From Halopseudomonas laoshanensis (GTDB taxonomy: Bacteria > Pseudomonadota > Gammaproteobacteria > Pseudomonadales > Pseudomonadaceae): a stretch of DNA of 64,000 bases. The DNA is taken from positions 124,001 through 188,000 of the forward strand of contig NZ_QOVF01000003.1 in the NCBI RefSeq assembly GCF_008365385.1, read 5' to 3'. Within the stretch, counting starts at the first letter, position 1; each line of letters begins with the position of its first letter. Under the pieces are notes generated by a model that had not been told where the DNA came from, made no database searches, and saw only the letters and a program-made list of their open reading frames with translations. Of the stretch, positions 1-64,000 are shown piece after piece. The position numbers and the translations under genes were made by a program.

Positions 1-1
1 G

Positions 2-232
2 TTCGGGCTGCTCAGCATGGGCGTCACCCGCGGCCCCCTGACCGGGATCTGGGGAAGCTGGGAAAACGCCAGCGATGCGGAGGTGCGGGCGTTTCTGGAG
101 CGCTGGCGCGACAGCCGCCTGGATATGTTACGCCAGGGTCACAGCGCGCTGAACCAGGCGCTGCAGATGGCCTGGTACGCGCTGCCCGTTTCCTGGGAAG
201 CCACCGGCTACCCCGGCCCGCCAGCCATCTGA
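2..232 (+). CDS. C-terminal part of a small partner protein of the downstream GMC oxidoreductase (partial)
   Basis: The reading frame is open from the first complete codon and ends in TGA at 230-232, so only the last 76 residues are visible. The fragment is rich in Trp and has a helical look, with a closing Pro/Gly-rich tail (GYPGPP). I see no cofactor or catalytic motif. It ends 35 bases before the GMC oxidoreductase start. In pseudomonads a small, often Tat-exported protein commonly precedes this GMC gene, resembling the small subunit of membrane-bound alcohol or gluconate dehydrogenases. The call rests on position and that general pattern, not on a motif. Confidence 0.55.
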   Translation, partial: FGLLSMGVTRGPLTGIWGSWENASDAEVRAFLERWRDSRLDMLRQGHSALNQALQMAWYALPVSWEATGYPGPPAI

Positions 233-267
233 ATCTCCCTTTTTCGCCACTGCCCAGGTGACCCGAG

Positions 268-2700
<2,433 letters not shown>

Positions 2701-2704
2701 GCCG

Positions 2705-4444
2705 ATGCTCTTAGCCCAGCGTCAGGTAGCGCCTCTGCTTCTGCTGTGTGCCCTGATCTTCGCCCCGTTCACCCAGGCGCAAACTCCAAACCAGCAAGCC
2801 GTCGCCAGCGCTCACCCTGCTGCCACCGCCGCCGGCCATCAGATTCTCGACCAGGGCGGCAATGCCTTCGATGCTGCTGTCGCGGTTGCAGCCACATTGG
2901 CAGTAGCCGAGCCCTACAGCTCCGGGCTGGGTGGCGGCGGCTTCTTTCTGCTGCGCCAGCAGGCTGAAAGCGGCACCGACTATCGCTTCCTCGATGCGCG
3001 GGAAACCGCCCCGTTATCCGCTGGGCGCGACTTCTATCAGGATGCTGACGGCAAGTTTCAACGTGACCCTGCGCTGAACGGCCCCCGCGCCGCCGGTATT
3101 CCGGGCCTGCCCGCCGCATTGGTGTTGCTGGCCGAGGAATATGGCAATCTGAGCCTGAAGCAGAGCCTGCAGCCGGCGATCAACGCCGCAGAGCAGGGCT
3201 TTGCCGTGACCGAGCGTTACCGCATGCTTGGTGGTTTTAGACTGGAGGCGATGCGTCGCAACGCTGAAACCACACGGCTGTTCCTGCGCGAGGGCGACAT
3301 CCCCGCCGTGGGCACGCTGATCCGTCAGCCGGAACTGGCGCTGACCCTACGCGCCCTGGCCGAACGCGGCCACGCGGGCTTCTATCAGGGGCCGGTGGCC
3401 AAGCTACTGCTGGATGCCGTGCACGCTGGCGGCGGAGCCTGGAAGCAAGCTGATCTGGATAATTACCGGGTGATTGAACGCCAACCGGTCAGCTTTAACA
3501 GCTTCGGTATGCAAGTCTTCAGCGCGCCCCTGCCCTCCGCCGGCGGCATTGCGCTGGCCAACATACTCCAGGGGCTCGAAGCATTGCCGCAGGCAACTCC
3601 CGGCTCAACCACCTGGACTCACCAGTTGGTGGAGCTGATGCGCCGCAGTTACCGCGAGCGCATGCTGCTGGGTGATAGTGATTTTGTTGAAGTACCCACA
3701 GAAAGACTGCTGTCCGCCGAACATGCCCAGGCCATGGCCGCCAGCATTAATCCGAACAGAGCCACGCCGAGCAGCGAGCTGGGAGACCCTGCGCCGTTCA
3801 GCCAGGGCACCGATACCACGCACTTTTCGCTGATCGACGCCCAGGGCAATGCCGTGGCTGCAACGCTAAGCATCAATCTACCGTTCGGCGCGGCTTTCAC
3901 GGTGCCCGGCACCGGGGTGCTGCTGAACAACGAAATGGATGACTTTGCCACCGACCCCACCGGCGAAAATGCCTATCAACTGGCCGGCAGCGAACCCAAC
4001 AGTGTCGGGCCGGGCAAGCGGCCGTTATCCAGCATGACCCCGACCATGCTGGAAAGCGGTGAGCAACTGGCGATTCTGGGTACACCGGGCGGCAGCCGCA
4101 TCATCACCATGGTGCTGCTGGGCGCGCTGGAAGCAATTGAGGGCGAGAACGTAGAGGCCTGGGTCAGCAGACCGCGCTTCCATCATCAGTATCTGCCAGA
4201 TCATATTCAGATCGAAGACGGCGCCTTCAGCCCGCAACTGCAAAGCGAGCTGGAAGCGCTGGGCCACAGCATCAAGCCGGTGGGCCGGGATTACGGCGAT
4301 ATGCACGCAGTGCACTGGAACAAGCAGACCGGCGAACTGCAGGCTGCCAGTGATCCGCGCGGCGTGGGCCAGGCTCAGGTTAAAGCGCGCGCCGAGCAGC
4401 CGGCCCAGCGTAACGCTGAGCCGCGCGCGGTTACGGCAGACTGA
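2705..4444 (+). CDS. ggt: Gamma-glutamyltranspeptidase precursor
   Basis: This 579-residue periplasmic Ntn-hydrolase cleaves gamma-glutamyl bonds, such as those of glutathione, and transfers the glutamyl group to water or amino acids. A signal peptide is visible at residues 1-25 (hydrophobic core ending FTQA). The autoprocessing site is DTTHFS, with T371 predicted to become the N-terminal nucleophile of the small subunit. The oxyanion and substrate motif GKRPLSSMTPT and the later GTPGGSRI follow. It starts only 4 bases after the ferredoxin gene. Its 3' end overlaps the convergent Na/Pi transporter gene by 14 bases. Confidence 0.95.
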   Translation: MLLAQRQVAPLLLLCALIFAPFTQAQTPNQQAVASAHPAATAAGHQILDQGGNAFDAAVAVAATLAVAEPYSSGLGGGGFFLLRQQAESGTDYRFLDARETAPLSAGRDFYQDADGKFQRDPALNGPRAAGIPGLPAALVLLAEEYGNLSLKQSLQPAINAAEQGFAVTERYRMLGGFRLEAMRRNAETTRLFLREGDIPAVGTLIRQPELALTLRALAERGHAGFYQGPVAKLLLDAVHAGGGAWKQADLDNYRVIERQPVSFNSFGMQVFSAPLPSAGGIALANILQGLEALPQATPGSTTWTHQLVELMRRSYRERMLLGDSDFVEVPTERLLSAEHAQAMAASINPNRATPSSELGDPAPFSQGTDTTHFSLIDAQGNAVAATLSINLPFGAAFTVPGTGVLLNNEMDDFATDPTGENAYQLAGSEPNSVGPGKRPLSSMTPTMLESGEQLAILGTPGGSRIITMVLLGALEAIEGENVEAWVSRPRFHHQYLPDHIQIEDGAFSPQLQSELEALGHSIKPVGRDYGDMHAVHWNKQTGELQAASDPRGVGQAQVKARAEQPAQRNAEPRAVTAD

Positions 4445-6275
4445 GCGATGGCTCGATACGCCCGGTGGGCGAAGTACTGAGTACCTGCGCATCCTGGTCA
4501 TGCAACTCGGCATGCGCGCGGTACAGGTGCTGACGGACGCGCAACAGGTAATGCAGATCGTTGAGCATCGATGAGGCCTGCCAGCCGTCCAGCTCCCGGT
4601 TACGCAGACGCGTCTGAATGGTCTGCTGGAAATGATCGGCAAATAGCCGCTCCTGCTCCTCATAAGCGCCGAACAACTCTCCCCGCGCTTCCGTGTCGCC
4701 TTGCATGTTCATCAACCGCCCCATATCCACCAGCGCCTGACCGCCCTGTTCACGCAACAGATCGTAGGCTTCATGGATTGCCGGTTGGCGGCTGTCGATC
4801 TGTTTGCGCAGATTGGACTGTAGATGCTTGGCCGCTTTTACCGCTTCTATCAGCTCGCGGGCGGCCGCGTTGTAGTCCATCAGAACTTGCTGCTGGGCCG
4901 GCAGCAGTGACAGATCCATCCGACTGATAAAGTCGATAATGTCCGCGTACACGCCTTTGACATGCCGCTCGTACAGCGCGTCAGCATCCTCGCGGCGATC
5001 TTCAGGCACGGCGCGCAGTACCAACTTGTGCAACTGCTCACGGGACAGATCGCTGAGATTGCCCGGCGGCAGATACAACGCAGCGGCAATCACCTGGCGG
5101 CTCAATGCGCCGAGATTCTGCACTTCCTGGCCCAGTACCTTAAGCGCGGTATCCGCATGCTGCAGGGCTGAGTCATTGAGAAAGCGTGCGCGCATGCGCG
5201 GCTGCTCGCTCAAGGCTGCATGCCTTTCCCGCGGGCTGCCAACGGATGTGGCGTCAGGCAGCCAGCGCATCAGCCATTTCACCATCAGCGGGATCCAGGG
5301 CAGCATGATCGCCAAGCCCAGGACATTGAACAGGGTATGAAACAGCGCCAGCTTGAGCGTGTAGGCATCTGCGGCTATGCCCAGCACATCGGCCAGCCAG
5401 TCTACCGAGCGCGTCAGGCTCGGCAATATCGCCAGGGCGACCAGCGCTGTGACCAGGTTGAACAAAATATGCGCAGCCGCCAGGCGGCGACCGGCGTTGT
5501 TGCTGCCCAGAGCAGCTAGCAGCGCGGTGACGGTGGTGCCCAAGTTGGCGCCAATCGCCATGGCCAGCGCATTACCGTAAGCCAATTGGCCGCTGGCCAA
5601 CGCAGCCAGAGTGATCATCATGGCCGCATGGCTGGACTGCATCAGAATGGTCGCTACCAGGCCCAACAGCGCATACAGCACCACGCCAGTCCAACCCTCT
5701 ACCGCAAAGCCGTCCAGCGCCAGCAGGCCATCGAAGCTGGCGAAGCCGTCCTTCATCAGGTCGATGCCGAGAAACAGCAGACCCACCCCGAGCAGTACCT
5801 GACCTGCGCCCTTCCACAGGCTTTCCATGCGCCGGCCGAGCAGCACACCGAACACCAGCAAAGGCATGGCTACGAGCGCGAGATCGACTTTGAGGCCCAC
5901 CAGAGCAATCAACCAGGCGCCGGTGGTGGTACCCAGGTTGGCACCGAACACAATGCCAATACCGGCCACAAGGCTGATCATGCCAGCGCTGAGGAAGGCA
6001 ATACTGAGTACGGTAACCAGGGAGCTGGATTGCACCAGCGCGGTGCTGGTAATGCCGAACAGCAGGCTTTTCCACAGGCGATTGGTGCTGCGCTTCAGCC
6101 AGCGTTCAAGGGCGCCGCCGGTAAAAGCGCGGAAGCCATCTTCGAGATGGAACATGCCTAGCATGAACAGCGCGATGCCCGCTGCCAGCGTGGCCAGCTC
6201 GGGCTTCCAGACGAACAGGAATACGAGCACCAGTAGAACAACGGGCACCCAGAGTGGTTTGAACAATACGTGCAT
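4431..6275 (-). CDS. Na/Pi cotransporter family protein with PhoU-like C-terminal domain
   Basis: A 614-residue inner-membrane protein of the NptA/YjbB family, which moves phosphate coupled to sodium. The first half has about eight to ten hydrophobic segments holding the two inverted family repeats, marked by QSSS at residues 82-85 and QSSH near 211. The second half, after about residue 350, is soluble, helical and charged, as expected for the PhoU-like domain often fused to these transporters. The start has an AAGG Shine-Dalgarno sequence directly upstream. In bacteria these proteins may work as phosphate exporters or in regulation; the direction of transport cannot be read from the sequence. 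The gene converges on ggt with overlapping ends. Confidence 0.9.
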   Translation of the reverse strand: MHVLFKPLWVPVVLLVLVFLFVWKPELATLAAGIALFMLGMFHLEDGFRAFTGGALERWLKRSTNRLWKSLLFGITSTALVQSSSLVTVLSIAFLSAGMISLVAGIGIVFGANLGTTTGAWLIALVGLKVDLALVAMPLLVFGVLLGRRMESLWKGAGQVLLGVGLLFLGIDLMKDGFASFDGLLALDGFAVEGWTGVVLYALLGLVATILMQSSHAAMMITLAALASGQLAYGNALAMAIGANLGTTVTALLAALGSNNAGRRLAAAHILFNLVTALVALAILPSLTRSVDWLADVLGIAADAYTLKLALFHTLFNVLGLAIMLPWIPLMVKWLMRWLPDATSVGSPRERHAALSEQPRMRARFLNDSALQHADTALKVLGQEVQNLGALSRQVIAAALYLPPGNLSDLSREQLHKLVLRAVPEDRREDADALYERHVKGVYADIIDFISRMDLSLLPAQQQVLMDYNAAARELIEAVKAAKHLQSNLRKQIDSRQPAIHEAYDLLREQGGQALVDMGRLMNMQGDTEARGELFGAYEEQERLFADHFQQTIQTRLRNRELDGWQASSMLNDLHYLLRVRQHLYRAHAELHDQDAQVLSTSPTGRIEPSLSLP

Positions 6276-6357
6276 CAGCCTTACTTCTCTGCAAAGAGGC
6301 TGCAGGCCACCAACGTGACAATCAGCGGCCTGAACTCATATCGAACGGAAAATCTGC

Positions 6358-6699
6358 TTAGAGATTTTCATCCTGCTGGCTACGGCCATAACCGCTTTTT
6401 GTACAACCCAGGCAACGTACAAAGGTTTCGGTACCAGGACGCAAGACCAGTTCCTGACCTGCTTCTGTCACATTCCCGCCCGCCAGGGTGAAAGGCAGAC
6501 TGACTACAAAGGCAGCTGCGCCAATCGCGGTCACGCCCAACAGCAAGGGCCGGGCAATCACGAGGTCACCAATCATGGCAAATATGCCGGGGTTCTCAAC
6601 ATGATCTTGATAAGGCGAATGCGAGTTTTCTTGGGCCAGAACGCTGGCGCTGAGCAGCATGCCAGCCATGAGAGCGGTAGTGTGACGTAACAGGCGCAT
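6358..6699 (-). CDS. Small pseudomonad membrane protein of unknown function
   Basis: A 113-residue protein with an N-terminal signal peptide (residues 1-22, ending VLAQ), one central hydrophobic segment at about 50-72, and a short C-terminal tail carrying two cysteines ([11 protein letters not shown]). Homologues of this layout occur widely in pseudomonads and are sometimes loosely labelled multidrug transporter, which the size does not support. It is a likely inner-membrane or periplasm-facing protein. The start has AGGGA seven bases upstream. It lies 82 bases upstream of the Na/Pi transporter on the same strand and may be co-transcribed with it. Function is unknown. Confidence 0.8.
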
Positions 6700-6845
6700 A
6701 GTTGAATCCCTGGTAGTTGCCCATAGGCGTTATTCTTGGAGAGACTCCCATCCGGGGTAGCCTTCAGCCTTCATTGTAGGCACATTACGCCGGTTTCGGA
6801 ATCAGGTGCGTGAAAATTGCCAACCAGGTCCTGGATCCGACCGGT

Positions 6846-7658
6846 TTAGCGCTGACAACGCCGACAAAATACCGAGCTGCGTTGACCTAGCCGACACTCT
6901 GAAAGCTCTGTGCCACAGACCTTGCAGGGTTGCCCGCCGCGCCCGTAAACAAACAGCTCCTGCTGGAAGTATCCGGGCTGGCCGTCGCCGCCGAGGAAGT
7001 CACGCAAGGTGGTGCCGCCGCGTTCGATGGCGTAGGCGAGGATGCGTTTTATCTCTTCGGCGAGTATCTGATAGCGCGCGCGGCTGATGCGCCCTGCTTC
7101 ACGACGCGGATCAATCCCGGCGGCAAACAGGGCTTCGGTGGCGTAGATATTACCGACACCGACGACCACGGCGTTATCCATGATGAAGGGTTTCACGGCC
7201 ATGGATTTGCCCCGTGAGCATTGATAGAGCCGCTCGCCGTCGAACAACTCCGACAGCGGCTCGGGACCCAGCCGTGACAGCAGCGGATGCATCTCTCCAG
7301 CCTTGATCCACAACATCGCGCCAAAGCGCCGCGGATCGGTGTAGCGCAGCGCCATGCCCGAATCCAGCTCGATATCCACGTGCTCGTGTTTGCCCACTGG
7401 ACTGCCGATGGGTACCAGACGCAAATTGCCGGACATGCCCAAATGACTGATCAGGCTGCCGCCGCCGATATCCATCAACAGGTATTTGGCCCGGCGACGG
7501 ATCTGGCTGAAGGTTTGATCTTCTATTTGGATTGCCAGATCTTCCGGGATCGGCCAGCGCAGACGGCTGTCGCGCACAATCAGCCGGGTGACCTTGCGAC
7601 CTTCCAAATGCGGGGCAATGCCGCGGCGGGTGGTTTCTACTTCGGGTAGTTCGGGCAT
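6846..7658 (-). CDS. mutM: Formamidopyrimidine-DNA glycosylase
   Basis: MutM (Fpg) removes 8-oxoguanine and ring-opened purines and cuts the abasic site by beta,delta-elimination. The 270-residue protein begins [13 protein letters not shown], giving the catalytic Pro2 and Glu3. The basic motif RRAKYLL follows near residue 55. The C-terminal zinc finger uses C245, C248, C265 and C268. The length is typical. It stands alone on the minus strand, downstream of a gap holding a palindromic repeat. Confidence 0.97.
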
Positions 7659-7760
7659 TTAGCGGCCTGTAAGACGTTAGCGTGGGGACATGTTAGAGGT
7701 TATGCGCCGGAGCGTGCTAGAGATTCTGCGTGAGCGCATGTTGAGCGCTGAGTCCGGGTG

Positions 7761-7929
7761 GGGCATGTTGAGCACTGGGTCTGTGCGGGGCGCCGATCAG
7801 CAGCCCCGCTTTGCTGACACGCTGTCCCATCCCTGGGCGCTCGGCGTCGCCCATCCATGGGCTCCGACGGTACAGCAAAGCGGGACTTCTGACCGGCGCC
7901 TGATAACGCTGCGTTAGCTCAACATGCCC
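7761..7929. repeat. Nested palindromic repeat element, MITE- or REP-like
   Basis: This lies in the 326-base gap between mutM and the permease gene, where I see no credible gene. The outer arms GGGCATGTTGAGC (7761-7773) and GCTCAACATGCCC (7917-7929) are exact inverted copies. Inside them, GGCGCCGATCAG (7789-7800) pairs with CTGACCGGCGCC (7889-7900) with one mismatch. CCCGCTTTGCTG (7805-7816) pairs exactly with CAGCAAAGCGGG (7873-7884). The whole could fold into one long stem. A related GCATGTTGAGC copy lies just outside at 7737-7747. The layout suggests a small non-autonomous mobile or extragenic palindromic element; copy number elsewhere is unknown. Confidence 0.7.
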
Positions 7930-7984
7930 TCTGAAGCTTTCTGGTTTCTTCTTTTTGACTTGTGGCTCGTGGCTTGCCGCTTTA

Positions 7985-9328
7985 CTAACTATGCAGCCAG
8001 TAGGTTCCGAACAGCAGGAGCAAGAGCAGGGGCATGACGCTCATGACGAAGCGTCCGTTCCAACCGAACGCCACGCGGAATGGCGTCTCGCCGCTGTAGC
8101 GCGACAGGATCAGCGTCGAGGGTCCGAAGGGTGAGCAGATCATCGCCAGCGAGAAACCGCACATCAAGCCGACCGCCGGGGTCATGATCGGCACGCCCAG
8201 CACCGCCAGTTGCGCCAACAGGCCTGCAATCAACGACAGCGAAACGATCGGCGCCACTCCCATCACTGCCAGGGTAATGGTGCTGAACAGGCTGGCGACA
8301 GCGAGCAACAGGTTGTATTTGGGTTCGGCGGCGAGCCAGGCGGCGATTTCTTCCAGCGGGGCGATGGCGCCGAGGGCACCACCGAGCAGCGCCGCACAGC
8401 CGAAGATAAACATTTCGTTATGCATGCTGCCCATATTCTCGGCTACTTCTTCCAGCGCGCGCTTGGGTGAGCGATCGCGCCACAGGAGGTAACTGATGAC
8501 TCCGACTGGCACCAGTACCATCGCCGATTGCGACGCGGTCAGGGCCGAGACTGACGCCATGGCGCCAATGGCCAGCAAACCTAACAGACTGCCCAGCAGC
8601 AGACTGATCATGCCTTCGGCACGCGTGCTGTCGCCGATATTGTCTCGTAGCGCCAGCAGGCCGCGGGTTTCGCGGCGCCAGCCGACCAGGATCATCATTA
8701 CCGCCGCAACGATTCCGTAGGGCAGCATGGCGCTCCAGGACAGCTCGGGCATTTCCCGGGAGATGATCGCAATGGTCACACTGGTCGGCGCCAGCAGCGG
8801 CACCAAGGCAAAACCACGGAGCGTGGTGACCATGACACTGCGCAGGCCGTCGCGGCGCTGGTCATCGGTCAGTGGATAGCGCTTGAGATGTGTGGTCAGG
8901 GTGCCGCAGAGCAGGTTCATCATGCCGAAATTAAGAATCGAACCGATGCTGCCGGCGGTGAGCACATAGCGTGGGTAGAGCACGACCTTGGAGCCGGAGA
9001 GCAGCGCCTTATGCAGTTCGCTGAGCTGCGGCAGACGCTTGGCCAGCAGCTGCATCAGGCCAAGCGCCGCGAGGAAGCTGGTGTAATAGGCGGCTGATGC
9101 GGCGAGTTTGGGCCACAAGCTCGCGTCCGTTCGCGCATTCAGCGCCGCGGCGATCAATACCGCCAGGGTGATAATGCCCAGCCACTGCGGGTAACGATTA
9201 AGGCGGCTGAAATGCAGCAGGAAATACAGCAGAAACACGGCGGCGGCCAGCCAGCTGAGCATCGGCAATTGCAGCAGCAGTGCCGTCAGCTCCAGGCCTA
9301 CTCCAAGTGGCAGCAGCGCCAGTTTCAT
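7985..9328 (-). CDS. Multi-pass membrane permease of unidentified substrate
   Basis: From the ATG at 9328 this is a 447-residue, very hydrophobic protein with roughly eleven to twelve membrane segments and short charged loops. It has the general look of an ion-transporter-superfamily permease, with two similar halves and polar breaks (LCGTLTTHLKRYPLTDDQRR and a late GFSLAMICSPFGPS). I do not recognise the family with certainty. A GTG 36 bases further upstream would overlap the thioesterase gene; 9328 was chosen because it starts 10 bases after that gene's stop and gives a typical MKLALL N-terminus. It is probably co-transcribed with the thioesterase gene. Confidence 0.72.
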   Translation of the reverse strand: MKLALLPLGVGLELTALLLQLPMLSWLAAAVFLLYFLLHFSRLNRYPQWLGIITLAVLIAAALNARTDASLWPKLAASAAYYTSFLAALGLMQLLAKRLPQLSELHKALLSGSKVVLYPRYVLTAGSIGSILNFGMMNLLCGTLTTHLKRYPLTDDQRRDGLRSVMVTTLRGFALVPLLAPTSVTIAIISREMPELSWSAMLPYGIVAAVMMILVGWRRETRGLLALRDNIGDSTRAEGMISLLLGSLLGLLAIGAMASVSALTASQSAMVLVPVGVISYLLWRDRSPKRALEEVAENMGSMHNEMFIFGCAALLGGALGAIAPLEEIAAWLAAEPKYNLLLAVASLFSTITLAVMGVAPIVSLSLIAGLLAQLAVLGVPIMTPAVGLMCGFSLAMICSPFGPSTLILSRYSGETPFRVAFGWNGRFVMSVMPLLLLLLFGTYWLHS

Positions 9329-9338
9329 ACGCGTTGGC

Positions 9339-9773
9339 TCACGGCAGGTCCTTGCGGTAGGCACCCTTTTTCAACACGCCTTCGCCAAAGCCGATCAGGT
9401 TGTCGTTTTCATCCAGCAGATCGCAGGCAGCCATGAATACCTTGTGCCCGGCGCTGCGGCAGGTCGCTACGGCGCGTACCTGGGTGCCGATTTGCGCGGT
9501 TGCAGAGAAGTTGACATTGAGTGACAGGGTGATGGCTACCCGTCGTTCTTCGGCGGTCGGTGCCCAGGTGCCGCACAAGCCCATGGCGATATCCAGCAGG
9601 CTGGCGGTAACGCCGCCGTGCAGGTTGCCGGCGTTGTTCATATGTCGCGGTGTCAGCGTCAGCCCGACCACGGCGCGGCCTTCGGAATACTCCAGCAACT
9701 CACAACCCACATCCTGAAAGAATCCGGTAACGGAGCGTTCTACGGCTTGCTGTTGGTCTTTATTCACGGACAC
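9339..9773 (-). CDS. PaaI-family hotdog acyl-CoA thioesterase
   Basis: A 144-residue single-domain hotdog protein predicted to hydrolyse acyl- or aryl-CoA esters in the cytoplasm. The family signature is NLHGGVTASLLDIAMG at about residues 50-65, with H52-G-G and the acidic D61. The start is GTG at 9773. A second GTG two codons later (9767) is better spaced from the AGGG at about 9777-9780 and may be the true start. It is divergent from the hydroxyacyl-CoA dehydrogenase operon and could release CoA from dead-end intermediates of that pathway, but the linkage is only positional. Confidence 0.85.
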   Translation of the reverse strand: MSVNKDQQQAVERSVTGFFQDVGCELLEYSEGRAVVGLTLTPRHMNNAGNLHGGVTASLLDIAMGLCGTWAPTAEERRVAITLSLNVNFSATAQIGTQVRAVATCRSAGHKVFMAACDLLDENDNLIGFGEGVLKKGAYRKDLP

Positions 9774-10018
9774 CTACCCTTTTTAACTACGCTATTGTTA
9801 CTACACTCGTTTCTGCCACATCCGATAGAGATTCAAGCTGACAGCGGCGCAAACCGCCAAGGGCGGGCGTGCTTGTATGTTGAGCTCGATTTGTACCAGC
9901 GGGAGACAATTATGCCACAGGCAATACCGACCTGCGGTACGTCGGTCCATCTCAGGCCAGCGAACTTGCGCTGATCCCCGGCAGGATTTAATCTCGCACC
10001 ATCTTAAACGAAATACTA

Positions 10019-10033
10019 TTCCGCCATGCGGAA
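10019..10033. promoter_or_regulatory. Putative IclR-type operator upstream of the hydroxyacyl-CoA dehydrogenase/thiolase operon
   Basis: The site reads TTCCGC-CAT-GCGGAA, a perfect 6-3-6 palindrome, 27 bases before the start codon at 10061. A possible -10 box TACTAT (10014-10019) abuts it; I see no good -35. The same palindrome type occurs before three other catabolic operons here, next to an IclR-family gene, which supports a shared operator. Binding by that regulator is inferred. Confidence 0.65.
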
Positions 10034-10060
10034 TTGACAGGGTGAATAAGGAGTCATTGC

Positions 10061-11575
10061 ATGTTCAACCGAATTGGCGTGATCGGCGCAGGAGCCATGG
10101 GTCGCGGTATTGCCCAGTTGTTCGCCAGCAGTGGCCAGCAGGTACTGATTTACGATACCCGGGCTGAAGCGATTGATGATGCCATCGCCTTTAATCGCAA
10201 CCTGCTGCAGCGCTCGGTGGCCAAGGGCAAGCTCAGCGAAGCGGATTTTGAGGCGACCATGGCGCGCATGCAGCCGGCCGCCGAACTCGATGCATTGAAA
10301 GATTGCGATCTGGTGATTGAAGCCATCGTCGAGTTGCTCGAGGTCAAGCAGAAGCTGTTCGATCAGTTGGAAGCCATCGTGCGCGAAGACTGCGTGCTGG
10401 CGACCAACACCTCTTCCCTGTCGGTTACGCGCATTGCCAGTACCTGCAAGCGGCCCGAACGCGTTGCGGGTTTCCACTTTTTCAATCCCGTGCCGTTGAT
10501 GAAGATTGTCGAAGTGGTCCGTGGCGAGCGCACCGATGAGCGCTATGTGCAGGGGCTGGTCGAGCTGGCGGAGAACGCCGGGCATTTTGCTGCGATCACT
10601 CCGGACACCCCCGGCTTTCTGGTCAACCACGCAGGCCGCGCGTTCGGCACCGAAGCGCTGCGCATTCTCAGCGAGGGTGTGGCGACACCGCAGCAGATCG
10701 ACCGGATTCTGCGTGATGGCCCTGGCTTTCGCATGGGGCCGTTCGAGCTGTTCGACCTGACTGGCCTGGACGTGTCGCACGCGGTGATGGAGTCGGTCTA
10801 CGAGCAGTTCTACCATGACCCGCGCTACACCCCGTCCTTTATTGCCGCCCAGCGCGTGGCCGCGGGTTTGCTGGGTCGCAAGACCGGGCAGGGCTTCTAT
10901 CGGTACGAAGATGGCCAGAAGATCGAGCAGCCAGAAGCCGAACCGGAAACGGTGATCGTCAACCGGCCGTTCTGGCTGGACAGCCATGATGACGTGGTGC
11001 GCAGCAATGTATCTGCTGCCCTCTCCGCCGCTGGCGCCACACTGGAAGACACCAATATCCCCAGCCCCGAGGCGATTTGCCTGGTTGCTCCCCTGGGTGA
11101 AGACTGCACCAACAGCCTGGCGCGCCAGGCGCTGCCGGCCGAGCGCACGGTCGCGATTGACTGCTTTGCCGACTGGGACAAGCGCCGCGTGCTGATGCGC
11201 AACCCGGCCAGCAGTGCCGAGATCGTTGCCCAGGCCCGTCAGGCGCTGAGTGCCGACGGTGTGCCGGTGGAAGTAATCAACGACTCGCCCGGCTTTATTA
11301 TCCAGCGGCTGATGGCCAGCGTGGTCAACCTTGGCTGCGAGATTGCGCAGAAAGGCATCGCCACGCCGGACACGCTCGACCGTGCCATTCAACTGGCCCT
11401 GGGTTACCCCAAAGGCCCACTGGCGTTCGGCGAACATTACAAGAAGTGCAACATTCTCACCGTATTGAACAATCTGCAGGCCGTGTATGGCGAGCCGCGC
11501 TACCGTCCCAGCCCCTGGCTGCGACGCCGCGTGCAGCTTGACCTGCCGCTGACCACACCCGACATCCAGGAGTAA
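10061..11575 (+). CDS. 3-hydroxyacyl-CoA dehydrogenase, PaaH/DcaH type
   Basis: A 504-residue NAD-dependent dehydrogenase that oxidises a 3-hydroxyacyl-CoA to the 3-oxoacyl-CoA. The Rossmann motif GAGAMG is at residues 9-14. It is followed by the first C-terminal dimerisation domain (NHAGRAFGTEALR region, about 190-280) and a second such domain near 405-495 (INDSPGFIIQRLMASVVN). This one-plus-two domain layout is that of PaaH of phenylacetate and DcaH of adipate degradation, which act on 3-hydroxyadipyl-CoA. AAGGAG lies 9 bases before the ATG. The thiolase gene follows after 5 bases. The substrate being a dicarboxyl-CoA is inferred from family type and partner. Confidence 0.88.
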   Translation: MFNRIGVIGAGAMGRGIAQLFASSGQQVLIYDTRAEAIDDAIAFNRNLLQRSVAKGKLSEADFEATMARMQPAAELDALKDCDLVIEAIVELLEVKQKLFDQLEAIVREDCVLATNTSSLSVTRIASTCKRPERVAGFHFFNPVPLMKIVEVVRGERTDERYVQGLVELAENAGHFAAITPDTPGFLVNHAGRAFGTEALRILSEGVATPQQIDRILRDGPGFRMGPFELFDLTGLDVSHAVMESVYEQFYHDPRYTPSFIAAQRVAAGLLGRKTGQGFYRYEDGQKIEQPEAEPETVIVNRPFWLDSHDDVVRSNVSAALSAAGATLEDTNIPSPEAICLVAPLGEDCTNSLARQALPAERTVAIDCFADWDKRRVLMRNPASSAEIVAQARQALSADGVPVEVINDSPGFIIQRLMASVVNLGCEIAQKGIATPDTLDRAIQLALGYPKGPLAFGEHYKKCNILTVLNNLQAVYGEPRYRPSPWLRRRVQLDLPLTTPDIQE

Positions 11576-11580
11576 TTTGA

Positions 11581-12780
11581 ATGACTGCCTATATCTATGA
11601 TGGTTTGCGCTCCCCCTTTGGCCGCCACGCCGGTGCTCTGGCCAGCGTGCGCCCCGATGACCTGCTCGCTGAAGTCATGCGCGCGCTGGTTGCCCGTAAT
11701 GGTTTTGAAGGTCGGGATTACGAAGATGTGATCATGGGTTGCACCAATCAGGCGGGCGAAGATGCGCGCAATATCGCGCGTCACGCCGGCCTGCTGGCCG
11801 GGCTGCCGCAAGAAGTCGCTGGCGTGACCGTGAACCGTCTGTGCGGCTCTGGTCTGGCGGCGATTCTGGATGCCTCGCGCGCGGTGAAAACCGGCGAAGG
11901 CGAGCTGTTTGTCGCTGGCGGTGCCGAGAGCATGAGCCGCGCGCCCTTTGTGATTGCCAAGAGCGAAAGTGCCTACTCACGCGATTTCCGCGCGTTCGAC
12001 AGCACCATCGGCGCGCGCTTCCCCAACCCCAAGGTGGAAGATGAATACGGCGATGACACCATGCCGCAAACCGCCGACAACGTTGCCGCCGATCTGGGTA
12101 TTACCCGCGAACAGGCCGACACTTACGCCGCGCGCAGCCAGGCATTGTATGAAGCAGCACGTGCCGATGGTTTTTTTGCCGAAGAAATCCACCCGATTGA
12201 AGTCTCCCAGGGCCGCAAGAAGCCAGCCAAGCTGGTGGATCAGGATGAGCATCCGCGTGCAGACAGCACCCTGGAAGTGCTTTCCAACCTGCGTTCGCTG
12301 TTCAAGGATGGCGTGGTCACTGCCGGCAACGCTTCCGGCGTGAATGACGGTGCAGCCGCGTTGCTGATTGGCTCTGAAGCTATTGGCCAGAAGTACGGCA
12401 TCAAGCCGCGGGCGAAGATTCTCGCCGGCGCTGTGTCCGGTGTCGCTCCGCGGGTGATGGGCCTGGGCCCGGTTGAAGCCTGCAAAAAGGCGCTGAGCCG
12501 TGCCGGCCTGAGCCTGGATGATATGGACGTGATCGAGATCAACGAAGCCTTCGCTTCCCAGGTTCTCGGCTGCGCCAAGCAACTGGGCATTGCCTTTGAC
12601 GATCCGCGCCTGAACCCGAACGGCGGCGCGATTGCCGTCGGCCACCCGCTCGGCGCCTCCGGTGCGCGTCTGACCCTGACTGCACTGCGTCAGCTGGAGC
12701 GTACCGGTAAGCGTTATGCGCTGGTCAGTCTGTGTATTGGTTTGGGTCAGGGTGTGGCTGCGGTTATCGAGCGCGTCTGA
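11581..12780 (+). CDS. Acetyl-CoA acyltransferase (thiolase), 3-oxoadipyl-CoA thiolase-like
   Basis: A 399-residue thiolase that cleaves a 3-oxoacyl-CoA with CoA to acetyl-CoA and a shortened acyl-CoA. All active-site elements are visible: nucleophile C88 in NRLCGSG, H355 in GGAIAVGHPLGASGAR and C385 in CIGLGQG. N-terminal features (YIYDGLRSPFGRHAGAL) and the overall sequence resemble PcaF/PaaJ-type 3-oxoadipyl-CoA thiolases more than FadA. It is translationally close to the dehydrogenase gene upstream and shares its operator. If the substrate is 3-oxoadipyl- or 3-oxopimeloyl-CoA, the product would be succinyl- or glutaryl-CoA. Substrate chain length cannot be read from sequence. Confidence 0.9.
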   Translation: MTAYIYDGLRSPFGRHAGALASVRPDDLLAEVMRALVARNGFEGRDYEDVIMGCTNQAGEDARNIARHAGLLAGLPQEVAGVTVNRLCGSGLAAILDASRAVKTGEGELFVAGGAESMSRAPFVIAKSESAYSRDFRAFDSTIGARFPNPKVEDEYGDDTMPQTADNVAADLGITREQADTYAARSQALYEAARADGFFAEEIHPIEVSQGRKKPAKLVDQDEHPRADSTLEVLSNLRSLFKDGVVTAGNASGVNDGAAALLIGSEAIGQKYGIKPRAKILAGAVSGVAPRVMGLGPVEACKKALSRAGLSLDDMDVIEINEAFASQVLGCAKQLGIAFDDPRLNPNGGAIAVGHPLGASGARLTLTALRQLERTGKRYALVSLCIGLGQGVAAVIERV

Positions 12781-12803
12781 TACCTGTCTGTTTTGTTCGT
12801 AAA

Positions 12804-12828
12804 CCCTTCGCGGCCTCGCCGCGAAGGG
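12804..12828 (+). terminator. Hairpin terminator after the thiolase gene
   Basis: CCCTTCGCGG and CCGCGAAGGG form a perfect 10-bp stem around a 5-base loop, 23 bases after the thiolase stop. There is no clear T-run after it, so termination efficiency is uncertain. Confidence 0.6.
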
Positions 12829-12921
12829 CTTCAAGCACCCATCCCGCCCCACTGAACTAAGCTCCCGCCTTGTTTTCTGATAAAGTGCTCCACCACATCC
12901 ACCCGTATAGTGAATGCATCA

Positions 12922-13224
12922 ATGCAACTGAACTCCAACCCGTTTGAATGGCTCGGCGAAGCCTTTGGTACCGTCATCCGCCTGTTGGTCGATAGCCTGG
13001 CATGGATCTTTGACGTGCTCGCTGGCGCCAGCTCCGCCTTTGTAAACGGTTTCTCCCGGGCACTGGGGGTCGACAGCAATATCTTCACCGTCATCTTTGT
13101 GGTGGTTGGCCTGATCATGATTTACGCAGGGGTTCGCGCCTTCCTGCACAAACGCATTTTTGGCGGCGTCATCTGGTGCTTGCTGGGTTTATGGTTGCTT
13201 AGCGCACTGATACGCTGGAGTTGA
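12922..13224 (+). CDS. Small inner-membrane protein of unknown function
   Basis: A 100-residue protein if the ATG at 12922 is used; a GTG at 12910 would add four residues and neither has a clear Shine-Dalgarno. It has an amphipathic or hydrophobic N-terminal part (about residues 10-45) and two clear membrane segments near 53-70 and 80-97 joined by a basic turn (RAFLHKRIFGG). This layout is common among small conserved proteobacterial membrane proteins. No catalytic motif is visible. It precedes the PEBP-family gene on the same strand by 40 bases. Confidence 0.65.
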   Translation: MQLNSNPFEWLGEAFGTVIRLLVDSLAWIFDVLAGASSAFVNGFSRALGVDSNIFTVIFVVVGLIMIYAGVRAFLHKRIFGGVIWCLLGLWLLSALIRWS

Positions 13225-13264
13225 TTCCAACCGAGTTTCACCTGGACTATTCGAGGAGAACGTT

Positions 13265-13747
13265 ATGGGTTTCGCATTCAGCAATGATCTACACCTGAGC
13301 AGCAGTGCTTTCGGTAACGAAGCGGCTATCCCCAGCAAGCATACCGGCGAGGGTGAAGATGTCTCCCCGGCGCTGAGCTGGAAGAAAGCTCCCGAAGGCA
13401 CCAAAAGCTATGCCGTGGTCTGCCATGACCCGGACGCGCCGCTGATCTCTGCCAACGGCACCTACGGCTTCGTACACTGGGTGCACTACAACATTCCGGG
13501 CTCGGTTACTTCGATCTCCGAAGGCTGTGATCAGCATACCCAGGGCAAGAACAACTTTGGCAAGACCGGTTACAACGGCCCCATGCCGCCCGAAGGCCAT
13601 GGCAAGCATCAGTATTACTTCTGGGTACTGGCGCTGGACAGCGAACTGAATCTGCCGGAAGGGCTGACATTGTGGGAGCTGCTGGCAAAGGTTGAACCGC
13701 ATTGCCTGGCGATGAACCGGCTGATCGGTACTTATCAGCGCGGCTAA
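13265..13747 (+). CDS. YbhB/YbcL-family PEBP-like protein
   Basis: A 160-residue protein of the phosphatidylethanolamine-binding (Raf kinase inhibitor-like) family. The family motifs are DPDAP at residues 55-59 and GYNGPMPPEGHGKHQYYF at about 100-117, which form the anion-binding pocket. There is no signal peptide, so it is cytoplasmic, like E. coli YbhB. A GAGGAGAA Shine-Dalgarno precedes the ATG. The physiological role of bacterial members is not established. It ends before a strong bidirectional hairpin. Confidence 0.92.
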   Translation: MGFAFSNDLHLSSSAFGNEAAIPSKHTGEGEDVSPALSWKKAPEGTKSYAVVCHDPDAPLISANGTYGFVHWVHYNIPGSVTSISEGCDQHTQGKNNFGKTGYNGPMPPEGHGKHQYYFWVLALDSELNLPEGLTLWELLAKVEPHCLAMNRLIGTYQRG

Positions 13748-13772
13748 CAAAGCACCCCCAACAAAGGCTCCG

Positions 13773-13800
13773 ACCAGGCCGAGGTCCATCTCGGCCTGGT
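13773..13800. terminator. Bidirectional hairpin terminator between convergent genes
   Basis: ACCAGGCCGAG and CTCGGCCTGGT form a perfect 11-bp stem with a 6-base loop, placed in the 56-base gap between the convergent PEBP and crotonase genes. It can serve both strands, though T-runs are weak. Confidence 0.7.
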
Positions 13801-13803
13801 GAT

Positions 13804-14475
13804 TTAGCTCAGGGTCAGCAGGGGCAGTATCCGCTCACGCAGCGGTGCGTTCATGCGCTGGCGGGTTTCCCGATAGGCTGTGCGATCCAGCGCAGCCAAT
13901 TCGGCGAGCTTGATGCGGGCCTTGCCCAGCAGTTGATCAGGAGCGGCTAGCTCATCCAGAAAACCGGCTTGCAGTGCCTGCGCAGGGTCCATCGACTCGG
14001 CCTGCAGTGCGCAGCGTGACAACCATTGCGGGGTTATGCGTTCCCGGGCCAGCTCCATCGCCGCCGGTGGCATGCTCATGCCAATCGCCACTTCATTCAA
14101 GCCCGTAGTAAAGGCGCCATCAGCACCCAATCGATAATCGGCCAGCAGCAACATGAATGCCGCCTTGGCCATGCAATGACCGGTACTGGCAATCACTACA
14201 GGGGCCGGGTGATCGAGCAGCGCCAGTGTCAGCCGGTCGCCGGCGGCGCGCATGGCATCGCGTGCCGGGCCGCCCGCGTCAATCACCTTGCGATCGTAAC
14301 CGGCGCTGAAAATACCCTCGCGGCCGACAATCAGCACCGCGCAGTCGGCTTGAGCAGCTTGATCCAGCGCGGCCAGCAGATACTCGATCATCACCTGCGA
14401 CAGGGCATTGACCTTGCCGTCATTCAGCGTGATCTCGGCCATGCCATCACGGGTGGCCATGCTCAGGCCGCTCAT
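13804..14475 (-). CDS. Crotonase-fold enoyl-CoA hydratase/isomerase-like protein
   Basis: A 223-residue crotonase-superfamily protein, shorter than the usual 255-265. The acyl-CoA oxyanion-hole strands are visible: GREGIFSAGYD near residues 51-61 and GHCMAKAAFMLLLADYRLG near 97-115. The second region reads GHCMAKA instead of the common GxxxGGG, and only one of the two hydratase glutamates is obvious (NEVAIGM). The reaction may therefore be isomerisation or hydrolysis rather than hydration. Its start overlaps the ligase stop by 4 bases (ATGA), so the two are translationally coupled. PimE of the pimelate operon is a possible counterpart, by context only. Confidence 0.8.
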   Translation of the reverse strand: MSGLSMATRDGMAEITLNDGKVNALSQVMIEYLLAALDQAAQADCAVLIVGREGIFSAGYDRKVIDAGGPARDAMRAAGDRLTLALLDHPAPVVIASTGHCMAKAAFMLLLADYRLGADGAFTTGLNEVAIGMSMPPAAMELARERITPQWLSRCALQAESMDPAQALQAGFLDELAAPDQLLGKARIKLAELAALDRTAYRETRQRMNAPLRERILPLLTLS

Positions 14476-16100
14476 GAGGCCGCCCGCGCTTCGTCACGCA
14501 ATACGCGGCGTAGCAGCTTGCCTACGGTGGACTTGGGCAGATCGTCGCGGATTTCCACGGTGCTCGGTACCTTGTAACCGGTCAGATGCTCGCGGCAATG
14601 GGCGATGATCTCGGCCTGGCCCAACTTGGGATCATGCAGGCTGACGAACAGCTTGATCGACTCACCCTTCTTCTCGTCCGGCACGCCCACAGCGACGCAC
14701 TCGCGAATACCAGCGTGGCGCATGACGGCGTCTTCGACTTCATTGGGGTAGACGTTGAAACCGGAGACCAGAATCATGTCTTTCTTGCGATCAACCAGCT
14801 TGAGAAAGCCCTCTTCATCGATGACGCCAACGTCGCCGGTTTTCAGCCAGCCATCAGCGAAGGTCTCGGCCGTGGCCTCGGGGCGCTGCCAATAGCCCTG
14901 CATCACCTGTGGACCACGGATCAGCAGTTCGCCGGGCTCGCCGCGGGGCGTTTCCTGGCCATCGTCGTCGACCGTCTTCATCTCGGTATCGATTACCGCC
15001 TTGCCGATAAAGCCTTCTTTATAGGGCGTGAACGCGGTGGAAGCGACAACCACCGGCGAGGTTTCCGTCAGACCGTAGCCTTCACGCACGACACTGCCGG
15101 TACGCTCGAACCAACGCCGTGCGATCTCGGTATTCAGCGGAGCGCCGCCGGAGTTGACCCACTTGAGATGCGAGAAGTCGATGCTGTCGAAATCCGGATG
15201 CGCCATCAGCGACACGAACAACGAATTGATGCCGGTCAGCAGCGTGATCCGATGCCGCTTGAGGTCGCCGATCATGCCGTCCAGATCGCGCGGATTGGTG
15301 ATCAAAATGCTGTGGAAGCCGGTGAATACAGAGGCTATGCAGTTCGCGGTAAAAGCGAAGATATGGTACAGCGGCAGCGGCGAGACGCGGACTTCGTTGC
15401 CGTACTCCACATCCCCGGGCTTGATTACATCGACTGCCTGCAGCACGTTGCTGAGAATATTCCGGTGGCTGAGCATCGCACCCTTGGATACGCCCGTAGT
15501 GCCGCCGGTGTATTGCAGAATCGCCAGATCATCCAGGCCCTGTTCGGGGCTGACGGCCGGTTGCTGCGCGCCTTCGCGCAGGGCCAACATAAAGCGCGTG
15601 AGATCCGCCTCGTCCGACTCGAACACCGGTTGGGTCATATCGTCCATGCTGGTCACGATCAGCTTTTCAATCTGCGTCTCTGGCTGGATCTTGCGCACCA
15701 TGGGCAGCAGCTTGTCGAGCACGATCAGCGCGCGGGCGCCGGAATCGGCAAACTGATGGCGGGTTTCGAACGGCGTGTATTGCGGGTTGGTGTTGACGAT
15801 AACCAGGCCGGCTTTCAGTGCCGCAAAAATGCTGATGGTGTATTGCAGCAAGTTAGGCAGCTGGATGGCGATGCGCTCGCCCGGCTGCAAGCCGAGGGGA
15901 CCGCGCAGGTATCGCGCCAGCGCGTCCGCCTTGGCATCCAGGTCATTAAAGGAAAGGGTGTCCATGCCACAGGAGAAGGCGGGCTTGTCGGCGTAGTCCT
16001 GGCAGGCCTTGGTCAGAACATCAGCAAGGCTGGTGTGACCCAACTGCGCCAGTTGAGTGCTGACGATAGTGCCGACAGGGGAATGAGCGGGTGTTGACAT
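14472..16100 (-). CDS. AMP-forming acyl-CoA ligase, FadD/PimA-like
   Basis: A 542-residue member of the ANL adenylating family that activates a carboxylic acid to its CoA thioester using ATP. The phosphate-binding motif YTGGTTGVSKG is near residues 197-207. The hinge motif GDVGVIDEEGFLKLVDRKKD is near 420-440. The conserved C-terminal lysine region is PKSTVGKLLRR near 525. The start has AGAGG well placed. It leads a two-gene operon with the crotonase and is divergent from the IclR gene, with operator-like palindromes between them. Long- or medium-chain fatty acids and dicarboxylic acids are all possible substrates. Confidence 0.9.
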   Translation of the reverse strand: MSTPAHSPVGTIVSTQLAQLGHTSLADVLTKACQDYADKPAFSCGMDTLSFNDLDAKADALARYLRGPLGLQPGERIAIQLPNLLQYTISIFAALKAGLVIVNTNPQYTPFETRHQFADSGARALIVLDKLLPMVRKIQPETQIEKLIVTSMDDMTQPVFESDEADLTRFMLALREGAQQPAVSPEQGLDDLAILQYTGGTTGVSKGAMLSHRNILSNVLQAVDVIKPGDVEYGNEVRVSPLPLYHIFAFTANCIASVFTGFHSILITNPRDLDGMIGDLKRHRITLLTGINSLFVSLMAHPDFDSIDFSHLKWVNSGGAPLNTEIARRWFERTGSVVREGYGLTETSPVVVASTAFTPYKEGFIGKAVIDTEMKTVDDDGQETPRGEPGELLIRGPQVMQGYWQRPEATAETFADGWLKTGDVGVIDEEGFLKLVDRKKDMILVSGFNVYPNEVEDAVMRHAGIRECVAVGVPDEKKGESIKLFVSLHDPKLGQAEIIAHCREHLTGYKVPSTVEIRDDLPKSTVGKLLRRVLRDEARAAS

Positions 16101-16123
16101 GGAAACCTCTTATCGAATCATTA

Positions 16124-16138
16124 TTTTGCACAGCGGAA
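16124..16138. promoter_or_regulatory. Putative IclR-type operator, ligase side of the divergent gap
   Basis: The site reads TTTTGC-ACA-GCGGAA, with a perfect right half and two mismatches in the left half against TTCCGC-N3-GCGGAA. It is 24 bases upstream of the ligase ATG, where it could block that promoter. Confidence 0.5.
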
Positions 16139-16205
16139 TACAATACCAAAAAGATGCTATTCTATCGTCTAACGCTGTGCAATCATTGAGACAAAACTGC
16201 TTGCA

Positions 16206-16220
16206 TACCGCTATGCAGAA
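16206..16220. promoter_or_regulatory. Putative IclR-type operator, regulator side of the divergent gap
   Basis: The site reads TACCGC-TAT-GCAGAA, one mismatch in each half against the consensus. It overlaps a second inverted repeat TGCATA/TATGCA (16202-16217). Position upstream of iclR suggests autoregulation. A still weaker match (TAACGC-TGT-GC) lies near 16170. Confidence 0.4.
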
Positions 16221-16352
16221 CGGCCATATCTGCTATGGTTCTGACTCTGTGTGCAACAATAATAGACTGATGTCGAACAATAGGTTTGGAGACGTGCTGG
16301 CTCCCAAGCAAGGCCTTTGTTTCGATTGATAAGATCACAAGGTTAATGCCCC

Positions 16353-17147
16353 ATGAATGACGATCTCGAACTACTCAAGGAACCCGCTGTAGCCAAGGAC
16401 CGCAAGTTTGTCGAGGCGTTATCGCGCGGGCTGGACGTATTGCGCGCCTTCAGCCAGGGCGCGGTGGTCATGGGCAATCAGGACATCGCTCGCATCACCG
16501 GGCTGCCCAAGCCTACCGTATCGCGTATGACCTATACCCTGACCAAGCTGGGTTACCTGAGCTATTCGCCGCAGCTGGAAAAGTACCAGCTGGATTCCGG
16601 GGTGTTGGCGCTGGGCTATGCTTATGTGTCCAATCTGCGCGTGCGCCAACTGGCCAAGCCGTATATGGATGAATTCGCCCGCTCGACCAATACCTCTGTG
16701 GGCCTGACCTGCCGTGATCGTCTGTCGATGATCTACGTCGAGAACTGCCGGCCGGCGGAATCCACCTCGTTGCGTATGGATGTTGGCGTCCGCCTGCCGC
16801 TGGCCACCACCGCCGCCGGCCGCGCCTACCTGGCTGCGATGAAAGATGATGAACGCAGCCACGTGCTGGATGCCCTCGCCGCCCGCAACCCGGATAACTG
16901 GACCGAAATGCATGCACAGCTGATGGACAGTTTCGAAGACTATCGTCAGCACGGTTTCTGCCTGTCGCTGGGTAACTGGGACCGTAATGTAAACGCCGCC
17001 GGCGTACCCCTGTTTCTGCAGGACGGCACCATCATGGCCCTGACCTGCGGCGCACCCTCTTATCTGGTTTCGGAAGAGAAGGTCAAAAATCAGCTGGCGC
17101 ACCAGTTGGCCATGCTCGCTCGCGACATCGAACGCCTCGGGGTGTGA
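16353..17147 (+). CDS. IclR-family transcriptional regulator
   Basis: A 264-residue DNA-binding regulator. The winged helix-turn-helix lies at residues 20-80, with the recognition helix in GLPKPTVSRMTYTLTKLGYL (50-69). The C-terminal IclR effector domain spans about 90-260, with the family's RLPLATTAAGRAYLAAM segment. It is divergent from the ligase operon and sits between two beta-oxidation operons. Palindromes TTCCGC-N3-GCGGAA occur in its own upstream gap and before three other operons here. It is therefore the likely regulator of the whole 10-27 kb catabolic set, sensing the substrate or a CoA intermediate. That assignment is inference. Confidence 0.92.
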   Translation: MNDDLELLKEPAVAKDRKFVEALSRGLDVLRAFSQGAVVMGNQDIARITGLPKPTVSRMTYTLTKLGYLSYSPQLEKYQLDSGVLALGYAYVSNLRVRQLAKPYMDEFARSTNTSVGLTCRDRLSMIYVENCRPAESTSLRMDVGVRLPLATTAAGRAYLAAMKDDERSHVLDALAARNPDNWTEMHAQLMDSFEDYRQHGFCLSLGNWDRNVNAAGVPLFLQDGTIMALTCGAPSYLVSEEKVKNQLAHQLAMLARDIERLGV

Positions 17148-17151
17148 GCCG

Positions 17152-17173
17152 CAGCCCTCGCGAGCGAGGGCTG
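17152..17173 (+). terminator. Hairpin terminator after iclR-family gene
   Basis: CAGCCCTCGC and GCGAGGGCTG are exact inverted arms separated by GA, starting 5 bases after the stop codon. No T-run follows. Confidence 0.55.
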
Positions 17174-17244
17174 ACCATCATCTTGGCTAATCTGTATACA
17201 TTTCGCTAAAACACGGGCATCGACAACGGCTTTGTTTTTTTGTA

Positions 17245-17259
17245 TTTTGCCTAGCGGAA
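17245..17259. promoter_or_regulatory. Putative IclR-type operator, distal site before the PimF-like gene
   Basis: The site reads TTTTGC-CTA-GCGGAA. It has the same arms as the site at 16124, and lies 147 bases before the start codon at 17406. Confidence 0.5.
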
Positions 17260-17272
17260 CACGGTTTCATTA

Positions 17273-17287
17273 TTTCGCATAGTGAAA
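17273..17287. promoter_or_regulatory. Putative IclR-type operator, proximal site before the PimF-like gene
   Basis: The site reads TTTCGC-ATA-GTGAAA, an imperfect copy of the palindrome. Its centre is 28 bases from the site at 17245, which would suit binding of two dimers. A further half-site TTTCGC is at 17201-17206. Confidence 0.45.
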
Positions 17288-17405
17288 CACCTTTTTGAAT
17301 CAGGCGTTATTTGAACAAGCCGCTGCAAACTGCTGTCGACTTATTTACAGCGTTTCATAACCCGCCAGCGGATTACTCAAAGGCGCTCACACTCGGAGAT
17401 TTAGC

Positions 17406-19499
17406 ATGTCGGACGTGGTCACACTGGAAAGACAGGGCGCCATTGCGGTCGTCAGAGTCAATAATCCACCCGTCAACGCGCTGGGCATTGCCGTGCGTGA
17501 AGGTCTTCAGGACAGCTTCAAGGCAGCCGAAGCCGATCCGCAGGTCAAGGCCATCGTGCTGGTCTGCGAGGGTTCGACCTTTATCGCCGGCGCCGACATC
17601 AAGGAATTCGGCAAGCCGCCAAAATCCCCAGGCCTGCCCGAAGTGGTCAGCGGCATCGAAGCGGGCAGCAAGCCCAGCGTCGCCGTGATCCATGGCACCG
17701 CACTGGGTGGTGGTCTGGAAGTGGCAGTCAGCTGCCATTACCGCATCGCGCTGAAAAGCGCCAAGGTCGGCCTGCCGGAAGTGAAGCTCGGCCTGTTGCC
17801 GGGTGCCGGTGGTACTCAGCGTCTGCCACGCCTGGTCGGTGTCGAGAAAGCCCTGGACATGATTGTCAGCGGCAACCCGATCAGCGCCAGCGAAGCCCTG
17901 GAACTGGGCGTGATTGATGAACTGGTTGACGGCGACCTGACCGCTGCTGGCATCGCCTTCGCCGAGAAACTGATTGCCGATGGCAAGGGTGCACGCCGCA
18001 CCGGCGAGCGCACCGACAAGCTCGATGGCATCGACAATGCCGCCCTGGTTGCCGCCAAGCGCGCCGAAGTCGAGAAGAAAACCCCTGGTTTGTTCTCGCC
18101 CCAGCGCTGCATCTCTGCTGTTGAGGCGTCCTTTACCCTGCCGCTGGAAGAAGGTCTCAAGCGCGAGCGCGAACTGTTCGGCGAGTGTCTGGTATCGCCG
18201 CAGCGCAGCGCACTGGTGCATGCCTTCTTTACCGAGCGTCTGGCGTCGAAGATCGACGATCTGCCGAAGGACACCCCGGTACGCGAGATCAATTCCGCAG
18301 CCGTTATCGGTGGCGGCACCATGGGCGTCGGTATTGCCCTGTGTTTTGCCAACGTCGGTATTCCAGTGAAGATTCTGGAAGTCAGCGACGAGGCCATGGA
18401 CAAAGCCATGGAGCGTTGCCGCGATACCTACATGATGAGCGTCAAGCGCGGCAGCCTGACCGAAGACGCGATGAACAAGCGTCTGACCCTGGTCGAAGGC
18501 GTTACCGACTATGCGGACCTGTCCGGTGTTGATCTGGTGGTCGAAGCCGTATTTGAAGAGATGGGCGTCAAGCAGAAGGTCTTTGAAGCGCTGGATACCC
18601 ATTGCAAGCCCGGCGCTATCCTGGCCAGCAACACCTCATCGCTGGACCTGAACCAGATTGCCGAGTTCACCAAGCGTCCGCAGGACGTAGTGGGCCTGCA
18701 TTTCTTCAGCCCGGCCAACGTCATGCGCCTGCTGGAAGTGGTGCGCGGCGAGAAGACTGCCAACGACGTACTGGCGACCGCCATGGCGATCGGCAAGAAG
18801 CTGAAGAAAGTGGCTGTGCCGGTGGGCGTGTGCGACGGCTTTGTCGGCAACCGCATGGTCTTCCAATACGGTCGCGAATCTGAATTCCTGCTGGAAGAAG
18901 GCGCCACCCCGGCCCAGGTCGATGGCGCGCTGCGCAAGTTCGGCATGGCTATGGGTCCTTTTGCGATGCGCGATCTGTCCGGCCTGGATATTGGCCTGAG
19001 CATCCGTACCCGCCAGCGTCAGACCCTGCCGGCCGAGTTCAAGTTGCCGACCATCCTGGACAAGATGGCTGCAGCCGGTATGCTCGGTCAGAAGACCGGC
19101 AAAGGTTTTTATGTATACGAAAAGGGTTCGCGTACCCCGCTGAACAACCCTGAACTGCCGGCCATCCTCGAGGCTGCTTCAAAAGAGCAAGGCATCGAGC
19201 GCCGTGAACTGACTGACGAGTATATTCTTGAGCGCACCTTGTTTGCGCTGATCAACGAGGGCGCGAAGATCCTCGAAGAAGGCATTGCCCAGCGCAGCAG
19301 CGATATCGACGTGATCTACATAAATGGCTACGGTTTCCCTGCCCACCAGGGTGGCCCGATGTTCTATGCTGATAGTCTTGGACTGGATCATGTTTACAAC
19401 CGGATTTGCGAATTCCACAAGCAGCACGGTGCCTGGTGGAAGCCGGCCCCATTGCTGGAAAAGCTGGCCAAGGAAGGTCGCAAGTTCGCTGATCTCTGA
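17406..19499 (+). CDS. Fused enoyl-CoA hydratase / 3-hydroxyacyl-CoA dehydrogenase, FadB/FadJ/PimF-like
   Basis: A 697-residue bifunctional enzyme of beta-oxidation. Residues 1-190 are a crotonase domain with oxyanion-hole segments (STFIAGADIKEFG near 58-70 and GTALGGGLEVAVSCHYRIA near 98-116). The NAD-binding Rossmann motif GGGTMG begins near residue 302. Two C-terminal dehydrogenase domains follow (about 480-575 and 610-695). Length and domain order match PimF of Rhodopseudomonas palustris and peroxisomal-type multifunctional enzymes. GGAG is 8 bases before the ATG. Two operator-like palindromes lie upstream, and the acyl-CoA dehydrogenase genes follow after a hairpin. Chain-length preference is unknown. 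Confidence 0.92.
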   Translation: MSDVVTLERQGAIAVVRVNNPPVNALGIAVREGLQDSFKAAEADPQVKAIVLVCEGSTFIAGADIKEFGKPPKSPGLPEVVSGIEAGSKPSVAVIHGTALGGGLEVAVSCHYRIALKSAKVGLPEVKLGLLPGAGGTQRLPRLVGVEKALDMIVSGNPISASEALELGVIDELVDGDLTAAGIAFAEKLIADGKGARRTGERTDKLDGIDNAALVAAKRAEVEKKTPGLFSPQRCISAVEASFTLPLEEGLKRERELFGECLVSPQRSALVHAFFTERLASKIDDLPKDTPVREINSAAVIGGGTMGVGIALCFANVGIPVKILEVSDEAMDKAMERCRDTYMMSVKRGSLTEDAMNKRLTLVEGVTDYADLSGVDLVVEAVFEEMGVKQKVFEALDTHCKPGAILASNTSSLDLNQIAEFTKRPQDVVGLHFFSPANVMRLLEVVRGEKTANDVLATAMAIGKKLKKVAVPVGVCDGFVGNRMVFQYGRESEFLLEEGATPAQVDGALRKFGMAMGPFAMRDLSGLDIGLSIRTRQRQTLPAEFKLPTILDKMAAAGMLGQKTGKGFYVYEKGSRTPLNNPELPAILEAASKEQGIERRELTDEYILERTLFALINEGAKILEEGIAQRSSDIDVIYINGYGFPAHQGGPMFYADSLGLDHVYNRICEFHKQHGAWWKPAPLLEKLAKEGRKFADL

Positions 19500-19522
19500 A
19501 CTTATAAGTACAGATAAAATCG

Positions 19523-19548
19523 GCCCCCGAGCACTGAGTGCCGGGGGC
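19523..19548 (+). terminator. Intercistronic hairpin between the PimF-like and PimC-like genes
   Basis: GCCCCCG and CGGGGGC enclose a second stem, GCAC-TGA-GTGC, 23 bases after the stop at 19499. There is no T-run, so it may act as a partial terminator or an mRNA-end stabiliser within one operon rather than a full stop. Confidence 0.5.
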
Positions 19549-19577
19549 TCGTATTCGCTTTATAACGAGGACCTTAC

Positions 19578-20774
19578 ATGGACATTCATTACACCCCAGA
19601 AGAACTCGCCTTCCGCGATGAAGTGCGTGAATTCCTGAAAAACGAGCTGCCGGAAGATATCGCTGCCAAGGTAAAAAATGGCAAGAACATGTCCAAGGAA
19701 GATCATCAGCGCTGGCAGAAAATTCTGTCCAAGCGCGGTTGGTACGCTCCCGGCTGGCCGGTAGAGCACGGCGGCACTACATGGGGCCCGGTCGAAAAAC
19801 ACATTTTCGATGAAGAGTCTGCCGCTTTTGGCGCGCCACGCACCATTCCATTCGGTGTGAACATGGTTGCCCCGGTAATCATCAAGTTCGGTACAGAGCA
19901 GCAGAAAGAACATTACCTGCCGCGCATCCTGTCTGGTGAAGACTGGTGGTGCCAGGGCTATTCAGAGCCCGGTGCCGGTTCCGACCTGGCCTCGCTGAAA
20001 ACCCGCGCCGTGCGCGATGGCGACCACTACATCGTCAACGGTCAGAAAACCTGGACCACACTGGGTCAGCACGCCAACTGGATTTTCTGTCTGGTGCGTA
20101 CCGATCCCGAAGCCCAGCAGCAGCGCGGTATTTCCTTCCTGCTGATCGACATGGCTACCCCGGGTATTACCGTGCGTCCGATCATCACCCTGGACGGCGA
20201 CCATGAAGTCAACGAAGTGTTCTTCGACGACGTCAAGGTACCGGTCGAGAACCTGGTAGGCGAAGAGAACAAGGGCTGGACCTGCGCCAAGTACCTGCTG
20301 ACTCACGAGCGTACTGGCCTGGCCGGCATCGGCGCGTCCAAGGCAGCGCTGACGCACCTGAAAAAGGTTGCATCCAAGCAGCAGAAGAATGGCAAGCCGC
20401 TGATCGAAGACACCCTGTTCCGCACCCAGGTAGCTGAAGTTGAAATCCAGCTGATGGCAGCCGAAATGAGCACGCTGCGTATCATCGCCGCGGCCCGTGA
20501 AGGTGGCGTACCCGGTGCCGAGAGCTCGATCCTCAAGGTCAAGGGTACCGAGATCCGTCAGGCGATCACCAACCTGCTGCGCAAGGCCGTTGGCCCTTAC
20601 GCCCTGCCCTTCCTGCCGGAAGAGCTGGAATACGATTTTGATGGCGAGATGTTGAACAGCGAGTCCAGCCCAGCGCTGGCCGGTGATTATTTCAACATGC
20701 GCAAACTGTCGATCTTCGGCGGATCCAACGAGATCCAGAAGAACATCGTCTCTAAAATGATTCTGGAACTGTAG
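19578..20774 (+). CDS. Acyl-CoA dehydrogenase, PimC-like large subunit
   Basis: A 398-residue FAD-dependent acyl-CoA dehydrogenase that introduces the alpha-beta double bond. The N-terminal helical domain begins DIHYTPEELAFRDEVREFL. The substrate/FAD signature GYSEPGAGSDLASLKT is near residues 128-143. The C-terminal FGGSNEIQKNI motif matches the family. The pairing with a second, smaller dehydrogenase gene 10 bases downstream is the arrangement of pimeloyl-CoA dehydrogenase PimC/PimD and of other heteromeric acyl-CoA dehydrogenases. Electrons would pass to EtfAB, encoded just downstream. A dicarboxyl-CoA substrate is a context-based guess. Confidence 0.88.
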   Translation: MDIHYTPEELAFRDEVREFLKNELPEDIAAKVKNGKNMSKEDHQRWQKILSKRGWYAPGWPVEHGGTTWGPVEKHIFDEESAAFGAPRTIPFGVNMVAPVIIKFGTEQQKEHYLPRILSGEDWWCQGYSEPGAGSDLASLKTRAVRDGDHYIVNGQKTWTTLGQHANWIFCLVRTDPEAQQQRGISFLLIDMATPGITVRPIITLDGDHEVNEVFFDDVKVPVENLVGEENKGWTCAKYLLTHERTGLAGIGASKAALTHLKKVASKQQKNGKPLIEDTLFRTQVAEVEIQLMAAEMSTLRIIAAAREGGVPGAESSILKVKGTEIRQAITNLLRKAVGPYALPFLPEELEYDFDGEMLNSESSPALAGDYFNMRKLSIFGGSNEIQKNIVSKMILEL

Positions 20775-20784
20775 GAGATTAGTC

Positions 20785-21918
20785 ATGGACTTTAAACTCA
20801 CAGAAGAGCAACAGATGCTGCAGGAAACTGCGGCCCGTCTGGTACGTGATACCTACACGTTCGACAAGCGTGAAAAGGCCAGCGCCAGCGACACCGGCTT
20901 CAGCCCTGAATTCTGGCAACAGATGGGTGAACTGGGCCTGACCGCGATTCCGTTCCCGGAAGAACTCGGCGGCTTCGGCGGCACTGGCGTGGAAAACATG
21001 CTGATCATGAAGGAACTGGGCCGCGGTATCTGCCTGGAGCCCTACATGGAGTCGGTGATTTTCGCCGGCGGTCTGATCACCCAGCTGGGTTCCGATACTC
21101 AGAAAGACGAGCTGCTGGCCGGTATCGCCAGCGGTGAGCTGCAGGCGGCCGTCGCTCTCGACGAGCCCAACAGCCACTATCAGCTGTCTGAAGTGCAAAC
21201 CACTGCCAAGCAGCAGGGCGACAGCTGGAGCCTGACCGGTCGCAAGGCCGTTGTTATCGGTGGCCACACCGCTGGCAAGATTCTGGTGTCTGCACGTACC
21301 GCAGGTGATCTGCGCGATCAGCAAGGCATCAGCCTGTTTATCGTTGATCCGGCCAGCACTGGCGTCACCCGCCGCAACTACGCGACCGTAGACGGTCGTA
21401 AAGCCTGCGAACTGTTCCTGGACAACGCCCAGGGCGAACTGCTGGGTCAAGCCGGCGAAGCCTTTGACGCCATCAGCTACCAGGCTGGTCGTGCCATGGC
21501 TGCACTGTGCGCTGAAGCCGTCGGCGCGATGGAAGTGGCCTGCGACATCACCCTGGACTACCTGAAGACACGCAAGCAGTTCGGCGTGCCGATCGGCAAG
21601 TTCCAGGCACTGCAGCACCGCATGGTGGATATGCGTACCGAGCTGGAGCAGGCTACTTCGATGGCCATTCTGGCTGCCTGCGTAGCTGATGAAGCCGATA
21701 ACGCTGAACGCACCCGCACCCTGACGGCGGCCAAGTTCATGATCAACCGTTGTGGCCGCAAGGTCGCCGAAGAGGCTATTCAGCTGCACGGCGGCATCGC
21801 GATGACCTGGGAATACTCCCTGGCTCACTACGCCAAGCGCCTGGTCATGATCAGCCACCAGCTGGGTGACGACGACCATCATCTGGAAGCCTACGCCAAT
21901 CAGATGAGCGTTGCCTGA
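20785..21918 (+). CDS. Acyl-CoA dehydrogenase, PimD-like small subunit
   Basis: A 377-residue acyl-CoA dehydrogenase-family protein, the presumed partner of the preceding gene. The start MDFKLTEEQQMLQETAARLV and the C-terminal signature EEAIQLHGGIAMTWEYSLAHY (near 340-360) are intact. In the middle region the usual SEPxAGSD segment is replaced by ALDEPNSHYQLSEV, as in the small subunits of heteromeric dehydrogenases, where only one chain keeps full substrate contacts. This supports a two-subunit enzyme. AGGAG-type spacing precedes the ATG. The gene ends before a strong hairpin. Confidence 0.85.
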   Translation: MDFKLTEEQQMLQETAARLVRDTYTFDKREKASASDTGFSPEFWQQMGELGLTAIPFPEELGGFGGTGVENMLIMKELGRGICLEPYMESVIFAGGLITQLGSDTQKDELLAGIASGELQAAVALDEPNSHYQLSEVQTTAKQQGDSWSLTGRKAVVIGGHTAGKILVSARTAGDLRDQQGISLFIVDPASTGVTRRNYATVDGRKACELFLDNAQGELLGQAGEAFDAISYQAGRAMAALCAEAVGAMEVACDITLDYLKTRKQFGVPIGKFQALQHRMVDMRTELEQATSMAILAACVADEADNAERTRTLTAAKFMINRCGRKVAEEAIQLHGGIAMTWEYSLAHYAKRLVMISHQLGDDDHHLEAYANQMSVA

Positions 21919-21931
21919 TAGCTTCAACTCG

Positions 21932-21961
21932 CGGAATAACGGCAAATTAGCCGTTATTCCG
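21932..21961 (+). terminator. Hairpin terminator after the acyl-CoA dehydrogenase operon
   Basis: CGGAATAACGGC (21932-21943) and GCCGTTATTCCG (21950-21961) form a 12-bp perfect stem around AAATTA, 13 bases after the stop codon. It separates this operon from etfBA. Confidence 0.7.
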
Positions 21962-21980
21962 GCACTTATGCCGTCACATA

Positions 21981-22008
21981 TTGCACATAGGTACTAGATA
22001 GGTACTAT
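21981..22008 (+). promoter_or_regulatory. Candidate sigma-70 promoter of etfBA with tandem 11-bp repeats
   Basis: A -35-like TTGCAC (21981-21986) is followed after 16 bases by a -10-like TACTAT (22003-22008), 85 bases before the etfB ATG. Two direct 11-bp repeats ATAGGTACTA(G/T) fill 21987-21997 and 21998-22008, each with a GTAC core, which could be a regulator site spaced by one helical turn. I do not recognise the regulator. Confidence 0.5.
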
Positions 22009-22093
22009 CGGCCAGGGTTCAGGCTCGGTATCCTATGGCACCCCTTTCGAGCGCCCTTGCGGGCGTCCTACAGACTTTGGAGGACTAGCGTCC

Positions 22094-22843
22094 ATGAAAA
22101 TCCTCGTCGCCGTTAAGCGCGTGGTCGATTACAACGTCAAGGTTCGCGTCAAAGCGGACAATTCCGGTGTCGATCTCGCCAACGTCAAGATGTCCATGAA
22201 CCCCTTCTGCGAAATCGCCGTGGAAGAGGCCGTGCGCCTGAAAGAAAAAGGCGTTGCGACTGAAGTGATCGCCGTTTCCGTCGGCCCCGTAGCCGCCCAG
22301 GAACAACTGCGTACTGCACTGGCTCTGGGTGCTGACCGCGCCATTCTGGTCGAGTCCGCCGATGACTTGAGCTCGCTGGCCATTGCCAAGCTGCTCAAGG
22401 CCGTTGTCGATAAAGAACAGCCCCAGCTAGTCATTCTCGGCAAGCAGGCTATCGATTCCGACAACAACCAGACCGGCCAGATGCTGGCTGCGCTGAGCGG
22501 CTACGGCCAGGGCACCTTCGCCTCTGCTGTGGAAGTCTCCGGCGAGAGCGTCAAGGTCACCCGTGAAATCGACGGCGGCCTGCAGACGGTTGACCTGAAA
22601 CTGCCAGCGATCGTCACCACCGACCTGCGCCTGAACGAGCCGCGCTATGCGTCGCTGCCGAACATCATGAAGGCCAAGAAAAAGCCGATGGAAAACCTCA
22701 AGCCGGAAGATCTCGGCGTGAGCGTCTCTTCTACCGTCAAGACCATCAAGGTCGAAGCGCCGGCTGCCCGCAGCGCGGGTATCAAGGTCAAGAGCGTCGA
22801 CGAGCTGGTCGACAAACTCAAGAACGAAGCCAAGGTGATCTGA
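22094..22843 (+). CDS. etfB: Electron transfer flavoprotein beta subunit
   Basis: EtfB (249 residues) pairs with EtfA to carry electrons from acyl-CoA dehydrogenases to ETF-ubiquinone oxidoreductase. The start [19 protein letters not shown] and the AMP-binding fold segments ([18 protein letters not shown] and [18 protein letters not shown]) are typical. A TTGGAGG Shine-Dalgarno precedes the ATG. The etfA ATG follows one base after its stop, so the pair is coupled. Pseudomonads usually have one housekeeping etfBA; its position next to the PimC/D-like genes fits its role as their electron acceptor. Confidence 0.96.
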
Positions 22844-22844
22844 G

Positions 22845-23774
22845 ATGACGATTCTAGTTATTGCTGAACACAACAACGCCGAACTGAATGCCGCGACGCT
22901 GAACACCCTGGCTGCTGCCAAAGCGATCGGTGGTGATATCGACGTACTGGTCGCTGGCGAAGGCTGCTCTGCAGTCGCTGATCAAGTGGCCAAGGCCGAA
23001 GGCGTAACCAAGGTGCTGCTGGCGGATAACGCTGCCTACGGCCACCAGTTGCCGGAAAACCTGGCACTGCTGATTGCTGAAGTTGGCAAGAGCCACAGCC
23101 ACATCCTCTGTGCTGCCAGCACCAACGGCAAGAACTACGGCCCGCGCGTCGCTGCACTACTGGACGTGGATCAGATCTCCGAGATCATTGCGGTCGATAG
23201 CGCTGATACCTTCAAGCGTCCGATCTATGCCGGTAACGCGATTGCCACCGTGCAGTCCAGCGCTGCGGTCAAGGTCATCACTGTACGCGCCACCGGCTTT
23301 GACGCCGTTGCAGCCGAAGGCGGCAGCGCCAGCGTCGAGGCGGTTTCCAGCGTCCAGGACGCCGGTGTATCGAGCTTTGTTGGCGAAGAGCTGGCCAAGT
23401 CCGACCGTCCTGAACTGGCCGGTGCCAAGATCGTGATCTCCGGCGGCCGTGGCATGCAGAACGGTGACAACTTTAAGCACCTGTACTCGCTGGCCGACAA
23501 GCTTGGCGCGGCTGTAGGCGCTTCGCGTGCCGCGGTTGACGCAGGCTTTGTGCCCAACGACATGCAGGTCGGTCAGACCGGCAAGATCGTTGCGCCGAAC
23601 CTGTATATCGCTGTCGGCATTTCCGGTGCGATTCAGCACTTGGCCGGTATGAAAGACTCCAAAGTGATCGTCGCGATCAACAAGGACGAAGAAGCGCCGA
23701 TCTTCTCGGTAGCCGATTACGGTCTGGTTGCGGATCTGTTTGAAGCGATTCCGGAGTTGGAAAGCAAGGTGTAA
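22845..23774 (+). CDS. etfA: Electron transfer flavoprotein alpha subunit
   Basis: EtfA (309 residues) holds the FAD of the heterodimer. The C-terminal FAD domain shows [13 protein letters not shown] near residue 200 and [20 protein letters not shown] near 226-245. The PROSITE-type ETF-alpha region follows near 260-295 ([17 protein letters not shown]). Length is normal. It is followed by a strong intrinsic terminator, which closes the etfBA unit before the transporter genes. Confidence 0.96.
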
Positions 23775-23801
23775 TAGCCGCTTTACGCTAAACGCCTTAG
23801 G

Positions 23802-23833
23802 AAAACCCCGGTTCGCGAGAGCCGGGGTTTTTT
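23802..23833 (+). terminator. Intrinsic terminator of etfBA
   Basis: AAAACCCCGG pairs with CCGGGGTTTT around a 10-base loop and runs into six T residues (23828-23833), 28 bases after the etfA stop. This is a textbook rho-independent terminator. Confidence 0.9.
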
Positions 23834-23871
23834 ATTGGGCTTTTGGGAAGTCAAAGTCACAGTCAAAATGG

Positions 23872-23891
23872 ATTCCCGCCTGCGCGGGAAT
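23872..23891. repeat. Short dRS3-like extragenic inverted repeat
   Basis: ATTCCCGC-CTGC-GCGGGAAT, followed by GACG, is an 8-bp perfect stem in the 377-base gap between etfA and the TAXI gene. This motif type is dispersed in many proteobacterial genomes. The rest of the gap holds the etfA terminator, an AT-rich stretch (about 23935-24085), and the transporter promoter and operators; I see no gene in it. Confidence 0.55.
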
Positions 23892-24056
23892 GACGAGGTA
23901 TTGCGGCGTGACGGAGTCTGTATTTACCGCAACTGTGTAAAAGTGCGCTTCGCAATACTGTACATCCAGAAGCCCTGAATGCCGTTATACGCAACAATCT
24001 GTATCATTTATTGTCATTTTATGCCGCCATATTAACCTTTCATTACCTCAAGTCTT

Positions 24057-24084
24057 TTGCAATGTGTCTCACGCAAAGTAAAAT
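24057..24084 (+). promoter_or_regulatory. Candidate sigma-70 promoter of the TAXI-TRAP genes
   Basis: TTGCAA (24057-24062) and TAAAAT (24079-24084) are separated by 16 bases. Transcription would start near 24091, directly over the first operator-like site. Confidence 0.45.
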
Positions 24085-24088
24085 GCCA

Positions 24089-24103
24089 TTCTGATTAGCG
24101 AAA
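24089..24103. promoter_or_regulatory. Putative IclR-type operator, distal site before TAXI gene
   Basis: The site reads TTCTGA-TTA-GCGAAA, a degenerate copy of TTCCGC-N3-GCGGAA, 31 bases centre to centre from the perfect copy at 24120. Confidence 0.4.
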
Positions 24104-24119
24104 CATAAATACAATAATG

Positions 24120-24134
24120 TTCCGCACAGCGGAA
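24120..24134. promoter_or_regulatory. Putative IclR-type operator, proximal site before TAXI gene
   Basis: The site reads TTCCGC-ACA-GCGGAA, with both halves perfect, 17 bases before the TAXI start codon. It would lie in the 5' untranslated region of the transporter mRNA, a position suited to repression. Confidence 0.65.
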
Positions 24135-24151
24135 TATAAAAGGCGTCTTCT

Positions 24152-25318
24152 ATGCGAATTTCTCTTTCCAGGCTCGCCACCACACTGGCATTAGCGTTTA
24201 CCCTGCCAATAGCAGCCGTTGCCGAATCTGCTCTACCCCGCGTCATGGTCTGGACCGCTTATGGTACCGGCGCTGCCGGGTACGCCCAGGCTGCAGCGTT
24301 GGGCGGGCTGCTGAAGTTTGAGGAGAATAGCAATATTCGTATCCTCCCCGGCCGCAATGACGTGTCTCGAATGATCCCCCTTAAAACCGGCCGCGCCGGC
24401 TACTGCCTGTGCGGTATCGCCAGCTACTTTGGCCAGGAGGGAATATTCCTGTTCAACAAGCCGGACTGGGGTCCGCAGCCAATTCGTATGGTCCTGGCAT
24501 CACAGGGCACTCAGAGCTTTGGCCTGGCCGCCGCCGCCGATACCGGCCTGAAGCATCCAAGCGAATTGAAGGGCCAGCGCATCATCTTTATCCGCGGCGC
24601 CGACTCCATCAACATGATCACCAGCGCGGTACTGGCCTATGGCGGACTCACCTGGGACGATGTGCGCCGGGTCGATGCCTCCGGCACCAATGAAGCCATT
24701 GAAGCGCTGATCAACGGCCATGCCGACATCATGCCCATGTCTACTCGCACCCCCTTGATGGAGCGTATCGCCGCCAGCCCGCGCGGGATCAGCTGGCTGG
24801 GCATGCCCAACGAAACACCGGAAGAGAAAGCTGCCTGGGCACGTGCAAAACAGATTATTCCTTATTACCTGCCACAGTTCGAAACACGTGGCGCCGGTGT
24901 TTCGGAAGAAACCCCCTGGCACGGTGGTGGGTACGCTCTGCCAATTCTGGTGACCAATGCCGATCGTGATACTGACGAGATCTATGCGTTGACGCGCTTT
25001 GTCGATGAGCATTACGACGAATTCAAGAATCTGGCGCCTGGCGCTGAAGGCTGGGAGTTGAGTCGTCAGGTGTTTGACTGGGTGATGCCCTACCACGAGG
25101 GGGCTATCCGCTATTTCCGTGAAGCGGGTGTCTGGACCGAGGCGCATGAAGCGCATAACCACAATCTGCTACAGCGCCAGCAACTCATGCTTGATGCCTG
25201 GGAAGAGCAGCTAGCTGCCTCGGCTGACCTGCCGCTACCCGAGTTTCAACGCAGCTGGATGGAGCGCCGCAGCCAGGTGCTGACCGCTGCCGGATTCGAT
25301 CCGGGTTTCCAGCGCTGA
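24152..25318 (+). CDS. TAXI-family TRAP transporter solute-binding protein
   Basis: A 388-residue periplasmic protein with a signal peptide (residues 1-24, cut likely after AVA). The mature part begins with a TAXI-like segment, VMVWTAYGTGAAGYAQAAAL, and continues with two-lobed binding-protein features such as HPSELKGQRIIFIRGADSI and ALINGHADIMPMS. The C-terminal tail (about 320-388) is long and charged. It captures the substrate for the membrane subunit encoded next. A perfect palindromic operator precedes it. Known TAXI substrates include glutamate and 2-oxoglutarate; here a dicarboxylic acid is inferred from the adjacent beta-oxidation genes, not shown. Confidence 0.85.
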   Translation: MRISLSRLATTLALAFTLPIAAVAESALPRVMVWTAYGTGAAGYAQAAALGGLLKFEENSNIRILPGRNDVSRMIPLKTGRAGYCLCGIASYFGQEGIFLFNKPDWGPQPIRMVLASQGTQSFGLAAAADTGLKHPSELKGQRIIFIRGADSINMITSAVLAYGGLTWDDVRRVDASGTNEAIEALINGHADIMPMSTRTPLMERIAASPRGISWLGMPNETPEEKAAWARAKQIIPYYLPQFETRGAGVSEETPWHGGGYALPILVTNADRDTDEIYALTRFVDEHYDEFKNLAPGAEGWELSRQVFDWVMPYHEGAIRYFREAGVWTEAHEAHNHNLLQRQQLMLDAWEEQLAASADLPLPEFQRSWMERRSQVLTAAGFDPGFQR

Positions 25319-25346
25319 GCGTTAACCACACCCGAATGATTTGACT

Positions 25347-25366
25347 GCCAGCCGGCTTTTGCTGGC
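25347..25366 (+). terminator. Intercistronic hairpin between binding protein and permease genes
   Basis: GCCAGC and GCTGGC pair around an 8-base loop in the 75-base gap. Hairpins here often keep binding-protein mRNA more abundant than permease mRNA; that role is inferred. Confidence 0.4.
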
Positions 25367-25393
25367 TCGACCACGTATGACCATGAGGCTGAT

Positions 25394-27337
25394 ATGTCAG
25401 AAGAACAACAAGACCTGCGCAACCCGCTGACGGGCAAGATACTAGCCATTGGCGCGCTGCTGACCGCAACCCTGGCTATCTACCAGATCTTCAATCTGGG
25501 TACCTACACCGGCTTCACCATGCTCACCAGCCAATATATCTATGCGCTGCTGGCGATGATGCTGCCTACGGTATTTATCGCCATCCCATTAGCCCGCGGC
25601 CGCCGAATCGAGCCAACGCCCTGGTATGACTGGCTTCTGGCAGTGGCCAGCTCGCTGTGCTGCATATTCTTTATCATCAACTCCAACGAAGCGGTCGATG
25701 AAGGCTGGGAATACGCCGCGCCGCAGAATGTGGTCTACATCAGCTTGCTGACCTGGGCCCTGGCGCTGGAAGCCACGCGTCGCTGCGGCGGCTGGCCAAT
25801 CTTTATCGTGGTATTTCTCGCGTCGCTATTCCCGCTATTCGCCGGCTACCTGCCGGACAGCTTTGCCGGTATTTCCACCCCTATCGATCTGGCCGCGATC
25901 TATCACACCAACAGTGACGAGAGCCTGCTGGGCATTCCTTCTCAGGCCTTCGCCAACCTGGTGATCGGCTTTCTGTTGTTCGGCATCGCACTGCAGCGCA
26001 CCGGCGGCGGCAAGTTCTTTATCGACCTGGCGTTCGCATTGCTGGGCAAGGTCCGCGGCGGGCCGGCCAAGGTTTCGATCTTTTCCAGCGGCCTGATGGG
26101 CTCAATGTCCGGCAGTGTAGTGACCAACGTATTGACCACCGGCCCGCTGTCTATTCCGGCGATGCGCAAGGTCGGCTTCAGCAAGACCTACGCCGCTGGC
26201 GTGGAAACCTGCGCCTCGACCGGGGGCGTGTTGATGCCGCCGGTAATGGGCGCGACGGCCTTCGTCATGGCGACCTTTCTCGATATTCCCTATGGCGATA
26301 TCGCCCTGGCCGCGGCCATACCATCGGCCCTGTATTTCTTTGGTTTGTTTACCCAGATCGATTTCTACGCAGCCCGCAATCGTCTGGCCGGATTGCCAGC
26401 GATTGACTTGCCGAAGATCAAACAGACCATGATCGAAGGCTGGCACTACATTTTCGTTTTCGCTTTTCTGATCTGGATGTTGCTATTCATGAAGCAGGAA
26501 GCGATTGCGCCGTTCTATGCGACCGCTCTGCTGCTGGTGATCAACCAGCTGCGCAAGCACAGCCGCTGGAAATGGCAGGATTTCAAGGACTTTGCCGAAT
26601 CCTGCGGGGCGCTGTTCGCCGAACTGACCGGCCTGATGGCCGGGGTGGGCCTGATCATGGGTGCGCTGGCGGTTTCCGGCATGTCTGGAACCATTGCCAA
26701 CGACCTGCTGTTTATCGCTGGTGGTGACATGCTGGTGCTGCTGATCATGGGCGCCTTGACCAGCTTTATTCTCGGCATCGGCATGCCGGTGACCGCCGCC
26801 TATATCTTCCTCGCCATTGCCCTGGCTCCGGCCTTGATCAATGGCGGGATGAACCCGATGGCTGTGCACATGTTCATCCTCTACTGGGGCATGCTCAGCT
26901 TTATCACACCGCCAGTGGCCATCGGTGCCTTTGCCGCTGCTTCGGTAGCGGGGTCCAGCCCGATGCGGACCAGTCTGGTTTCCATGCAAATGGGCAGCAT
27001 CATCTACTTCATCCCCTTCTTCTTCGTGCTGGAGCCAGCCCTGTTGCTGCAAGGCACTGCGACAGAAATCATCATCGCCATTGCCTGCGCTGTGGGCGGT
27101 ATCGTGCTGATCTCGGGGGGCTTGCAGGGTTACCTGCCGAAACTCGGCGATCTTACCGAGCGCGGACTGTTGCACTGGCCATTGCGCCTGGGGTTGATCG
27201 TTGGCGGGCTGTTCCTGGCGATGCCCCACAACCCCTATATTCTGATCAGTGAGCAGACCCTGTTTATCCTCTCCTTTGGGCTGATCGCGCTGACTCTTGC
27301 CCTGGGCCTTGTGCATAGGCGTTGGGCGCCGGCTTGA
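25394..27337 (+). CDS. TRAP transporter fused permease subunit (DctQ-DctM type)
   Basis: A 647-residue inner-membrane protein, the length typical of TAXI-associated fused permeases that join the small and large TRAP subunits. The first four segments (about residues 12-165) correspond to the small subunit. The DctM-like part follows, with SIFSSGLMGSMSGSVVTNVL near 220-240 and GVETCASTGGVLMPPVMGA near 268-286, and late segments GIGMPVTAAYIFLAIALAPA and ITPPVAIGAFAAASVAG. It drives substrate uptake using an ion gradient, probably sodium. GAGG sits 8 bases before the ATG. It is the partner of the TAXI protein just upstream. Confidence 0.93.
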   Translation: MSEEQQDLRNPLTGKILAIGALLTATLAIYQIFNLGTYTGFTMLTSQYIYALLAMMLPTVFIAIPLARGRRIEPTPWYDWLLAVASSLCCIFFIINSNEAVDEGWEYAAPQNVVYISLLTWALALEATRRCGGWPIFIVVFLASLFPLFAGYLPDSFAGISTPIDLAAIYHTNSDESLLGIPSQAFANLVIGFLLFGIALQRTGGGKFFIDLAFALLGKVRGGPAKVSIFSSGLMGSMSGSVVTNVLTTGPLSIPAMRKVGFSKTYAAGVETCASTGGVLMPPVMGATAFVMATFLDIPYGDIALAAAIPSALYFFGLFTQIDFYAARNRLAGLPAIDLPKIKQTMIEGWHYIFVFAFLIWMLLFMKQEAIAPFYATALLLVINQLRKHSRWKWQDFKDFAESCGALFAELTGLMAGVGLIMGALAVSGMSGTIANDLLFIAGGDMLVLLIMGALTSFILGIGMPVTAAYIFLAIALAPALINGGMNPMAVHMFILYWGMLSFITPPVAIGAFAAASVAGSSPMRTSLVSMQMGSIIYFIPFFFVLEPALLLQGTATEIIIAIACAVGGIVLISGGLQGYLPKLGDLTERGLLHWPLRLGLIVGGLFLAMPHNPYILISEQTLFILSFGLIALTLALGLVHRRWAPA

Positions 27338-27392
27338 GGAGCTGGCCGGGCATCAATTGTCCGACAGCTTCCAGGTCAGCACGGATCGCTAG

Positions 27393-28412
27393 CTAAACCA
27401 GCGCCACCGGGGTTAGCGGTGAACCAACAGCACCGGGTAGGCGCAGCGGCGGCGCGGTCAGCATAAACCGCGAGCGCCCGTTGGCGCGCAGATAGCTGGC
27501 CAACTCGCTGAGGTACCAGAGTTCGCCCAGATGAATGCCGAGCTTGAACAGGCAATGCTCATGCAGCGGCAGTGCGGCGCAACAGCCCTGCCCTTCACGC
27601 GCCGGGTAGGCCTCGACCGCATAGTTGTCGGCGATCAACACGCTCAGGCCGCTGTCAGTGATCCATTGCAGCAGCAATGGATCGCGACCATCCAGCACCG
27701 CACAGCTGTTTTCCAGCGTGGGCGCATCCGGATTCTTGCGCATACCCAGCACCACATCGGCAAAGCCGGTATACAGGCAGACCATGTCTCCCGGTTCGAT
27801 CACCACCCCGTCCAGTTTCAAGATCTGCTGCAGGCGTGCGTAATCGACCAGTACCCGCTCGTGGCCACAATGTTTTTCCAGATCGATCATCACCGCACGG
27901 CCGCTCACCGCGGTCTCGGCCATTTTCTCGATCCCCAGACGCTTGGCGCAGACGCCTTCCAGCGCATCCTCGTGACCACTTGGGCCCTGAATATCTTCAC
28001 CGGCGCGCCAGCCGTTGTAGTACAGCGGTTCAGCTTCGCCGTCACCGTCCGCGTCGAACAGCGCGCCGACATGCGAGAGCGCGTCCCACTGGGTGGAATA
28101 CTGGGTGAACAGCAACACCGCATCGTCGCTGACCACGTCGGTAAAGCTCGGGTTGATACGGTTCAGGGCGAAATTGTAGTTGAGCTTGTCACCGCGCCCG
28201 GAGGTAAAGCGCCGCGGAGGGTGACGCAGGCGGTTCAGGGCGTTGCCGCCGGGATAATCCAGCGGCAGGCTGAGGCAGAATGAGCGGCCTTCATGTACCT
28301 CGGCTACGCCCTGCAACACCTTGTCAGGGGTGAGCAGATTAAGCCTGCCGAGTTCATCGTCGGGCCCAAAGTCACCCCAGTTAGACCCTTCCGGGCGGTT
28401 TTTCCAGCGCAT
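27393..28412 (-). CDS. Cyclase-family (PF04199) metal-dependent hydrolase
   Basis: From the ATG at 28412 this is a 339-residue protein of the family that includes kynurenine formamidase and isatin hydrolase. The start is fixed by AAAGGAG six bases upstream; an in-frame extension to 28559 is rejected. The core motif reads STQWDALSHVG near residues 104-114. This is the TQWD branch, which replaces the classical HxGTHxD; a later YYNGWRAGEDI follows, and metal ligands are probably D and H there. It converges on the TRAP permease gene. Opening a cyclic amide, imide or lactone to a carboxylate is possible, but the substrate is unknown. Confidence 0.8.
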   Translation of the reverse strand: MRWKNRPEGSNWGDFGPDDELGRLNLLTPDKVLQGVAEVHEGRSFCLSLPLDYPGGNALNRLRHPPRRFTSGRGDKLNYNFALNRINPSFTDVVSDDAVLLFTQYSTQWDALSHVGALFDADGDGEAEPLYYNGWRAGEDIQGPSGHEDALEGVCAKRLGIEKMAETAVSGRAVMIDLEKHCGHERVLVDYARLQQILKLDGVVIEPGDMVCLYTGFADVVLGMRKNPDAPTLENSCAVLDGRDPLLLQWITDSGLSVLIADNYAVEAYPAREGQGCCAALPLHEHCLFKLGIHLGELWYLSELASYLRANGRSRFMLTAPPLRLPGAVGSPLTPVALV

Positions 28413-28591
28413 GAGCGTCTCCTTTGCGTTCGCGGCTTCAGCCCTCAAGATGCCATGCTCAAAGGCGTCGGTCACGCTTATCACCCCCGGTGTTGCATGA
28501 ACATAACAACCGCTCGCGAAAAAGCCGCGTGCAGCTGTCGCCGCGAATATGGCCGGCATGGTTTAATTGCCACCCCTTCTATTCACTACCG

Positions 28592-29401
28592 ATGGACACC
28601 CAAATGGATTGGCTGCAAGTCATTGTTCTGGCCATGGTGCAAGGCCTGACCGAGTTCCTCCCCGTTTCCAGTTCTGCCCACCTGATTCTGGTACCCGCAC
28701 TGACCAGTTGGGAGGACCAGGGTCTGGCCTTTGACGTGGCGCTGCATTTGGGCAGTCTTTCGGCGGTGGTGATCTATTTCCGGCGCGATCTGATCAAGAT
28801 GACCCGCAGCTGGACGCGTTCGGTGACCCACCGGGAGATGGACAGCGACGCACGCCTGGCCTGGGCGGTTATTCTGGGCACTATCCCTGTCGGCATTGCC
28901 GGGCTGCTGCTCAAAGACAGTATCGAAACCGTGCTGCGCTCGCCCATCTATCTGGCGATCGGTTTGATCGTGTTCGGTCTGCTGCTGAGTTGGGCCGACT
29001 GGCGCCACAAGGGTGAGCGTGAAGTCGAGGAGATGAACTGGAAGGATGTATTGTTCATCGGTCTGGCCCAGGCCGTGGCGCTGTTCCCAGGCACTTCCCG
29101 CTCGGGCATAACCATGACCGCTGGCCTGATGCTCGGTCTCAGCCGCGAGGCCTCTGCGCGCTTTTCCTTTCTGCTTTCGATTCCGGTGATCGTGATCGCC
29201 TGCGCACTGAAGTCATTCGATCTCGCAACTGCCGGCGTGCCAGTAGATTGGGCCTTCATGATCGGCGGCGTAGTCGCCTCCGGTATCAGCGCCTTTCTGT
29301 GTATCCACTTCTTCCTGGCGTTTATCAATCGCATCGGTATGCAGCCGTTTGTGATCTACCGCATCATTCTGGGGGTCGCGCTGCTCTGGATGTTCCTCTG
29401 A
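28592..29401 (+). CDS. uppP: Undecaprenyl-diphosphate phosphatase
   Basis: UppP (BacA) dephosphorylates undecaprenyl pyrophosphate at the membrane, recycling the lipid carrier for peptidoglycan. The 269-residue protein has the two conserved active-site regions, GLTEFLPVSSSAHLIL near residues 19-34 and PGTSRSGITMTAGLMLGLSR near 165-184, among about eight membrane segments. A second ATG at 28604 would shorten it by four residues; neither start has a strong Shine-Dalgarno. It is divergent from the cyclase gene. Lipid-carrier recycling may make it a bacitracin resistance factor. Confidence 0.95.
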   Translation: MDTQMDWLQVIVLAMVQGLTEFLPVSSSAHLILVPALTSWEDQGLAFDVALHLGSLSAVVIYFRRDLIKMTRSWTRSVTHREMDSDARLAWAVILGTIPVGIAGLLLKDSIETVLRSPIYLAIGLIVFGLLLSWADWRHKGEREVEEMNWKDVLFIGLAQAVALFPGTSRSGITMTAGLMLGLSREASARFSFLLSIPVIVIACALKSFDLATAGVPVDWAFMIGGVVASGISAFLCIHFFLAFINRIGMQPFVIYRIILGVALLWMFL

Positions 29402-29554
29402 ACCGTCAGGCTACGCTAGCGGGCCTGATAAAGGACTAGGTAGCCCGCATGCCTACCGGTTCACATTCCGGGGCTGCCCGCCTTGTAGAGGGCCTTTCCT
29501 GGCACTAGCATCCTGGCACAGGTAACGGATTATCCACCGCCAGGGAACAAGGCC

Positions 29555-31444
29555 ATGTCAGGAAAACCCGCAGCGCGTCAGGGCGACGCCACCCAATGCC
29601 CCAAGAAAGGCCACGGCAGCAGCGCCATCGTCAGTGGCTCACCGGATGTATCGTTCAACGGCATGCCCGCCGCACGCCTCGGCGATAAAACCGCGTGTGG
29701 CAGCACCATTACCGGCCAGGTGATACCCAACGTACTGATCAACGGCCGCCCTGCGGTGGTGACCGGCAGTACCGGTGCCCATGGCGACGTGGTAATCGGC
29801 GGATCGGGCAATATCGTTATTGGTGGCGCGGTAAGTTTTGGCAACGGGGCTGCGCTGGATGCCGAAGAGTCCCACACCACCCAGGCTCTGGCGCCGACCG
29901 CCCAGGAGCTGCGTCGAAACCTTCAATCAGAGCAGCTTGCAGAAACGCTTGAGTACGAAGAGGAGGAAGAGGAAACCGAGCTCCCGCTTGAGCAGCGCAT
30001 CACACTGCGCCTGGGCATGTTCTTCGACGGCACCGGCAACAACCTGGCCAACGCCGCCCTGACTGAACAATGCAGGCGTCAGGATCTGCACGACTTCGAC
30101 CCCGAGACCCTGCAAGCCATTACCCAGCTATGTGAATCCCGACAATACCGCGACACCAATGGTGACGGGCTGTTTGACCAAATGCCGGGGAGCAGTTATG
30201 GCAATGCCATGACGAATGTAGCGTTGTTGTTTGATCTTTATGAAGATCAAGCAGATCAGCAGTTGGAGAGCACAGCCAAGCAGGCGTATTTGAAGGCGTA
30301 CATCGAAGGTGCGGGTACTCGCAGTGGCGGATCTGACTCGCTTCGAGGTCTTGCGACCGGGCAGGGAGACACTGGTGTTATTGCGGGTGTGGCACAAAGC
30401 CCTAACGTTATTATTGGACAACTACGCCTACTGCTTGCCAATAACCCCCATCTTGTTATCGAGCGCGTTGAGTTCGATATCTTTGGCTTTAGTCGAGGTG
30501 CCGCTGCGGCACGTCATTTTGCCAATGAGCTGCTGAAACCTGACGGGGGGATGCTATCCAAAACACTTAATCAGAATTCGCCCGCATACAAAGCCGGTTT
30601 TGAATGGGCTAAACATGTTTGCATCAACTTTATTGGCCTATTTGATACAGTCGCTGCAATGGTCGATCCACTGAGTGGCGACCTGAATCCCGGAAATGCG
30701 CGAAACCCAGGTATCAATCTGTATTTGCCGCCAGATTGTGCGCGCAAGGTAGTGCAACTGACCGCTCAGCATGAGGAACGCTATCTGTTCAGCCTCAATC
30801 AGGTTGGCCCCGCCCATGAGGAAATTGCCCTGCCGGGTGTGCATTCGGATATCGGGGGTGGGTACCCAGCAATGATGCATGAGCGGCTGCTGGTTGATCG
30901 TCCCAGAGTCATTCCTTTCCAACGCGGTGGAGACAATAGCAGCACAAATGCCATTCGCGCTACTCGGCAGTGGGACGAACGCAATACCGTGCAAATGCAA
31001 CTGATGGGGCTGGGTCTGCCCGGGCCCGGTGAGTTTAAACGAGAGCAAATCAGCCGAGTCGCTCCGAATCAGCGCAATCTGGACGCTACCGATACCGTAT
31101 TAACTCTGGGGCTGGATCGAAAGGTCAGAGGGGAATTGTCGAGAGTGGCGCTGCGGGTAATGCACGGATGGTCGGTGAAATTTTCGGTACCGTTCAGAAG
31201 CATACCCGATACCGAAAAATTTAAACTCCCTAGCGAGCTGCAAGCTATCGCACAAACCATTATTTCTCATGCACTCCGCGGCATAGTCGCTCCGCTCTCC
31301 CCCGATGAATCTCGCTTTCTTCAAGGCCATTACATACATCGCTCGGCCAACTGGACTACGTCAAGAGGGCTCCTACTTAATCGCCCCAAGGCAGGCGGTA
31401 GGGCTATTTATCCAGATCAACCGCATAAAGGTTATCCCCAATGA
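29555..31444 (+). CDS. Type VI secretion effector: PAAR domain fused to DUF2235 (Tle1-like) lipase
   Basis: A 629-residue protein. Residues 1-95 form a PAAR domain (SGKPAARQGDATQCPKKGHG, then repeated VxG/PxVxxxG strands), which sharpens the type VI spike tip. A linker rich in Glu near 130-142 leads to an alpha/beta hydrolase of the DUF2235/Tle1 phospholipase type from about 148. The nucleophile elbow GFSRG holds S313. D364 in GLFDTVAA and H430 in LPGVHSDIGGGY complete a plausible triad. From about 30130 onward the gene is clearly more AT-rich than its start. Its stop overlaps the start of the lipoprotein gene, the likely immunity partner. No type VI apparatus genes lie in the window. Confidence 0.88.
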   Translation: MSGKPAARQGDATQCPKKGHGSSAIVSGSPDVSFNGMPAARLGDKTACGSTITGQVIPNVLINGRPAVVTGSTGAHGDVVIGGSGNIVIGGAVSFGNGAALDAEESHTTQALAPTAQELRRNLQSEQLAETLEYEEEEEETELPLEQRITLRLGMFFDGTGNNLANAALTEQCRRQDLHDFDPETLQAITQLCESRQYRDTNGDGLFDQMPGSSYGNAMTNVALLFDLYEDQADQQLESTAKQAYLKAYIEGAGTRSGGSDSLRGLATGQGDTGVIAGVAQSPNVIIGQLRLLLANNPHLVIERVEFDIFGFSRGAAAARHFANELLKPDGGMLSKTLNQNSPAYKAGFEWAKHVCINFIGLFDTVAAMVDPLSGDLNPGNARNPGINLYLPPDCARKVVQLTAQHEERYLFSLNQVGPAHEEIALPGVHSDIGGGYPAMMHERLLVDRPRVIPFQRGGDNSSTNAIRATRQWDERNTVQMQLMGLGLPGPGEFKREQISRVAPNQRNLDATDTVLTLGLDRKVRGELSRVALRVMHGWSVKFSVPFRSIPDTEKFKLPSELQAIAQTIISHALRGIVAPLSPDESRFLQGHYIHRSANWTTSRGLLLNRPKAGGRAIYPDQPHKGYPQ

Positions 31445-32106
31445 AATCGCTTTGTCTGCTGCTCGGCCTGATCATCAGTCTGAGTGCCTGCGCTCGCGAC
31501 CCGCTTAATCCGCCGCCGCCCAAGCTACCCTACGACCGCTGGAGTATCGGAATGATGGCGCCGAACTATATGGAGGTCTGGGTGGAAAGTGTCGACGTCT
31601 TGGACCAGCGAGGTCTTGCTTATTACCGGGTTCACGGCGGGTTGGCCTCAATTCAAACCCCCCCGGATAATCGGGGCAATCCCACTGGCTGGCCTGAGCG
31701 TGTGGGCTCCGGGGCGCTCAAACCCATGACAAACATAGACCTTCCCGAAATAATCTTTGTACGGTGGCAATCCCTAGTGGAGCCGCAGACCTACCATGTT
31801 CGGATCAATATTCCCGAGTGGGCGCGGGAGGAAATGCTCAAACCTGACGAGGCCTATTGTCGGTTTGACGGCAAGAATGTTACGAGTTACCGGAAGAATG
31901 TCACTCTTGGTCTCGCCCCAGGCGGTATCGCCAAAGCCTGGTTAATCGGCGGTTGCCTTGAGCCCATTGAGATAGGCCGTTTTGTTGGCAAAATTCACCC
32001 AGAGGGTCCGGATCAAGGCAGGTCGGAGGGCCGCTATGCCTTGCCTCTCTCCGAAGAGTCGAAAGCCTATATCAAAGCCCACGGCATTCCCTACGACAGC
32101 TGGTAA
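31441..32106 (+). CDS. DUF2931-family lipoprotein, probable immunity protein of the PAAR-lipase
   Basis: A 221-residue lipoprotein: the signal peptide ends in the lipobox LSAC with C17 as the lipid-modified residue. The following residues (ARD) leave outer-membrane or inner-membrane retention undecided. The body has no enzyme motif. DUF2931 lipoproteins are commonly encoded next to DUF2235/Tle1 effectors, and periplasmic location suits protection from a phospholipase delivered there. Its ATG overlaps the effector stop (ATGA), so production is coupled. Base composition is as low in GC as the effector's C-terminal part. Its 3' end overlaps the convergent cupin gene by 16 bases. Confidence 0.78.
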   Translation: MKSLCLLLGLIISLSACARDPLNPPPPKLPYDRWSIGMMAPNYMEVWVESVDVLDQRGLAYYRVHGGLASIQTPPDNRGNPTGWPERVGSGALKPMTNIDLPEIIFVRWQSLVEPQTYHVRINIPEWAREEMLKPDEAYCRFDGKNVTSYRKNVTLGLAPGGIAKAWLIGGCLEPIEIGRFVGKIHPEGPDQGRSEGRYALPLSEESKAYIKAHGIPYDSW

Positions 32107-32768
32107 TCCCCTACCAGCTGAGTTTTAACCAATATCAGCGTGTTCTCGGCCGCAGTCAGACACAATGCATCAAAACTGGGAGCGCGAAGCCAGCTGCCCG
32201 CAGGCAAGGGCTCATCATTCAGCGTAAGGCTCCCCTCCAACACCAGAATTTCACCCCGGTTCTGCTCTGGCAAAGGAACCCGCATCGTCTTGGCGTAACG
32301 TTGCAGGCTGCTGCATTCGTTGGCAAAGGTATGCAATTGGGCCTGCTCCATGCCTTGGTTCAGCGTCTGCCAGCGCATCTGCTGCGGCCCGAGCCGCAGT
32401 GTGGTCATATCGCCCTGGGCAAACTGGTTGAGCTTGACGAAGATCTGGCAGCCGGGCTGTGAAAACGGACTGTGACGGGAGGCGGCAGGGCTGCGCAGGT
32501 AACTGCCCGCCGGATAATCTCCGCCCTCGTCGCTGAACACGCCGCTCAGCACCAGTATTTCTTCGCCATTGGGGTGACGGTGCTCGGGAAAGCGCGCTCC
32601 GGGCAGATACTCGACCAGGCTGGTGACTTCGCCGCTCTCCGGCGCTTCCCGTTCCAGTGGCCAGCGTCTGACTGGTGCTTGGGGGGCATCCAGCCAATGT
32701 TGATCGCCGGGGCGGACCAGTACCGCCAGCCGGCGATCCATATTCAGCGGCGTAAAGGAACTGGACAA
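32091..32768 (-). CDS. ChrR-like double cupin protein
   Basis: A 225-residue protein with two cupin barrels of the ChrR anti-sigma cupin type. The first shows the metal motif HRHPNGEEILVLSGVF near residues 60-75 with later H in SRHSPF; the second (residues about 130-220) has EILVLEGSLTLNDEPLPAGS. No zinc-binding anti-sigma N-terminal domain is present, so it is not a complete ChrR. I chose the TTG at 32768 because GGAG lies six bases upstream; an ATG at 32786 has no such site. It is 85 bases downstream of the E2 gene and could be read with it. Function is unknown. Confidence 0.78.
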   Translation of the reverse strand: MSSSFTPLNMDRRLAVLVRPGDQHWLDAPQAPVRRWPLEREAPESGEVTSLVEYLPGARFPEHRHPNGEEILVLSGVFSDEGGDYPAGSYLRSPAASRHSPFSQPGCQIFVKLNQFAQGDMTTLRLGPQQMRWQTLNQGMEQAQLHTFANECSSLQRYAKTMRVPLPEQNRGEILVLEGSLTLNDEPLPAGSWLRAPSFDALCLTAAENTLILVKTQLVGDYQLS

Positions 32769-32853
32769 GATGATCTCCACAGGCATGAGTGAGTTGCCAG
32801 CATAACTCCCAAACCGACCGCTGACAGGCCGCGCTTGTTACAGAAAAAGTAGC

Positions 32854-33987
32854 CTACTCCGGCAACTGCAAATCCAGCACCAGCGCTTTGAGAAAACGCG
32901 AGGCCTCGCCGCCCGTCACTGCACGATGATCGAAGGTGAGTGACAGCGGGAGTACAGGATGTATCACTACCTGATCTTCCCATGCCACCGGCTGTTTACG
33001 CAGCGTACCCGCGCCAATGATGGCGACCTGCGGCGGCATCACTATTGGATTGGCGTAACGGCCAAACAACGTGCCGAAATTGGACAGCGTAATGGTCGCG
33101 CCCATCAATTCCCTGGGCGGAATCGAACGTTTGGCGACATCCTCGCGCAGCTGTGCCAGGCCGCGCCTCAGGTCGTCTGGGTCACGCTCGGCAATATCCC
33201 GCAGCACCGGCACAAATAGCCCGTCCGGCGTATCCACGGCGACTCCCAGATCGATCTGCGCATGCGGCTGTACCGTAAGCCGCCTTCCATCAAAGCCGGC
33301 ATTCAAGGCCGGTTGCGCCTTGCAGGCGATGGCGATGGCCCGGGTCAGCCGGATCATCGGGTCGCGCACCGGGGCGGTCCAGGCATGCAGGTCGGCATCC
33401 TCAACCAGCATCACCGGCACTACCTCGGCATGCGCGCGGGCCATATTCTTGGCCATGGTCCGGCGCACGCTGCGCAGCGCTTCGCCCTGGCCCTGCCCAA
33501 GCGGCTCTGCGGCCCGGCGCACATCCTCTTCGTTGATCAGCCCGCTGTCACCGGAGCCATGCAGGCGCGCCAGATCCACATCCAATTGCTGCGCCAGACG
33601 GCGGATCGAGGGCGTGGCTCTGGCGGGCTGATAATCGCGGGTGGAGGGCGACATGCCGATATGGAATTCCTCCGCGGCCAGGCCCGCACTGGCATCCGCC
33701 TTGTCCAGATTGCCAACCCCAAGATCACCAACCACAGTACCGCTGTCTTCGGCTTCGCCCTCGAAAACCACCAACGGCTCACCCACGTGCAACTGGTCGC
33801 CCGGCTTACCGAAACAGCGCGCTATCACGCCCGCCTGGGGCGAGGGTACATCGACGATCGCCTTGGCCGTTTCCACCGAGACCAGCAACTGATCCACCTC
33901 GACCTGATCGCCAGCCTGCACATGCCACTCGACAATCTCCGATTCCTGAAGCCCTTCTCCCAGGTCTGGCAATTTGAAAGTTTTCAT
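32854..33987 (-). CDS. 2-oxoacid dehydrogenase complex E2 component (dihydrolipoyl acyltransferase)
   Basis: A 377-residue E2 with the classic order: one lipoyl domain at residues 1-75 with K42 in VETAKAIVDV, a peripheral-subunit-binding domain near 125-160, and the catalytic domain to the end, with H354 in DHRAVTGGEA. It transfers the acyl group from the lipoyl arm to CoA. One lipoyl domain is as in branched-chain or PdhC-type enzymes, unlike the multi-domain AceF. Its ATG overlaps the E1 beta stop by 4 bases. No E3 (lipoamide dehydrogenase) gene is in the window, so the complex would borrow one. Pyruvate and branched-chain oxoacids are both possible substrates. Confidence 0.92.
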   Translation of the reverse strand: MKTFKLPDLGEGLQESEIVEWHVQAGDQVEVDQLLVSVETAKAIVDVPSPQAGVIARCFGKPGDQLHVGEPLVVFEGEAEDSGTVVGDLGVGNLDKADASAGLAAEEFHIGMSPSTRDYQPARATPSIRRLAQQLDVDLARLHGSGDSGLINEEDVRRAAEPLGQGQGEALRSVRRTMAKNMARAHAEVVPVMLVEDADLHAWTAPVRDPMIRLTRAIAIACKAQPALNAGFDGRRLTVQPHAQIDLGVAVDTPDGLFVPVLRDIAERDPDDLRRGLAQLREDVAKRSIPPRELMGATITLSNFGTLFGRYANPIVMPPQVAIIGAGTLRKQPVAWEDQVVIHPVLPLSLTFDHRAVTGGEASRFLKALVLDLQLPE

Positions 33988-34979
33988 AGCTGTTCTCCGT
34001 TCATTACCGCACGCGCGGCCTGACAGATACTCTGCACGTCGGGCAGATAGGCCAGCTCCTGACGCGCGTAGGGAATCACACAGTCGAGCCCGGTGACACG
34101 CAATATGGGTGCGCGCAACGCCTGCCAGGCGTGCTCCTGCAGCAATGCGGCAATTTCCGCACCCGGGCCATAACTGCGCGCCGCTTCATGAACAATCACG
34201 CAGTGCCCGGTCTTGCTAACCGAGGCGATCAGCGTTTGGCTGTCCAGCGGCTTGAGGCAGGCGACATCAATCACTTCTGCATCCACGCCCTGCTCCGCCA
34301 GCAGCGCCGCGGCTTCCAGCGTTTCCTTGAGCGCCGCACCCCAACTGATCAATGTGAGATCCTGGCCTTCGCGCAGGGTAAAACAGCTATCCAGCGGCAA
34401 AGCTTTACCGTCGTCACGGACCCGCTGCTGCACCGAGCGATACAGCCGCGTGGGTTCAAGAAAGATTACCGGATCCGGATCGGCAATTGCCGCCAGCAGT
34501 AGACCGTAGGCCCGCCGGGGCGAGGACGGAATCACTACGCGCAGGCCGGGAATATGCGCGAACAGCGCTTCGGTACTTTCACCATGATGCTCGGGCGCAT
34601 GAATCCCCGCGCCATGCGGCGTACGCACCACCATCGGACAACTTAGCCGGCTGCGGGTGCGGCTGCGCAGACGGCTGGCATGGGAAATCAGCTGCTCCAT
34701 GCCAGCGTAGATAAAGCCCATGAACTGGATCTCCGCGACCGGCTTCAAGCCCTGCGCAGCCATGCCCACACTGATGCCGGCAATCAGCGTTTCGGCCAGT
34801 GGCGTATCCATCACCCGCCGGAACCCGAAGCGCTCGTGCAAGCCCACCGTCGCGCGAAACACGCCACCATTGCCGGCAACATCTTCGCCCAGCACTACAA
34901 CATCCGGGTCATCCTGCATCGCCCGATGTAACGCCAGGTTGATGGCCTCGACCATGCACAGGGATTTGTCCTCACTCAT
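33984..34979 (-). CDS. 2-oxoacid dehydrogenase E1 component, beta subunit
   Basis: A 331-residue transketolase-like subunit that binds thiamine diphosphate together with E1 alpha. Typical segments are VLGEDVAGNGGVFRATVGL near residues 30-48, DTPLAETLIAGISVGMAA near 56-73 and the C-terminal swivel domain from about 210. The ATG at 34979 has GGAGGTGA just upstream; a GTG six bases earlier lies inside that Shine-Dalgarno and was rejected. The start overlaps the E1 alpha stop by 8 bases. It forms the decarboxylating heterotetramer of the complex. Confidence 0.93.
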   Translation of the reverse strand: MSEDKSLCMVEAINLALHRAMQDDPDVVVLGEDVAGNGGVFRATVGLHERFGFRRVMDTPLAETLIAGISVGMAAQGLKPVAEIQFMGFIYAGMEQLISHASRLRSRTRSRLSCPMVVRTPHGAGIHAPEHHGESTEALFAHIPGLRVVIPSSPRRAYGLLLAAIADPDPVIFLEPTRLYRSVQQRVRDDGKALPLDSCFTLREGQDLTLISWGAALKETLEAAALLAEQGVDAEVIDVACLKPLDSQTLIASVSKTGHCVIVHEAARSYGPGAEIAALLQEHAWQALRAPILRVTGLDCVIPYARQELAYLPDVQSICQAARAVMNGEQL

Positions 34980-36063
34980 GGTCACCTCCGTTCAGCGACG
35001 CCACCCGTTTGCCAAGCTCGGCACGTTGGTGATCGTACTCAGGCGGTAACTGTGCAAACAAATGATCAAAGGCGGCGGTGGCCTCTGCTGGCGGCGTGCC
35101 GCGATAACGCTCGACCGCGGCAGTGACTGCTTCGCCAAGCTCGGCCTGCAGCGCCTGCTCCTTGTCCTCATCCCATAGATGCTGGCCATGCAGAAAGCGC
35201 CGCATGCGGCCTACCGGCTCATGTTTCCAGGCCGCGTTCAGTTCATCATCGGAGCGATAGCGGCTGGCATCGTCTGCGGTGGTGTGATCACCTAGCCGAT
35301 AGCTGACGCACTCGATCAGGCTTGCGCCTTTGCCAGCCCGAGCTCGCTCAATCGCATGCAGCACCCGGTCATAGACAGCCAGCACATCGTTGCCATCCAC
35401 TTGCTCGCCCGGCAAGCCGGCACCCAGCGCTTTATGCGCCAGGGTCGGTGCGGCGCTCTGCAGGCTGCGCGGTACCGAGATCGCCCACTGGTTGTTATTC
35501 ACCACAAAGACCACCGGCAGTTGCCACACGCCCGCCAGGTTCAGACTCTCAAGAAAGTCGCCCTTGCTGGTCGCCCCATCGCCGCACGTAGTCACCGCCA
35601 CCCGTGGCTGTTGACGAATCCGAAAGGCAGCGGCAATACCGCAGGCATGACAGGCTTGGGTGGCGATCGGTACGCAAATGGGGAAGTCCTCCGCCACCGC
35701 TGGATTTTCCCAGGCGCTGCCCCGCTCGTCGCCGCCCCAATAGAGCAGAATTTCGTGCATGGCCACGCCGCGCTGCAACTGGGTGGCTGTGTCGCGGTAA
35801 TAGGGAATGAGTACGTCTTCTGAAGCCATGGCCCGGCCGACGGCCGAGCCGATCGCCTCCTGCCCGAGCGTCGAGGCATAGGTACCCAGTTGGCCAGTGC
35901 GCTGCAAAGCCACGCACTTCTGGTCAAAGCTGCGAACGCGTTGCATGTTTTTGTATAACGACAACAACAGCGCGTGATCTGCGGTCCAGGCTGGCAGTTC
36001 GCCCAGCGGCTGGCCTTCATCGTCGATCAGGCGGGTGTAAGGCAGGTTTACCGTCAAAGACAT
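34972..36063 (-). CDS. 2-oxoacid dehydrogenase E1 component, alpha subunit
   Basis: A 363-residue thiamine-diphosphate subunit with the ThDP motif starting GDGATSKGDF near residue 160 and ending in NN about 30 residues later. The phosphorylation-loop-like region YRLGDHTTADDASRYR near 260-275 is also visible. It decarboxylates a 2-oxoacid and passes the acyl group to E2. The ATG at 36063 has AGGAG well placed; a TTG five codons upstream overlaps that site. It is the first gene of the E1alpha-E1beta-E2 operon. Sequence resembles both PdhA and BkdA1 types and does not settle the substrate. Confidence 0.92.
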   Translation of the reverse strand: MSLTVNLPYTRLIDDEGQPLGELPAWTADHALLLSLYKNMQRVRSFDQKCVALQRTGQLGTYASTLGQEAIGSAVGRAMASEDVLIPYYRDTATQLQRGVAMHEILLYWGGDERGSAWENPAVAEDFPICVPIATQACHACGIAAAFRIRQQPRVAVTTCGDGATSKGDFLESLNLAGVWQLPVVFVVNNNQWAISVPRSLQSAAPTLAHKALGAGLPGEQVDGNDVLAVYDRVLHAIERARAGKGASLIECVSYRLGDHTTADDASRYRSDDELNAAWKHEPVGRMRRFLHGQHLWDEDKEQALQAELGEAVTAAVERYRGTPPAEATAAFDHLFAQLPPEYDHQRAELGKRVASLNGGDHE

Positions 36064-36456
36064 AATGTATCTCCTCAATCGGCATGCTCTGGTGGCTGCC
36101 GATGGCGAGTGCCAGTCCGGCCGGTAGGCCGCGACCCCTGATCCACCAGCTTGTGACCGGTGGACTGACCCGCAGCCGGGTGACGCTGCGTGGGCAGGAT
36201 TCTGCGTGGCCGCGGGCGGTCAGGCAGAACTCGATATGAGTATAGGCAAGAATGCTCGAAGAGCCCCATTACCGGCCGTTTTTACTCAGAGGTGCCGCCG
36301 CAAGCCATCCTGCAACCCATGTGGTCTATGCTGGTGAGGGAACCGGAGGCGATTTCCTGCGTCCGAGCTGGTAGTTTGCAGCACCTCAGCACGCTGGCTC
36401 CGCCTTGTGCGTAGCCCAAGCGGATTTAAAAAGACCATGGAACAAGGCGCCAATAG
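36064..36456. other. Gene-free divergent gap between the E1 alpha and quinoprotein genes
   Basis: This 393-base gap must hold the promoters of both flanking operons. I see no convincing gene and no clear promoter or sigma-54 site. TCCACC (36142-36147) and GGTGGA (36159-36164) could form a small hairpin in the E1 alpha leader. A 7-codon reading frame at 36437-36460 overlaps the quinoprotein start codon. Confidence 0.5.
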
Positions 36457-38811
36457 ATGATTGTCCTCTTACTGATTTTTGCATTGCTCGGCTTAGCGTT
36501 ACTGGCCGGAGGTCTCTGGCTGGCCGCATTAGGGGGCAGCGTCTATTACGCTATCGCGGGCGCAGCCCTGTTGGCGGTGGCCATGTTGCTGCGCTCGCGC
36601 CGCACGGCAGCGCAACTGATCTACGCCTTGTTACTCGCCAGTACAGCGGTATGGGCTCTGTGGGAGAGTGGATACGACTGGTGGCCGCTGGCAACCCGGC
36701 TAGGCGTGCTATTGCTGCTCGCCATTCCGCTATTGTGGCCGGCCAGGCAGGCAAGCCGGGCACCGGCGCTGGTCTTGTTCGGCGTTTGGGCGGTGACTGG
36801 GTTGGTGCTGCTCGGCAGCCTGTTCAATGATGCCCACCGTATTGAAGGCGAACTGACGACAGACTCCGTGGTTACCGATCCTGAGCTGGGTCTGGCAGCG
36901 AATCAGAACGACTGGCCAAGCTATGGCCGCAGCAATTATGGCCAACGCTATTCCCCGCTGGAGCAGATCACGCCAGACAACGTGGCCGAGCTGGAGCTGG
37001 CCTGGGAATACCAGACCGGCGACCTGAAGGGCCCTGAAGATGTGACCGAAACAACCTACCAGGCTACCCCGCTGAAAATCGGTAATAGTCTGTTTCTGTG
37101 CACACCGCATAACTGGCTGGTAGCACTGGATGCAGACTCCGGCGAAGAACTCTGGGTGTATGACGCCAAGGTACCTGCCGAAAGCCAGCGCCAGCATCAG
37201 ACCTGTCGCGGCGTGTCCTATCTGGCACCTGCAGCGGAGCGCACCAGCACTACCGCCAGCGTGCCTGCCTCGGAGCCAGCCCAAGACCTGGCTGCGATCC
37301 GCTGTGATGCGCAGCTGTACATGCCTACCTCGGACGCACGACTGATCGCGGTAGATCCGCAAACAGGCGCCCGTTGCAGCAACTTTGCCGATAACGGCGT
37401 GCTCGATCTGATGCACAACATGCCCCACACCCAGGACGGCTTCTACTACTCCACATCGCCTCCTGTGGTCGCGGCCGGCCTGATCGTGGTCGCCGGTGCG
37501 GTGAATGACAATTACGACATCAATGCTCCCTCCGGCGTGATCCGTGCTTACGACGCCCGCACTGGCGAGTTGCGCTGGAACTGGGATTCAGCCAACCCCG
37601 AAGACACCGCGCCGATCGCCGAAGGTGACACCTACGCCACCAGCTCGCCCAACAGCTGGGCCGTTGCCAGCGCGGATGAGGAGCTGGGGCTGATCTATTT
37701 CCCCATGGGTAACCGTACCCCCGACCAGTTGGGCATGTACCGCACTCCCGAAGAGGAAAAGTACGCCAGCTCCGTGGTGGCCCTGAGCCTGGAAACCGGG
37801 CAGGCGCAATGGGTGCAGCAGTTCGTCCACCACGACCTGTGGGACATGGACACGCCGGCGCAGCCCAGCCTGGTCGATATTCAGACCGAACAGGGGCTGC
37901 AGCCGGGCCTGGTAGTGCCGACCAAACAGGGCGATGTGTACGTGCTGAACCGGGAAACCGGTGAGCCGCTATTGCCGATCAGCGAAGTACCTGCGCCGCA
38001 AGGCGCCATTGAAGGCGACTGGACTGCGCCGACCCAGCCGGTGTCAGCGCTGAGTTTTGCCCCTGAACCGCTGCGCTCCGCAGACATGTGGGGCGCCACC
38101 CTGGTGGATCAGATGATCTGCCGTATCCAGTTCGAGTCGCTGCATTACGAGGGTCGTTACACACCGCCCTCCGAGCAGGGCACACTGGTATATCCGGGCA
38201 ACTTCGGCGTGTTCAACTGGGGCAGCATTGCCGTTGATCCCGAGCGTCAGGTCATGTTCGGCATGCCACTGTACCTGGCGTTCACATCAAAGCTGGTCGC
38301 CAAGGAAGAGGGCAAAGACCTAGAAGGCGCGACCAATTCCGGCGAGCAGGGCCTTAACGAGAACGCCGGTGCCGAGTACGCAGTGGAGCTGAGCCCCTTC
38401 CTGTCGCCGCTGGGCATTCCTTGCCAGCAACCGCCGTGGGGCTACGTGGCAGGCGCTGATTTGCGTACCGGTGAAACTCACTGGAAACACAAGAACGGCA
38501 CCGTCCAGGATATGACTCCATTGCCCCTGAAGATCAAGATGGGTGTGCCCGGCATCGGCGGTCCGATCATCACCCGGGGTGGCGTGGCCTTTCTGGCGGC
38601 GAGCGTAGACAACTACTTCCGCGCTTATCGTCTTACCGACGGTGAGCAGCTCTGGGAGCAGCGCATACCCGCGGGCGGCCAGGCTACGCCGATGACCTAT
38701 CTGAATAGCCAGGGCGAGCAGATGGTAGTACTGGTAGCCGGCGGACATGGTTCGGTAGGCACCACCATTGGCGACTATGTACTCGCGTACAAGCTGGGTT
38801 CCGAGGAATAA
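36457..38811 (+). CDS. Membrane-bound PQQ-dependent dehydrogenase, glucose/quinate/shikimate family
   Basis: A 784-residue quinoprotein. Residues 1-130 hold about five membrane segments, as in membrane glucose dehydrogenase. The periplasmic eight-bladed propeller follows from about 150, with DWPSYGRSNYGQRYSPLEQI at its start, beta-propeller W-motifs (LRWNWD, THWKHK, EQLWEQ) and GGHGSVGTTIGDYVLAY at the end. It oxidises a sugar or cyclitol in the periplasm and reduces ubiquinone. The start is fixed by an in-frame TAG directly before the ATG; there is no Shine-Dalgarno. PQQ synthesis genes are not in the window. Glucose, quinate and other polyols cannot be told apart here. Confidence 0.9.
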   Translation: MIVLLLIFALLGLALLAGGLWLAALGGSVYYAIAGAALLAVAMLLRSRRTAAQLIYALLLASTAVWALWESGYDWWPLATRLGVLLLLAIPLLWPARQASRAPALVLFGVWAVTGLVLLGSLFNDAHRIEGELTTDSVVTDPELGLAANQNDWPSYGRSNYGQRYSPLEQITPDNVAELELAWEYQTGDLKGPEDVTETTYQATPLKIGNSLFLCTPHNWLVALDADSGEELWVYDAKVPAESQRQHQTCRGVSYLAPAAERTSTTASVPASEPAQDLAAIRCDAQLYMPTSDARLIAVDPQTGARCSNFADNGVLDLMHNMPHTQDGFYYSTSPPVVAAGLIVVAGAVNDNYDINAPSGVIRAYDARTGELRWNWDSANPEDTAPIAEGDTYATSSPNSWAVASADEELGLIYFPMGNRTPDQLGMYRTPEEEKYASSVVALSLETGQAQWVQQFVHHDLWDMDTPAQPSLVDIQTEQGLQPGLVVPTKQGDVYVLNRETGEPLLPISEVPAPQGAIEGDWTAPTQPVSALSFAPEPLRSADMWGATLVDQMICRIQFESLHYEGRYTPPSEQGTLVYPGNFGVFNWGSIAVDPERQVMFGMPLYLAFTSKLVAKEEGKDLEGATNSGEQGLNENAGAEYAVELSPFLSPLGIPCQQPPWGYVAGADLRTGETHWKHKNGTVQDMTPLPLKIKMGVPGIGGPIITRGGVAFLAASVDNYFRAYRLTDGEQLWEQRIPAGGQATPMTYLNSQGEQMVVLVAGGHGSVGTTIGDYVLAYKLGSEE

Positions 38812-38846
38812 GGTCCGAGGAATAAGCGGGCAACTGCAGCAGAAAC

Positions 38847-38889
38847 AACAACGGCCGCCGAGCACGACAGTGCTACGGCGACCGTTGTT
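38847..38889. terminator. Long hairpin between convergent genes
   Basis: AACAACGG pairs with CCGTTGTT, extended inward by CGCCG/CGGCG and AGCAC/GTGCT with small bulges. It begins 36 bases after the quinoprotein stop and is followed by no T-run. It could end transcription from both sides. Confidence 0.6.
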
Positions 38890-38919
38890 CACAAAGCCTT
38901 AGCGGCTATGACTCAAGCG

Positions 38920-39441
38920 CTATGATGTACATTCCGGGTTGCCGGCAGAATATTCCAGGCTCGGATCAACCATCGCATCAAACTGCTGTAACGCAGTCGA
39001 ACCGATCAGTAAAGGGTAGGAAAACGAGGTCCGGTCAGTCAGATTGACCTCAATATTCTCTTTCACACCACCCATGCACACGGCCATTTCGATCACCGGC
39101 CGGGACGTATAATCCTTGCTTTCGCCTTCTGGTATGTCCGCTGCGCGGCGCTTGATCTGGCTGATGCGCACTACCGGCAGCTCCAGCTCTTTACCTTCCT
39201 GCTCACCCTCAACCGCCAGTTCGAAACGCACCCAATCCTCGCCATCACGCTTGAACAGCTTGATGTTCTGGGCGCTGAGCGATGCGGTAACCGCACCGGT
39301 ATCCAGCTTGGCAGGTACTTCCAGATCCAATTCCGGCAGCAAGGCCTTTTCACTCAGCCCATAAACGTTTGGCTGGTTGGCCATCGCAGCACCACAGGTC
39401 ATTAGCAAAGCAGAGCACAGTGTCAGCATTTTCAGTCGCAT
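38920..39441 (-). CDS. Exported retropepsin-like protease homologue (RimB/putative ATP-dependent zinc protease family)
   Basis: From the ATG at 39441 the protein has 173 residues, with a signal peptide (1-21, ending AMA). The aspartic-protease-like motif DTGA is at 47-50, followed by a beta-rich domain and a final LLIGSTALQQFDAMVDPS that matches the second half of a pepsin-like lobe. The family carries the old name putative ATP-dependent zinc protease, but the motif points to a retropepsin fold. The start is supported by GAGG eight bases upstream; a longer frame to 39483 was rejected. The secreted form suggests a periplasmic role. Substrate unknown. Confidence 0.8.
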   Translation of the reverse strand: MRLKMLTLCSALLMTCGAAMANQPNVYGLSEKALLPELDLEVPAKLDTGAVTASLSAQNIKLFKRDGEDWVRFELAVEGEQEGKELELPVVRISQIKRRAADIPEGESKDYTSRPVIEMAVCMGGVKENIEVNLTDRTSFSYPLLIGSTALQQFDAMVDPSLEYSAGNPECTS

Positions 39442-39577
39442 GAATAACCTCTTTGAGAACAATTCGCTATGTGTGACTGACACTTGATGATTTTCGTTCC
39501 AATAGGCGACGCCGCGCTCTTGCTCTAAACTGCCCAGCTACTTGCTCCAATGCCATCACTTAACCGTCAAGAGTCTG

Positions 39578-40879
39578 ATGATGACCAAGCGACTGCTCTT
39601 CACCCTAGCCCTGCTGCTAAGTTGGATGCCCCTGGCGCAGAGTCAGCAAGGAGCTAATCTGGATGCGGAAATACGCGTCATCGACGCCCCCCAGGACGAG
39701 GCCATCCAGCAGCGCCTGACCCAGGTCCTCGGCGCGATTGACGGCCTGGATGCCATTCAGATTCAGGTCAGTGCCGGCGTGGTCACGCTGAGCGGCAATG
39801 TCAGCAATCTGCGCGTCGCTCGGGATATCGACGACATTGCCCGTCGAGTTGAAGGCGTGGTCTACGTTCAGAATCGCCTGGAAGATGATGTGAACATTTC
39901 AGCGCGCGTTCAGCCGTTAACGCGCCGCTTCAGGGACATGAGCGCCAGCGCATTGCAGACGCTTCCGGTGGGCCTGATGGCGCTGGCGATCTTTATCGTC
40001 TTCGCGCTGCTCGGTCGCTGGGCCGGCAACCACGACGCATGGCTGCGACGAATCGGCCTGTCCGAGCTGGCTTCCAACCTCGGCAAGCGGATTGTTCGCC
40101 TGGTGATCACCGCTGTAGGCGTGTTAATCGCTCTGGAGGTCATGGACGCCACAGCATTGGTAGGCGCCATTCTGGGTATCGCCGGCGTAGCCGGCATTGC
40201 CGTGGGCTTTGCCTTTCGCAATATCGTTGAGAACTACCTGGCAGGCATCCTGCTCAGCGCCCGCAATCCCTTCAGCATCGGCGACCAGGTGGAGGTCGGC
40301 GCATTCAACGGCAAGGTCATGCGTCTGACCTCGCGGGATACGGTATTGATGACCCGCGACGGCAACCATCTGCGCATCCCCAACAGCGTCATCATCACCT
40401 CAGCAATGACCAATTTCACCCGCAACCCGCTGCGCCGCTTTGAGTTCAATATCAGCATCCCCAGCCCTCACGACCTGGCCCAGGCTCGCCAATTGGGGCT
40501 CGACGCGCTTCGCGGCATCCCTGGTGTACTCGATGATCCGGAACCCCAGGGCCTGATCATGGAGCTGGGTGACAGCGCAGCGCAACTGCGCTTTCTGGCC
40601 TGGATTGATCAACGCGAGAGTGATTTTCACAAGTCCCGCAGCGAAGCGATTCGCATCGTGAAGCTGGCTTTCGACCAGGCGGCGATAGTCGCACCTTTAG
40701 CGACCTACCGGGTGCTGCTGGACAATGATGCACAGTCTGTTTCACCTCCATCCGCGATCACAAACAATCCTGCGCCGGCCTCCCACTCGAGCGCCATGGA
40801 TACCGCGACCGATCTGAGCATAGACAAGCAAGTGGCGGAGGAACTGCGCACCTCGGATGAGGAGAATTTGTTGAAGTGA
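39578..40879 (+). CDS. BON-domain mechanosensitive ion channel, MscS family
   Basis: A 433-residue inner-membrane protein. A signal-like segment (1-23) is followed by a BON domain near residues 30-110 (AIQIQVSAGVVTLSGNVSNL). Three membrane helices follow at about 130-230, then the MscS pore and beta domain (GVAGIAVGFAFRNIVENYLA and FSIGDQVEVGAFNGKVMRL) and the cytoplasmic alpha-beta domain. A disordered tail closes it. Channels of this type open under membrane tension to release solutes during osmotic downshock. The BON domain would lie in the periplasm and may bind lipid or peptidoglycan. ATG codons at 39578 and 39581 are both possible. Confidence 0.9.
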   Translation: MMTKRLLFTLALLLSWMPLAQSQQGANLDAEIRVIDAPQDEAIQQRLTQVLGAIDGLDAIQIQVSAGVVTLSGNVSNLRVARDIDDIARRVEGVVYVQNRLEDDVNISARVQPLTRRFRDMSASALQTLPVGLMALAIFIVFALLGRWAGNHDAWLRRIGLSELASNLGKRIVRLVITAVGVLIALEVMDATALVGAILGIAGVAGIAVGFAFRNIVENYLAGILLSARNPFSIGDQVEVGAFNGKVMRLTSRDTVLMTRDGNHLRIPNSVIITSAMTNFTRNPLRRFEFNISIPSPHDLAQARQLGLDALRGIPGVLDDPEPQGLIMELGDSAAQLRFLAWIDQRESDFHKSRSEAIRIVKLAFDQAAIVAPLATYRVLLDNDAQSVSPPSAITNNPAPASHSSAMDTATDLSIDKQVAEELRTSDEENLLK

Positions 40880-40908
40880 GCACGCCGTTCTCATAAAGCC
40901 CTGCCCAT

Positions 40909-40934
40909 AAAAAAGGGCAGACCAAAGTCTGCCC
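40909..40934 (-). terminator. Intrinsic terminator of the fasciclin gene
   Basis: On the minus strand GGGCAGAC-TTTG-GTCTGCCC forms an 8-bp stem with a 4-base loop and runs into TTTTTT (plus-strand A residues 40909-40914). The hairpin also sits 35 bases after the MscS-family gene and may stop read-through from it. Confidence 0.88.
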
Positions 40935-40955
40935 CGCTGTAATGCAACCGCGTAC

Positions 40956-41480
40956 TTACATACCCGGCATCAATACTGTGTCGATCACATGGATCACACC
41001 ATTGCTGGCTTTGATGTCCGTATCAGTAACAGTAGCGTCATTGACCTTCACGCCGTCAGAAGCATCAATCGTCAGCATACCGCCCTGCACCGTTTCAGCG
41101 CTGGTCATGCTGATCACGTCGGCTGCCATCACCTTGCCTGGCACCACGTGGTAGGTGAGTACTTCCGTCAGTTTTTTCTTATCGGCCAACAGGGCCTCCA
41201 GGTCGGCCTGAGGGATCTTGGCAAAAGCCTCGTCAGTAGGCGCAAATACGGTGAACGGGCCGTCGCCTTTCAGCGTGTCCACCAGGTCAGCCGCTTGTAC
41301 TGCCGTGACCAGGGTTTCGAAGCTGCCAGCTGCTACCGCAGTATCCACGATGTCCGCCGCGGCTTTCTTGTCGCCATGGTGATCCGCATAAGCGGGAGCT
41401 GCTATCAACATGCTGGCGCTGAACATGGCCAGCAGGGTGTAGCGAGCGCGTTGGGTGAAGTTTTGAGTCAGTGCAAACAT
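40956..41480 (-). CDS. Secreted fasciclin (FAS1) domain protein
   Basis: From the ATG at 41480 this is a 174-residue protein with a signal peptide (1-32, ending APAYA). One FAS1 domain spans about 40-174, with the H1 box [15 protein letters not shown] near 80-94 and the H2 box [13 protein letters not shown] at the end. GGAG seven bases upstream fixes the start. FAS1 domains mediate adhesion or ligand binding outside the cytoplasm. It is a single-gene unit with its own intrinsic terminator. The biological role in this organism is unknown. Confidence 0.92.
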
Positions 41481-41577
41481 AGTATTCTCCAAGGAGGGTG
41501 TTATGTGAGTTGCACTATCTTTGTACAGTACCTGTACAATAAATTCCGCAATGTACAATCCATGTTACACACCTTGG

Positions 41578-43866
41578 CTATTTCAACTCAGCGCTGAAGT
41601 GGTCGAGCAGATAGGCGGTGATCGTCGTTACATCCTGTGGCTTGCTGTACAGATAGCCCTGCCCGACATCGCACTTCATCTCTCGGAGCAGGTCGTGCTG
41701 TGCCTGAGTCTCGATACCCTCGGCGACGATAGACATTTGCAAACTCTGGCCCAAGGCAATGATGGCCCGGGATATGGCGCTGTCGTTTGCCGAACCCGGC
41801 AAGTCGTTAATAAAACCGCGATCAATCTTCAAGGTATCGACCGGCAGGCGCTTGAGCCTGAGCAGCGAAGAATAGCCGGTGCCGAAATCGTCAATCGATA
41901 GCCGGACTCCCATGCCACGCAGGGCATCGAGAGTATCTATACAGCGATCGTCCTGTTGCATGATTTCGCTTTCAGTCAATTCCAATTCCAGGTGTGCGGC
42001 GGGGAGATTGGCGCCCGCGAGCGCCTTTTTAACGTTGCTAACCACATCGCCACGTTCCAGCGTGGAGCCGGACATGTTCACCGCCACGCAGGTCAGCGGA
42101 TACCCCGCATCCAGCCACTGACGCATTTGCAGACAGGCCTGCTGCAGCACGTATTCATCAATTGGTATCAACAAGCCGACATGCTGAGCCACCGGCAGAA
42201 ACTCCGCCGGAGGTATCAGGCCTCGCTGCGGATGCTGCCAACGCACCAGCGCCTCAAGAGCGATGACGCGCCCACTGTGCATGTCGATCTGCGGCTGGTA
42301 GAACACCTGCAGTTGATGCAGCTTGATCGCCCGGTGCAGGTCCGCCTGCAGGGACATCTGCAGGCGGGCATTGTTGGTCAGCGCCTGGGTGTAAAAAGCG
42401 TAGGTATTGCGGCCATTCTGCTTGGCTTGGGTAACCGCGGCATCGGCATTGGTCAGCAGCTCGCCACCTTCCTGTCCGTCTTCGGGGAAGATGCTCATCC
42501 CTAGGCTGGCGCTCAGGTGAATGAGTTGCCCGTTGATGTCGAAGGGTCGGGCAAAGCCGCGTTGCAAGCGTTGCGCGATGGGCGTGATGTCGTCAGTCTC
42601 GGCAAGATTTTCCACCAGCATGACAAACTCATCACCCCCCAGACGGGCTAGCGTGTCTTCTTCGCGACACAGACGCGACATGCGTTTGGCCGCCTGGCGC
42701 AGCAGTTCATCGCCGGCGGTATGCCCGAGACTATCGTTAACCGTCTTGAAGCGGTCCAGATCAATAAAGATCAGGCCTAGCCGGTGCTCACGGCGCTTGG
42801 CGCGCACCAGGGCATTGGTCAGCCGCTCGGTCAGCAATAGTCGATTCGGCAACCGTGTGAGCGGATCATGGTGCGCGAGAAAGTCGATCTCCTGACGCGA
42901 CTGCTTGAGCACGGATATATCCGAGAATACCGCTACGTAATGCGTGAGCTTGCCGCTGCTGTCCTTTACGGTATTGATGGCCTGCCATTGCGGGTATATC
43001 TCGCCATCCTTGCGCCGGTTCCAGATTTCGCCCTGCCAGCTACCCGTATGGGCCAAGGTTTCCCACATTTCCCGATAGAACAGCTCGTCATGCCAACCGG
43101 ATTTCAGCAACCCGGGCTTCTGCCCGACCACCTCATCGTGGGTATAACCGGTAATACGGCAGAAGGCGTTATTGACGTTGGTAATACGATTACGGCTATC
43201 GCTGACCACGACGCCTTCATTGGTACTGTCGAACACCACCGCGGCCTGCTGCAGGCGCTCGTTATCCAGTTTCTGCTGGGTCACATCGCAAACGATGCCG
43301 ACCATGCGGATTGCTCTGCCCTGCGCGTTGCGCACCGCCTGGCCGCGCGCCTGGACCCAGGCGTAAAACCCATCGCGCCGGCGGATCCGGTGCACATGAT
43401 CCAGACGCTCGGTTTCGCCCCTTATATGCCGGCGCAGCTCCGCCTGCAGTGACAGGCGATCTTCCGGATGCAGATGCTTCAGCCAGGTGTCCTGTTGATT
43501 CATGTTGAACTCGGGCGGGTGACCAAGAATCAGCTTGCAGCGATCGGAAAAGTACAGCTCACCGGAGACCATATCCCAATCCCAGACGCCGTCGTTGGAG
43601 CCCAGCAATGCCAGGTCAAAACGTTCTTCGCTGTGACGCAGCGCCTGCTCCTGCTGCTGCCGGCCGCGCAGATGATGGCGCGTTGAATAAAATAGCAGCG
43701 CGCCGGTAACGACAACGAACACCAGCCCTTTAATCGTCTGCAAGCGCTGCTGGGTGATGACTTCCACACCCATCCACAGCAACACCTTGTCACTGAACAG
43801 AATCCACAGGGTAGCGACTACCATATATATAAGGCTGATGTGCCAGGCACTGCGGCTGGATGTCAT
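41578..43866 (-). CDS. Membrane-anchored PAS-PAS-GGDEF-EAL cyclic-di-GMP protein
   Basis: A 762-residue signalling protein. Two membrane helices lie at about residues 10-30 and 42-60. Two PAS domains follow (about 75-200 and 205-325). The GGDEF domain (about 335-500) keeps an intact LGGDEF motif. The EAL domain (about 510-755) keeps ALEALVRW and the metal-site motif DDFGTGYSS. Both the diguanylate cyclase and phosphodiesterase sites thus look complete, and the PAS domains would decide which activity wins. It stands alone and its ligand is unknown. Downstream effects would be on motility or biofilm formation. Confidence 0.95.
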   Translation of the reverse strand: MTSSRSAWHISLIYMVVATLWILFSDKVLLWMGVEVITQQRLQTIKGLVFVVVTGALLFYSTRHHLRGRQQQEQALRHSEERFDLALLGSNDGVWDWDMVSGELYFSDRCKLILGHPPEFNMNQQDTWLKHLHPEDRLSLQAELRRHIRGETERLDHVHRIRRRDGFYAWVQARGQAVRNAQGRAIRMVGIVCDVTQQKLDNERLQQAAVVFDSTNEGVVVSDSRNRITNVNNAFCRITGYTHDEVVGQKPGLLKSGWHDELFYREMWETLAHTGSWQGEIWNRRKDGEIYPQWQAINTVKDSSGKLTHYVAVFSDISVLKQSRQEIDFLAHHDPLTRLPNRLLLTERLTNALVRAKRREHRLGLIFIDLDRFKTVNDSLGHTAGDELLRQAAKRMSRLCREEDTLARLGGDEFVMLVENLAETDDITPIAQRLQRGFARPFDINGQLIHLSASLGMSIFPEDGQEGGELLTNADAAVTQAKQNGRNTYAFYTQALTNNARLQMSLQADLHRAIKLHQLQVFYQPQIDMHSGRVIALEALVRWQHPQRGLIPPAEFLPVAQHVGLLIPIDEYVLQQACLQMRQWLDAGYPLTCVAVNMSGSTLERGDVVSNVKKALAGANLPAAHLELELTESEIMQQDDRCIDTLDALRGMGVRLSIDDFGTGYSSLLRLKRLPVDTLKIDRGFINDLPGSANDSAISRAIIALGQSLQMSIVAEGIETQAQHDLLREMKCDVGQGYLYSKPQDVTTITAYLLDHFSAELK

Positions 43867-44009
43867 GCATTACTCAGTATTGTATTCAGGCTTCGTTAGC
43901 AATATAGCACCCGCCGATTGTCTGACGGGCGTGTCATTTCGCTGTGTCCTGGTCCATAATCGAAATTCCGGTGTTTTTCCGGAAATGCTGAAAGAGGAAT
44001 AGAACCCCT

Positions 44010-45203
44010 ATGTGGTATCAAGGTTTACTGCAACTCAACGGCTGGCAAATCCTGGCCGTGACTCTGGTTCTGACGCATATCACCATCGTCAGCGTCACTG
44101 TTTATCTGCACCGTTACTCGGCCCACCGTGCGCTCGAGCTACACCCCGCGCTGCAGCACTTTTTCCGTTTCTGGTTGTGGCTTACAACCAGCATGAATAC
44201 CCGCGAGTGGACCGCCATCCATCGTAAACATCACGCCAAATGTGAAACACCGGAAGACCCACATAGCCCGGTGCATAAAGGCCTGTCCACCGTGCTGCGC
44301 AAAGGCGCCGAGCTGTATATGGAAGAGGCCAAGAACGAAGAAACCCTGCGTATCTATGGCAAGAACTGCCCGGATGATTGGATCGAGCGCAATCTCTACA
44401 GCCGCTTTCCGATTGCTGGCGTGACCCTGCTGGCGTTCATTGATCTGGCGCTATTCGGCGTGCTCGGCCTGACTGTCTGGGCTGTGCAGATGATGTGGAT
44501 CCCGGTGATGGCCGCAGGCGTGATCAATGGACTGGGCCACGCGCTGGGCTACCGTAACTTTGAATGCAAGGACGCCGCGACCAATATCATGCCCTGGGGC
44601 ATTCTGATTGGCGGCGAAGAACTGCATAACAATCATCACACCTACCCGAACTCCGCCAAGCTGTCGGTGAAGAAGTGGGAATTCGATATGGGTTGGTTGT
44701 GGATCCGCCTGTTCAGCCTGCTGGGGCTGGCCAAGGTGCGGCGTACCGCGCCCATCGCGCACCAGGTCGAAGGCAAGCAGACGCTGGACATGGATACCGC
44801 GATGGCGATCTTGAATAATCGCTTTCAGATCATGGCCCAGTATCGCAAGTTGGTGATCAAACCGCTGGTGCAGCAGGAAATGCATCGGGTTGATGAATCG
44901 GTCCGCCACCTGTTTCGTCGCGCCAAGCGCCTGCTCAGCCGCGAAAGCAGTTTGATGGACAGCCAGAATGAAGAAAAACTGCAGCGTGTACTGGCTGAGA
45001 GTCAGGCACTGAAAGTGATCTACGAGAAGCGTCTGGCGCTACAGCAGATCTGGGGGCGCACCAGTGCCAATGGCCACGATATGCTGCAGGCTTTGCGTGA
45101 ATGGTGTCACCAGGCAGAAACCAGTGGGATCAAGGCGCTGCAGGATTTTGCTGCGACGCTGCGGACCTATTCCCTGCAACCTGCGCCGGGCATGGCACGC
45201 TGA
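44010..45203 (+). CDS. desA: Delta-9 phospholipid fatty acid desaturase, DesA type
   Basis: A 397-residue membrane di-iron desaturase closely resembling P. aeruginosa DesA (PA0286), which introduces double bonds into acyl chains of membrane phospholipids under aerobic conditions. The three histidine boxes are intact: H34-x4-H39 in LHRYSAHR, H71-x2-H74-H75 in HRKHHAK, and H206-x2-H209-H210 in HNNHHTYP. Membrane segments flank these boxes. The final 100 residues are helical and basic. AGAGGA lies upstream of the ATG at a slightly long distance. The M23 peptidase gene follows on the same strand. Confidence 0.93.
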   Translation: MWYQGLLQLNGWQILAVTLVLTHITIVSVTVYLHRYSAHRALELHPALQHFFRFWLWLTTSMNTREWTAIHRKHHAKCETPEDPHSPVHKGLSTVLRKGAELYMEEAKNEETLRIYGKNCPDDWIERNLYSRFPIAGVTLLAFIDLALFGVLGLTVWAVQMMWIPVMAAGVINGLGHALGYRNFECKDAATNIMPWGILIGGEELHNNHHTYPNSAKLSVKKWEFDMGWLWIRLFSLLGLAKVRRTAPIAHQVEGKQTLDMDTAMAILNNRFQIMAQYRKLVIKPLVQQEMHRVDESVRHLFRRAKRLLSRESSLMDSQNEEKLQRVLAESQALKVIYEKRLALQQIWGRTSANGHDMLQALREWCHQAETSGIKALQDFAATLRTYSLQPAPGMAR

Positions 45204-45295
45204 TCCACAGCGCCCTGTTGTGCGTGTCGCCACCACGCGCACAACAGGATAGACTCGGGTTTTTCGCCAACACGCATTATGTGAGGTTGCAAAGG

Positions 45296-46192
45296 ATGCG
45301 GACCTTCTTCACCGGCCTGGCTTTGCTGCTGGCAAGCCCTGTGCTGCTGGCATCGACCATCTATAAATATGTCGACAGCAATGGTGTAGTGACCTACACC
45401 GACAAGGAAACCAAGGGCGCCGAGATATTCGTGTTTCGCGATGCCATGGTCGAAACCTTCGATAAAGACGTTTACGTCACCACCGACAAGCATGCCGGCG
45501 GCGAAACCCTGGTGGTGCATAACGATCTGTATGCGCCAGTGGAAGTTGAGCTGAGCATTGAGTCGGCAAAAAATCTGATCGGCGTACCGGCCAAACCGGT
45601 GCGCTGGATTTTGCAACCACGCCAGCAGATGCGCCTGCTGACCCTGGCTCCCGAAGTCGGTGCCGGGCCGCCCAGCTACAGCTACAAGCTGCGGCACGCC
45701 GTAGGTGACCCACGTGCTAAACATGCGTTGAAGGATTACCCCTTGCCTTGGCAGGGTGGTCCTTTCCGCGTGACCCAGGGCCCGGGCGGCGGTTATAGCC
45801 ATACCGGGGCCAAGGGCCGCTACGCCATTGATATCGCCATGCCGGAAGGCACGCCGATTGTGGCTTCGCGCCCCGGTGTGGTGGTGAAAACCGAAAACAA
45901 CCAGTCTGGCCGCGGTACCAACCCCTCAGGTAACTTTGTAAGGTTGCTGCATGATGACGGCACCATGAGTGTGTACCTGCATCTCAAACACCGCTCGGTG
46001 GTGGTGCAGGAAGGCCAGCGTGTGAATGTCGGTACGCCACTGGGCAAGTCCGGCAATACCGGTAACAGTACCGGTCCGCACCTGCATTTCGTGGTGCAGA
46101 AGAATGTAGGGCTGGATACCATCTCCATTCCCTTCGCTTTCACCCAGGCCGTGGACCGGCTGCCCAACTTTGCAGTGGGCGGCGAGCCTTAA
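45296..46192 (+). CDS. Exported M23 (LytM) family metallopeptidase with DUF4124 domain
   Basis: A 298-residue peptidoglycan-hydrolase family protein. The signal peptide covers about 1-19 (ending LLAS). A DUF4124 segment follows (IYKYVDSNGVVTYTDK, about 20-36). The M23 domain from about 160 keeps the zinc ligands H169, D179 and the HLH motif at 262-264 (GPHLHFVV), so it is predicted active as an endopeptidase on cell-wall cross-links in the periplasm. The ATG was chosen over an in-frame upstream extension that overlaps desA, because it gives a proper signal peptide. A strong shared terminator follows. Confidence 0.9.
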   Translation: MRTFFTGLALLLASPVLLASTIYKYVDSNGVVTYTDKETKGAEIFVFRDAMVETFDKDVYVTTDKHAGGETLVVHNDLYAPVEVELSIESAKNLIGVPAKPVRWILQPRQQMRLLTLAPEVGAGPPSYSYKLRHAVGDPRAKHALKDYPLPWQGGPFRVTQGPGGGYSHTGAKGRYAIDIAMPEGTPIVASRPGVVVKTENNQSGRGTNPSGNFVRLLHDDGTMSVYLHLKHRSVVVQEGQRVNVGTPLGKSGNTGNSTGPHLHFVVQKNVGLDTISIPFAFTQAVDRLPNFAVGGEP

Positions 46193-46229
46193 GAGCCGAC
46201 TGGCAACCAATACCAAGCAAAATCCAGAC

Positions 46230-46261
46230 AACAAAAAACCCGCCGAAGCGGGTTTTTTGTT
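46230..46261. terminator. Bidirectional intrinsic terminator between M23 peptidase and rpmG
   Basis: AACAAAAAACCCGC and GCGGGTTTTTTGTT are exact 14-base arms around CGAA. On either strand the GC stem runs into a T-rich arm, so it can end both the M23 gene and the rpmBG operon. Confidence 0.92.
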
Positions 46262-46275
46262 GTGGGAGGCAGACC

Positions 46276-46431
46276 TTATTTGATCTTGCCTTCCTTGTAC
46301 ATCACGTGCTTGCGAACGACGGGATCGAACTTCTTGATTTCGATCTTATCGGGCGTAGTACGCTTGTTCTTATCGGTAGTGTAGAAGTGACCAGTACCGG
46401 CAGAAGAAATCAGACGAATTAATTCACGCAT
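46276..46431 (-). CDS. rpmG: 50S ribosomal protein L33
   Basis: A 51-residue basic protein of the large ribosomal subunit, reading [20 protein letters not shown] then [16 protein letters not shown]. It lacks the CxxC pairs of zinc-type L33 and is thus the zinc-independent (C-minus) form. It follows rpmB after 11 bases on the minus strand, the usual rpmB-rpmG operon, and is closed by the bidirectional terminator. Confidence 0.97.
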
Positions 46432-46442
46432 GGAACTGCTCC

Positions 46443-46679
46443 TTAAACTTTTTCGCCACGGGCGCGCATTTCAGACAGGACGACATCAATGCCGCGCTTG
46501 TCAATAATACGCATACCCTTGGTGGACGTGCGCAGACGCACAAAACGCTTCTCTGACTCTACCCAAAAACGATGATGCTGCAGGTTAGGCAGAAAACGAC
46601 GCTTGGTTCTGTTGTTAGCGTGGGAAACGTTGTTCCCAGTCACTGGACCTTTACCGGTCACCTGACATACTCGAGACAT
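46443..46679 (-). CDS. rpmB: 50S ribosomal protein L28
   Basis: A 78-residue protein, [20 protein letters not shown] followed by [13 protein letters not shown], matching L28. The internal start at 46679 was chosen over a longer frame because it gives the conserved N-terminus and standard length. It binds the large subunit near the E site. A sigma-70-like promoter lies about 135 bases upstream, and a small hairpin (CCTGCA/TGCAGG, 46769-46790) sits in the leader, where ribosomal-protein control would act if present. Confidence 0.97.
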
Positions 46680-46813
46680 GGTTAACCCTCTCCAACCACT
46701 TGCCCAACCCGAACTGGTTGGAAGCCATAAAAAATGTGTTTTCCAGCCGGGGCAAGCCTTTATGCCGACCTGCAAATGCATCTGTGCAGGCGCAGCCCCG
46801 AGAAGAGCGGAGC

Positions 46814-46842
46814 TTTATATCAAAAGCAGGCCCTGCAAGCAA
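46814..46842 (-). promoter_or_regulatory. Candidate sigma-70 promoter of rpmBG
   Basis: On the minus strand TTGCTT (plus 46837-46842) and TATAAA (plus 46814-46819) are spaced by 17 bases, the optimal distance. Transcription would begin near 46806, giving a leader of about 125 bases before rpmB. Confidence 0.55.
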
Positions 46843-46863
46843 CGACTTTTGATTATTTCTACT

Positions 46864-47538
46864 TTATAGCAGGCCCCGTTCAGCAAAGGAAACCGGATCC
46901 CCATCACCCACCACCAAGTGGTCAAGCACGCGTATATCCACCAGCCCCAGCGCTTCTTTCAGGCGCCGTGTAAGCATCTGATCAGCCTGACTCGGCTCGG
47001 CCACACCCGACGGGTGGTTATGCGTAAGAATCACCGCAGCAGCGTTCAGTGCCAAGGCGCGCTTGACCACTTCGCGTGGGTAAACGCTGGCACTATCGAG
47101 CGTGCCCTGGAACAGCTCTTCGAACGCGATGACACGGTGCTGGTTATCCAGAAACAGACAGGCGAAGACTTCATGCGGCAGATGCGCCATGCGGCTACGC
47201 AGGTATTGGCGCACTGCACCGGGCGAGGTTAGCGCCGTGCCGCGCTTGAGTTCCTCGAACAGATGCCGGCGGGCCATTTCCATCACCGCCTGCAACTGCA
47301 CATATTTGGCCGGACCAAGCCCGGGATGCGTGCAAAAGTCGGGCATATCCGCTTGCACCAGGGCACGCAGGCTGCCGAAACTGCTGAGCAGGTCCCGCGC
47401 CAGGTCCACCGCGCTGCGACCGGGAATACCCGTGCGGAGAAAGATCGCGAGCAATTCGGCATCCGACAGCGCAGCGGCGCCCTGCTTTATGAGTTTTTCC
47501 CGCGGACGTTCTGCGAGCGGCCAGTCGGTAATAGGCAT
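46864..47538 (-). CDS. radC: RadC-family JAB/MPN-domain protein
   Basis: A 224-residue protein with an N-terminal helix-hairpin-helix-like region ([13 protein letters not shown] near 25-37) and a C-terminal MPN+ domain holding the zinc-metalloprotease-like motif H173-x-H175-x7-S183-x2-D186 ([14 protein letters not shown]). Despite its name, a role in DNA repair has not been shown for this family. The ATG at 47538, giving [16 protein letters not shown], was preferred to 47544 because AGGGAA lies about six bases upstream. It is divergent from coaBC, as in other pseudomonads. Confidence 0.93.
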
Positions 47539-47716
47539 GCGCATTTCCCTGCTAGTCAGGCACGTACTTCCTGTTCGTGCGGTGTAATATGTGCGCAGTA
47601 TAAAAGCTGACGACAAGCGGGTCGATACCCGCCTGCGCAGCCAAATAGCGGCCTTGTGCTAGTATCACTGGGCTGGAATGTGTTCGCCATAGTTCGGCGT
47701 AGCTCAGGAGTCAAGC

Positions 47717-48955
47717 ATGCAGCGGTTGGTCAACAAACGGGTTCTTCTCGGCGTCAGCGGCGGCATTGCCGCCTATAAAAGCGCGGAACTGATTCGCCGG
47801 CTGCGTGATGCCGGCGCCGAGGTACGGGTGGTCATGACCCAGGCCGCGCGCGAGTTCATTACTCCGCTGACACTGCAGGCGTTGTCGGGGCACCCCGTGC
47901 ATGGTGATCTGCTCGATCCGGCTGCCGAGGCGGCCATGGGTCATATCGAACTTGCGCGCTGGGCTGATGTGGTGCTGATCGCGCCTGCCACTGCCGACCT
48001 GATGGCCCGCCTGGCCCAGGGCCGTGGCGATGATCTGCTGACCACACTGGTACTGGCTACTGATGCGCCAATCGCCCTGGCACCCGCGATGAACCAGGCT
48101 ATGTGGCGCGATGCGGCGACCCAGGCCAACCTCGATACCCTGCTGCAACGCGGCGTCAGCGTCTTCGGGCCTGGAGCCGGCGAACAAGCCTGTGGCGATG
48201 TCGGCCCCGGCCGCATGCTCGAACCGACGGATATTGCCATGAAGGTCGCTGGCTGTTTTGAGCGCGGCAGCCTCGCCGGCCTGCATCTGCTGATCAACGC
48301 CGGCCCCACACGCGAGGCCATCGACCCGGTACGCTACATCTCCAATCACAGTTCCGGAAAAATGGGCTTTGCGCTGGCTGAAGCGGCCGCCGAAGCCGGT
48401 GCGCGGGTCACCCTGGTCGCCGGACCGGTGAACCTGCCGACCCCGCCACGAGTGCAACGGGTGGACGTGGTCAGCGCTGAAGATATGCTCCACGCCTGCC
48501 AGAACGCCCTGCCCGCCGATGTATTCATTGCCTCTGCGGCGGTAGCCGACTACCGCCCTGCACACTGCGCCGACAGCAAGTTGAAGAAAGATCCGCATTC
48601 AGGAGACGGCATGACGCTGAGCCTGGTACGCAATCCGGATATTCTCGCCACGCTCTCCTCGCCTCCAGCAGGCCAGGCACGTCCCTGGTGCGTCGGCTTC
48701 GCCGCTGAAACCAATGAGGTGCTCAGCTACGCCCAGGGCAAACTGCAGCGCAAGAATCTTGATCTGATCATCGCCAATGACGTCAGCCAACCGGGCATTG
48801 GTTTTAACAGCGATGACAATGCCGTGACTCTGATTGACCGGTCGCTGCAACAGCACAGCCTGCCGCACGCCAGCAAACAGAAGCTGGCCCGGCAGATCAT
48901 TGCCTTTATAGCCGAGCAGCTTGCCCGGCAGCCCTCTTCTCAGACCCGTGACTGA
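47717..48955 (+). CDS. coaBC: Bifunctional phosphopantothenoylcysteine decarboxylase / phosphopantothenate-cysteine ligase
   Basis: A 412-residue bifunctional coenzyme A synthesis enzyme (Dfp). The N-terminal flavoprotein CoaC half (1-190) shows [18 protein letters not shown], the [10 protein letters not shown] histidine motif and the PAMN motif ([10 protein letters not shown]). The C-terminal CoaB half starts near 190 with [20 protein letters not shown] and ends with the ADLIIANDV-like segment [11 protein letters not shown]. It joins cysteine to phosphopantothenate with CTP and then decarboxylates the product. The dut gene follows 34 bases later. Confidence 0.97.
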
Positions 48956-48989
48956 CGATTTCATGATCCAGACTTCATAAGGAAGCCGC

Positions 48990-49445
48990 ATGCACACACT
49001 TCAAGCCAAGGTAATGGACCCGCGTCTGGGTCAGCAGTGGCCTTTGCCGCATTACGCCACCGAAGGCTCCGCCGGGCTGGACCTGCGCGCCATGCTGGAT
49101 GAGCCGCTGACACTTGAGCCTGGCCAGACTCAACTGCTGCCCACCGGACTGGCCATCCACATTGCCGATCCGGGCCTGGCTGCGATGATTCTGCCGCGCT
49201 CCGGCATGGGCCATAAACACGGGATAGTACTGGGCAATCTGGTTGGCCTGATTGACTCCGATTACCAGGGCCAACTGATGGTCTCCTGCTGGAATCGCAG
49301 CCACAACGCTTTCACCATAGAGCCCGGCGAACGCATCGCTCAGCTGATTCTGGTGCCGGTGCTGCAAGCAAAGCTGGACATCGTCGACAGCTTCGATAAC
49401 AGTCAGCGGGGCGCTGGCGGATTCGGCCATACTGGCAGCCATTAA
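48990..49445 (+). CDS. dut: Deoxyuridine 5'-triphosphate nucleotidohydrolase
   Basis: A 151-residue trimeric dUTPase that hydrolyses dUTP to dUMP, keeping uracil out of DNA and feeding thymidylate synthesis. The conserved motifs are present in order: [42 protein letters not shown] and the C-terminal glycine-rich [10 protein letters not shown] lid. It lies between coaBC and algC, as in Pseudomonas, and its start is supported by AGGA (ATAAGGAAGCCGC ATG). Confidence 0.97.
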
Positions 49446-49481
49446 CCATTCACGACGCAGTGGGCAGGGAGGCGGTACGCA

Positions 49482-52001
49482 GTGATCAAACTAAAAAAAC
49501 AAAAGACGGCCAAAGCAGGATCAACCCTGCCCAGTACTTTGACGCCGTTGCTGCTGGCACTGATAGGCTTGGCTTTGGCGGCGATTCCGATCTGGATCGC
49601 GCTGTTCGGCATGGGCAGTGAACGCTACCGCACAGACATGACCAGCGCCTATGCGACACAACAGGCCGGCGCGCTGAACCAGAGCATTCGTCAACTGGAT
49701 GCCGACCTCAGCCGGCTGGCCGCCAATCCGCAGTTGCAGGTCGCGCTGCAGCAAGGCGGCAGCGCCAGCATGCAGCGCTTGCTGCGTTACAACCTGGCCG
49801 GCAATCTGGCGATTTACACCAACGCCGTCGGCCGTGCTGAAGTGACCGATGCGCAGGATGCGCCGCTCAGCTTTGCCGCCCTGGACATGATTCGGCGTGC
49901 CGAACGCAACATGCCGGTGCCCATGGAAGTGCATCCGGTGGACGGCCAGTGGCGCCTGTATGCGGTCAAGCCCCTGCGCGCTTCAGAGAACGCGCCCATC
50001 GGTGGCACGCTGATCGCCGTTTTCGAACTGCAGCGGCTTACTTCCGCCCTCCCCGCCCTCCCTGAAGACAGTGGCCAGATTACCCTGACTCAGACCTTTC
50101 CCGGCGCCACGACACAAACTCTATATCAGGCGGGCAGCGGCTTTGGCGAACCGGTGTCGATCACCAGCGTCAATCCGGCCTGGAGTATCCAGTTCATGGC
50201 TGGCCCCGCGCTCAGCGCCGGCCTGGTCAATCCGCTACTGTTGCTCGCAGCGGTTCTACTGGCTCTGTTTGGCCTGATGATCGGTCTGTGGCAGTTACAG
50301 CGCAGCTGGACCTCGAGGCTGAACGCGGATGCCGAGGTGCTGACGCAGCTCACCTATGGGCACAAGGCCGCCGGCTTGCAGCTCGGTCCGTTAGTGCCCG
50401 TGGGCCAGAGCATCATGCAACTGGCCAGTGGCAATGGTCGCACCCTGGGCCCCAGCCCGGAGCGCGAGAATGCCGGCAGGAAGCCCTCCAAGCCGGTGCG
50501 TCAGGAAGTGCCTGACAACCAGCCTCTTGCCCGCCGCGACATACTCGACATCGACATCGTCGACAGTGACGACGACGCCTTCGGCATGTCGGGCGAGCAG
50601 CCTGCCGGCCCAGCCATTCCTGACATCCCCGCCGAAATTTTCCGCGCCTATGACATCCGCGGCGTAGTGGGTAAAACCCTTACCGAAGAGGCCGTTTACT
50701 GGCTGGGCAGAGCTATCGGTAGCGAATCCATCGCTGCGGATGAAGCCAAGGTCGCGGTCGCCCGGGATGGCCGGCTCTCCGGACCGGCACTTAGCGAGCA
50801 ACTGATTCGCGGCCTGATGGATAGCGGCTGTCATGTTACCGATCTGGGCATGGTGCCAACCCCGGTGCTCTACTACGGCACCCACACTAGTGAAGCCACC
50901 TCCGGCGTGATGCTCACCGGCAGCCACAATCCGGCCGACTATAACGGCTTGAAGATCGTTATTGCTGGCGAAACTCTCTCTGAAAAGCGCATCAGCGATC
51001 TGCACCGGCGGCTGCGCGAAAACGATCTGCACGAAGGTGCCGGCAGCCGCAGGCAACTGGATCTGTTGGACGCCTATCGTCGTCAGATCACCGAAGATGT
51101 GGTGTTGGTACGCCCGTTGAAGGTGGTCATTGATTGCGGCAACGGCGTCGGCGGTGTGATCGCCCAGCAATTGATCGAAAGCCTGGGCTGCGAAGTGACG
51201 CCACTGTATTGCGAGGTGGACGGTAACTTCCCTAACCATCATCCGGACCCAGGCAAGCTGGAAAACCTGCAGGACCTGATCGCCGAGGTAGCCCGTCAGG
51301 GCGCCGATGTCGGCATAGCCCTGGACGGCGATGCTGACCGCCTCGGCGTGGTCACCGCCAAGGGCGAGATGATCTATGCCGATCGCCTGATGATGCTGTT
51401 TTCCGAAGATATCGTCACCCGTCATCCCGGCGCCGACATCGTCTTTGACATCAAGTGCTCACGGCGCTTGCCGATGCTGATCAGCCGCATGGGCGGCCGG
51501 CCGGTGATGTGGAAATCCGGCCATTCGCTGATCAAGGCCAAGATGATTGAAACCGGCGCGATGCTCGGCGGCGAGATGAGCGGGCACATCTTCTTCAAGG
51601 AGCGCTGGTTCGGCTTCGATGATGGCCTGTACAGCGCCTGCCGTCTGCTGGAGCTGATGTCCATTCTGACGCACAACAGTGACGAGAGCGCCGATATCTT
51701 CGACAAGTACCCGGTTGGCCTGGTGACCCCCGAGATCAACCTGAGCGTGGGCGAAGCGCGCAAGTTCGAGATCATCGAGGCGTTGAAAAAGCAGGCGCAA
51801 TGGGGCACCGGCAAGGTCTCCACGCTGGACGGGATCCGCGTCGACTATCCCTCAGGCTGGGGTCTGGTACGTGCTTCCAACACCACGCCAATGCTGGTAC
51901 TGCGCTTCGAGGCCGATCAAGCCGAAGAACTCGAGCGGATCCAGCAACTGTTCCGCGAGCAGCTGGCGCTGGTCGCCAGCGATATACAGCCAACATTCTG
52001 A
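49482..52001 (+). CDS. algC: Phosphomannomutase/phosphoglucomutase AlgC with membrane-bound sensor-like N-terminal extension
   Basis: An 839-residue protein. The last 460 residues (from IFRAYDIRGVVG near 386) form the alpha-D-phosphohexomutase: phosphoserine S481 in TGSHNPADYNG, metal loop LDGDADR near 615 and substrate loop GEMSGH near 700. It interconverts mannose or glucose 6- and 1-phosphates for polysaccharide and LPS synthesis. The N-terminal 385 residues hold two membrane helices (about 22-45 and 245-270) around a periplasmic domain of about 200 residues, like a chemoreceptor-type sensor, followed by a flexible acidic linker. Long AlgC forms are known in pseudomonads; the extension's role is unclear. 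Confidence 0.94.
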   Translation: MIKLKKQKTAKAGSTLPSTLTPLLLALIGLALAAIPIWIALFGMGSERYRTDMTSAYATQQAGALNQSIRQLDADLSRLAANPQLQVALQQGGSASMQRLLRYNLAGNLAIYTNAVGRAEVTDAQDAPLSFAALDMIRRAERNMPVPMEVHPVDGQWRLYAVKPLRASENAPIGGTLIAVFELQRLTSALPALPEDSGQITLTQTFPGATTQTLYQAGSGFGEPVSITSVNPAWSIQFMAGPALSAGLVNPLLLLAAVLLALFGLMIGLWQLQRSWTSRLNADAEVLTQLTYGHKAAGLQLGPLVPVGQSIMQLASGNGRTLGPSPERENAGRKPSKPVRQEVPDNQPLARRDILDIDIVDSDDDAFGMSGEQPAGPAIPDIPAEIFRAYDIRGVVGKTLTEEAVYWLGRAIGSESIAADEAKVAVARDGRLSGPALSEQLIRGLMDSGCHVTDLGMVPTPVLYYGTHTSEATSGVMLTGSHNPADYNGLKIVIAGETLSEKRISDLHRRLRENDLHEGAGSRRQLDLLDAYRRQITEDVVLVRPLKVVIDCGNGVGGVIAQQLIESLGCEVTPLYCEVDGNFPNHHPDPGKLENLQDLIAEVARQGADVGIALDGDADRLGVVTAKGEMIYADRLMMLFSEDIVTRHPGADIVFDIKCSRRLPMLISRMGGRPVMWKSGHSLIKAKMIETGAMLGGEMSGHIFFKERWFGFDDGLYSACRLLELMSILTHNSDESADIFDKYPVGLVTPEINLSVGEARKFEIIEALKKQAQWGTGKVSTLDGIRVDYPSGWGLVRASNTTPMLVLRFEADQAEELERIQQLFREQLALVASDIQPTF

Positions 52002-52010
52002 ACAATTACC

Positions 52011-52039
52011 GGCCCGCCCCTGTCATACAGCGGCGGGCC
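52011..52039 (+). terminator. Hairpin between algC and argB
   Basis: GGCCCGCC and GGCGGGCC pair around 13 bases, starting 10 bases after the algC stop, followed by TTGCTTT. It is a weak terminator candidate within a possible operon. Confidence 0.45.
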
Positions 52040-52058
52040 TTGCTTTGCGTAGCGGTGA

Positions 52059-53012
<954 letters not shown>

Positions 53013-53015
53013 ACG

Positions 53016-53453
53016 ATGCAACTGGATGACTTCCGCTTCCATCACACGCTGCGCGTGCGTTGGGCCGAGGCCGATATGCAAGGCATCGTGTTCAACGGCC
53101 ATTATCTGACCTATGCCGACGTCGGTATCACCGAGTATTTTCGCGCCATGGGTCAGACCTATAGCGGCGAAACCGGCGTGAATGGCAGCGACTTCTTCGC
53201 CGTGCGCACCCTGCTGGAATACCGCTCACCCGCACGCTTCGATGAGCTGCTGGATGTGCATGTGCGCATCGCTCGGCTGGGCAATTCGAGCATGCAGTTT
53301 CTGATCGGGATTTATCGCGCTGAGGAGCTGTTGGTCAATGGCGAAATCGTCTATGTGCATGCCGACCAGAGCAGTCGCAGACCGAGCCCGATTCCTGCCA
53401 GCTTTCGTAGCGCAGTCAGCGAATTCGAAAAAGTGCTTCCCGAAGGCGCCTGA
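53016..53453 (+). CDS. 4HBT-family acyl-CoA thioesterase, YbgC-like
   Basis: A 145-residue single hotdog-domain protein. The motif VRWAEADMQGIVFNGHYLTYAD near residues 9-30 holds the catalytic Asp (D17) of the 4-hydroxybenzoyl-CoA thioesterase type. It probably hydrolyses a short or medium acyl-CoA. It starts 3 bases after argB and is likely co-transcribed. A small GGCGCC/GGCGCC hairpin overlaps its stop codon. The substrate is not known. Confidence 0.87.
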   Translation: MQLDDFRFHHTLRVRWAEADMQGIVFNGHYLTYADVGITEYFRAMGQTYSGETGVNGSDFFAVRTLLEYRSPARFDELLDVHVRIARLGNSSMQFLIGIYRAEELLVNGEIVYVHADQSSRRPSPIPASFRSAVSEFEKVLPEGA

Positions 53454-53513
53454 ACGGCGCCCGAGTGGTTGAGCTTGCGCAGAGAGTACTGAGGCGAGGC
53501 AGCTCAGCTGTGA

Positions 53514-54122
53514 TCAGCTATCGCTGTCGCTGGCGCCCAGCAAGTAACCCAGACGTGCGCGCTGATGCACAAAACTGGCGCGTACTTCTTTTATTTCCAA
53601 CTGCTTGGCTTCAATCAACCGCTCCAGACGCTCGGTTTCATCGTCGGCATGCGCCAGTTCCTGCAGAATCTGTGCATCTATCTCGCGGCCAGCACGTTCC
53701 TGCACCGCAGCCCGTTGCTGCAATTCTTCGCGACGATCCTGCACTCCGTCGATCTCACCGCGAGCGGACTGAATGAGGCTCTCGATCTGGGCCAACTGGC
53801 GTGCGTGAGCGCGATCCAGATCCGCCTGACTGCTGTACAGCCGTAACAGAGTGGTATCGGATTGGCGCTGACGCGCCTGTGCTTCCCTGGCCTCGCGGGT
53901 GGCCTGGAGCTCTTCGGGGGTTGGCGCAGCGGGAATGACTTCGCGCACGCGGCCGTTGCTGTCCAGCACTTCGTAGCCGCGGCTGACAAACTCGGGAGGC
54001 ACCCGATTGCCCAATACGGTGACCCCCTTGTCATCAACGTAGCGATAGAGCTGCGCCTGCTGACCATAAGCAGCCACACTGATCAGCAGCCCGACGAGCA
54101 CGCCGGAAAACGACCTCAGCAT
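53514..54122 (-). CDS. Exported DUF4124-domain protein with long coiled coil
   Basis: A 202-residue protein with a signal peptide (1-20, ending AYGQ), a DUF4124 segment at about 23-45 (AQLYRYVDDKGVTVLGNRVP), and a highly charged, Arg/Glu/Gln-rich region from about 70 to 190 that is predicted coiled coil. No enzyme motif is present. DUF4124 proteins of this type occur widely in pseudomonads at this locus. A periplasmic scaffold or envelope role is plausible but unproven. Confidence 0.82.
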   Translation of the reverse strand: MLRSFSGVLVGLLISVAAYGQQAQLYRYVDDKGVTVLGNRVPPEFVSRGYEVLDSNGRVREVIPAAPTPEELQATREAREAQARQRQSDTTLLRLYSSQADLDRAHARQLAQIESLIQSARGEIDGVQDRREELQQRAAVQERAGREIDAQILQELAHADDETERLERLIEAKQLEIKEVRASFVHQRARLGYLLGASDSDS

Positions 54123-54197
54123 AAAATCAACACCCCTGTCCTTGGAGCCATGGCTCCCAGTGTACGACCAGACAACCTGCGACAGGGCTGCCGGGAC

Positions 54198-54842
54198 TTA
54201 TATGCCGAACTCAGCGCGGTACGCCTGCACGGCTGGCAGGTGATGCCGCAAATCGGCGTCTTCTTGCAGAAAATCCAGAACCTGGGTCAGGGAAACAATA
54301 CTGACAACCGGAATGCCGAAATCGCGCTCGACCTCCTGAATTGCCGACAGCTCGCCCTGGCCACGCTCTTCGCGGTTGAGGGCAATCATCACGGCGGCGG
54401 GCTCGGCGCCAGCGGCCTTGATAATCTCCATCACCTCTCGCACGGCAGTGCCCGCAGTGATCACATCGTCGATGATCAGCACCCGGCCTTTGAGTGGCGC
54501 GCCTACCAGCGTGCCGCCCTCGCCATGGTCCTTGGCTTCTTTTCTGTTGAAGCAGTATGGCACATCGCGATCAAAACTTTCAGCCAGAGAAACCGCGGTG
54601 ACGGCCGCTAAGGGGATGCCTTTATAAGCGGGCCCAAAAATCACGTCGATATCATCCAGCCCGCTGTGCACAAAGGCTTGGGCATAGAAACGCCCCAGGC
54701 GCCCTAACGCAGAGCCGGTGTTGAACAGGCCGGCATTAAAGAAATAAGGGCTCTTGCGACCGGATTTCAGCGTGAATTCGCCAAAGCGCAATACCTGTCG
54801 GTCCAGAGCAAAACGTATGAATTCCCGCTGATATTCGTGCAT
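54198..54842 (-). CDS. pyrE: Orotate phosphoribosyltransferase
   Basis: A 214-residue enzyme that attaches the ribose-phosphate of PRPP to orotate in pyrimidine synthesis. The PRPP-binding motif is [20 protein letters not shown] near residues 118-137; the catalytic flexible loop around [14 protein letters not shown] is near 95-108. The ATG at 54842 was chosen over a GTG two codons upstream; a G-rich GAGGGTGGGG precedes it. It is divergent from crc, the arrangement conserved across Pseudomonas. Confidence 0.97.
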
Positions 54843-54913
54843 CCCCACCCTCTTCTTAACAAAATCCCCTCAAGCTCGGTTATCATACACGTTCGATTTT
54901 TGGGGAGCCATGT

Positions 54914-55693
54914 ATGCGAATTATCAGTCTGAATGTCAACGGCGTCGAGGCGGCGGCCGCCCGAGGTCTGTTTGACTGGCTGCGCACACAAGATGCTGAT
55001 GTGATTTGCCTGCAGGACATCCGAGTTACCGCCCCCGAACTTGAGCAGGACCCCTACTGGATCGACGGCTACTGGCAATACTGCTTCGAAGCAGAAGTCC
55101 CGAGCCAGGGCGGCGTTGCGATCTACACCAAGACCGCGCCCAAAGCGATCATCATGGGGCTGGATTTTGAGCTGGCCGACCGTTACGGCCGCTACATTCA
55201 GGCCGATTTTGACAAGGTCAGCATTGGCTGCCTGTTGCTGCCGTCCGGGCGCAATGGCGACGCTGACCTGAATCAGAAATTCAAGTTCATGAACGACTTT
55301 ACCGGCTACCTGAACAAGCAGCGCCGGAAACGTCGCGAGTTTATCTACTGCGGTTCGCTGTTCAGCGCCCACCTGAAGCTGGACGTAAAAAACTGGCGCG
55401 ACTGCCAGAATGAGCCCGGCTTCATGGCCCCGGAACGGGCCTGGATGGATGAGATTTTTGGCAATCTGGGCTATGTCGATGCCCTGCGCGAAGTGACCCG
55501 CGAAGCTGAGCTGTATAGCTGGTGGCCGGATAGCGAGCAGGCCGAGAGCCTGAATCTGGGCTTGCGCTTCGATTACCAGATCCTGACCCCCGGCCTGCGC
55601 CGTTTCGTCACCAATGCACAAATCCCCCGTGACGCGCGTTTTTCGCAGCACGCACCGGTGATCATTGATTATGACTGGACGTTGAGTATCTGA
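54914..55693 (+). CDS. crc: Catabolite repression control protein Crc
   Basis: A 259-residue protein with the exonuclease III/AP-endonuclease fold (MRIISLNVNGVEAAAARGLF at the start). In pseudomonads Crc has lost nuclease activity and stabilises Hfq on A-rich (AANAANAA) sites of catabolic mRNAs, repressing their translation while preferred carbon sources are present. The C-terminal SQHAPVIIDYDW replaces the SDHxP of true nucleases. Its presence makes the catabolic operons at 10-28 kb potential targets, although I see no clear Crc/Hfq box at their start codons. Confidence 0.95.
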   Translation: MRIISLNVNGVEAAAARGLFDWLRTQDADVICLQDIRVTAPELEQDPYWIDGYWQYCFEAEVPSQGGVAIYTKTAPKAIIMGLDFELADRYGRYIQADFDKVSIGCLLLPSGRNGDADLNQKFKFMNDFTGYLNKQRRKRREFIYCGSLFSAHLKLDVKNWRDCQNEPGFMAPERAWMDEIFGNLGYVDALREVTREAELYSWWPDSEQAESLNLGLRFDYQILTPGLRRFVTNAQIPRDARFSQHAPVIIDYDWTLSI

Positions 55694-55701
55694 GACGTTG
55701 T

Positions 55702-55725
55702 TCGCGCCGCGGCCCCGCGGCGCGA
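55702..55725. terminator. Hairpin between convergent crc and DUF4870 genes
   Basis: TCGCGCCGCGG and CCGCGGCGCGA are exact inverted arms with a 2-base centre, 9 bases after the crc stop. It is GC-rich without a T-run and may serve both strands. Confidence 0.6.
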
Positions 55726-55733
55726 GCTGGTAG

Positions 55734-56111
55734 CTACTTGATGATTCGCCAGCAGAACGGATAGCGGTAGGCCTTGCCCTCATTGGCCTTGATCGCGGCG
55801 ATGATCATCAAGATTACCGCCCCGATAATTACCGCCCAGATCAGCAGAAAGCCGATTACCACGACCATCAGCAGTACACAGAGCAATCCCGCCAGCGCGA
55901 CGCTGATCTGGAAGTTGAGCGCTTCCTTGCCCTGATCATCGATAAAGGGATCCTGATCCTTTTTCAGCTGCCAGACCAACAGCGGCCCAATCAGGCTGCC
56001 GAAGGGGATCAGGCAACCCAGAAAGCCCGAGAGATGGGCAAACATTGCCCACTGACGCGCTTCCGGACCGGGCAACCCGGCATCTACTACCGTTTGAGCT
56101 TCATCGATCAT
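55734..56111 (-). CDS. DUF4870-family membrane protein
   Basis: A 125-residue protein with three hydrophobic segments (about 25-50, 65-85 and 85-108) separated by a charged stretch KKDQDPFIDDQGKEALNFQ, the signature of the DUF4870 (former Tic20-like) family. It is a probable inner-membrane protein with no known function. It lies between crc and rph, as in P. aeruginosa, and converges on crc across a GC-rich hairpin. Confidence 0.88.
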   Translation of the reverse strand: MIDEAQTVVDAGLPGPEARQWAMFAHLSGFLGCLIPFGSLIGPLLVWQLKKDQDPFIDDQGKEALNFQISVALAGLLCVLLMVVVIGFLLIWAVIIGAVILMIIAAIKANEGKAYRYPFCWRIIK

Positions 56112-56176
56112 TGCCTGAACTCCCTATCATGGGCTGACATTGTATAAGCTGAGTCACCGAACCGCGCCAGGCGCGG

Positions 56177-56899
56177 TTACTCGGTTTCCAGCGCGGCAAG
56201 CTGCAAGGCAAACAGCTGATCAACACCCTGCTTGGCCAATGCCAGCATAGCATTCAGTTCTTCCGCGCTGAACGGCGCAGCTTCGGCGGTGCCCTGCACT
56301 TCAATAAAGCCGCCTTTGTCAGTCACGACCACGTTGAGGTCAGTGTCTGCGGCGGAATCTTCCAGGTAGTCCAGATCCAGCACTGGTTCGCCCTGATAGA
56401 TGCCCACGGAAACCGCAGCAATCATCTGTACAGCGGGCATCTTCTTCAGTGCGCCGCGCTGTTTCATGACCCGTAAGGCGTCGACCAATGCCACGCAGGC
56501 GCCGGTGATGGACGCGGTACGGGTGCCACCGTCGGCCTGGATCACGTCACAATCGATATACAGGGTATTTTCGCCGAGGCTTTTCAGGTCGACCGCGGCA
56601 CGCAGTGACCGACCGATCAGCCGTTGAATCTCCAGGGTACGCCCACCCTGCTTGCCACGGCTGGCTTCACGCTGCATGCGGCCACCAGTCGAACGCGGCA
56701 ACATGCCGTATTCAGCGGTAATCCAGCCTTGGCCAGAACCGCGCAGGAAGCGCGGTACACCGGCCTCGACGCTGACAGTACAGATCACCTTGGTATCACC
56801 AAACTCCACCAGCACCGAACCTTCGGCATGCTTGGTGTAATGTCGGGTCAGGGTCACCTGACGCATCTGATCGGCTTCGCGGCCACTGGGACGTTTCAT
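56177..56899 (-). CDS. rph: Ribonuclease PH
   Basis: A 240-residue phosphorolytic 3'-5' exoribonuclease that trims tRNA precursors. Typical segments are [20 protein letters not shown] near 20-39, the arginine-rich [25 protein letters not shown] near 78-102 and GLGVL-like phosphate site [20 protein letters not shown] near 118-137. The start [13 protein letters not shown] fits the family, and length is normal. It is divergent from yicC, a conserved arrangement. Confidence 0.97.
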
Positions 56900-57021
56900 C
56901 TATTGAATCCTTGTACTGCAAGTATGTGTGCCTGGGATTATACGGCTCAAGCAGGCGGGGCGACACCTGAGAGTGCGCAGGGGTACAATGCGTTTCCGTT
57001 TCCCCTCTACGAGGCCCACCG

Positions 57022-57888
57022 ATGGTGTATAGCATGACTGCCTTTTCGCGCTGCGAATTGAGCACAGATCAGGGCAACCTTGCCTGGGAAATCCGCTCGG
57101 TCAACCATCGCTACCTGGAGCCGAGCTTGCGTATGCCCGAGGCTTTTCGTGAGCTGGAGGGCCCGCTGCGGGAGCGTCTGCGCAAGGAGTTCGCCCGCGG
57201 CAAACTGGAATGTACCCTGCGCTTCAACCCCGCCGACCAGAGCGTCGACAGCCTGCAACTGAACCAGCCACTGGTCAGCCAGCTGCTTGCTGCCGCCAGA
57301 CAGGTGAGCCAGCAATTGGACACCCCAGCGCCAATCAATCCGCTGGAAGTGCTGGCTTGGCCCGGCGTACTGGGCGGCGCACAGGACCACCAGGCGGAAA
57401 TGACGGCCCAGGCCAACAAGCTGTTCGAGCAGGCCGTGGCCGAGCTCAAGACCCAACGCGCGCGTGAAGGTGCGGAGCTGAAAAAGCTGCTCGAAGAACG
57501 GCTTGAGGCAATCTCCGAGCGGGTCGAGACTCTGCGCGAGATGATGCCCAGCCTGCTGGCAGCGCACCGACAGAAACTGATCGACCGTTTCAACGAGGCG
57601 CGCCTGGAGCTCGACGGTACCCGGGTCGAACAGGAACTGGTACTGCTGGCGCAGAAGATTGACGTTGCTGAAGAGCTGGACCGGCTCGATACCCATGTTA
57701 CCGAAACCCGCCACGTGCTCGGCGGCAAGGCGGCGATGGGCCGGCGACTGGATTTTCTGATGCAGGAGTTCAATCGTGAAGCCAATACCCTCGGCTCCAA
57801 AGCCATTGATAGTCGCAGCACTCAGGCTGCCGTGGATCTGAAGGTGTATATCGAGCAGATGCGCGAGCAAGTGCAGAACATCGAATGA
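57022..57888 (+). CDS. yicC: YicC-family endoribonuclease
   Basis: A 288-residue protein of the YicC/YloC family. The N-terminal domain (MVYSMTAFSRCELSTDQGNL, then WEIRSVNHRYLE) and the C-terminal DUF1732 region (LGGKAAMGRRLDFLMQEFNR, then EANTLGSKA) are both intact. In E. coli YicC is an RNA endonuclease implicated in turnover of the small RNA RyhB. The gene lies between rph and gmk, as in most gammaproteobacteria, although an MFS gene and a DUF2254 gene intervene before gmk here. Confidence 0.94.
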   Translation: MVYSMTAFSRCELSTDQGNLAWEIRSVNHRYLEPSLRMPEAFRELEGPLRERLRKEFARGKLECTLRFNPADQSVDSLQLNQPLVSQLLAAARQVSQQLDTPAPINPLEVLAWPGVLGGAQDHQAEMTAQANKLFEQAVAELKTQRAREGAELKKLLEERLEAISERVETLREMMPSLLAAHRQKLIDRFNEARLELDGTRVEQELVLLAQKIDVAEELDRLDTHVTETRHVLGGKAAMGRRLDFLMQEFNREANTLGSKAIDSRSTQAAVDLKVYIEQMREQVQNIE

Positions 57889-57925
57889 TGTGGCTAACAA
57901 CCCCCTGAACCACTAGAGCGTCCAT

Positions 57926-59209
57926 TTGGCCAGCCACAGCCCTGACCCCAGCCTCAGCCGCCCAAACGTCTATCGCCAGCCGGGCTTTCTGCCCTTTGTC
58001 ATCGCCCGTCTGATCGCGGTGTTTGCGATGCAGATTCAGGCCATTGTCGTGGCCTGGCAGGTTTACGAGATCACCAACGATCCGTTGTCGCTGGCCTATG
58101 TCGGTCTGGCTCAGTTCGTCCCCATGGTTTTGCTGCTGATGCCCGCAGGCGATCTTATTGATCGCTTCGACCGCAAGCGCATTCTGGCCCTGGCCTGGAG
58201 CGGTGCTGCGCTGTGCAGCGCTGCGCTCTGGTGGTTGTCGGTGACAGACGCTGAAGACGTCTACTGGTTTTACCTGGCACTGATGCTTTACGGCAGCGCC
58301 CGGGCGTTTATTGGCACCTCATTGCAGAGCCTGTTGCCGCAGATTGTGCCGCGTGATCATCTGGCCCAGGCGATCGCCACCAACAGCATGATCATGCGGG
58401 CCGCGACCATTCTGGGGCCGGTGATGGGGGGCGTGCTGTTTGCGCTGGGCGGCGGCGAGCTGACCTATTCGGTCTGTCTCGGCTGTTTTCTCGGGGGTCT
58501 CGGTCTACTGCTGCGGGTGCCGGTGCTCTACGCCGAAAAGCGGCAGATCCTGGAGGCCACCGCCTGGAAACGCTTTACCGCTGGTATCAGCTTTATCCGC
58601 TCGCGGCCGATCATTCTCGGCACTATCTCCCTGGACCTGTTTGCCGTGCTGCTCGGCGGCGTGGTCGCGCTGCTGCCGATTTATGCCAAGGAGGTGCTGC
58701 AAGTCGGGCCAGAGGGGCTGGGCGCCTTGCGCAGCGCCATGGCCATCGGCGAAATCATGGTTGGCATTTACCTGAGTGCGCGGCCATTCAACCGCAATGT
58801 GGGCCGCACCATGTTTATTGCCGTGGCCATTTTCGGCGTCGCCAATCTGGTCTTTGCGCTGTCGACGCTGTTCTGGCTGTCTTTTGGGGCGCTGATGGTC
58901 GCCGGCGCCGCGGATATGGTCAGCATGTACATTCGCTCGGCACTCATCCAGTTTTCTACCCCGGATACCATGCGCGGCCGGGTGAATGCGGTCAACATGC
59001 TGTTTATCGGCTCATCCAACGAGCTCGGGGTTTTCCGCGGCGGGACCAGCGCCGCCTGGTTTGGCGTGGTGCCGGCGGCGGTGATCGGCAGCCTGTGCAC
59101 ACTGGGTGTGGTCAGCGGCCTGGCGCTGGGCTTCAAGTCCTTGCGCCAGGTCAATCGGTTCGAAGATGCTTCACCGGCAAGCCGCGCCGAAAGCCCTGTT
59201 CAGCTTTGA
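57926..59209 (+). CDS. MFS transporter, EntS/MFS_3-like
   Basis: A 427-residue inner-membrane transporter with about twelve hydrophobic segments. The cytoplasmic loop motif between helices 2 and 3 is present as PAGDLIDRFDRKRIL near residues 72-86. The layout matches the MFS_3 (EntS-like) exporters. The start is TTG at 57926, because no ATG or GTG gives a complete first helix. It follows yicC by 37 bases. Its end overlaps the convergent DUF2254 gene by 10 bases. The substrate is unknown. It interrupts the yicC-gmk order usual in related genomes. Confidence 0.85.
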   Translation: MASHSPDPSLSRPNVYRQPGFLPFVIARLIAVFAMQIQAIVVAWQVYEITNDPLSLAYVGLAQFVPMVLLLMPAGDLIDRFDRKRILALAWSGAALCSAALWWLSVTDAEDVYWFYLALMLYGSARAFIGTSLQSLLPQIVPRDHLAQAIATNSMIMRAATILGPVMGGVLFALGGGELTYSVCLGCFLGGLGLLLRVPVLYAEKRQILEATAWKRFTAGISFIRSRPIILGTISLDLFAVLLGGVVALLPIYAKEVLQVGPEGLGALRSAMAIGEIMVGIYLSARPFNRNVGRTMFIAVAIFGVANLVFALSTLFWLSFGALMVAGAADMVSMYIRSALIQFSTPDTMRGRVNAVNMLFIGSSNELGVFRGGTSAAWFGVVPAAVIGSLCTLGVVSGLALGFKSLRQVNRFEDASPASRAESPVQL

Positions 59210-60453
59210 AGCTTGCCAGCCAGTTCGCGTAGCAGGGCGACATCGTCATCCAGCACCATCACCGCTTCAGCGCGCCTGAACGCCACCTGAGCATGCCGCA
59301 CGGCTACCGGGCGGAACTGACCGCCCCGTTCCGCCAATGCCTGAAAGGCCTTCTGCAGGCGCAATTGCACCTCGATCAGCGAGGCACCGTCGCGGGCGAT
59401 AGGCGGGAAGATATCATCGAACAACTCCTCCAGCTGCAGTGCCGGGACCCACACACGCTGGCAACTCACGTCCTTGCTCTGGTGAATTTCAGCGTCGACG
59501 GGCCAATGGGAGAGGATACGCACCGCCCGGCCGATTACGTCGATCGCCGTGCCCGGGTCATTCATGGATGGCGACAGGGCGCGGGAAGCGATCTCGGCAA
59601 GCACCGCCAGTCCGAAGCGCGGGTCCTGATCAAATGAGCGGGTCTTGCCCACGGTAAACGCGGCACGCAGAGTATCAAACTGAGCGCTATCGGCCTGGGG
59701 ATCGACCCACGCCAGTGGCCGCGACTCGTGCACAAAACTGCCCGGCAAGCTGCTTACATACACCTGCAGATCATGTTCCTGAGCGCAATCCGATATCTCT
59801 TCAACGTCCAGATGCTGTACATAGCCAATACTATCGGCATACAGCGGAACCCAGCCTTCCGGGAGCTTGCCATCCAGCCAGGGATGACCGCCGACACAGG
59901 GGTTGTCGATACGGTCAACCAGCGCCTTGAGCGTCGCCTGCTCCACCCGGTCCGTGGTATCGCCAACGCGACCAAATGAAGACAGATGATCGATCCAGCG
60001 CAACATGGTGATCACGATCATCAGAATCACCAGCAAGGTGAAGGCGAACAACACGATCCGCCCGCGTTCGCCGTAGATCTCGGTACTCAGGGCAATAATG
60101 CCGACCAGGCTGAATAGAAATGAGCCGAGAAAGGTGGCCAACACATTCTGCGTGGTGGTGTCCTGCATCAGCAGCCGAATGGCCCGCGGCGTTACGCTGG
60201 TGGTCGCGGCCGCATAGGCTGAGACCATCACTGTCAGGGAAAAGGTCGTCACCGTCAGCATGCTGGAGGCGAGGATATGCAGGATGGTCTCGACCGAGTC
60301 CCCGCCGATGCTGATCGGCAAACCTTCGGGCATAACCCGGTCGGCGGCGCTCGCCAGCAGCGCCGCAAGCACTGCCAGCAAGGCGAACAGCGAGGCGCGC
60401 ACCCAAAGCATTCGGGTCAATTGCGCCAGCACCCACTGCCATTTCGAAATCAT
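59200..60453 (-). CDS. DUF2254-family membrane protein
   Basis: A 417-residue protein with four N-terminal membrane segments (about 20-38, 60-85, 105-128 and 133-155) followed by a soluble domain of about 250 residues. The central motif SVTPRAIRLLMQDTTTQNVL and the later SPSMNDPGTAIDVIGRAVRI are characteristic of DUF2254. The family's function is unknown. It is convergent with the MFS gene, their 3' ends overlapping, and divergent from gmk. The pair seems to have been placed together between yicC and gmk. Confidence 0.87.
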   Translation of the reverse strand: MISKWQWVLAQLTRMLWVRASLFALLAVLAALLASAADRVMPEGLPISIGGDSVETILHILASSMLTVTTFSLTVMVSAYAAATTSVTPRAIRLLMQDTTTQNVLATFLGSFLFSLVGIIALSTEIYGERGRIVLFAFTLLVILMIVITMLRWIDHLSSFGRVGDTTDRVEQATLKALVDRIDNPCVGGHPWLDGKLPEGWVPLYADSIGYVQHLDVEEISDCAQEHDLQVYVSSLPGSFVHESRPLAWVDPQADSAQFDTLRAAFTVGKTRSFDQDPRFGLAVLAEIASRALSPSMNDPGTAIDVIGRAVRILSHWPVDAEIHQSKDVSCQRVWVPALQLEELFDDIFPPIARDGASLIEVQLRLQKAFQALAERGGQFRPVAVRHAQVAFRRAEAVMVLDDDVALLRELAGKLQS

Positions 60454-60531
60454 GCATTACTCCAGAAAAGGGACGGCGCAAGCGCCTTGCCCCGCTAGAA
60501 TAGCCGCATGTAAGCCTACGTAAAGTGCTGA

Positions 60532-61230
<699 letters not shown>

Positions 61231-61314
61231 GGCGCAATTCAGTACACTACACGGTCCGGCGACCCGTTCTGGGCGCGTCGAGTTACGATATTAAAGCCGT
61301 TCCGGAGTACACCC

Positions 61315-61572
61315 ATGGCCCGCGTTACCGTTGAAGACTGCCTGGAAAATGTAGAAAACCGTTTTGAGCTGGTTATGCTGGCCACCAAACGCTCGCGTCA
61401 GCTGGCCACCGGCGGCAAGGAGCCGAAGGTAGCCTGGGAAAATGACAAGCCCACCGTAGTCGCCCTGCGTGAAATCGCTGGCGGCCTGATTTCCAACGAG
61501 ATTTTGGCACAGGAAGCCATTCAGGATCAGCAGGAACCGCTGTACTCGATGGAATCAGATCTGGACGAGTAA
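61315..61572 (+). CDS. rpoZ: DNA-directed RNA polymerase omega subunit
   Basis: An 85-residue protein, [20 protein letters not shown] followed by [14 protein letters not shown], matching RpoZ. It helps assemble RNA polymerase and forms part of a (p)ppGpp-binding site. The gene lies 84 bases after gmk and 85 bases before spoT, the order found across gammaproteobacteria. Confidence 0.98.
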
Positions 61573-61657
61573 TCGCCTTGCGCAGGTCGGTGACAGGCCA
61601 CCCCTGGGTGCCAACCACTGGCGCCGAAGCCTGCGCACGCGTGACCGGGAGAATCCT

Positions 61658-63805
61658 ATGCCCGGTATAGAAGCTTTTGCCGAACGGCTCGACCGTTATC
61701 TTGAGCCGGACCAGGTCAATCTGGTCCGGCGCGCGTATTTCTATGCCGAGCAGGCCCACGACGGTCAAACCCGTCGCAGTGGCGAGCCTTACGTCACCCA
61801 TCCTCTTGCCGTAGCCAATATCCTCGCCGACATGCATATGGACCATCAAAGCCTGATGGCCGCCATGCTGCATGATGTGATCGAAGACACCGGCATTCCC
61901 AAGGATGCCTTGGTCACCCAGTTCGGTGACACCGTGGCCGAACTGGTCGATGGCGTCAGCAAACTTACGCAGATGACCTTCGAGACCAAAGCCGAGGCGC
62001 AGGCGGAGAACTTCCAGAAGATGGCCCTGGCGATGGCCCGCGATATTCGCGTGATTCTGGTCAAGCTCGCCGATCGTCTGCACAACATGCGCACCCTGGG
62101 CGCACTGGCACCGGAGAAGCGCCGGCGGATTGCCAAGGAGACCCTGGAGATTTACGCGCCTATCGCCAACCGCCTGGGCATGCATAGCCTGAGTACCGAG
62201 TTCGAGGACCTGGGCTTCAAGGCCATGCATCCGATGCGCTCCAACATGATTGATCGCGCGGTACGCAGCGCCCGGGGCAATCGCAAGGAGTTACTGAACA
62301 AGATTCTCGAGTCCTTGCAAAGCTGCCTTGAGCGCGAAGGCATGCCGGGCAAGGTGATGGGCCGCGAAAAGCATTTGTATGGCATCTATCAGAAGATGCG
62401 CGGCAAGCGCAAAGCCTTCACCGAAATCATGGATGTGTACGCTTTTCGCATCATCGTCGACAAACCCGATACCTGTTACCGGGTGCTGGGCGCCGTGCAC
62501 AGCCTGTATAAACCCTTTCCGGGTCGCTTCAAGGATTACATCGCCATCCCCAAGGCCAACGGCTACCAGTCATTGCATACCACACTGTTTGGTCTGCATG
62601 GGGTACCCATCGAAATCCAGATCCGCACTGAGGAGATGGAGGACATGGCCAACAACGGCATTGCCGCGCATTGGGTGTACAAGTCCAAGGATGATGTGAT
62701 CAACGGCCACCACGCGCGTACCCGCCAGTGGCTGAAGGGCGTGATGGAGTTGCAACAGAACGCCGGCAACTCGCTGGAATTCATCGAGAACGTCAAGATA
62801 GATCTGTTCCCGGATGAGGTGTATATCTTTACCCCCAAGGGCCGCATCATGGAGCTGCCCAAGGGCTCAACGCCGGTTGATTTTGCCTACGCAGTGCATA
62901 CCGACGTGGGCAACAGCTGCATCGCCTGCCGAGTAAACCGCCGCCTGGCGCCGTTATCCGAGCCGCTGCAGAGCGGGCAAACGGTAGAAGTCATTACCGC
63001 TCCCGGCGCGCGTCCGAATCCGGCCTGGTTGAGCTTCGTGATCACCGGCAAAGCACGCAGCAATATTCGTCACTTCCTCAAGCATCAGCGCCACTCCGAG
63101 TCCATTGCTCTGGGTGAGCGTCTACTCGACAAGGTACTCGCGAGCTTCGACACCAGCCTGGCCGACGTGCCGGCAGAGAACATTCAGCAAGTGCTCAAAG
63201 ATTGCAGCATGGAGCTGATGGAAGATCTGCTGGCCGACATCGGCCTGGGCAACCGTATGGCTTATGTGGTGGCGCGTCGCCTGCTGGCGAGCTCCAACGT
63301 GGTCGAATCGGATGCGGAAACCACCTCCGTCAACACGCCATCGGATACCGACATCCGCGAACTGCCCTTGGCTATCCGCGGTACCGAAGGCCTGGTGGTC
63401 AGTTTCGCGCGCTGCTGCAACCCGATCCCGGGGGATCCGATTGTCGGTTACCTGTCCTCCGGCAAGGGCATGGTCATTCACCAGGAAAACTGCATCAAGC
63501 TGGCGGACAATCGCCACAGCAATGAAAAGACCCTGCATCTGACCTGGGACAAGAATGTCAGCGGCGAATTTACCGTGGAGCTGCAGGTGGAGCTGGAAAA
63601 CGAGCGCGGCATCATCGCCCAACTGGCCGCCGGCATCACCATGGCCGACGCCAGCATCGACAAGATCAGCGTCGACGAGCGTGATGGCCGTATCAGCGTC
63701 GTGCAACTGGTGGTGCGCGTTCGCGACCGCCTGCACCTTTCCCAACTGATCAAGCGTATCCGTGCCCTGAAAGGCGTGATGCGCATTACCCGTCTGAAAA
63801 ACTGA
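61658..63805 (+). CDS. spoT: Bifunctional (p)ppGpp synthetase/hydrolase SpoT
   Basis: A 715-residue alarmone enzyme. The HD hydrolase domain is at about 25-185, with the HD pair in [12 protein letters not shown] near residue 71. The RelA/SpoT synthetase domain is near 225-355 ([13 protein letters not shown], then FAFRIIV-like [14 protein letters not shown]). The TGS domain is near 390-450 and the C-terminal ACT domain near 640-715. It makes and degrades (p)ppGpp in response to starvation. In the synthetase domain the motif [16 protein letters not shown] is intact. ridA follows 17 bases later. Confidence 0.97.
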
Positions 63806-63822
63806 CTACCTCTGGAGCATCA

Positions 63823-64000
63823 ATGAACAAGCAAGTGATTACCAGCGACCGGGCTCCGGCCGCTATCGGACCCTATTCCCAGGCCATCAAGGTCGGTAAT
63901 ACCGTGTACCTGTCCGGACAGATTCCGCTCGACCCAACCAGCATGGAAGTCGTGGAAGGCATGGAGAAGCAGATTTGCCAGGTGTTCGACAACCTGAGCG
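63823..64000 (+). CDS. ridA: RidA family reactive intermediate deaminase (partial, 5' end)
   Basis: The first 59 codons of a RidA/YjgF/YER057c protein run off the window end. The sequence begins [20 protein letters not shown] and continues [18 protein letters not shown], the family signature. RidA hydrolyses enamine or imine intermediates released by PLP enzymes, protecting other PLP enzymes. The full family length is about 126 residues, so roughly half is missing. A CTGGAG site lies before the ATG, and it is likely cotranscribed with spoT. Confidence 0.93.

Follow-up and report, generated by a model that had tools for sequence, protein, structure and literature searches.

In Rhodopseudomonas palustris, the pim operon (pimFABCDE) is governed by a regulator of the MarR family, and in Acinetobacter baylyi the dca genes have an IclR-type regulator, DcaR, with uptake by DcaK/DcaP and activation by DcaIJ. 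Some relatives within the IclR family, such as PcaU, are activators. The A. baylyi genes appear as dcaAKIJP in the accessible parts of PMC10870600 and PMC12543098; no paper on DcaR was found in a literature search. Among group 1 operators of the IclR family, Suvorova and Gelfand (2021, PMC8222616) recognise a WTT-11-AAW subgroup with the consensus WTTYCRYW3RYGRAAW, for which the available text of that study describes tandem sites and three-box forms.

The window analysed here is a 64-kb stretch of Halopseudomonas laoshanensis DNA. It carries seven palindromic sites that are very probably operators of an IclR-family protein encoded at 16353-17147. No published description of this regulon was found among titles and the starts of abstracts in the open-licence literature.

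Palindromic sites in the window

A pattern search of the window for TTCCGC-N3-GCGGAA returned exact copies at 10019 and 24120 only, copies with two mismatches at 16124, 16206 and 17245, and copies with three mismatches at 17273 and 24089; the two perfect and five degenerate palindromes thus lie where a first-pass annotation had placed them. All seven are intergenic and near starts, as it had also proposed, in gaps between open reading frames (ORFs) with family hits. Together with one additional half-site, the putative operators are:

10008..10015, no strand: third half-site ACGAAATA of the paaH operator; RYGRAAWA conserved in Halopseudomonas-group paaH promoters
10019..10033, no strand: perfect palindromic operator before the paaH-like/thiolase operon, conserved in 22/22 loci
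16124..16138, no strand: ligase-promoter operator between the ligase gene and iclR; all 28/28 ligase/iclR gaps have a matrix site of 20 bits or more
16206..16220, no strand: second, weaker operator in the ligase/iclR gap; second site above 15 bits in 11/28 loci
17245..17259, no strand: upstream operator of the PimF-like operon, overlapping the predicted -10; conserved in orthologous gaps
17273..17287, no strand: downstream operator of the PimF-like operon, centred 28 bp beyond the upstream one
24089..24103, no strand: upstream TAXI-TRAP operator, at the predicted start site
24120..24134, no strand: perfect downstream TAXI-TRAP operator, centred 31 bp beyond the upstream one

The extended site before paaH (10018-10034, ATTCCGCCATGCGGAAT) matches WTTYCRYW3RYGRAAW with only one central base off, the site at 24119-24135 deviates in its first base and in one of the central bases, and the weaker window sites depart at more positions.

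Counting loose matches fails to separate these sites from chance: the window holds 56 places with at most three mismatches against 46.28 (sd 8.07) in shuffles, and 10 of 100 shuffles reach 56. For this reason footprinting was used in place of the count. Genome-wide, the relaxed pattern TTYYRC-N3-GYRRAA occurs 14 times against 9 for a backwards control. A survey of dyad spacings was mildly informative, with a spacer of 3 richest among 5-of-6 dyads (10.77 per kb in promoter gaps against 6.84 in control gaps) and exact dyads in promoter gaps slightly more frequent at a spacer of 5 (1.11) than at 3 (1.01). The loose counts and the exact dyads are what would speak for chance palindromes in AT-rich intergenic DNA, a reading taken up again with the footprinting below.

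The genome scan proposed in the first-pass annotation was carried out by pattern searches rather than with a matrix, two of the three giving part of their matches (50 of 53 places in one of them). Among the matches listed, the perfect palindrome occurs three times in the 4.1-Mb genome, twice in this stretch and once inside a 425-aa ORF (C9:559574). Five of the 14 relaxed palindromes fall in this 14-kb stretch, which makes up 0.34% of the genome (chance about 1e-9 by our own arithmetic). Outside the cluster, all 8 of the stronger matches with context examined lie inside ORFs, as do 8/9 relaxed palindromes (ORFs of at least 110 aa, such an ORF being no proof of a gene); the exception, at C9:864232, scores 9.0 bits.

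The regulator

16353..17147, + strand: IclR-family regulator (P0001) with HTH_IclR and IclR_C; best PDB relative by sequence 5whm

The protein belongs to the IclR family by its Pfam scores for HTH_IclR (62.2 bits, cut-off 22) and IclR_C (92.9 bits, cut-off 24). Its best NCBIfam match is the PcaR/PcaU/PobR subfamily (TIGR02431), at 140.2 against a cut-off of 284.75. Its own genome yields four HTH_IclR matches, one of them the focal regulator. The second, at C1:442 kb, is a 264-aa ORF that reads by eye as IclR-family, the third is a 162-aa ORF that by eye reads as AsnC-like, and the fourth spans 28 residues.

Conservation across orthologous promoters

A group-specific matrix of 61 sites (43 unique) from the Halopseudomonas group, the window's own included, scores the seven window sites at 17.8-26.9 and the next place at 11.8. 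Having been trained on window sites, it is circular with respect to the window and to the per-gap counts of the Halopseudomonas group, and an independent matrix was therefore made. Only 10 of the 83 regions tested outside Halopseudomonas come within one mismatch of the published consensus, with W3 relaxed to N3; these supplied the nine unique sites (from L046-L098, with no Halopseudomonas records) of that matrix. In the window it ranks the seven sites 1-5, 7 and 8, four of them above the best score in 100 window shuffles (20.7), and shuffles reach the level of the 24089 site at a mean of 0.25 places and at most 1. The place ranked sixth, 41544 (18.1 bits), has a broken right arm, lies probably upstream of a fasciclin-like gene and was taken as noise.

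With the independent matrix, a site is present in 79/79 orthologous promoter gaps and in 1/103 control gaps, of which 89 can hold a site, since 13/17 MutM and 1/20 PEBP/ech control gaps are shorter than 19 bases. The strict palindrome with at most two mismatches was found in 22/22 paaH, 19/28 ligase/iclR, 8/27 iclR/pimF and 2/2 etfA/taxi gaps and in 0/103 controls; the lower counts for ligase/iclR and iclR/pimF indicate that many of these sites are degenerate. The phylogenetic footprinting suggested in the first-pass annotation thus came out in its favour. Chance, contradicted by conservation in every orthologous gap, across other genera and at promoters away from iclR, is in our view an extremely improbable source of the palindromes. 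Placement and conservation, without the loose match count, are decisive in separating the sites from chance.

Sites follow the regulator across genera

Of 148 family genomes, 48 contain an IclR with 74% identity or more to that of the window, and the same 48 contain a PimF-like gene with 67% identity or more. In g15, where the IclR is present, 13/13 paaH promoters carry a site of 22.0-28.3 bits. Only one of these promoters has iclR close by, at 4 kb; of the other twelve, six have it on a different contig and six at a distance of 199 kb or more. In g8, which also has the IclR, all 14 genomes carry a site in the iclR gap (21.3-25.5 bits) and 0/14 carry one in the 500 bp before paaH; in the only g8 locus dissected (L205), the site precedes a ligase gene 60% identical to that of the window, followed by paaH. 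This paaH promoter comparison dropped the second paaH copy of G043, too short at 130 bp, and covered copies closer than those of about 50% identity. As the 500-bp view gives 0/14 even in these IclR-bearing genomes, wider regions and iclR gaps were used. Around eight paaH copies in seven genomes without a close IclR (one of which, G028, has a 40% homologue), the best place in the 4.5-14 kb scanned around each scores 9.9 bits.

Other promoters of the set follow suit. Sites precede the PimF-like gene in all 20 promoters fetched from g8 and g15, of 29 in total, and tandem sites occur in 12/12 TAXI orthologues of at least 78% identity (IclR presence examined in 5 of the 12 genomes) and in 0/3 TAXI homologues of 42-43%. 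A TAXI homologue at threshold is found in 15/37 genomes of the genus, 12 of them close, so that TAXI uptake is not a fixed part of the system. Outside Halopseudomonas, 6/51 loci with enough sequence have no 12-bit site in the 400 bp before iclR, and Marinobacter PimF-like genes of 55-59% beside iclR have only weak sites (about 10 bits).

The existence of the sites, their conservation upstream of orthologous genes and their inheritance together with the regulator emerge directly from these computations. The second IclR-like ORF of the genome would allow the sites to be bound by a different regulator, either that protein or one outside the IclR family. We consider this very unlikely, given that sites and focal gene co-occur across genera, that the gap upstream of the focal gene itself holds sites in 28/28 Halopseudomonas-group loci and 14/14 g8 genomes, that paaH regions without the gene are also without sites, and that the 3.1 kb surrounding the other gene yielded none (0.7 bits at best, in L115). 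The proposed link between motif and regulator is supported on both sides: in other genera the motif again occurs together with the IclR gene, also at promoters away from iclR, and it was not found in paaH regions of genomes without the gene. The single IclR regulon of about 14 kb that had been predicted is thereby supported, both by the 79/79 promoter gaps and by the co-occurrence of site and regulator.

Operator geometry and the sign of control

Two promoters were predicted beside the tandem sites:

17220..17248, + strand: predicted sigma-70 promoter TCGACA-N17-TATTTT of the PimF-like operon; both hexamers kept in aligned promoters
24057..24084, + strand: predicted sigma-70 promoter TTGCAA-N16-TAAAAT of the TAXI-TRAP operon; hexamers kept among TAXI promoters

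The hexamers TTGCA(A/T) and TA(A/G)AAT are kept in 11/12 TAXI promoters, and by eye the twelfth (L193) carries them on the other strand. Relative to ORF starts, the site centres lie at -35 for paaH, -31 for the ligase, -222 and -140 for iclR, -154 and -126 for the PimF-like gene, and -56 and -25 for TAXI. PimF-like promoters have two sites above 15 bits in 21/27 loci and one in 6. The first-pass annotation had the palindrome marking four catabolic promoters, which holds; its wording needs widening, as the sites in the ligase/iclR gap probably mark the promoter of iclR too.

At TAXI the operators follow the conserved promoter, in the PimF-like operon the -10 is covered, and at paaH the operator lies 35 bp ahead of the ATG. 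Such positions, on or just after predicted start sites, make repression relieved by inducer the likeliest mode of control, and IclR probably acts in this way. The same regulator and sites could instead serve activation, mainly as with PcaU/PcaR or combined with repression. The subfamily match of the regulator, though below cut-off, and the distance of the 16124 and 16206 sites upstream of iclR count for activation, and members of the IclR family can activate, repress or do both (PMC12543098, in the part available). With operators centred 35 and 31 bp before the paaH and ligase start codons, and TAXI operators downstream of the predicted promoter, RNA polymerase would have little space beyond the sites, which counts against an activator and makes it unlikely.

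At paaH only, an extra half-site of alternating direction beside the palindrome forms a three-box operator. The third half-site RYGRAAWA matches at 7/8 or more in 22/22 Halopseudomonas-group paaH promoters (no shuffle control), and a YGRAAT box stands at the same offset in 13/13 g15 paaH promoters, where the surrounding sequence differs (by eye, no shuffle control). Separately, third boxes at other promoters were suggested by eye only.

Predicted regulon genes and likely substrate

7985..9773, - strand: possible further members, divergent from paaH; thioesterase 9339-9773 and Pfam-orphan membrane protein P0002 7985-9364
10061..11575, + strand: PaaH-like 3-hydroxyacyl-CoA dehydrogenase; Pfam 3HCDH_N/3HCDH, NF006124 over cut-off, TIGR02279 PaaH below
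11581..12780, + strand: 3-oxoadipyl-CoA thiolase; NF006001 at 707.6 bits, over its cut-off of 622
13804..14475, - strand: enoyl-CoA hydratase family protein, following the ligase gene; family matches
14472..16100, - strand: AMP-forming acyl-CoA ligase; PF00501/PF13193
17406..19499, + strand: PimF/FadJ-like enoyl-CoA hydratase/3-hydroxyacyl-CoA dehydrogenase; family matches
19578..20774, + strand: acyl-CoA dehydrogenase, PimC-like; TIGR03204 best match at 502.5 bits, below its cut-off of 623.85
20785..21918, + strand: acyl-CoA dehydrogenase, PimD-like; TIGR03203 best match at 354.3 bits, below its cut-off of 652.7
24152..25318, + strand: TAXI-family TRAP solute-binding protein; TIGR02122 at 151.5 bits, cut-off 84.35
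25394..27337, + strand: fused TRAP permease; TIGR02123 at 561.5 bits, cut-off 320.65

Of the regulon proposed for the interval, the four operons stand, but not every gene belongs, there being no site before the PEBP gene or etfBA. The solute-binding protein and fused permease, both over their cut-offs, identify a TAXI-type TRAP transporter, and the PimC, PimD, PimA and PaaH models were matched below theirs. For the possible further members divergent from paaH, weak operator-like sites (10.4-16.7 bits) precede the homologue in 14 of the 15 Marinobacter loci where it occurs.

The PimCD-like dehydrogenases and the 3-oxoadipyl-CoA thiolase suggest that the organic acid taken up and broken down is a dicarboxylate, which we hold to be likely; the identities of substrate and effector are nonetheless the least certain part of the reading. 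The regulon could be real and serve another substrate, either a medium-chain fatty acid or an acid with a branched or alicyclic skeleton. Two points favour a non-dicarboxylate: models of long-chain fatty-acid ligases give the ligase its best scores, above that for PimA, and to our knowledge the substrates of TAXI-TRAP transporters are poorly characterised. The thiolase over its cut-off and the best matches to PimC and PimD count against it, as do fitness data for Ralstonia on C8, C9, C10 and C12 diacids in the accessible part of PMC12543098, in which PimCD homologues are important, their orthology to the window genes being an assumption of this comparison; another substrate thus seems rather unlikely.

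The preferred reading, in which we infer binding by IclR, repression and a dimer arrangement, is as follows. Without inducer, IclR dimers on or just downstream of the promoters would block RNA polymerase; where sites stand in tandem, at the PimF-like and TAXI promoters, the dimers would probably be paired. They would be released by an inducer, for which a medium-chain dicarboxylate or the corresponding CoA ester is the probable candidate. Release would permit uptake by TAXI-TRAP, CoA activation by the ligase and hydratase, the first oxidation by the PimF-like enzyme and the PimCD-like dehydrogenases, the last steps by the PaaH-like dehydrogenase and the 3-oxoadipyl-CoA thiolase, and probably expression of iclR itself.

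The regulon, which appears to place uptake and breakdown of the acid under one common control in a marine Halopseudomonas, is well supported and adds a new case to a known mode of regulation. In Halopseudomonas and Stutzerimonas it provides a concrete regulator and operator set for apparent dicarboxylate use. This bears on growth on polyester monomers, adipate among them, and supplies a candidate biosensor. The membrane protein P0002, with its carrier-like fold, is a lead to an uncharacterised transporter family. For the alternative IclR dimerisation proposed by Suvorova and Gelfand (PMC8222616), the three-box operator conserved at paaH offers a natural test case. More tentatively, one IclR operator system may have been kept for acid catabolism in Halopseudomonas, Stutzerimonas, g8 and Marinobacter while the uptake module was exchanged: some Halopseudomonas have TAXI-TRAP, Stutzerimonas-type loci an MFS carrier, and Marinobacter a carrier family of TRAP/INDY-like fold that has no Pfam model and also occurs beside paaH. 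In this reading the conserved third box would allow one protein two dimer geometries on natural DNA.

Comparison with known systems

Judged from its letters, the window motif is a member of an already published IclR operator class: it has the arms and the 3-base spacer of the WTT-11-AAW sites as given in the available part of PMC8222616. Its tandem sites have centre distances of 28 and 31 bp, roughly three turns, whereas in that study distances of 18-22 predominate and three or four turns are less common. The PcaU/PcaR/PobR regulators of the beta-ketoadipate pathway have a three-box operator in PcaU and PobR (PMC8222616, same part), as at paaH, and their pathway ends in 3-oxoadipyl-CoA, as here; the window regulator, however, falls below the subfamily cut-off and is here a likely repressor. 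PimF-like and PimC/PimD-like genes are shared with the R. palustris pim operon, but the window proteins score below the Pim cut-offs and uptake here would be by TAXI-TRAP. The A. baylyi dca genes combine dicarboxylate uptake with beta-oxidation, as proposed for this locus, where a TRAP transporter and a ligase are found instead of DcaK/DcaP and DcaIJ.

Predicted operator sites and genes of the cluster

The palindrome TTCCGC-N3-GCGGAA had been proposed in the first-pass annotation to mark the promoters of a single IclR-family regulon. Footprinting and co-occurrence with the regulator indicate that this regulon is real and conserved, with the seven sites as predicted operators to which binding of IclR is likewise predicted. 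Pattern counting in the window recovered both of the perfect copies that had been claimed (10019 and 24120) and the five degenerate ones (16124, 16206, 17245, 17273 and 24089), and all seven do fall in gaps that precede genes. They stand upstream of four operons (paaH, ligase, PimF-like and TAXI), and those in the ligase/iclR gap also lie upstream of iclR. With three mismatches allowed, the palindrome count in the window is not above chance, and the case is therefore built on the positions of the sites and on their inheritance. The focal IclR protein is 97% identical to its counterpart in H. pelagia CL-AP6.

Gene sets of the cluster according to family models (window coordinates and strand)
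10061-11575 (+), paaH-like dehydrogenase, with 3-oxoadipyl-CoA thiolase
Ligase, with hydratase
16353-17147 (+), IclR
17406-19499 (+), PimF-like enzyme, with two PimC/PimD-like dehydrogenases
ETF genes
24152-25318 (+), TAXI gene of the TAXI-TRAP set

Footprinting across relatives

Footprinting sampled 80 loci encoding IclR relatives, out of 133 confirmed, and gaps were counted in the window and in those Halopseudomonas-group loci (L019-L045) that have both flanking genes. With a matrix trained on the same gaps, sites scoring 20 bits or more are present in 22/22 paaH gaps, 28/28 ligase/iclR gaps, 27/27 PimF-like gaps and 2/2 TAXI gaps, and sites of at least 12 bits in 0/103 control gaps. Conservation of the sites held up with an independent matrix trained only on loci of other genera (L046-L098), which finds sites of at least 12 bits in 79/79 promoter gaps versus 1/103 control gaps, 89 of the latter 103 being long enough for a site. 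At two mismatches, no palindrome was present at any examined locus in the gaps before the PEBP gene and before etfBA, in the PEBP-ech gap, or in the gap separating the PimF-like gene from the first dehydrogenase.

Elsewhere in the own genome, the highest non-cluster matrix score among the candidates listed (22.0 bits) lies within an ORF that by eye looks like a deaminase, and the remaining listed scores are 19.1 bits and lower. All eight examined contexts of such matches are inside ORFs, as are 8/9 matches to a relaxed palindrome outside the cluster. The HTH model has four matches in this genome: the focal gene, one other IclR-family-looking ORF, one AsnC-like and one partial. Separately, a degenerate palindrome at window 41544-41558, probably upstream of a fasciclin-like gene, ranks sixth in the independent matrix scan.

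Co-occurrence of the motif with the regulator

Of 148 family genomes, 48 encode an IclR with at least 74% identity, and a PimF-like gene at least 67% identical is found in the identical set of 48. Fifteen genomes of one genus (g15) have the regulator; paaH reaches the threshold in 13 of these, and every one of the 13 paaH promoters carries a site (22.0-28.3 bits), with iclR on another contig in six, at least 199 kb away in six and 4 kb away in one (G143). In a second genus (g8), none of the 14 genomes with IclR has a site within 500 bp upstream of paaH, and all 14 have one in the iclR gap (21.3-25.5 bits), about 155 bp upstream of iclR. At the sole g8 locus dissected (L205) the site starts 38 bp upstream of a ligase gene whose product is 60% identical to that of the window, and paaH follows on the same strand; g8 paaH is therefore probably transcribed from the ligase promoter. 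The control comprised eight paaH copies (64-68% identical) in seven genomes without a close IclR, and these have no site either in the 500 bp upstream (best -0.7 bits) or in the surrounding 4.5-14 kb (best 9.9 bits). This wider control, together with the iclR gaps, strengthened the tie between motif and regulator.

The other promoters were followed in the same way. PimF-like promoters of g8 and g15 carry a site in 20/20 examined of 29 (25.6-25.9 bits). A close TAXI orthologue is present in 12/37 genomes of the focal genus, each time behind a tandem pair 30-31 bp apart with each site at least 14.1 bits, and in two genomes (G105 and G066) TAXI and iclR are on different contigs. The pair is absent at all three distant TAXI homologues, one of which carries a lone site of 13.9 bits. 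Outside Halopseudomonas, 45/51 loci have a site of at least 12 bits within 400 bp upstream of iclR, and the six that have none in this interval count against the association.

Promoters and sign of control

The TAXI operon has a conserved TTGCAA-N16-TAAAAT, with both operators downstream of this predicted promoter, and in the PimF-like operon (TCGACA-N17-TATTTT) the first operator overlaps the predicted -10. Over the whole promoter scan there were eight matches against 5.2 (sd 2.4) in shuffled sequence, and the hexamers were therefore weighted by conservation and not by the scan. Operator centres lie 35 bp upstream of the ATG at paaH and 31 bp upstream at the ligase gene. The main rival reading is that IclR activates these operons. 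The operator positions at the four promoters argue for repression, which is preferred: IclR would occlude the promoters and an inducer would free them.

Uptake genes and a membrane protein of the cluster

In three Stutzerimonas-type loci examined, the gene linked to the operator encodes an MFS carrier, and there is no TAXI-TRAP among the mapped genes.

Positions of the MFS carriers that follow this operator
L056:12663-14009, Stutzerimonas stutzeri KOS6
L068:11091-12431, Pseudomonas mangrovi
L207:6916-8319, g15

A putative cyclase (PF04199) is encoded at window 27393-28559 (-), convergent with the TRAP permease. At four Halopseudomonas-group loci (L027, L030, L032 and L033) the first gene mapped beyond etfA is the cyclase, without an intervening TAXI-TRAP, so that TAXI-TRAP looks to have been gained or lost at this position. 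Farther along, window 29555-31444 (+) encodes a protein that combines a PAAR motif and a Tle1-like phospholipase domain, likely a type VI secretion effector.

A further conserved gene changes its neighbour between genera:

7985-9364 (-), membrane protein of 459 aa, a neighbour of paaH in Halopseudomonas and of iclR in Marinobacter

Of the 15 Marinobacter loci having its homologue, 14 show weak sites (10.4-16.7 bits) at a distance of 30-81 bp upstream of that gene. The protein matches neither Pfam nor NCBIfam, and a sequence-profile comparison with the PDB gave no hit. For its predicted model (mean pLDDT 87.3), Foldseek gives 27 matches at E <=0.001, including TRAP membrane subunits, INDY-type dicarboxylate carriers, NaS1, Pho90, ArsB and YdaH (best E 2.1e-6; TM-scores about 0.4-0.57 by query length; rmsd 6.7-14.8). 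The modelled fold would thus resemble that of carriers, a resemblance that implies no function.

Substrate and comparison with known systems

The window thiolase passes the cut-off of the 3-oxoadipyl-CoA thiolase model, the dehydrogenases have PimC and PimD as top matches with scores below cut-off, and for the ligase fatty-acid ligase models outscore PimA. A PimCD-like pair of Ralstonia is described as giving strong fitness defects on C8, C9, C10 and C12 diacids (PMC12543098); the pair of the window is likewise PimCD-like, a likeness that does not imply orthology. For the substrate, a medium-chain dicarboxylate is tentatively favoured.

Suvorova and Gelfand (PMC8222616) define a group 1 IclR motif with the subgroup WTTYCRYW3RYGRAAW, and describe three-box operators as well as tandem sites whose centres are mainly about two helical turns apart, with spacings of three or four turns less common. 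A right-type half-site of the paaH promoter, ACGAAATA (10008-10015), keeps the same offset in 22/22 promoters, within a generally conserved stretch; in g15 a YGRAAT box is seen by eye at the same offset in 13/13 paaH promoters, in differing surroundings. The ligase and PimF-like promoters show no more than suggestive signs of additional half-sites. The strong sites of the window closely match the WTTYCRYW3RYGRAAW motif, and the operator class of this IclR regulon is one already described, not a new one.
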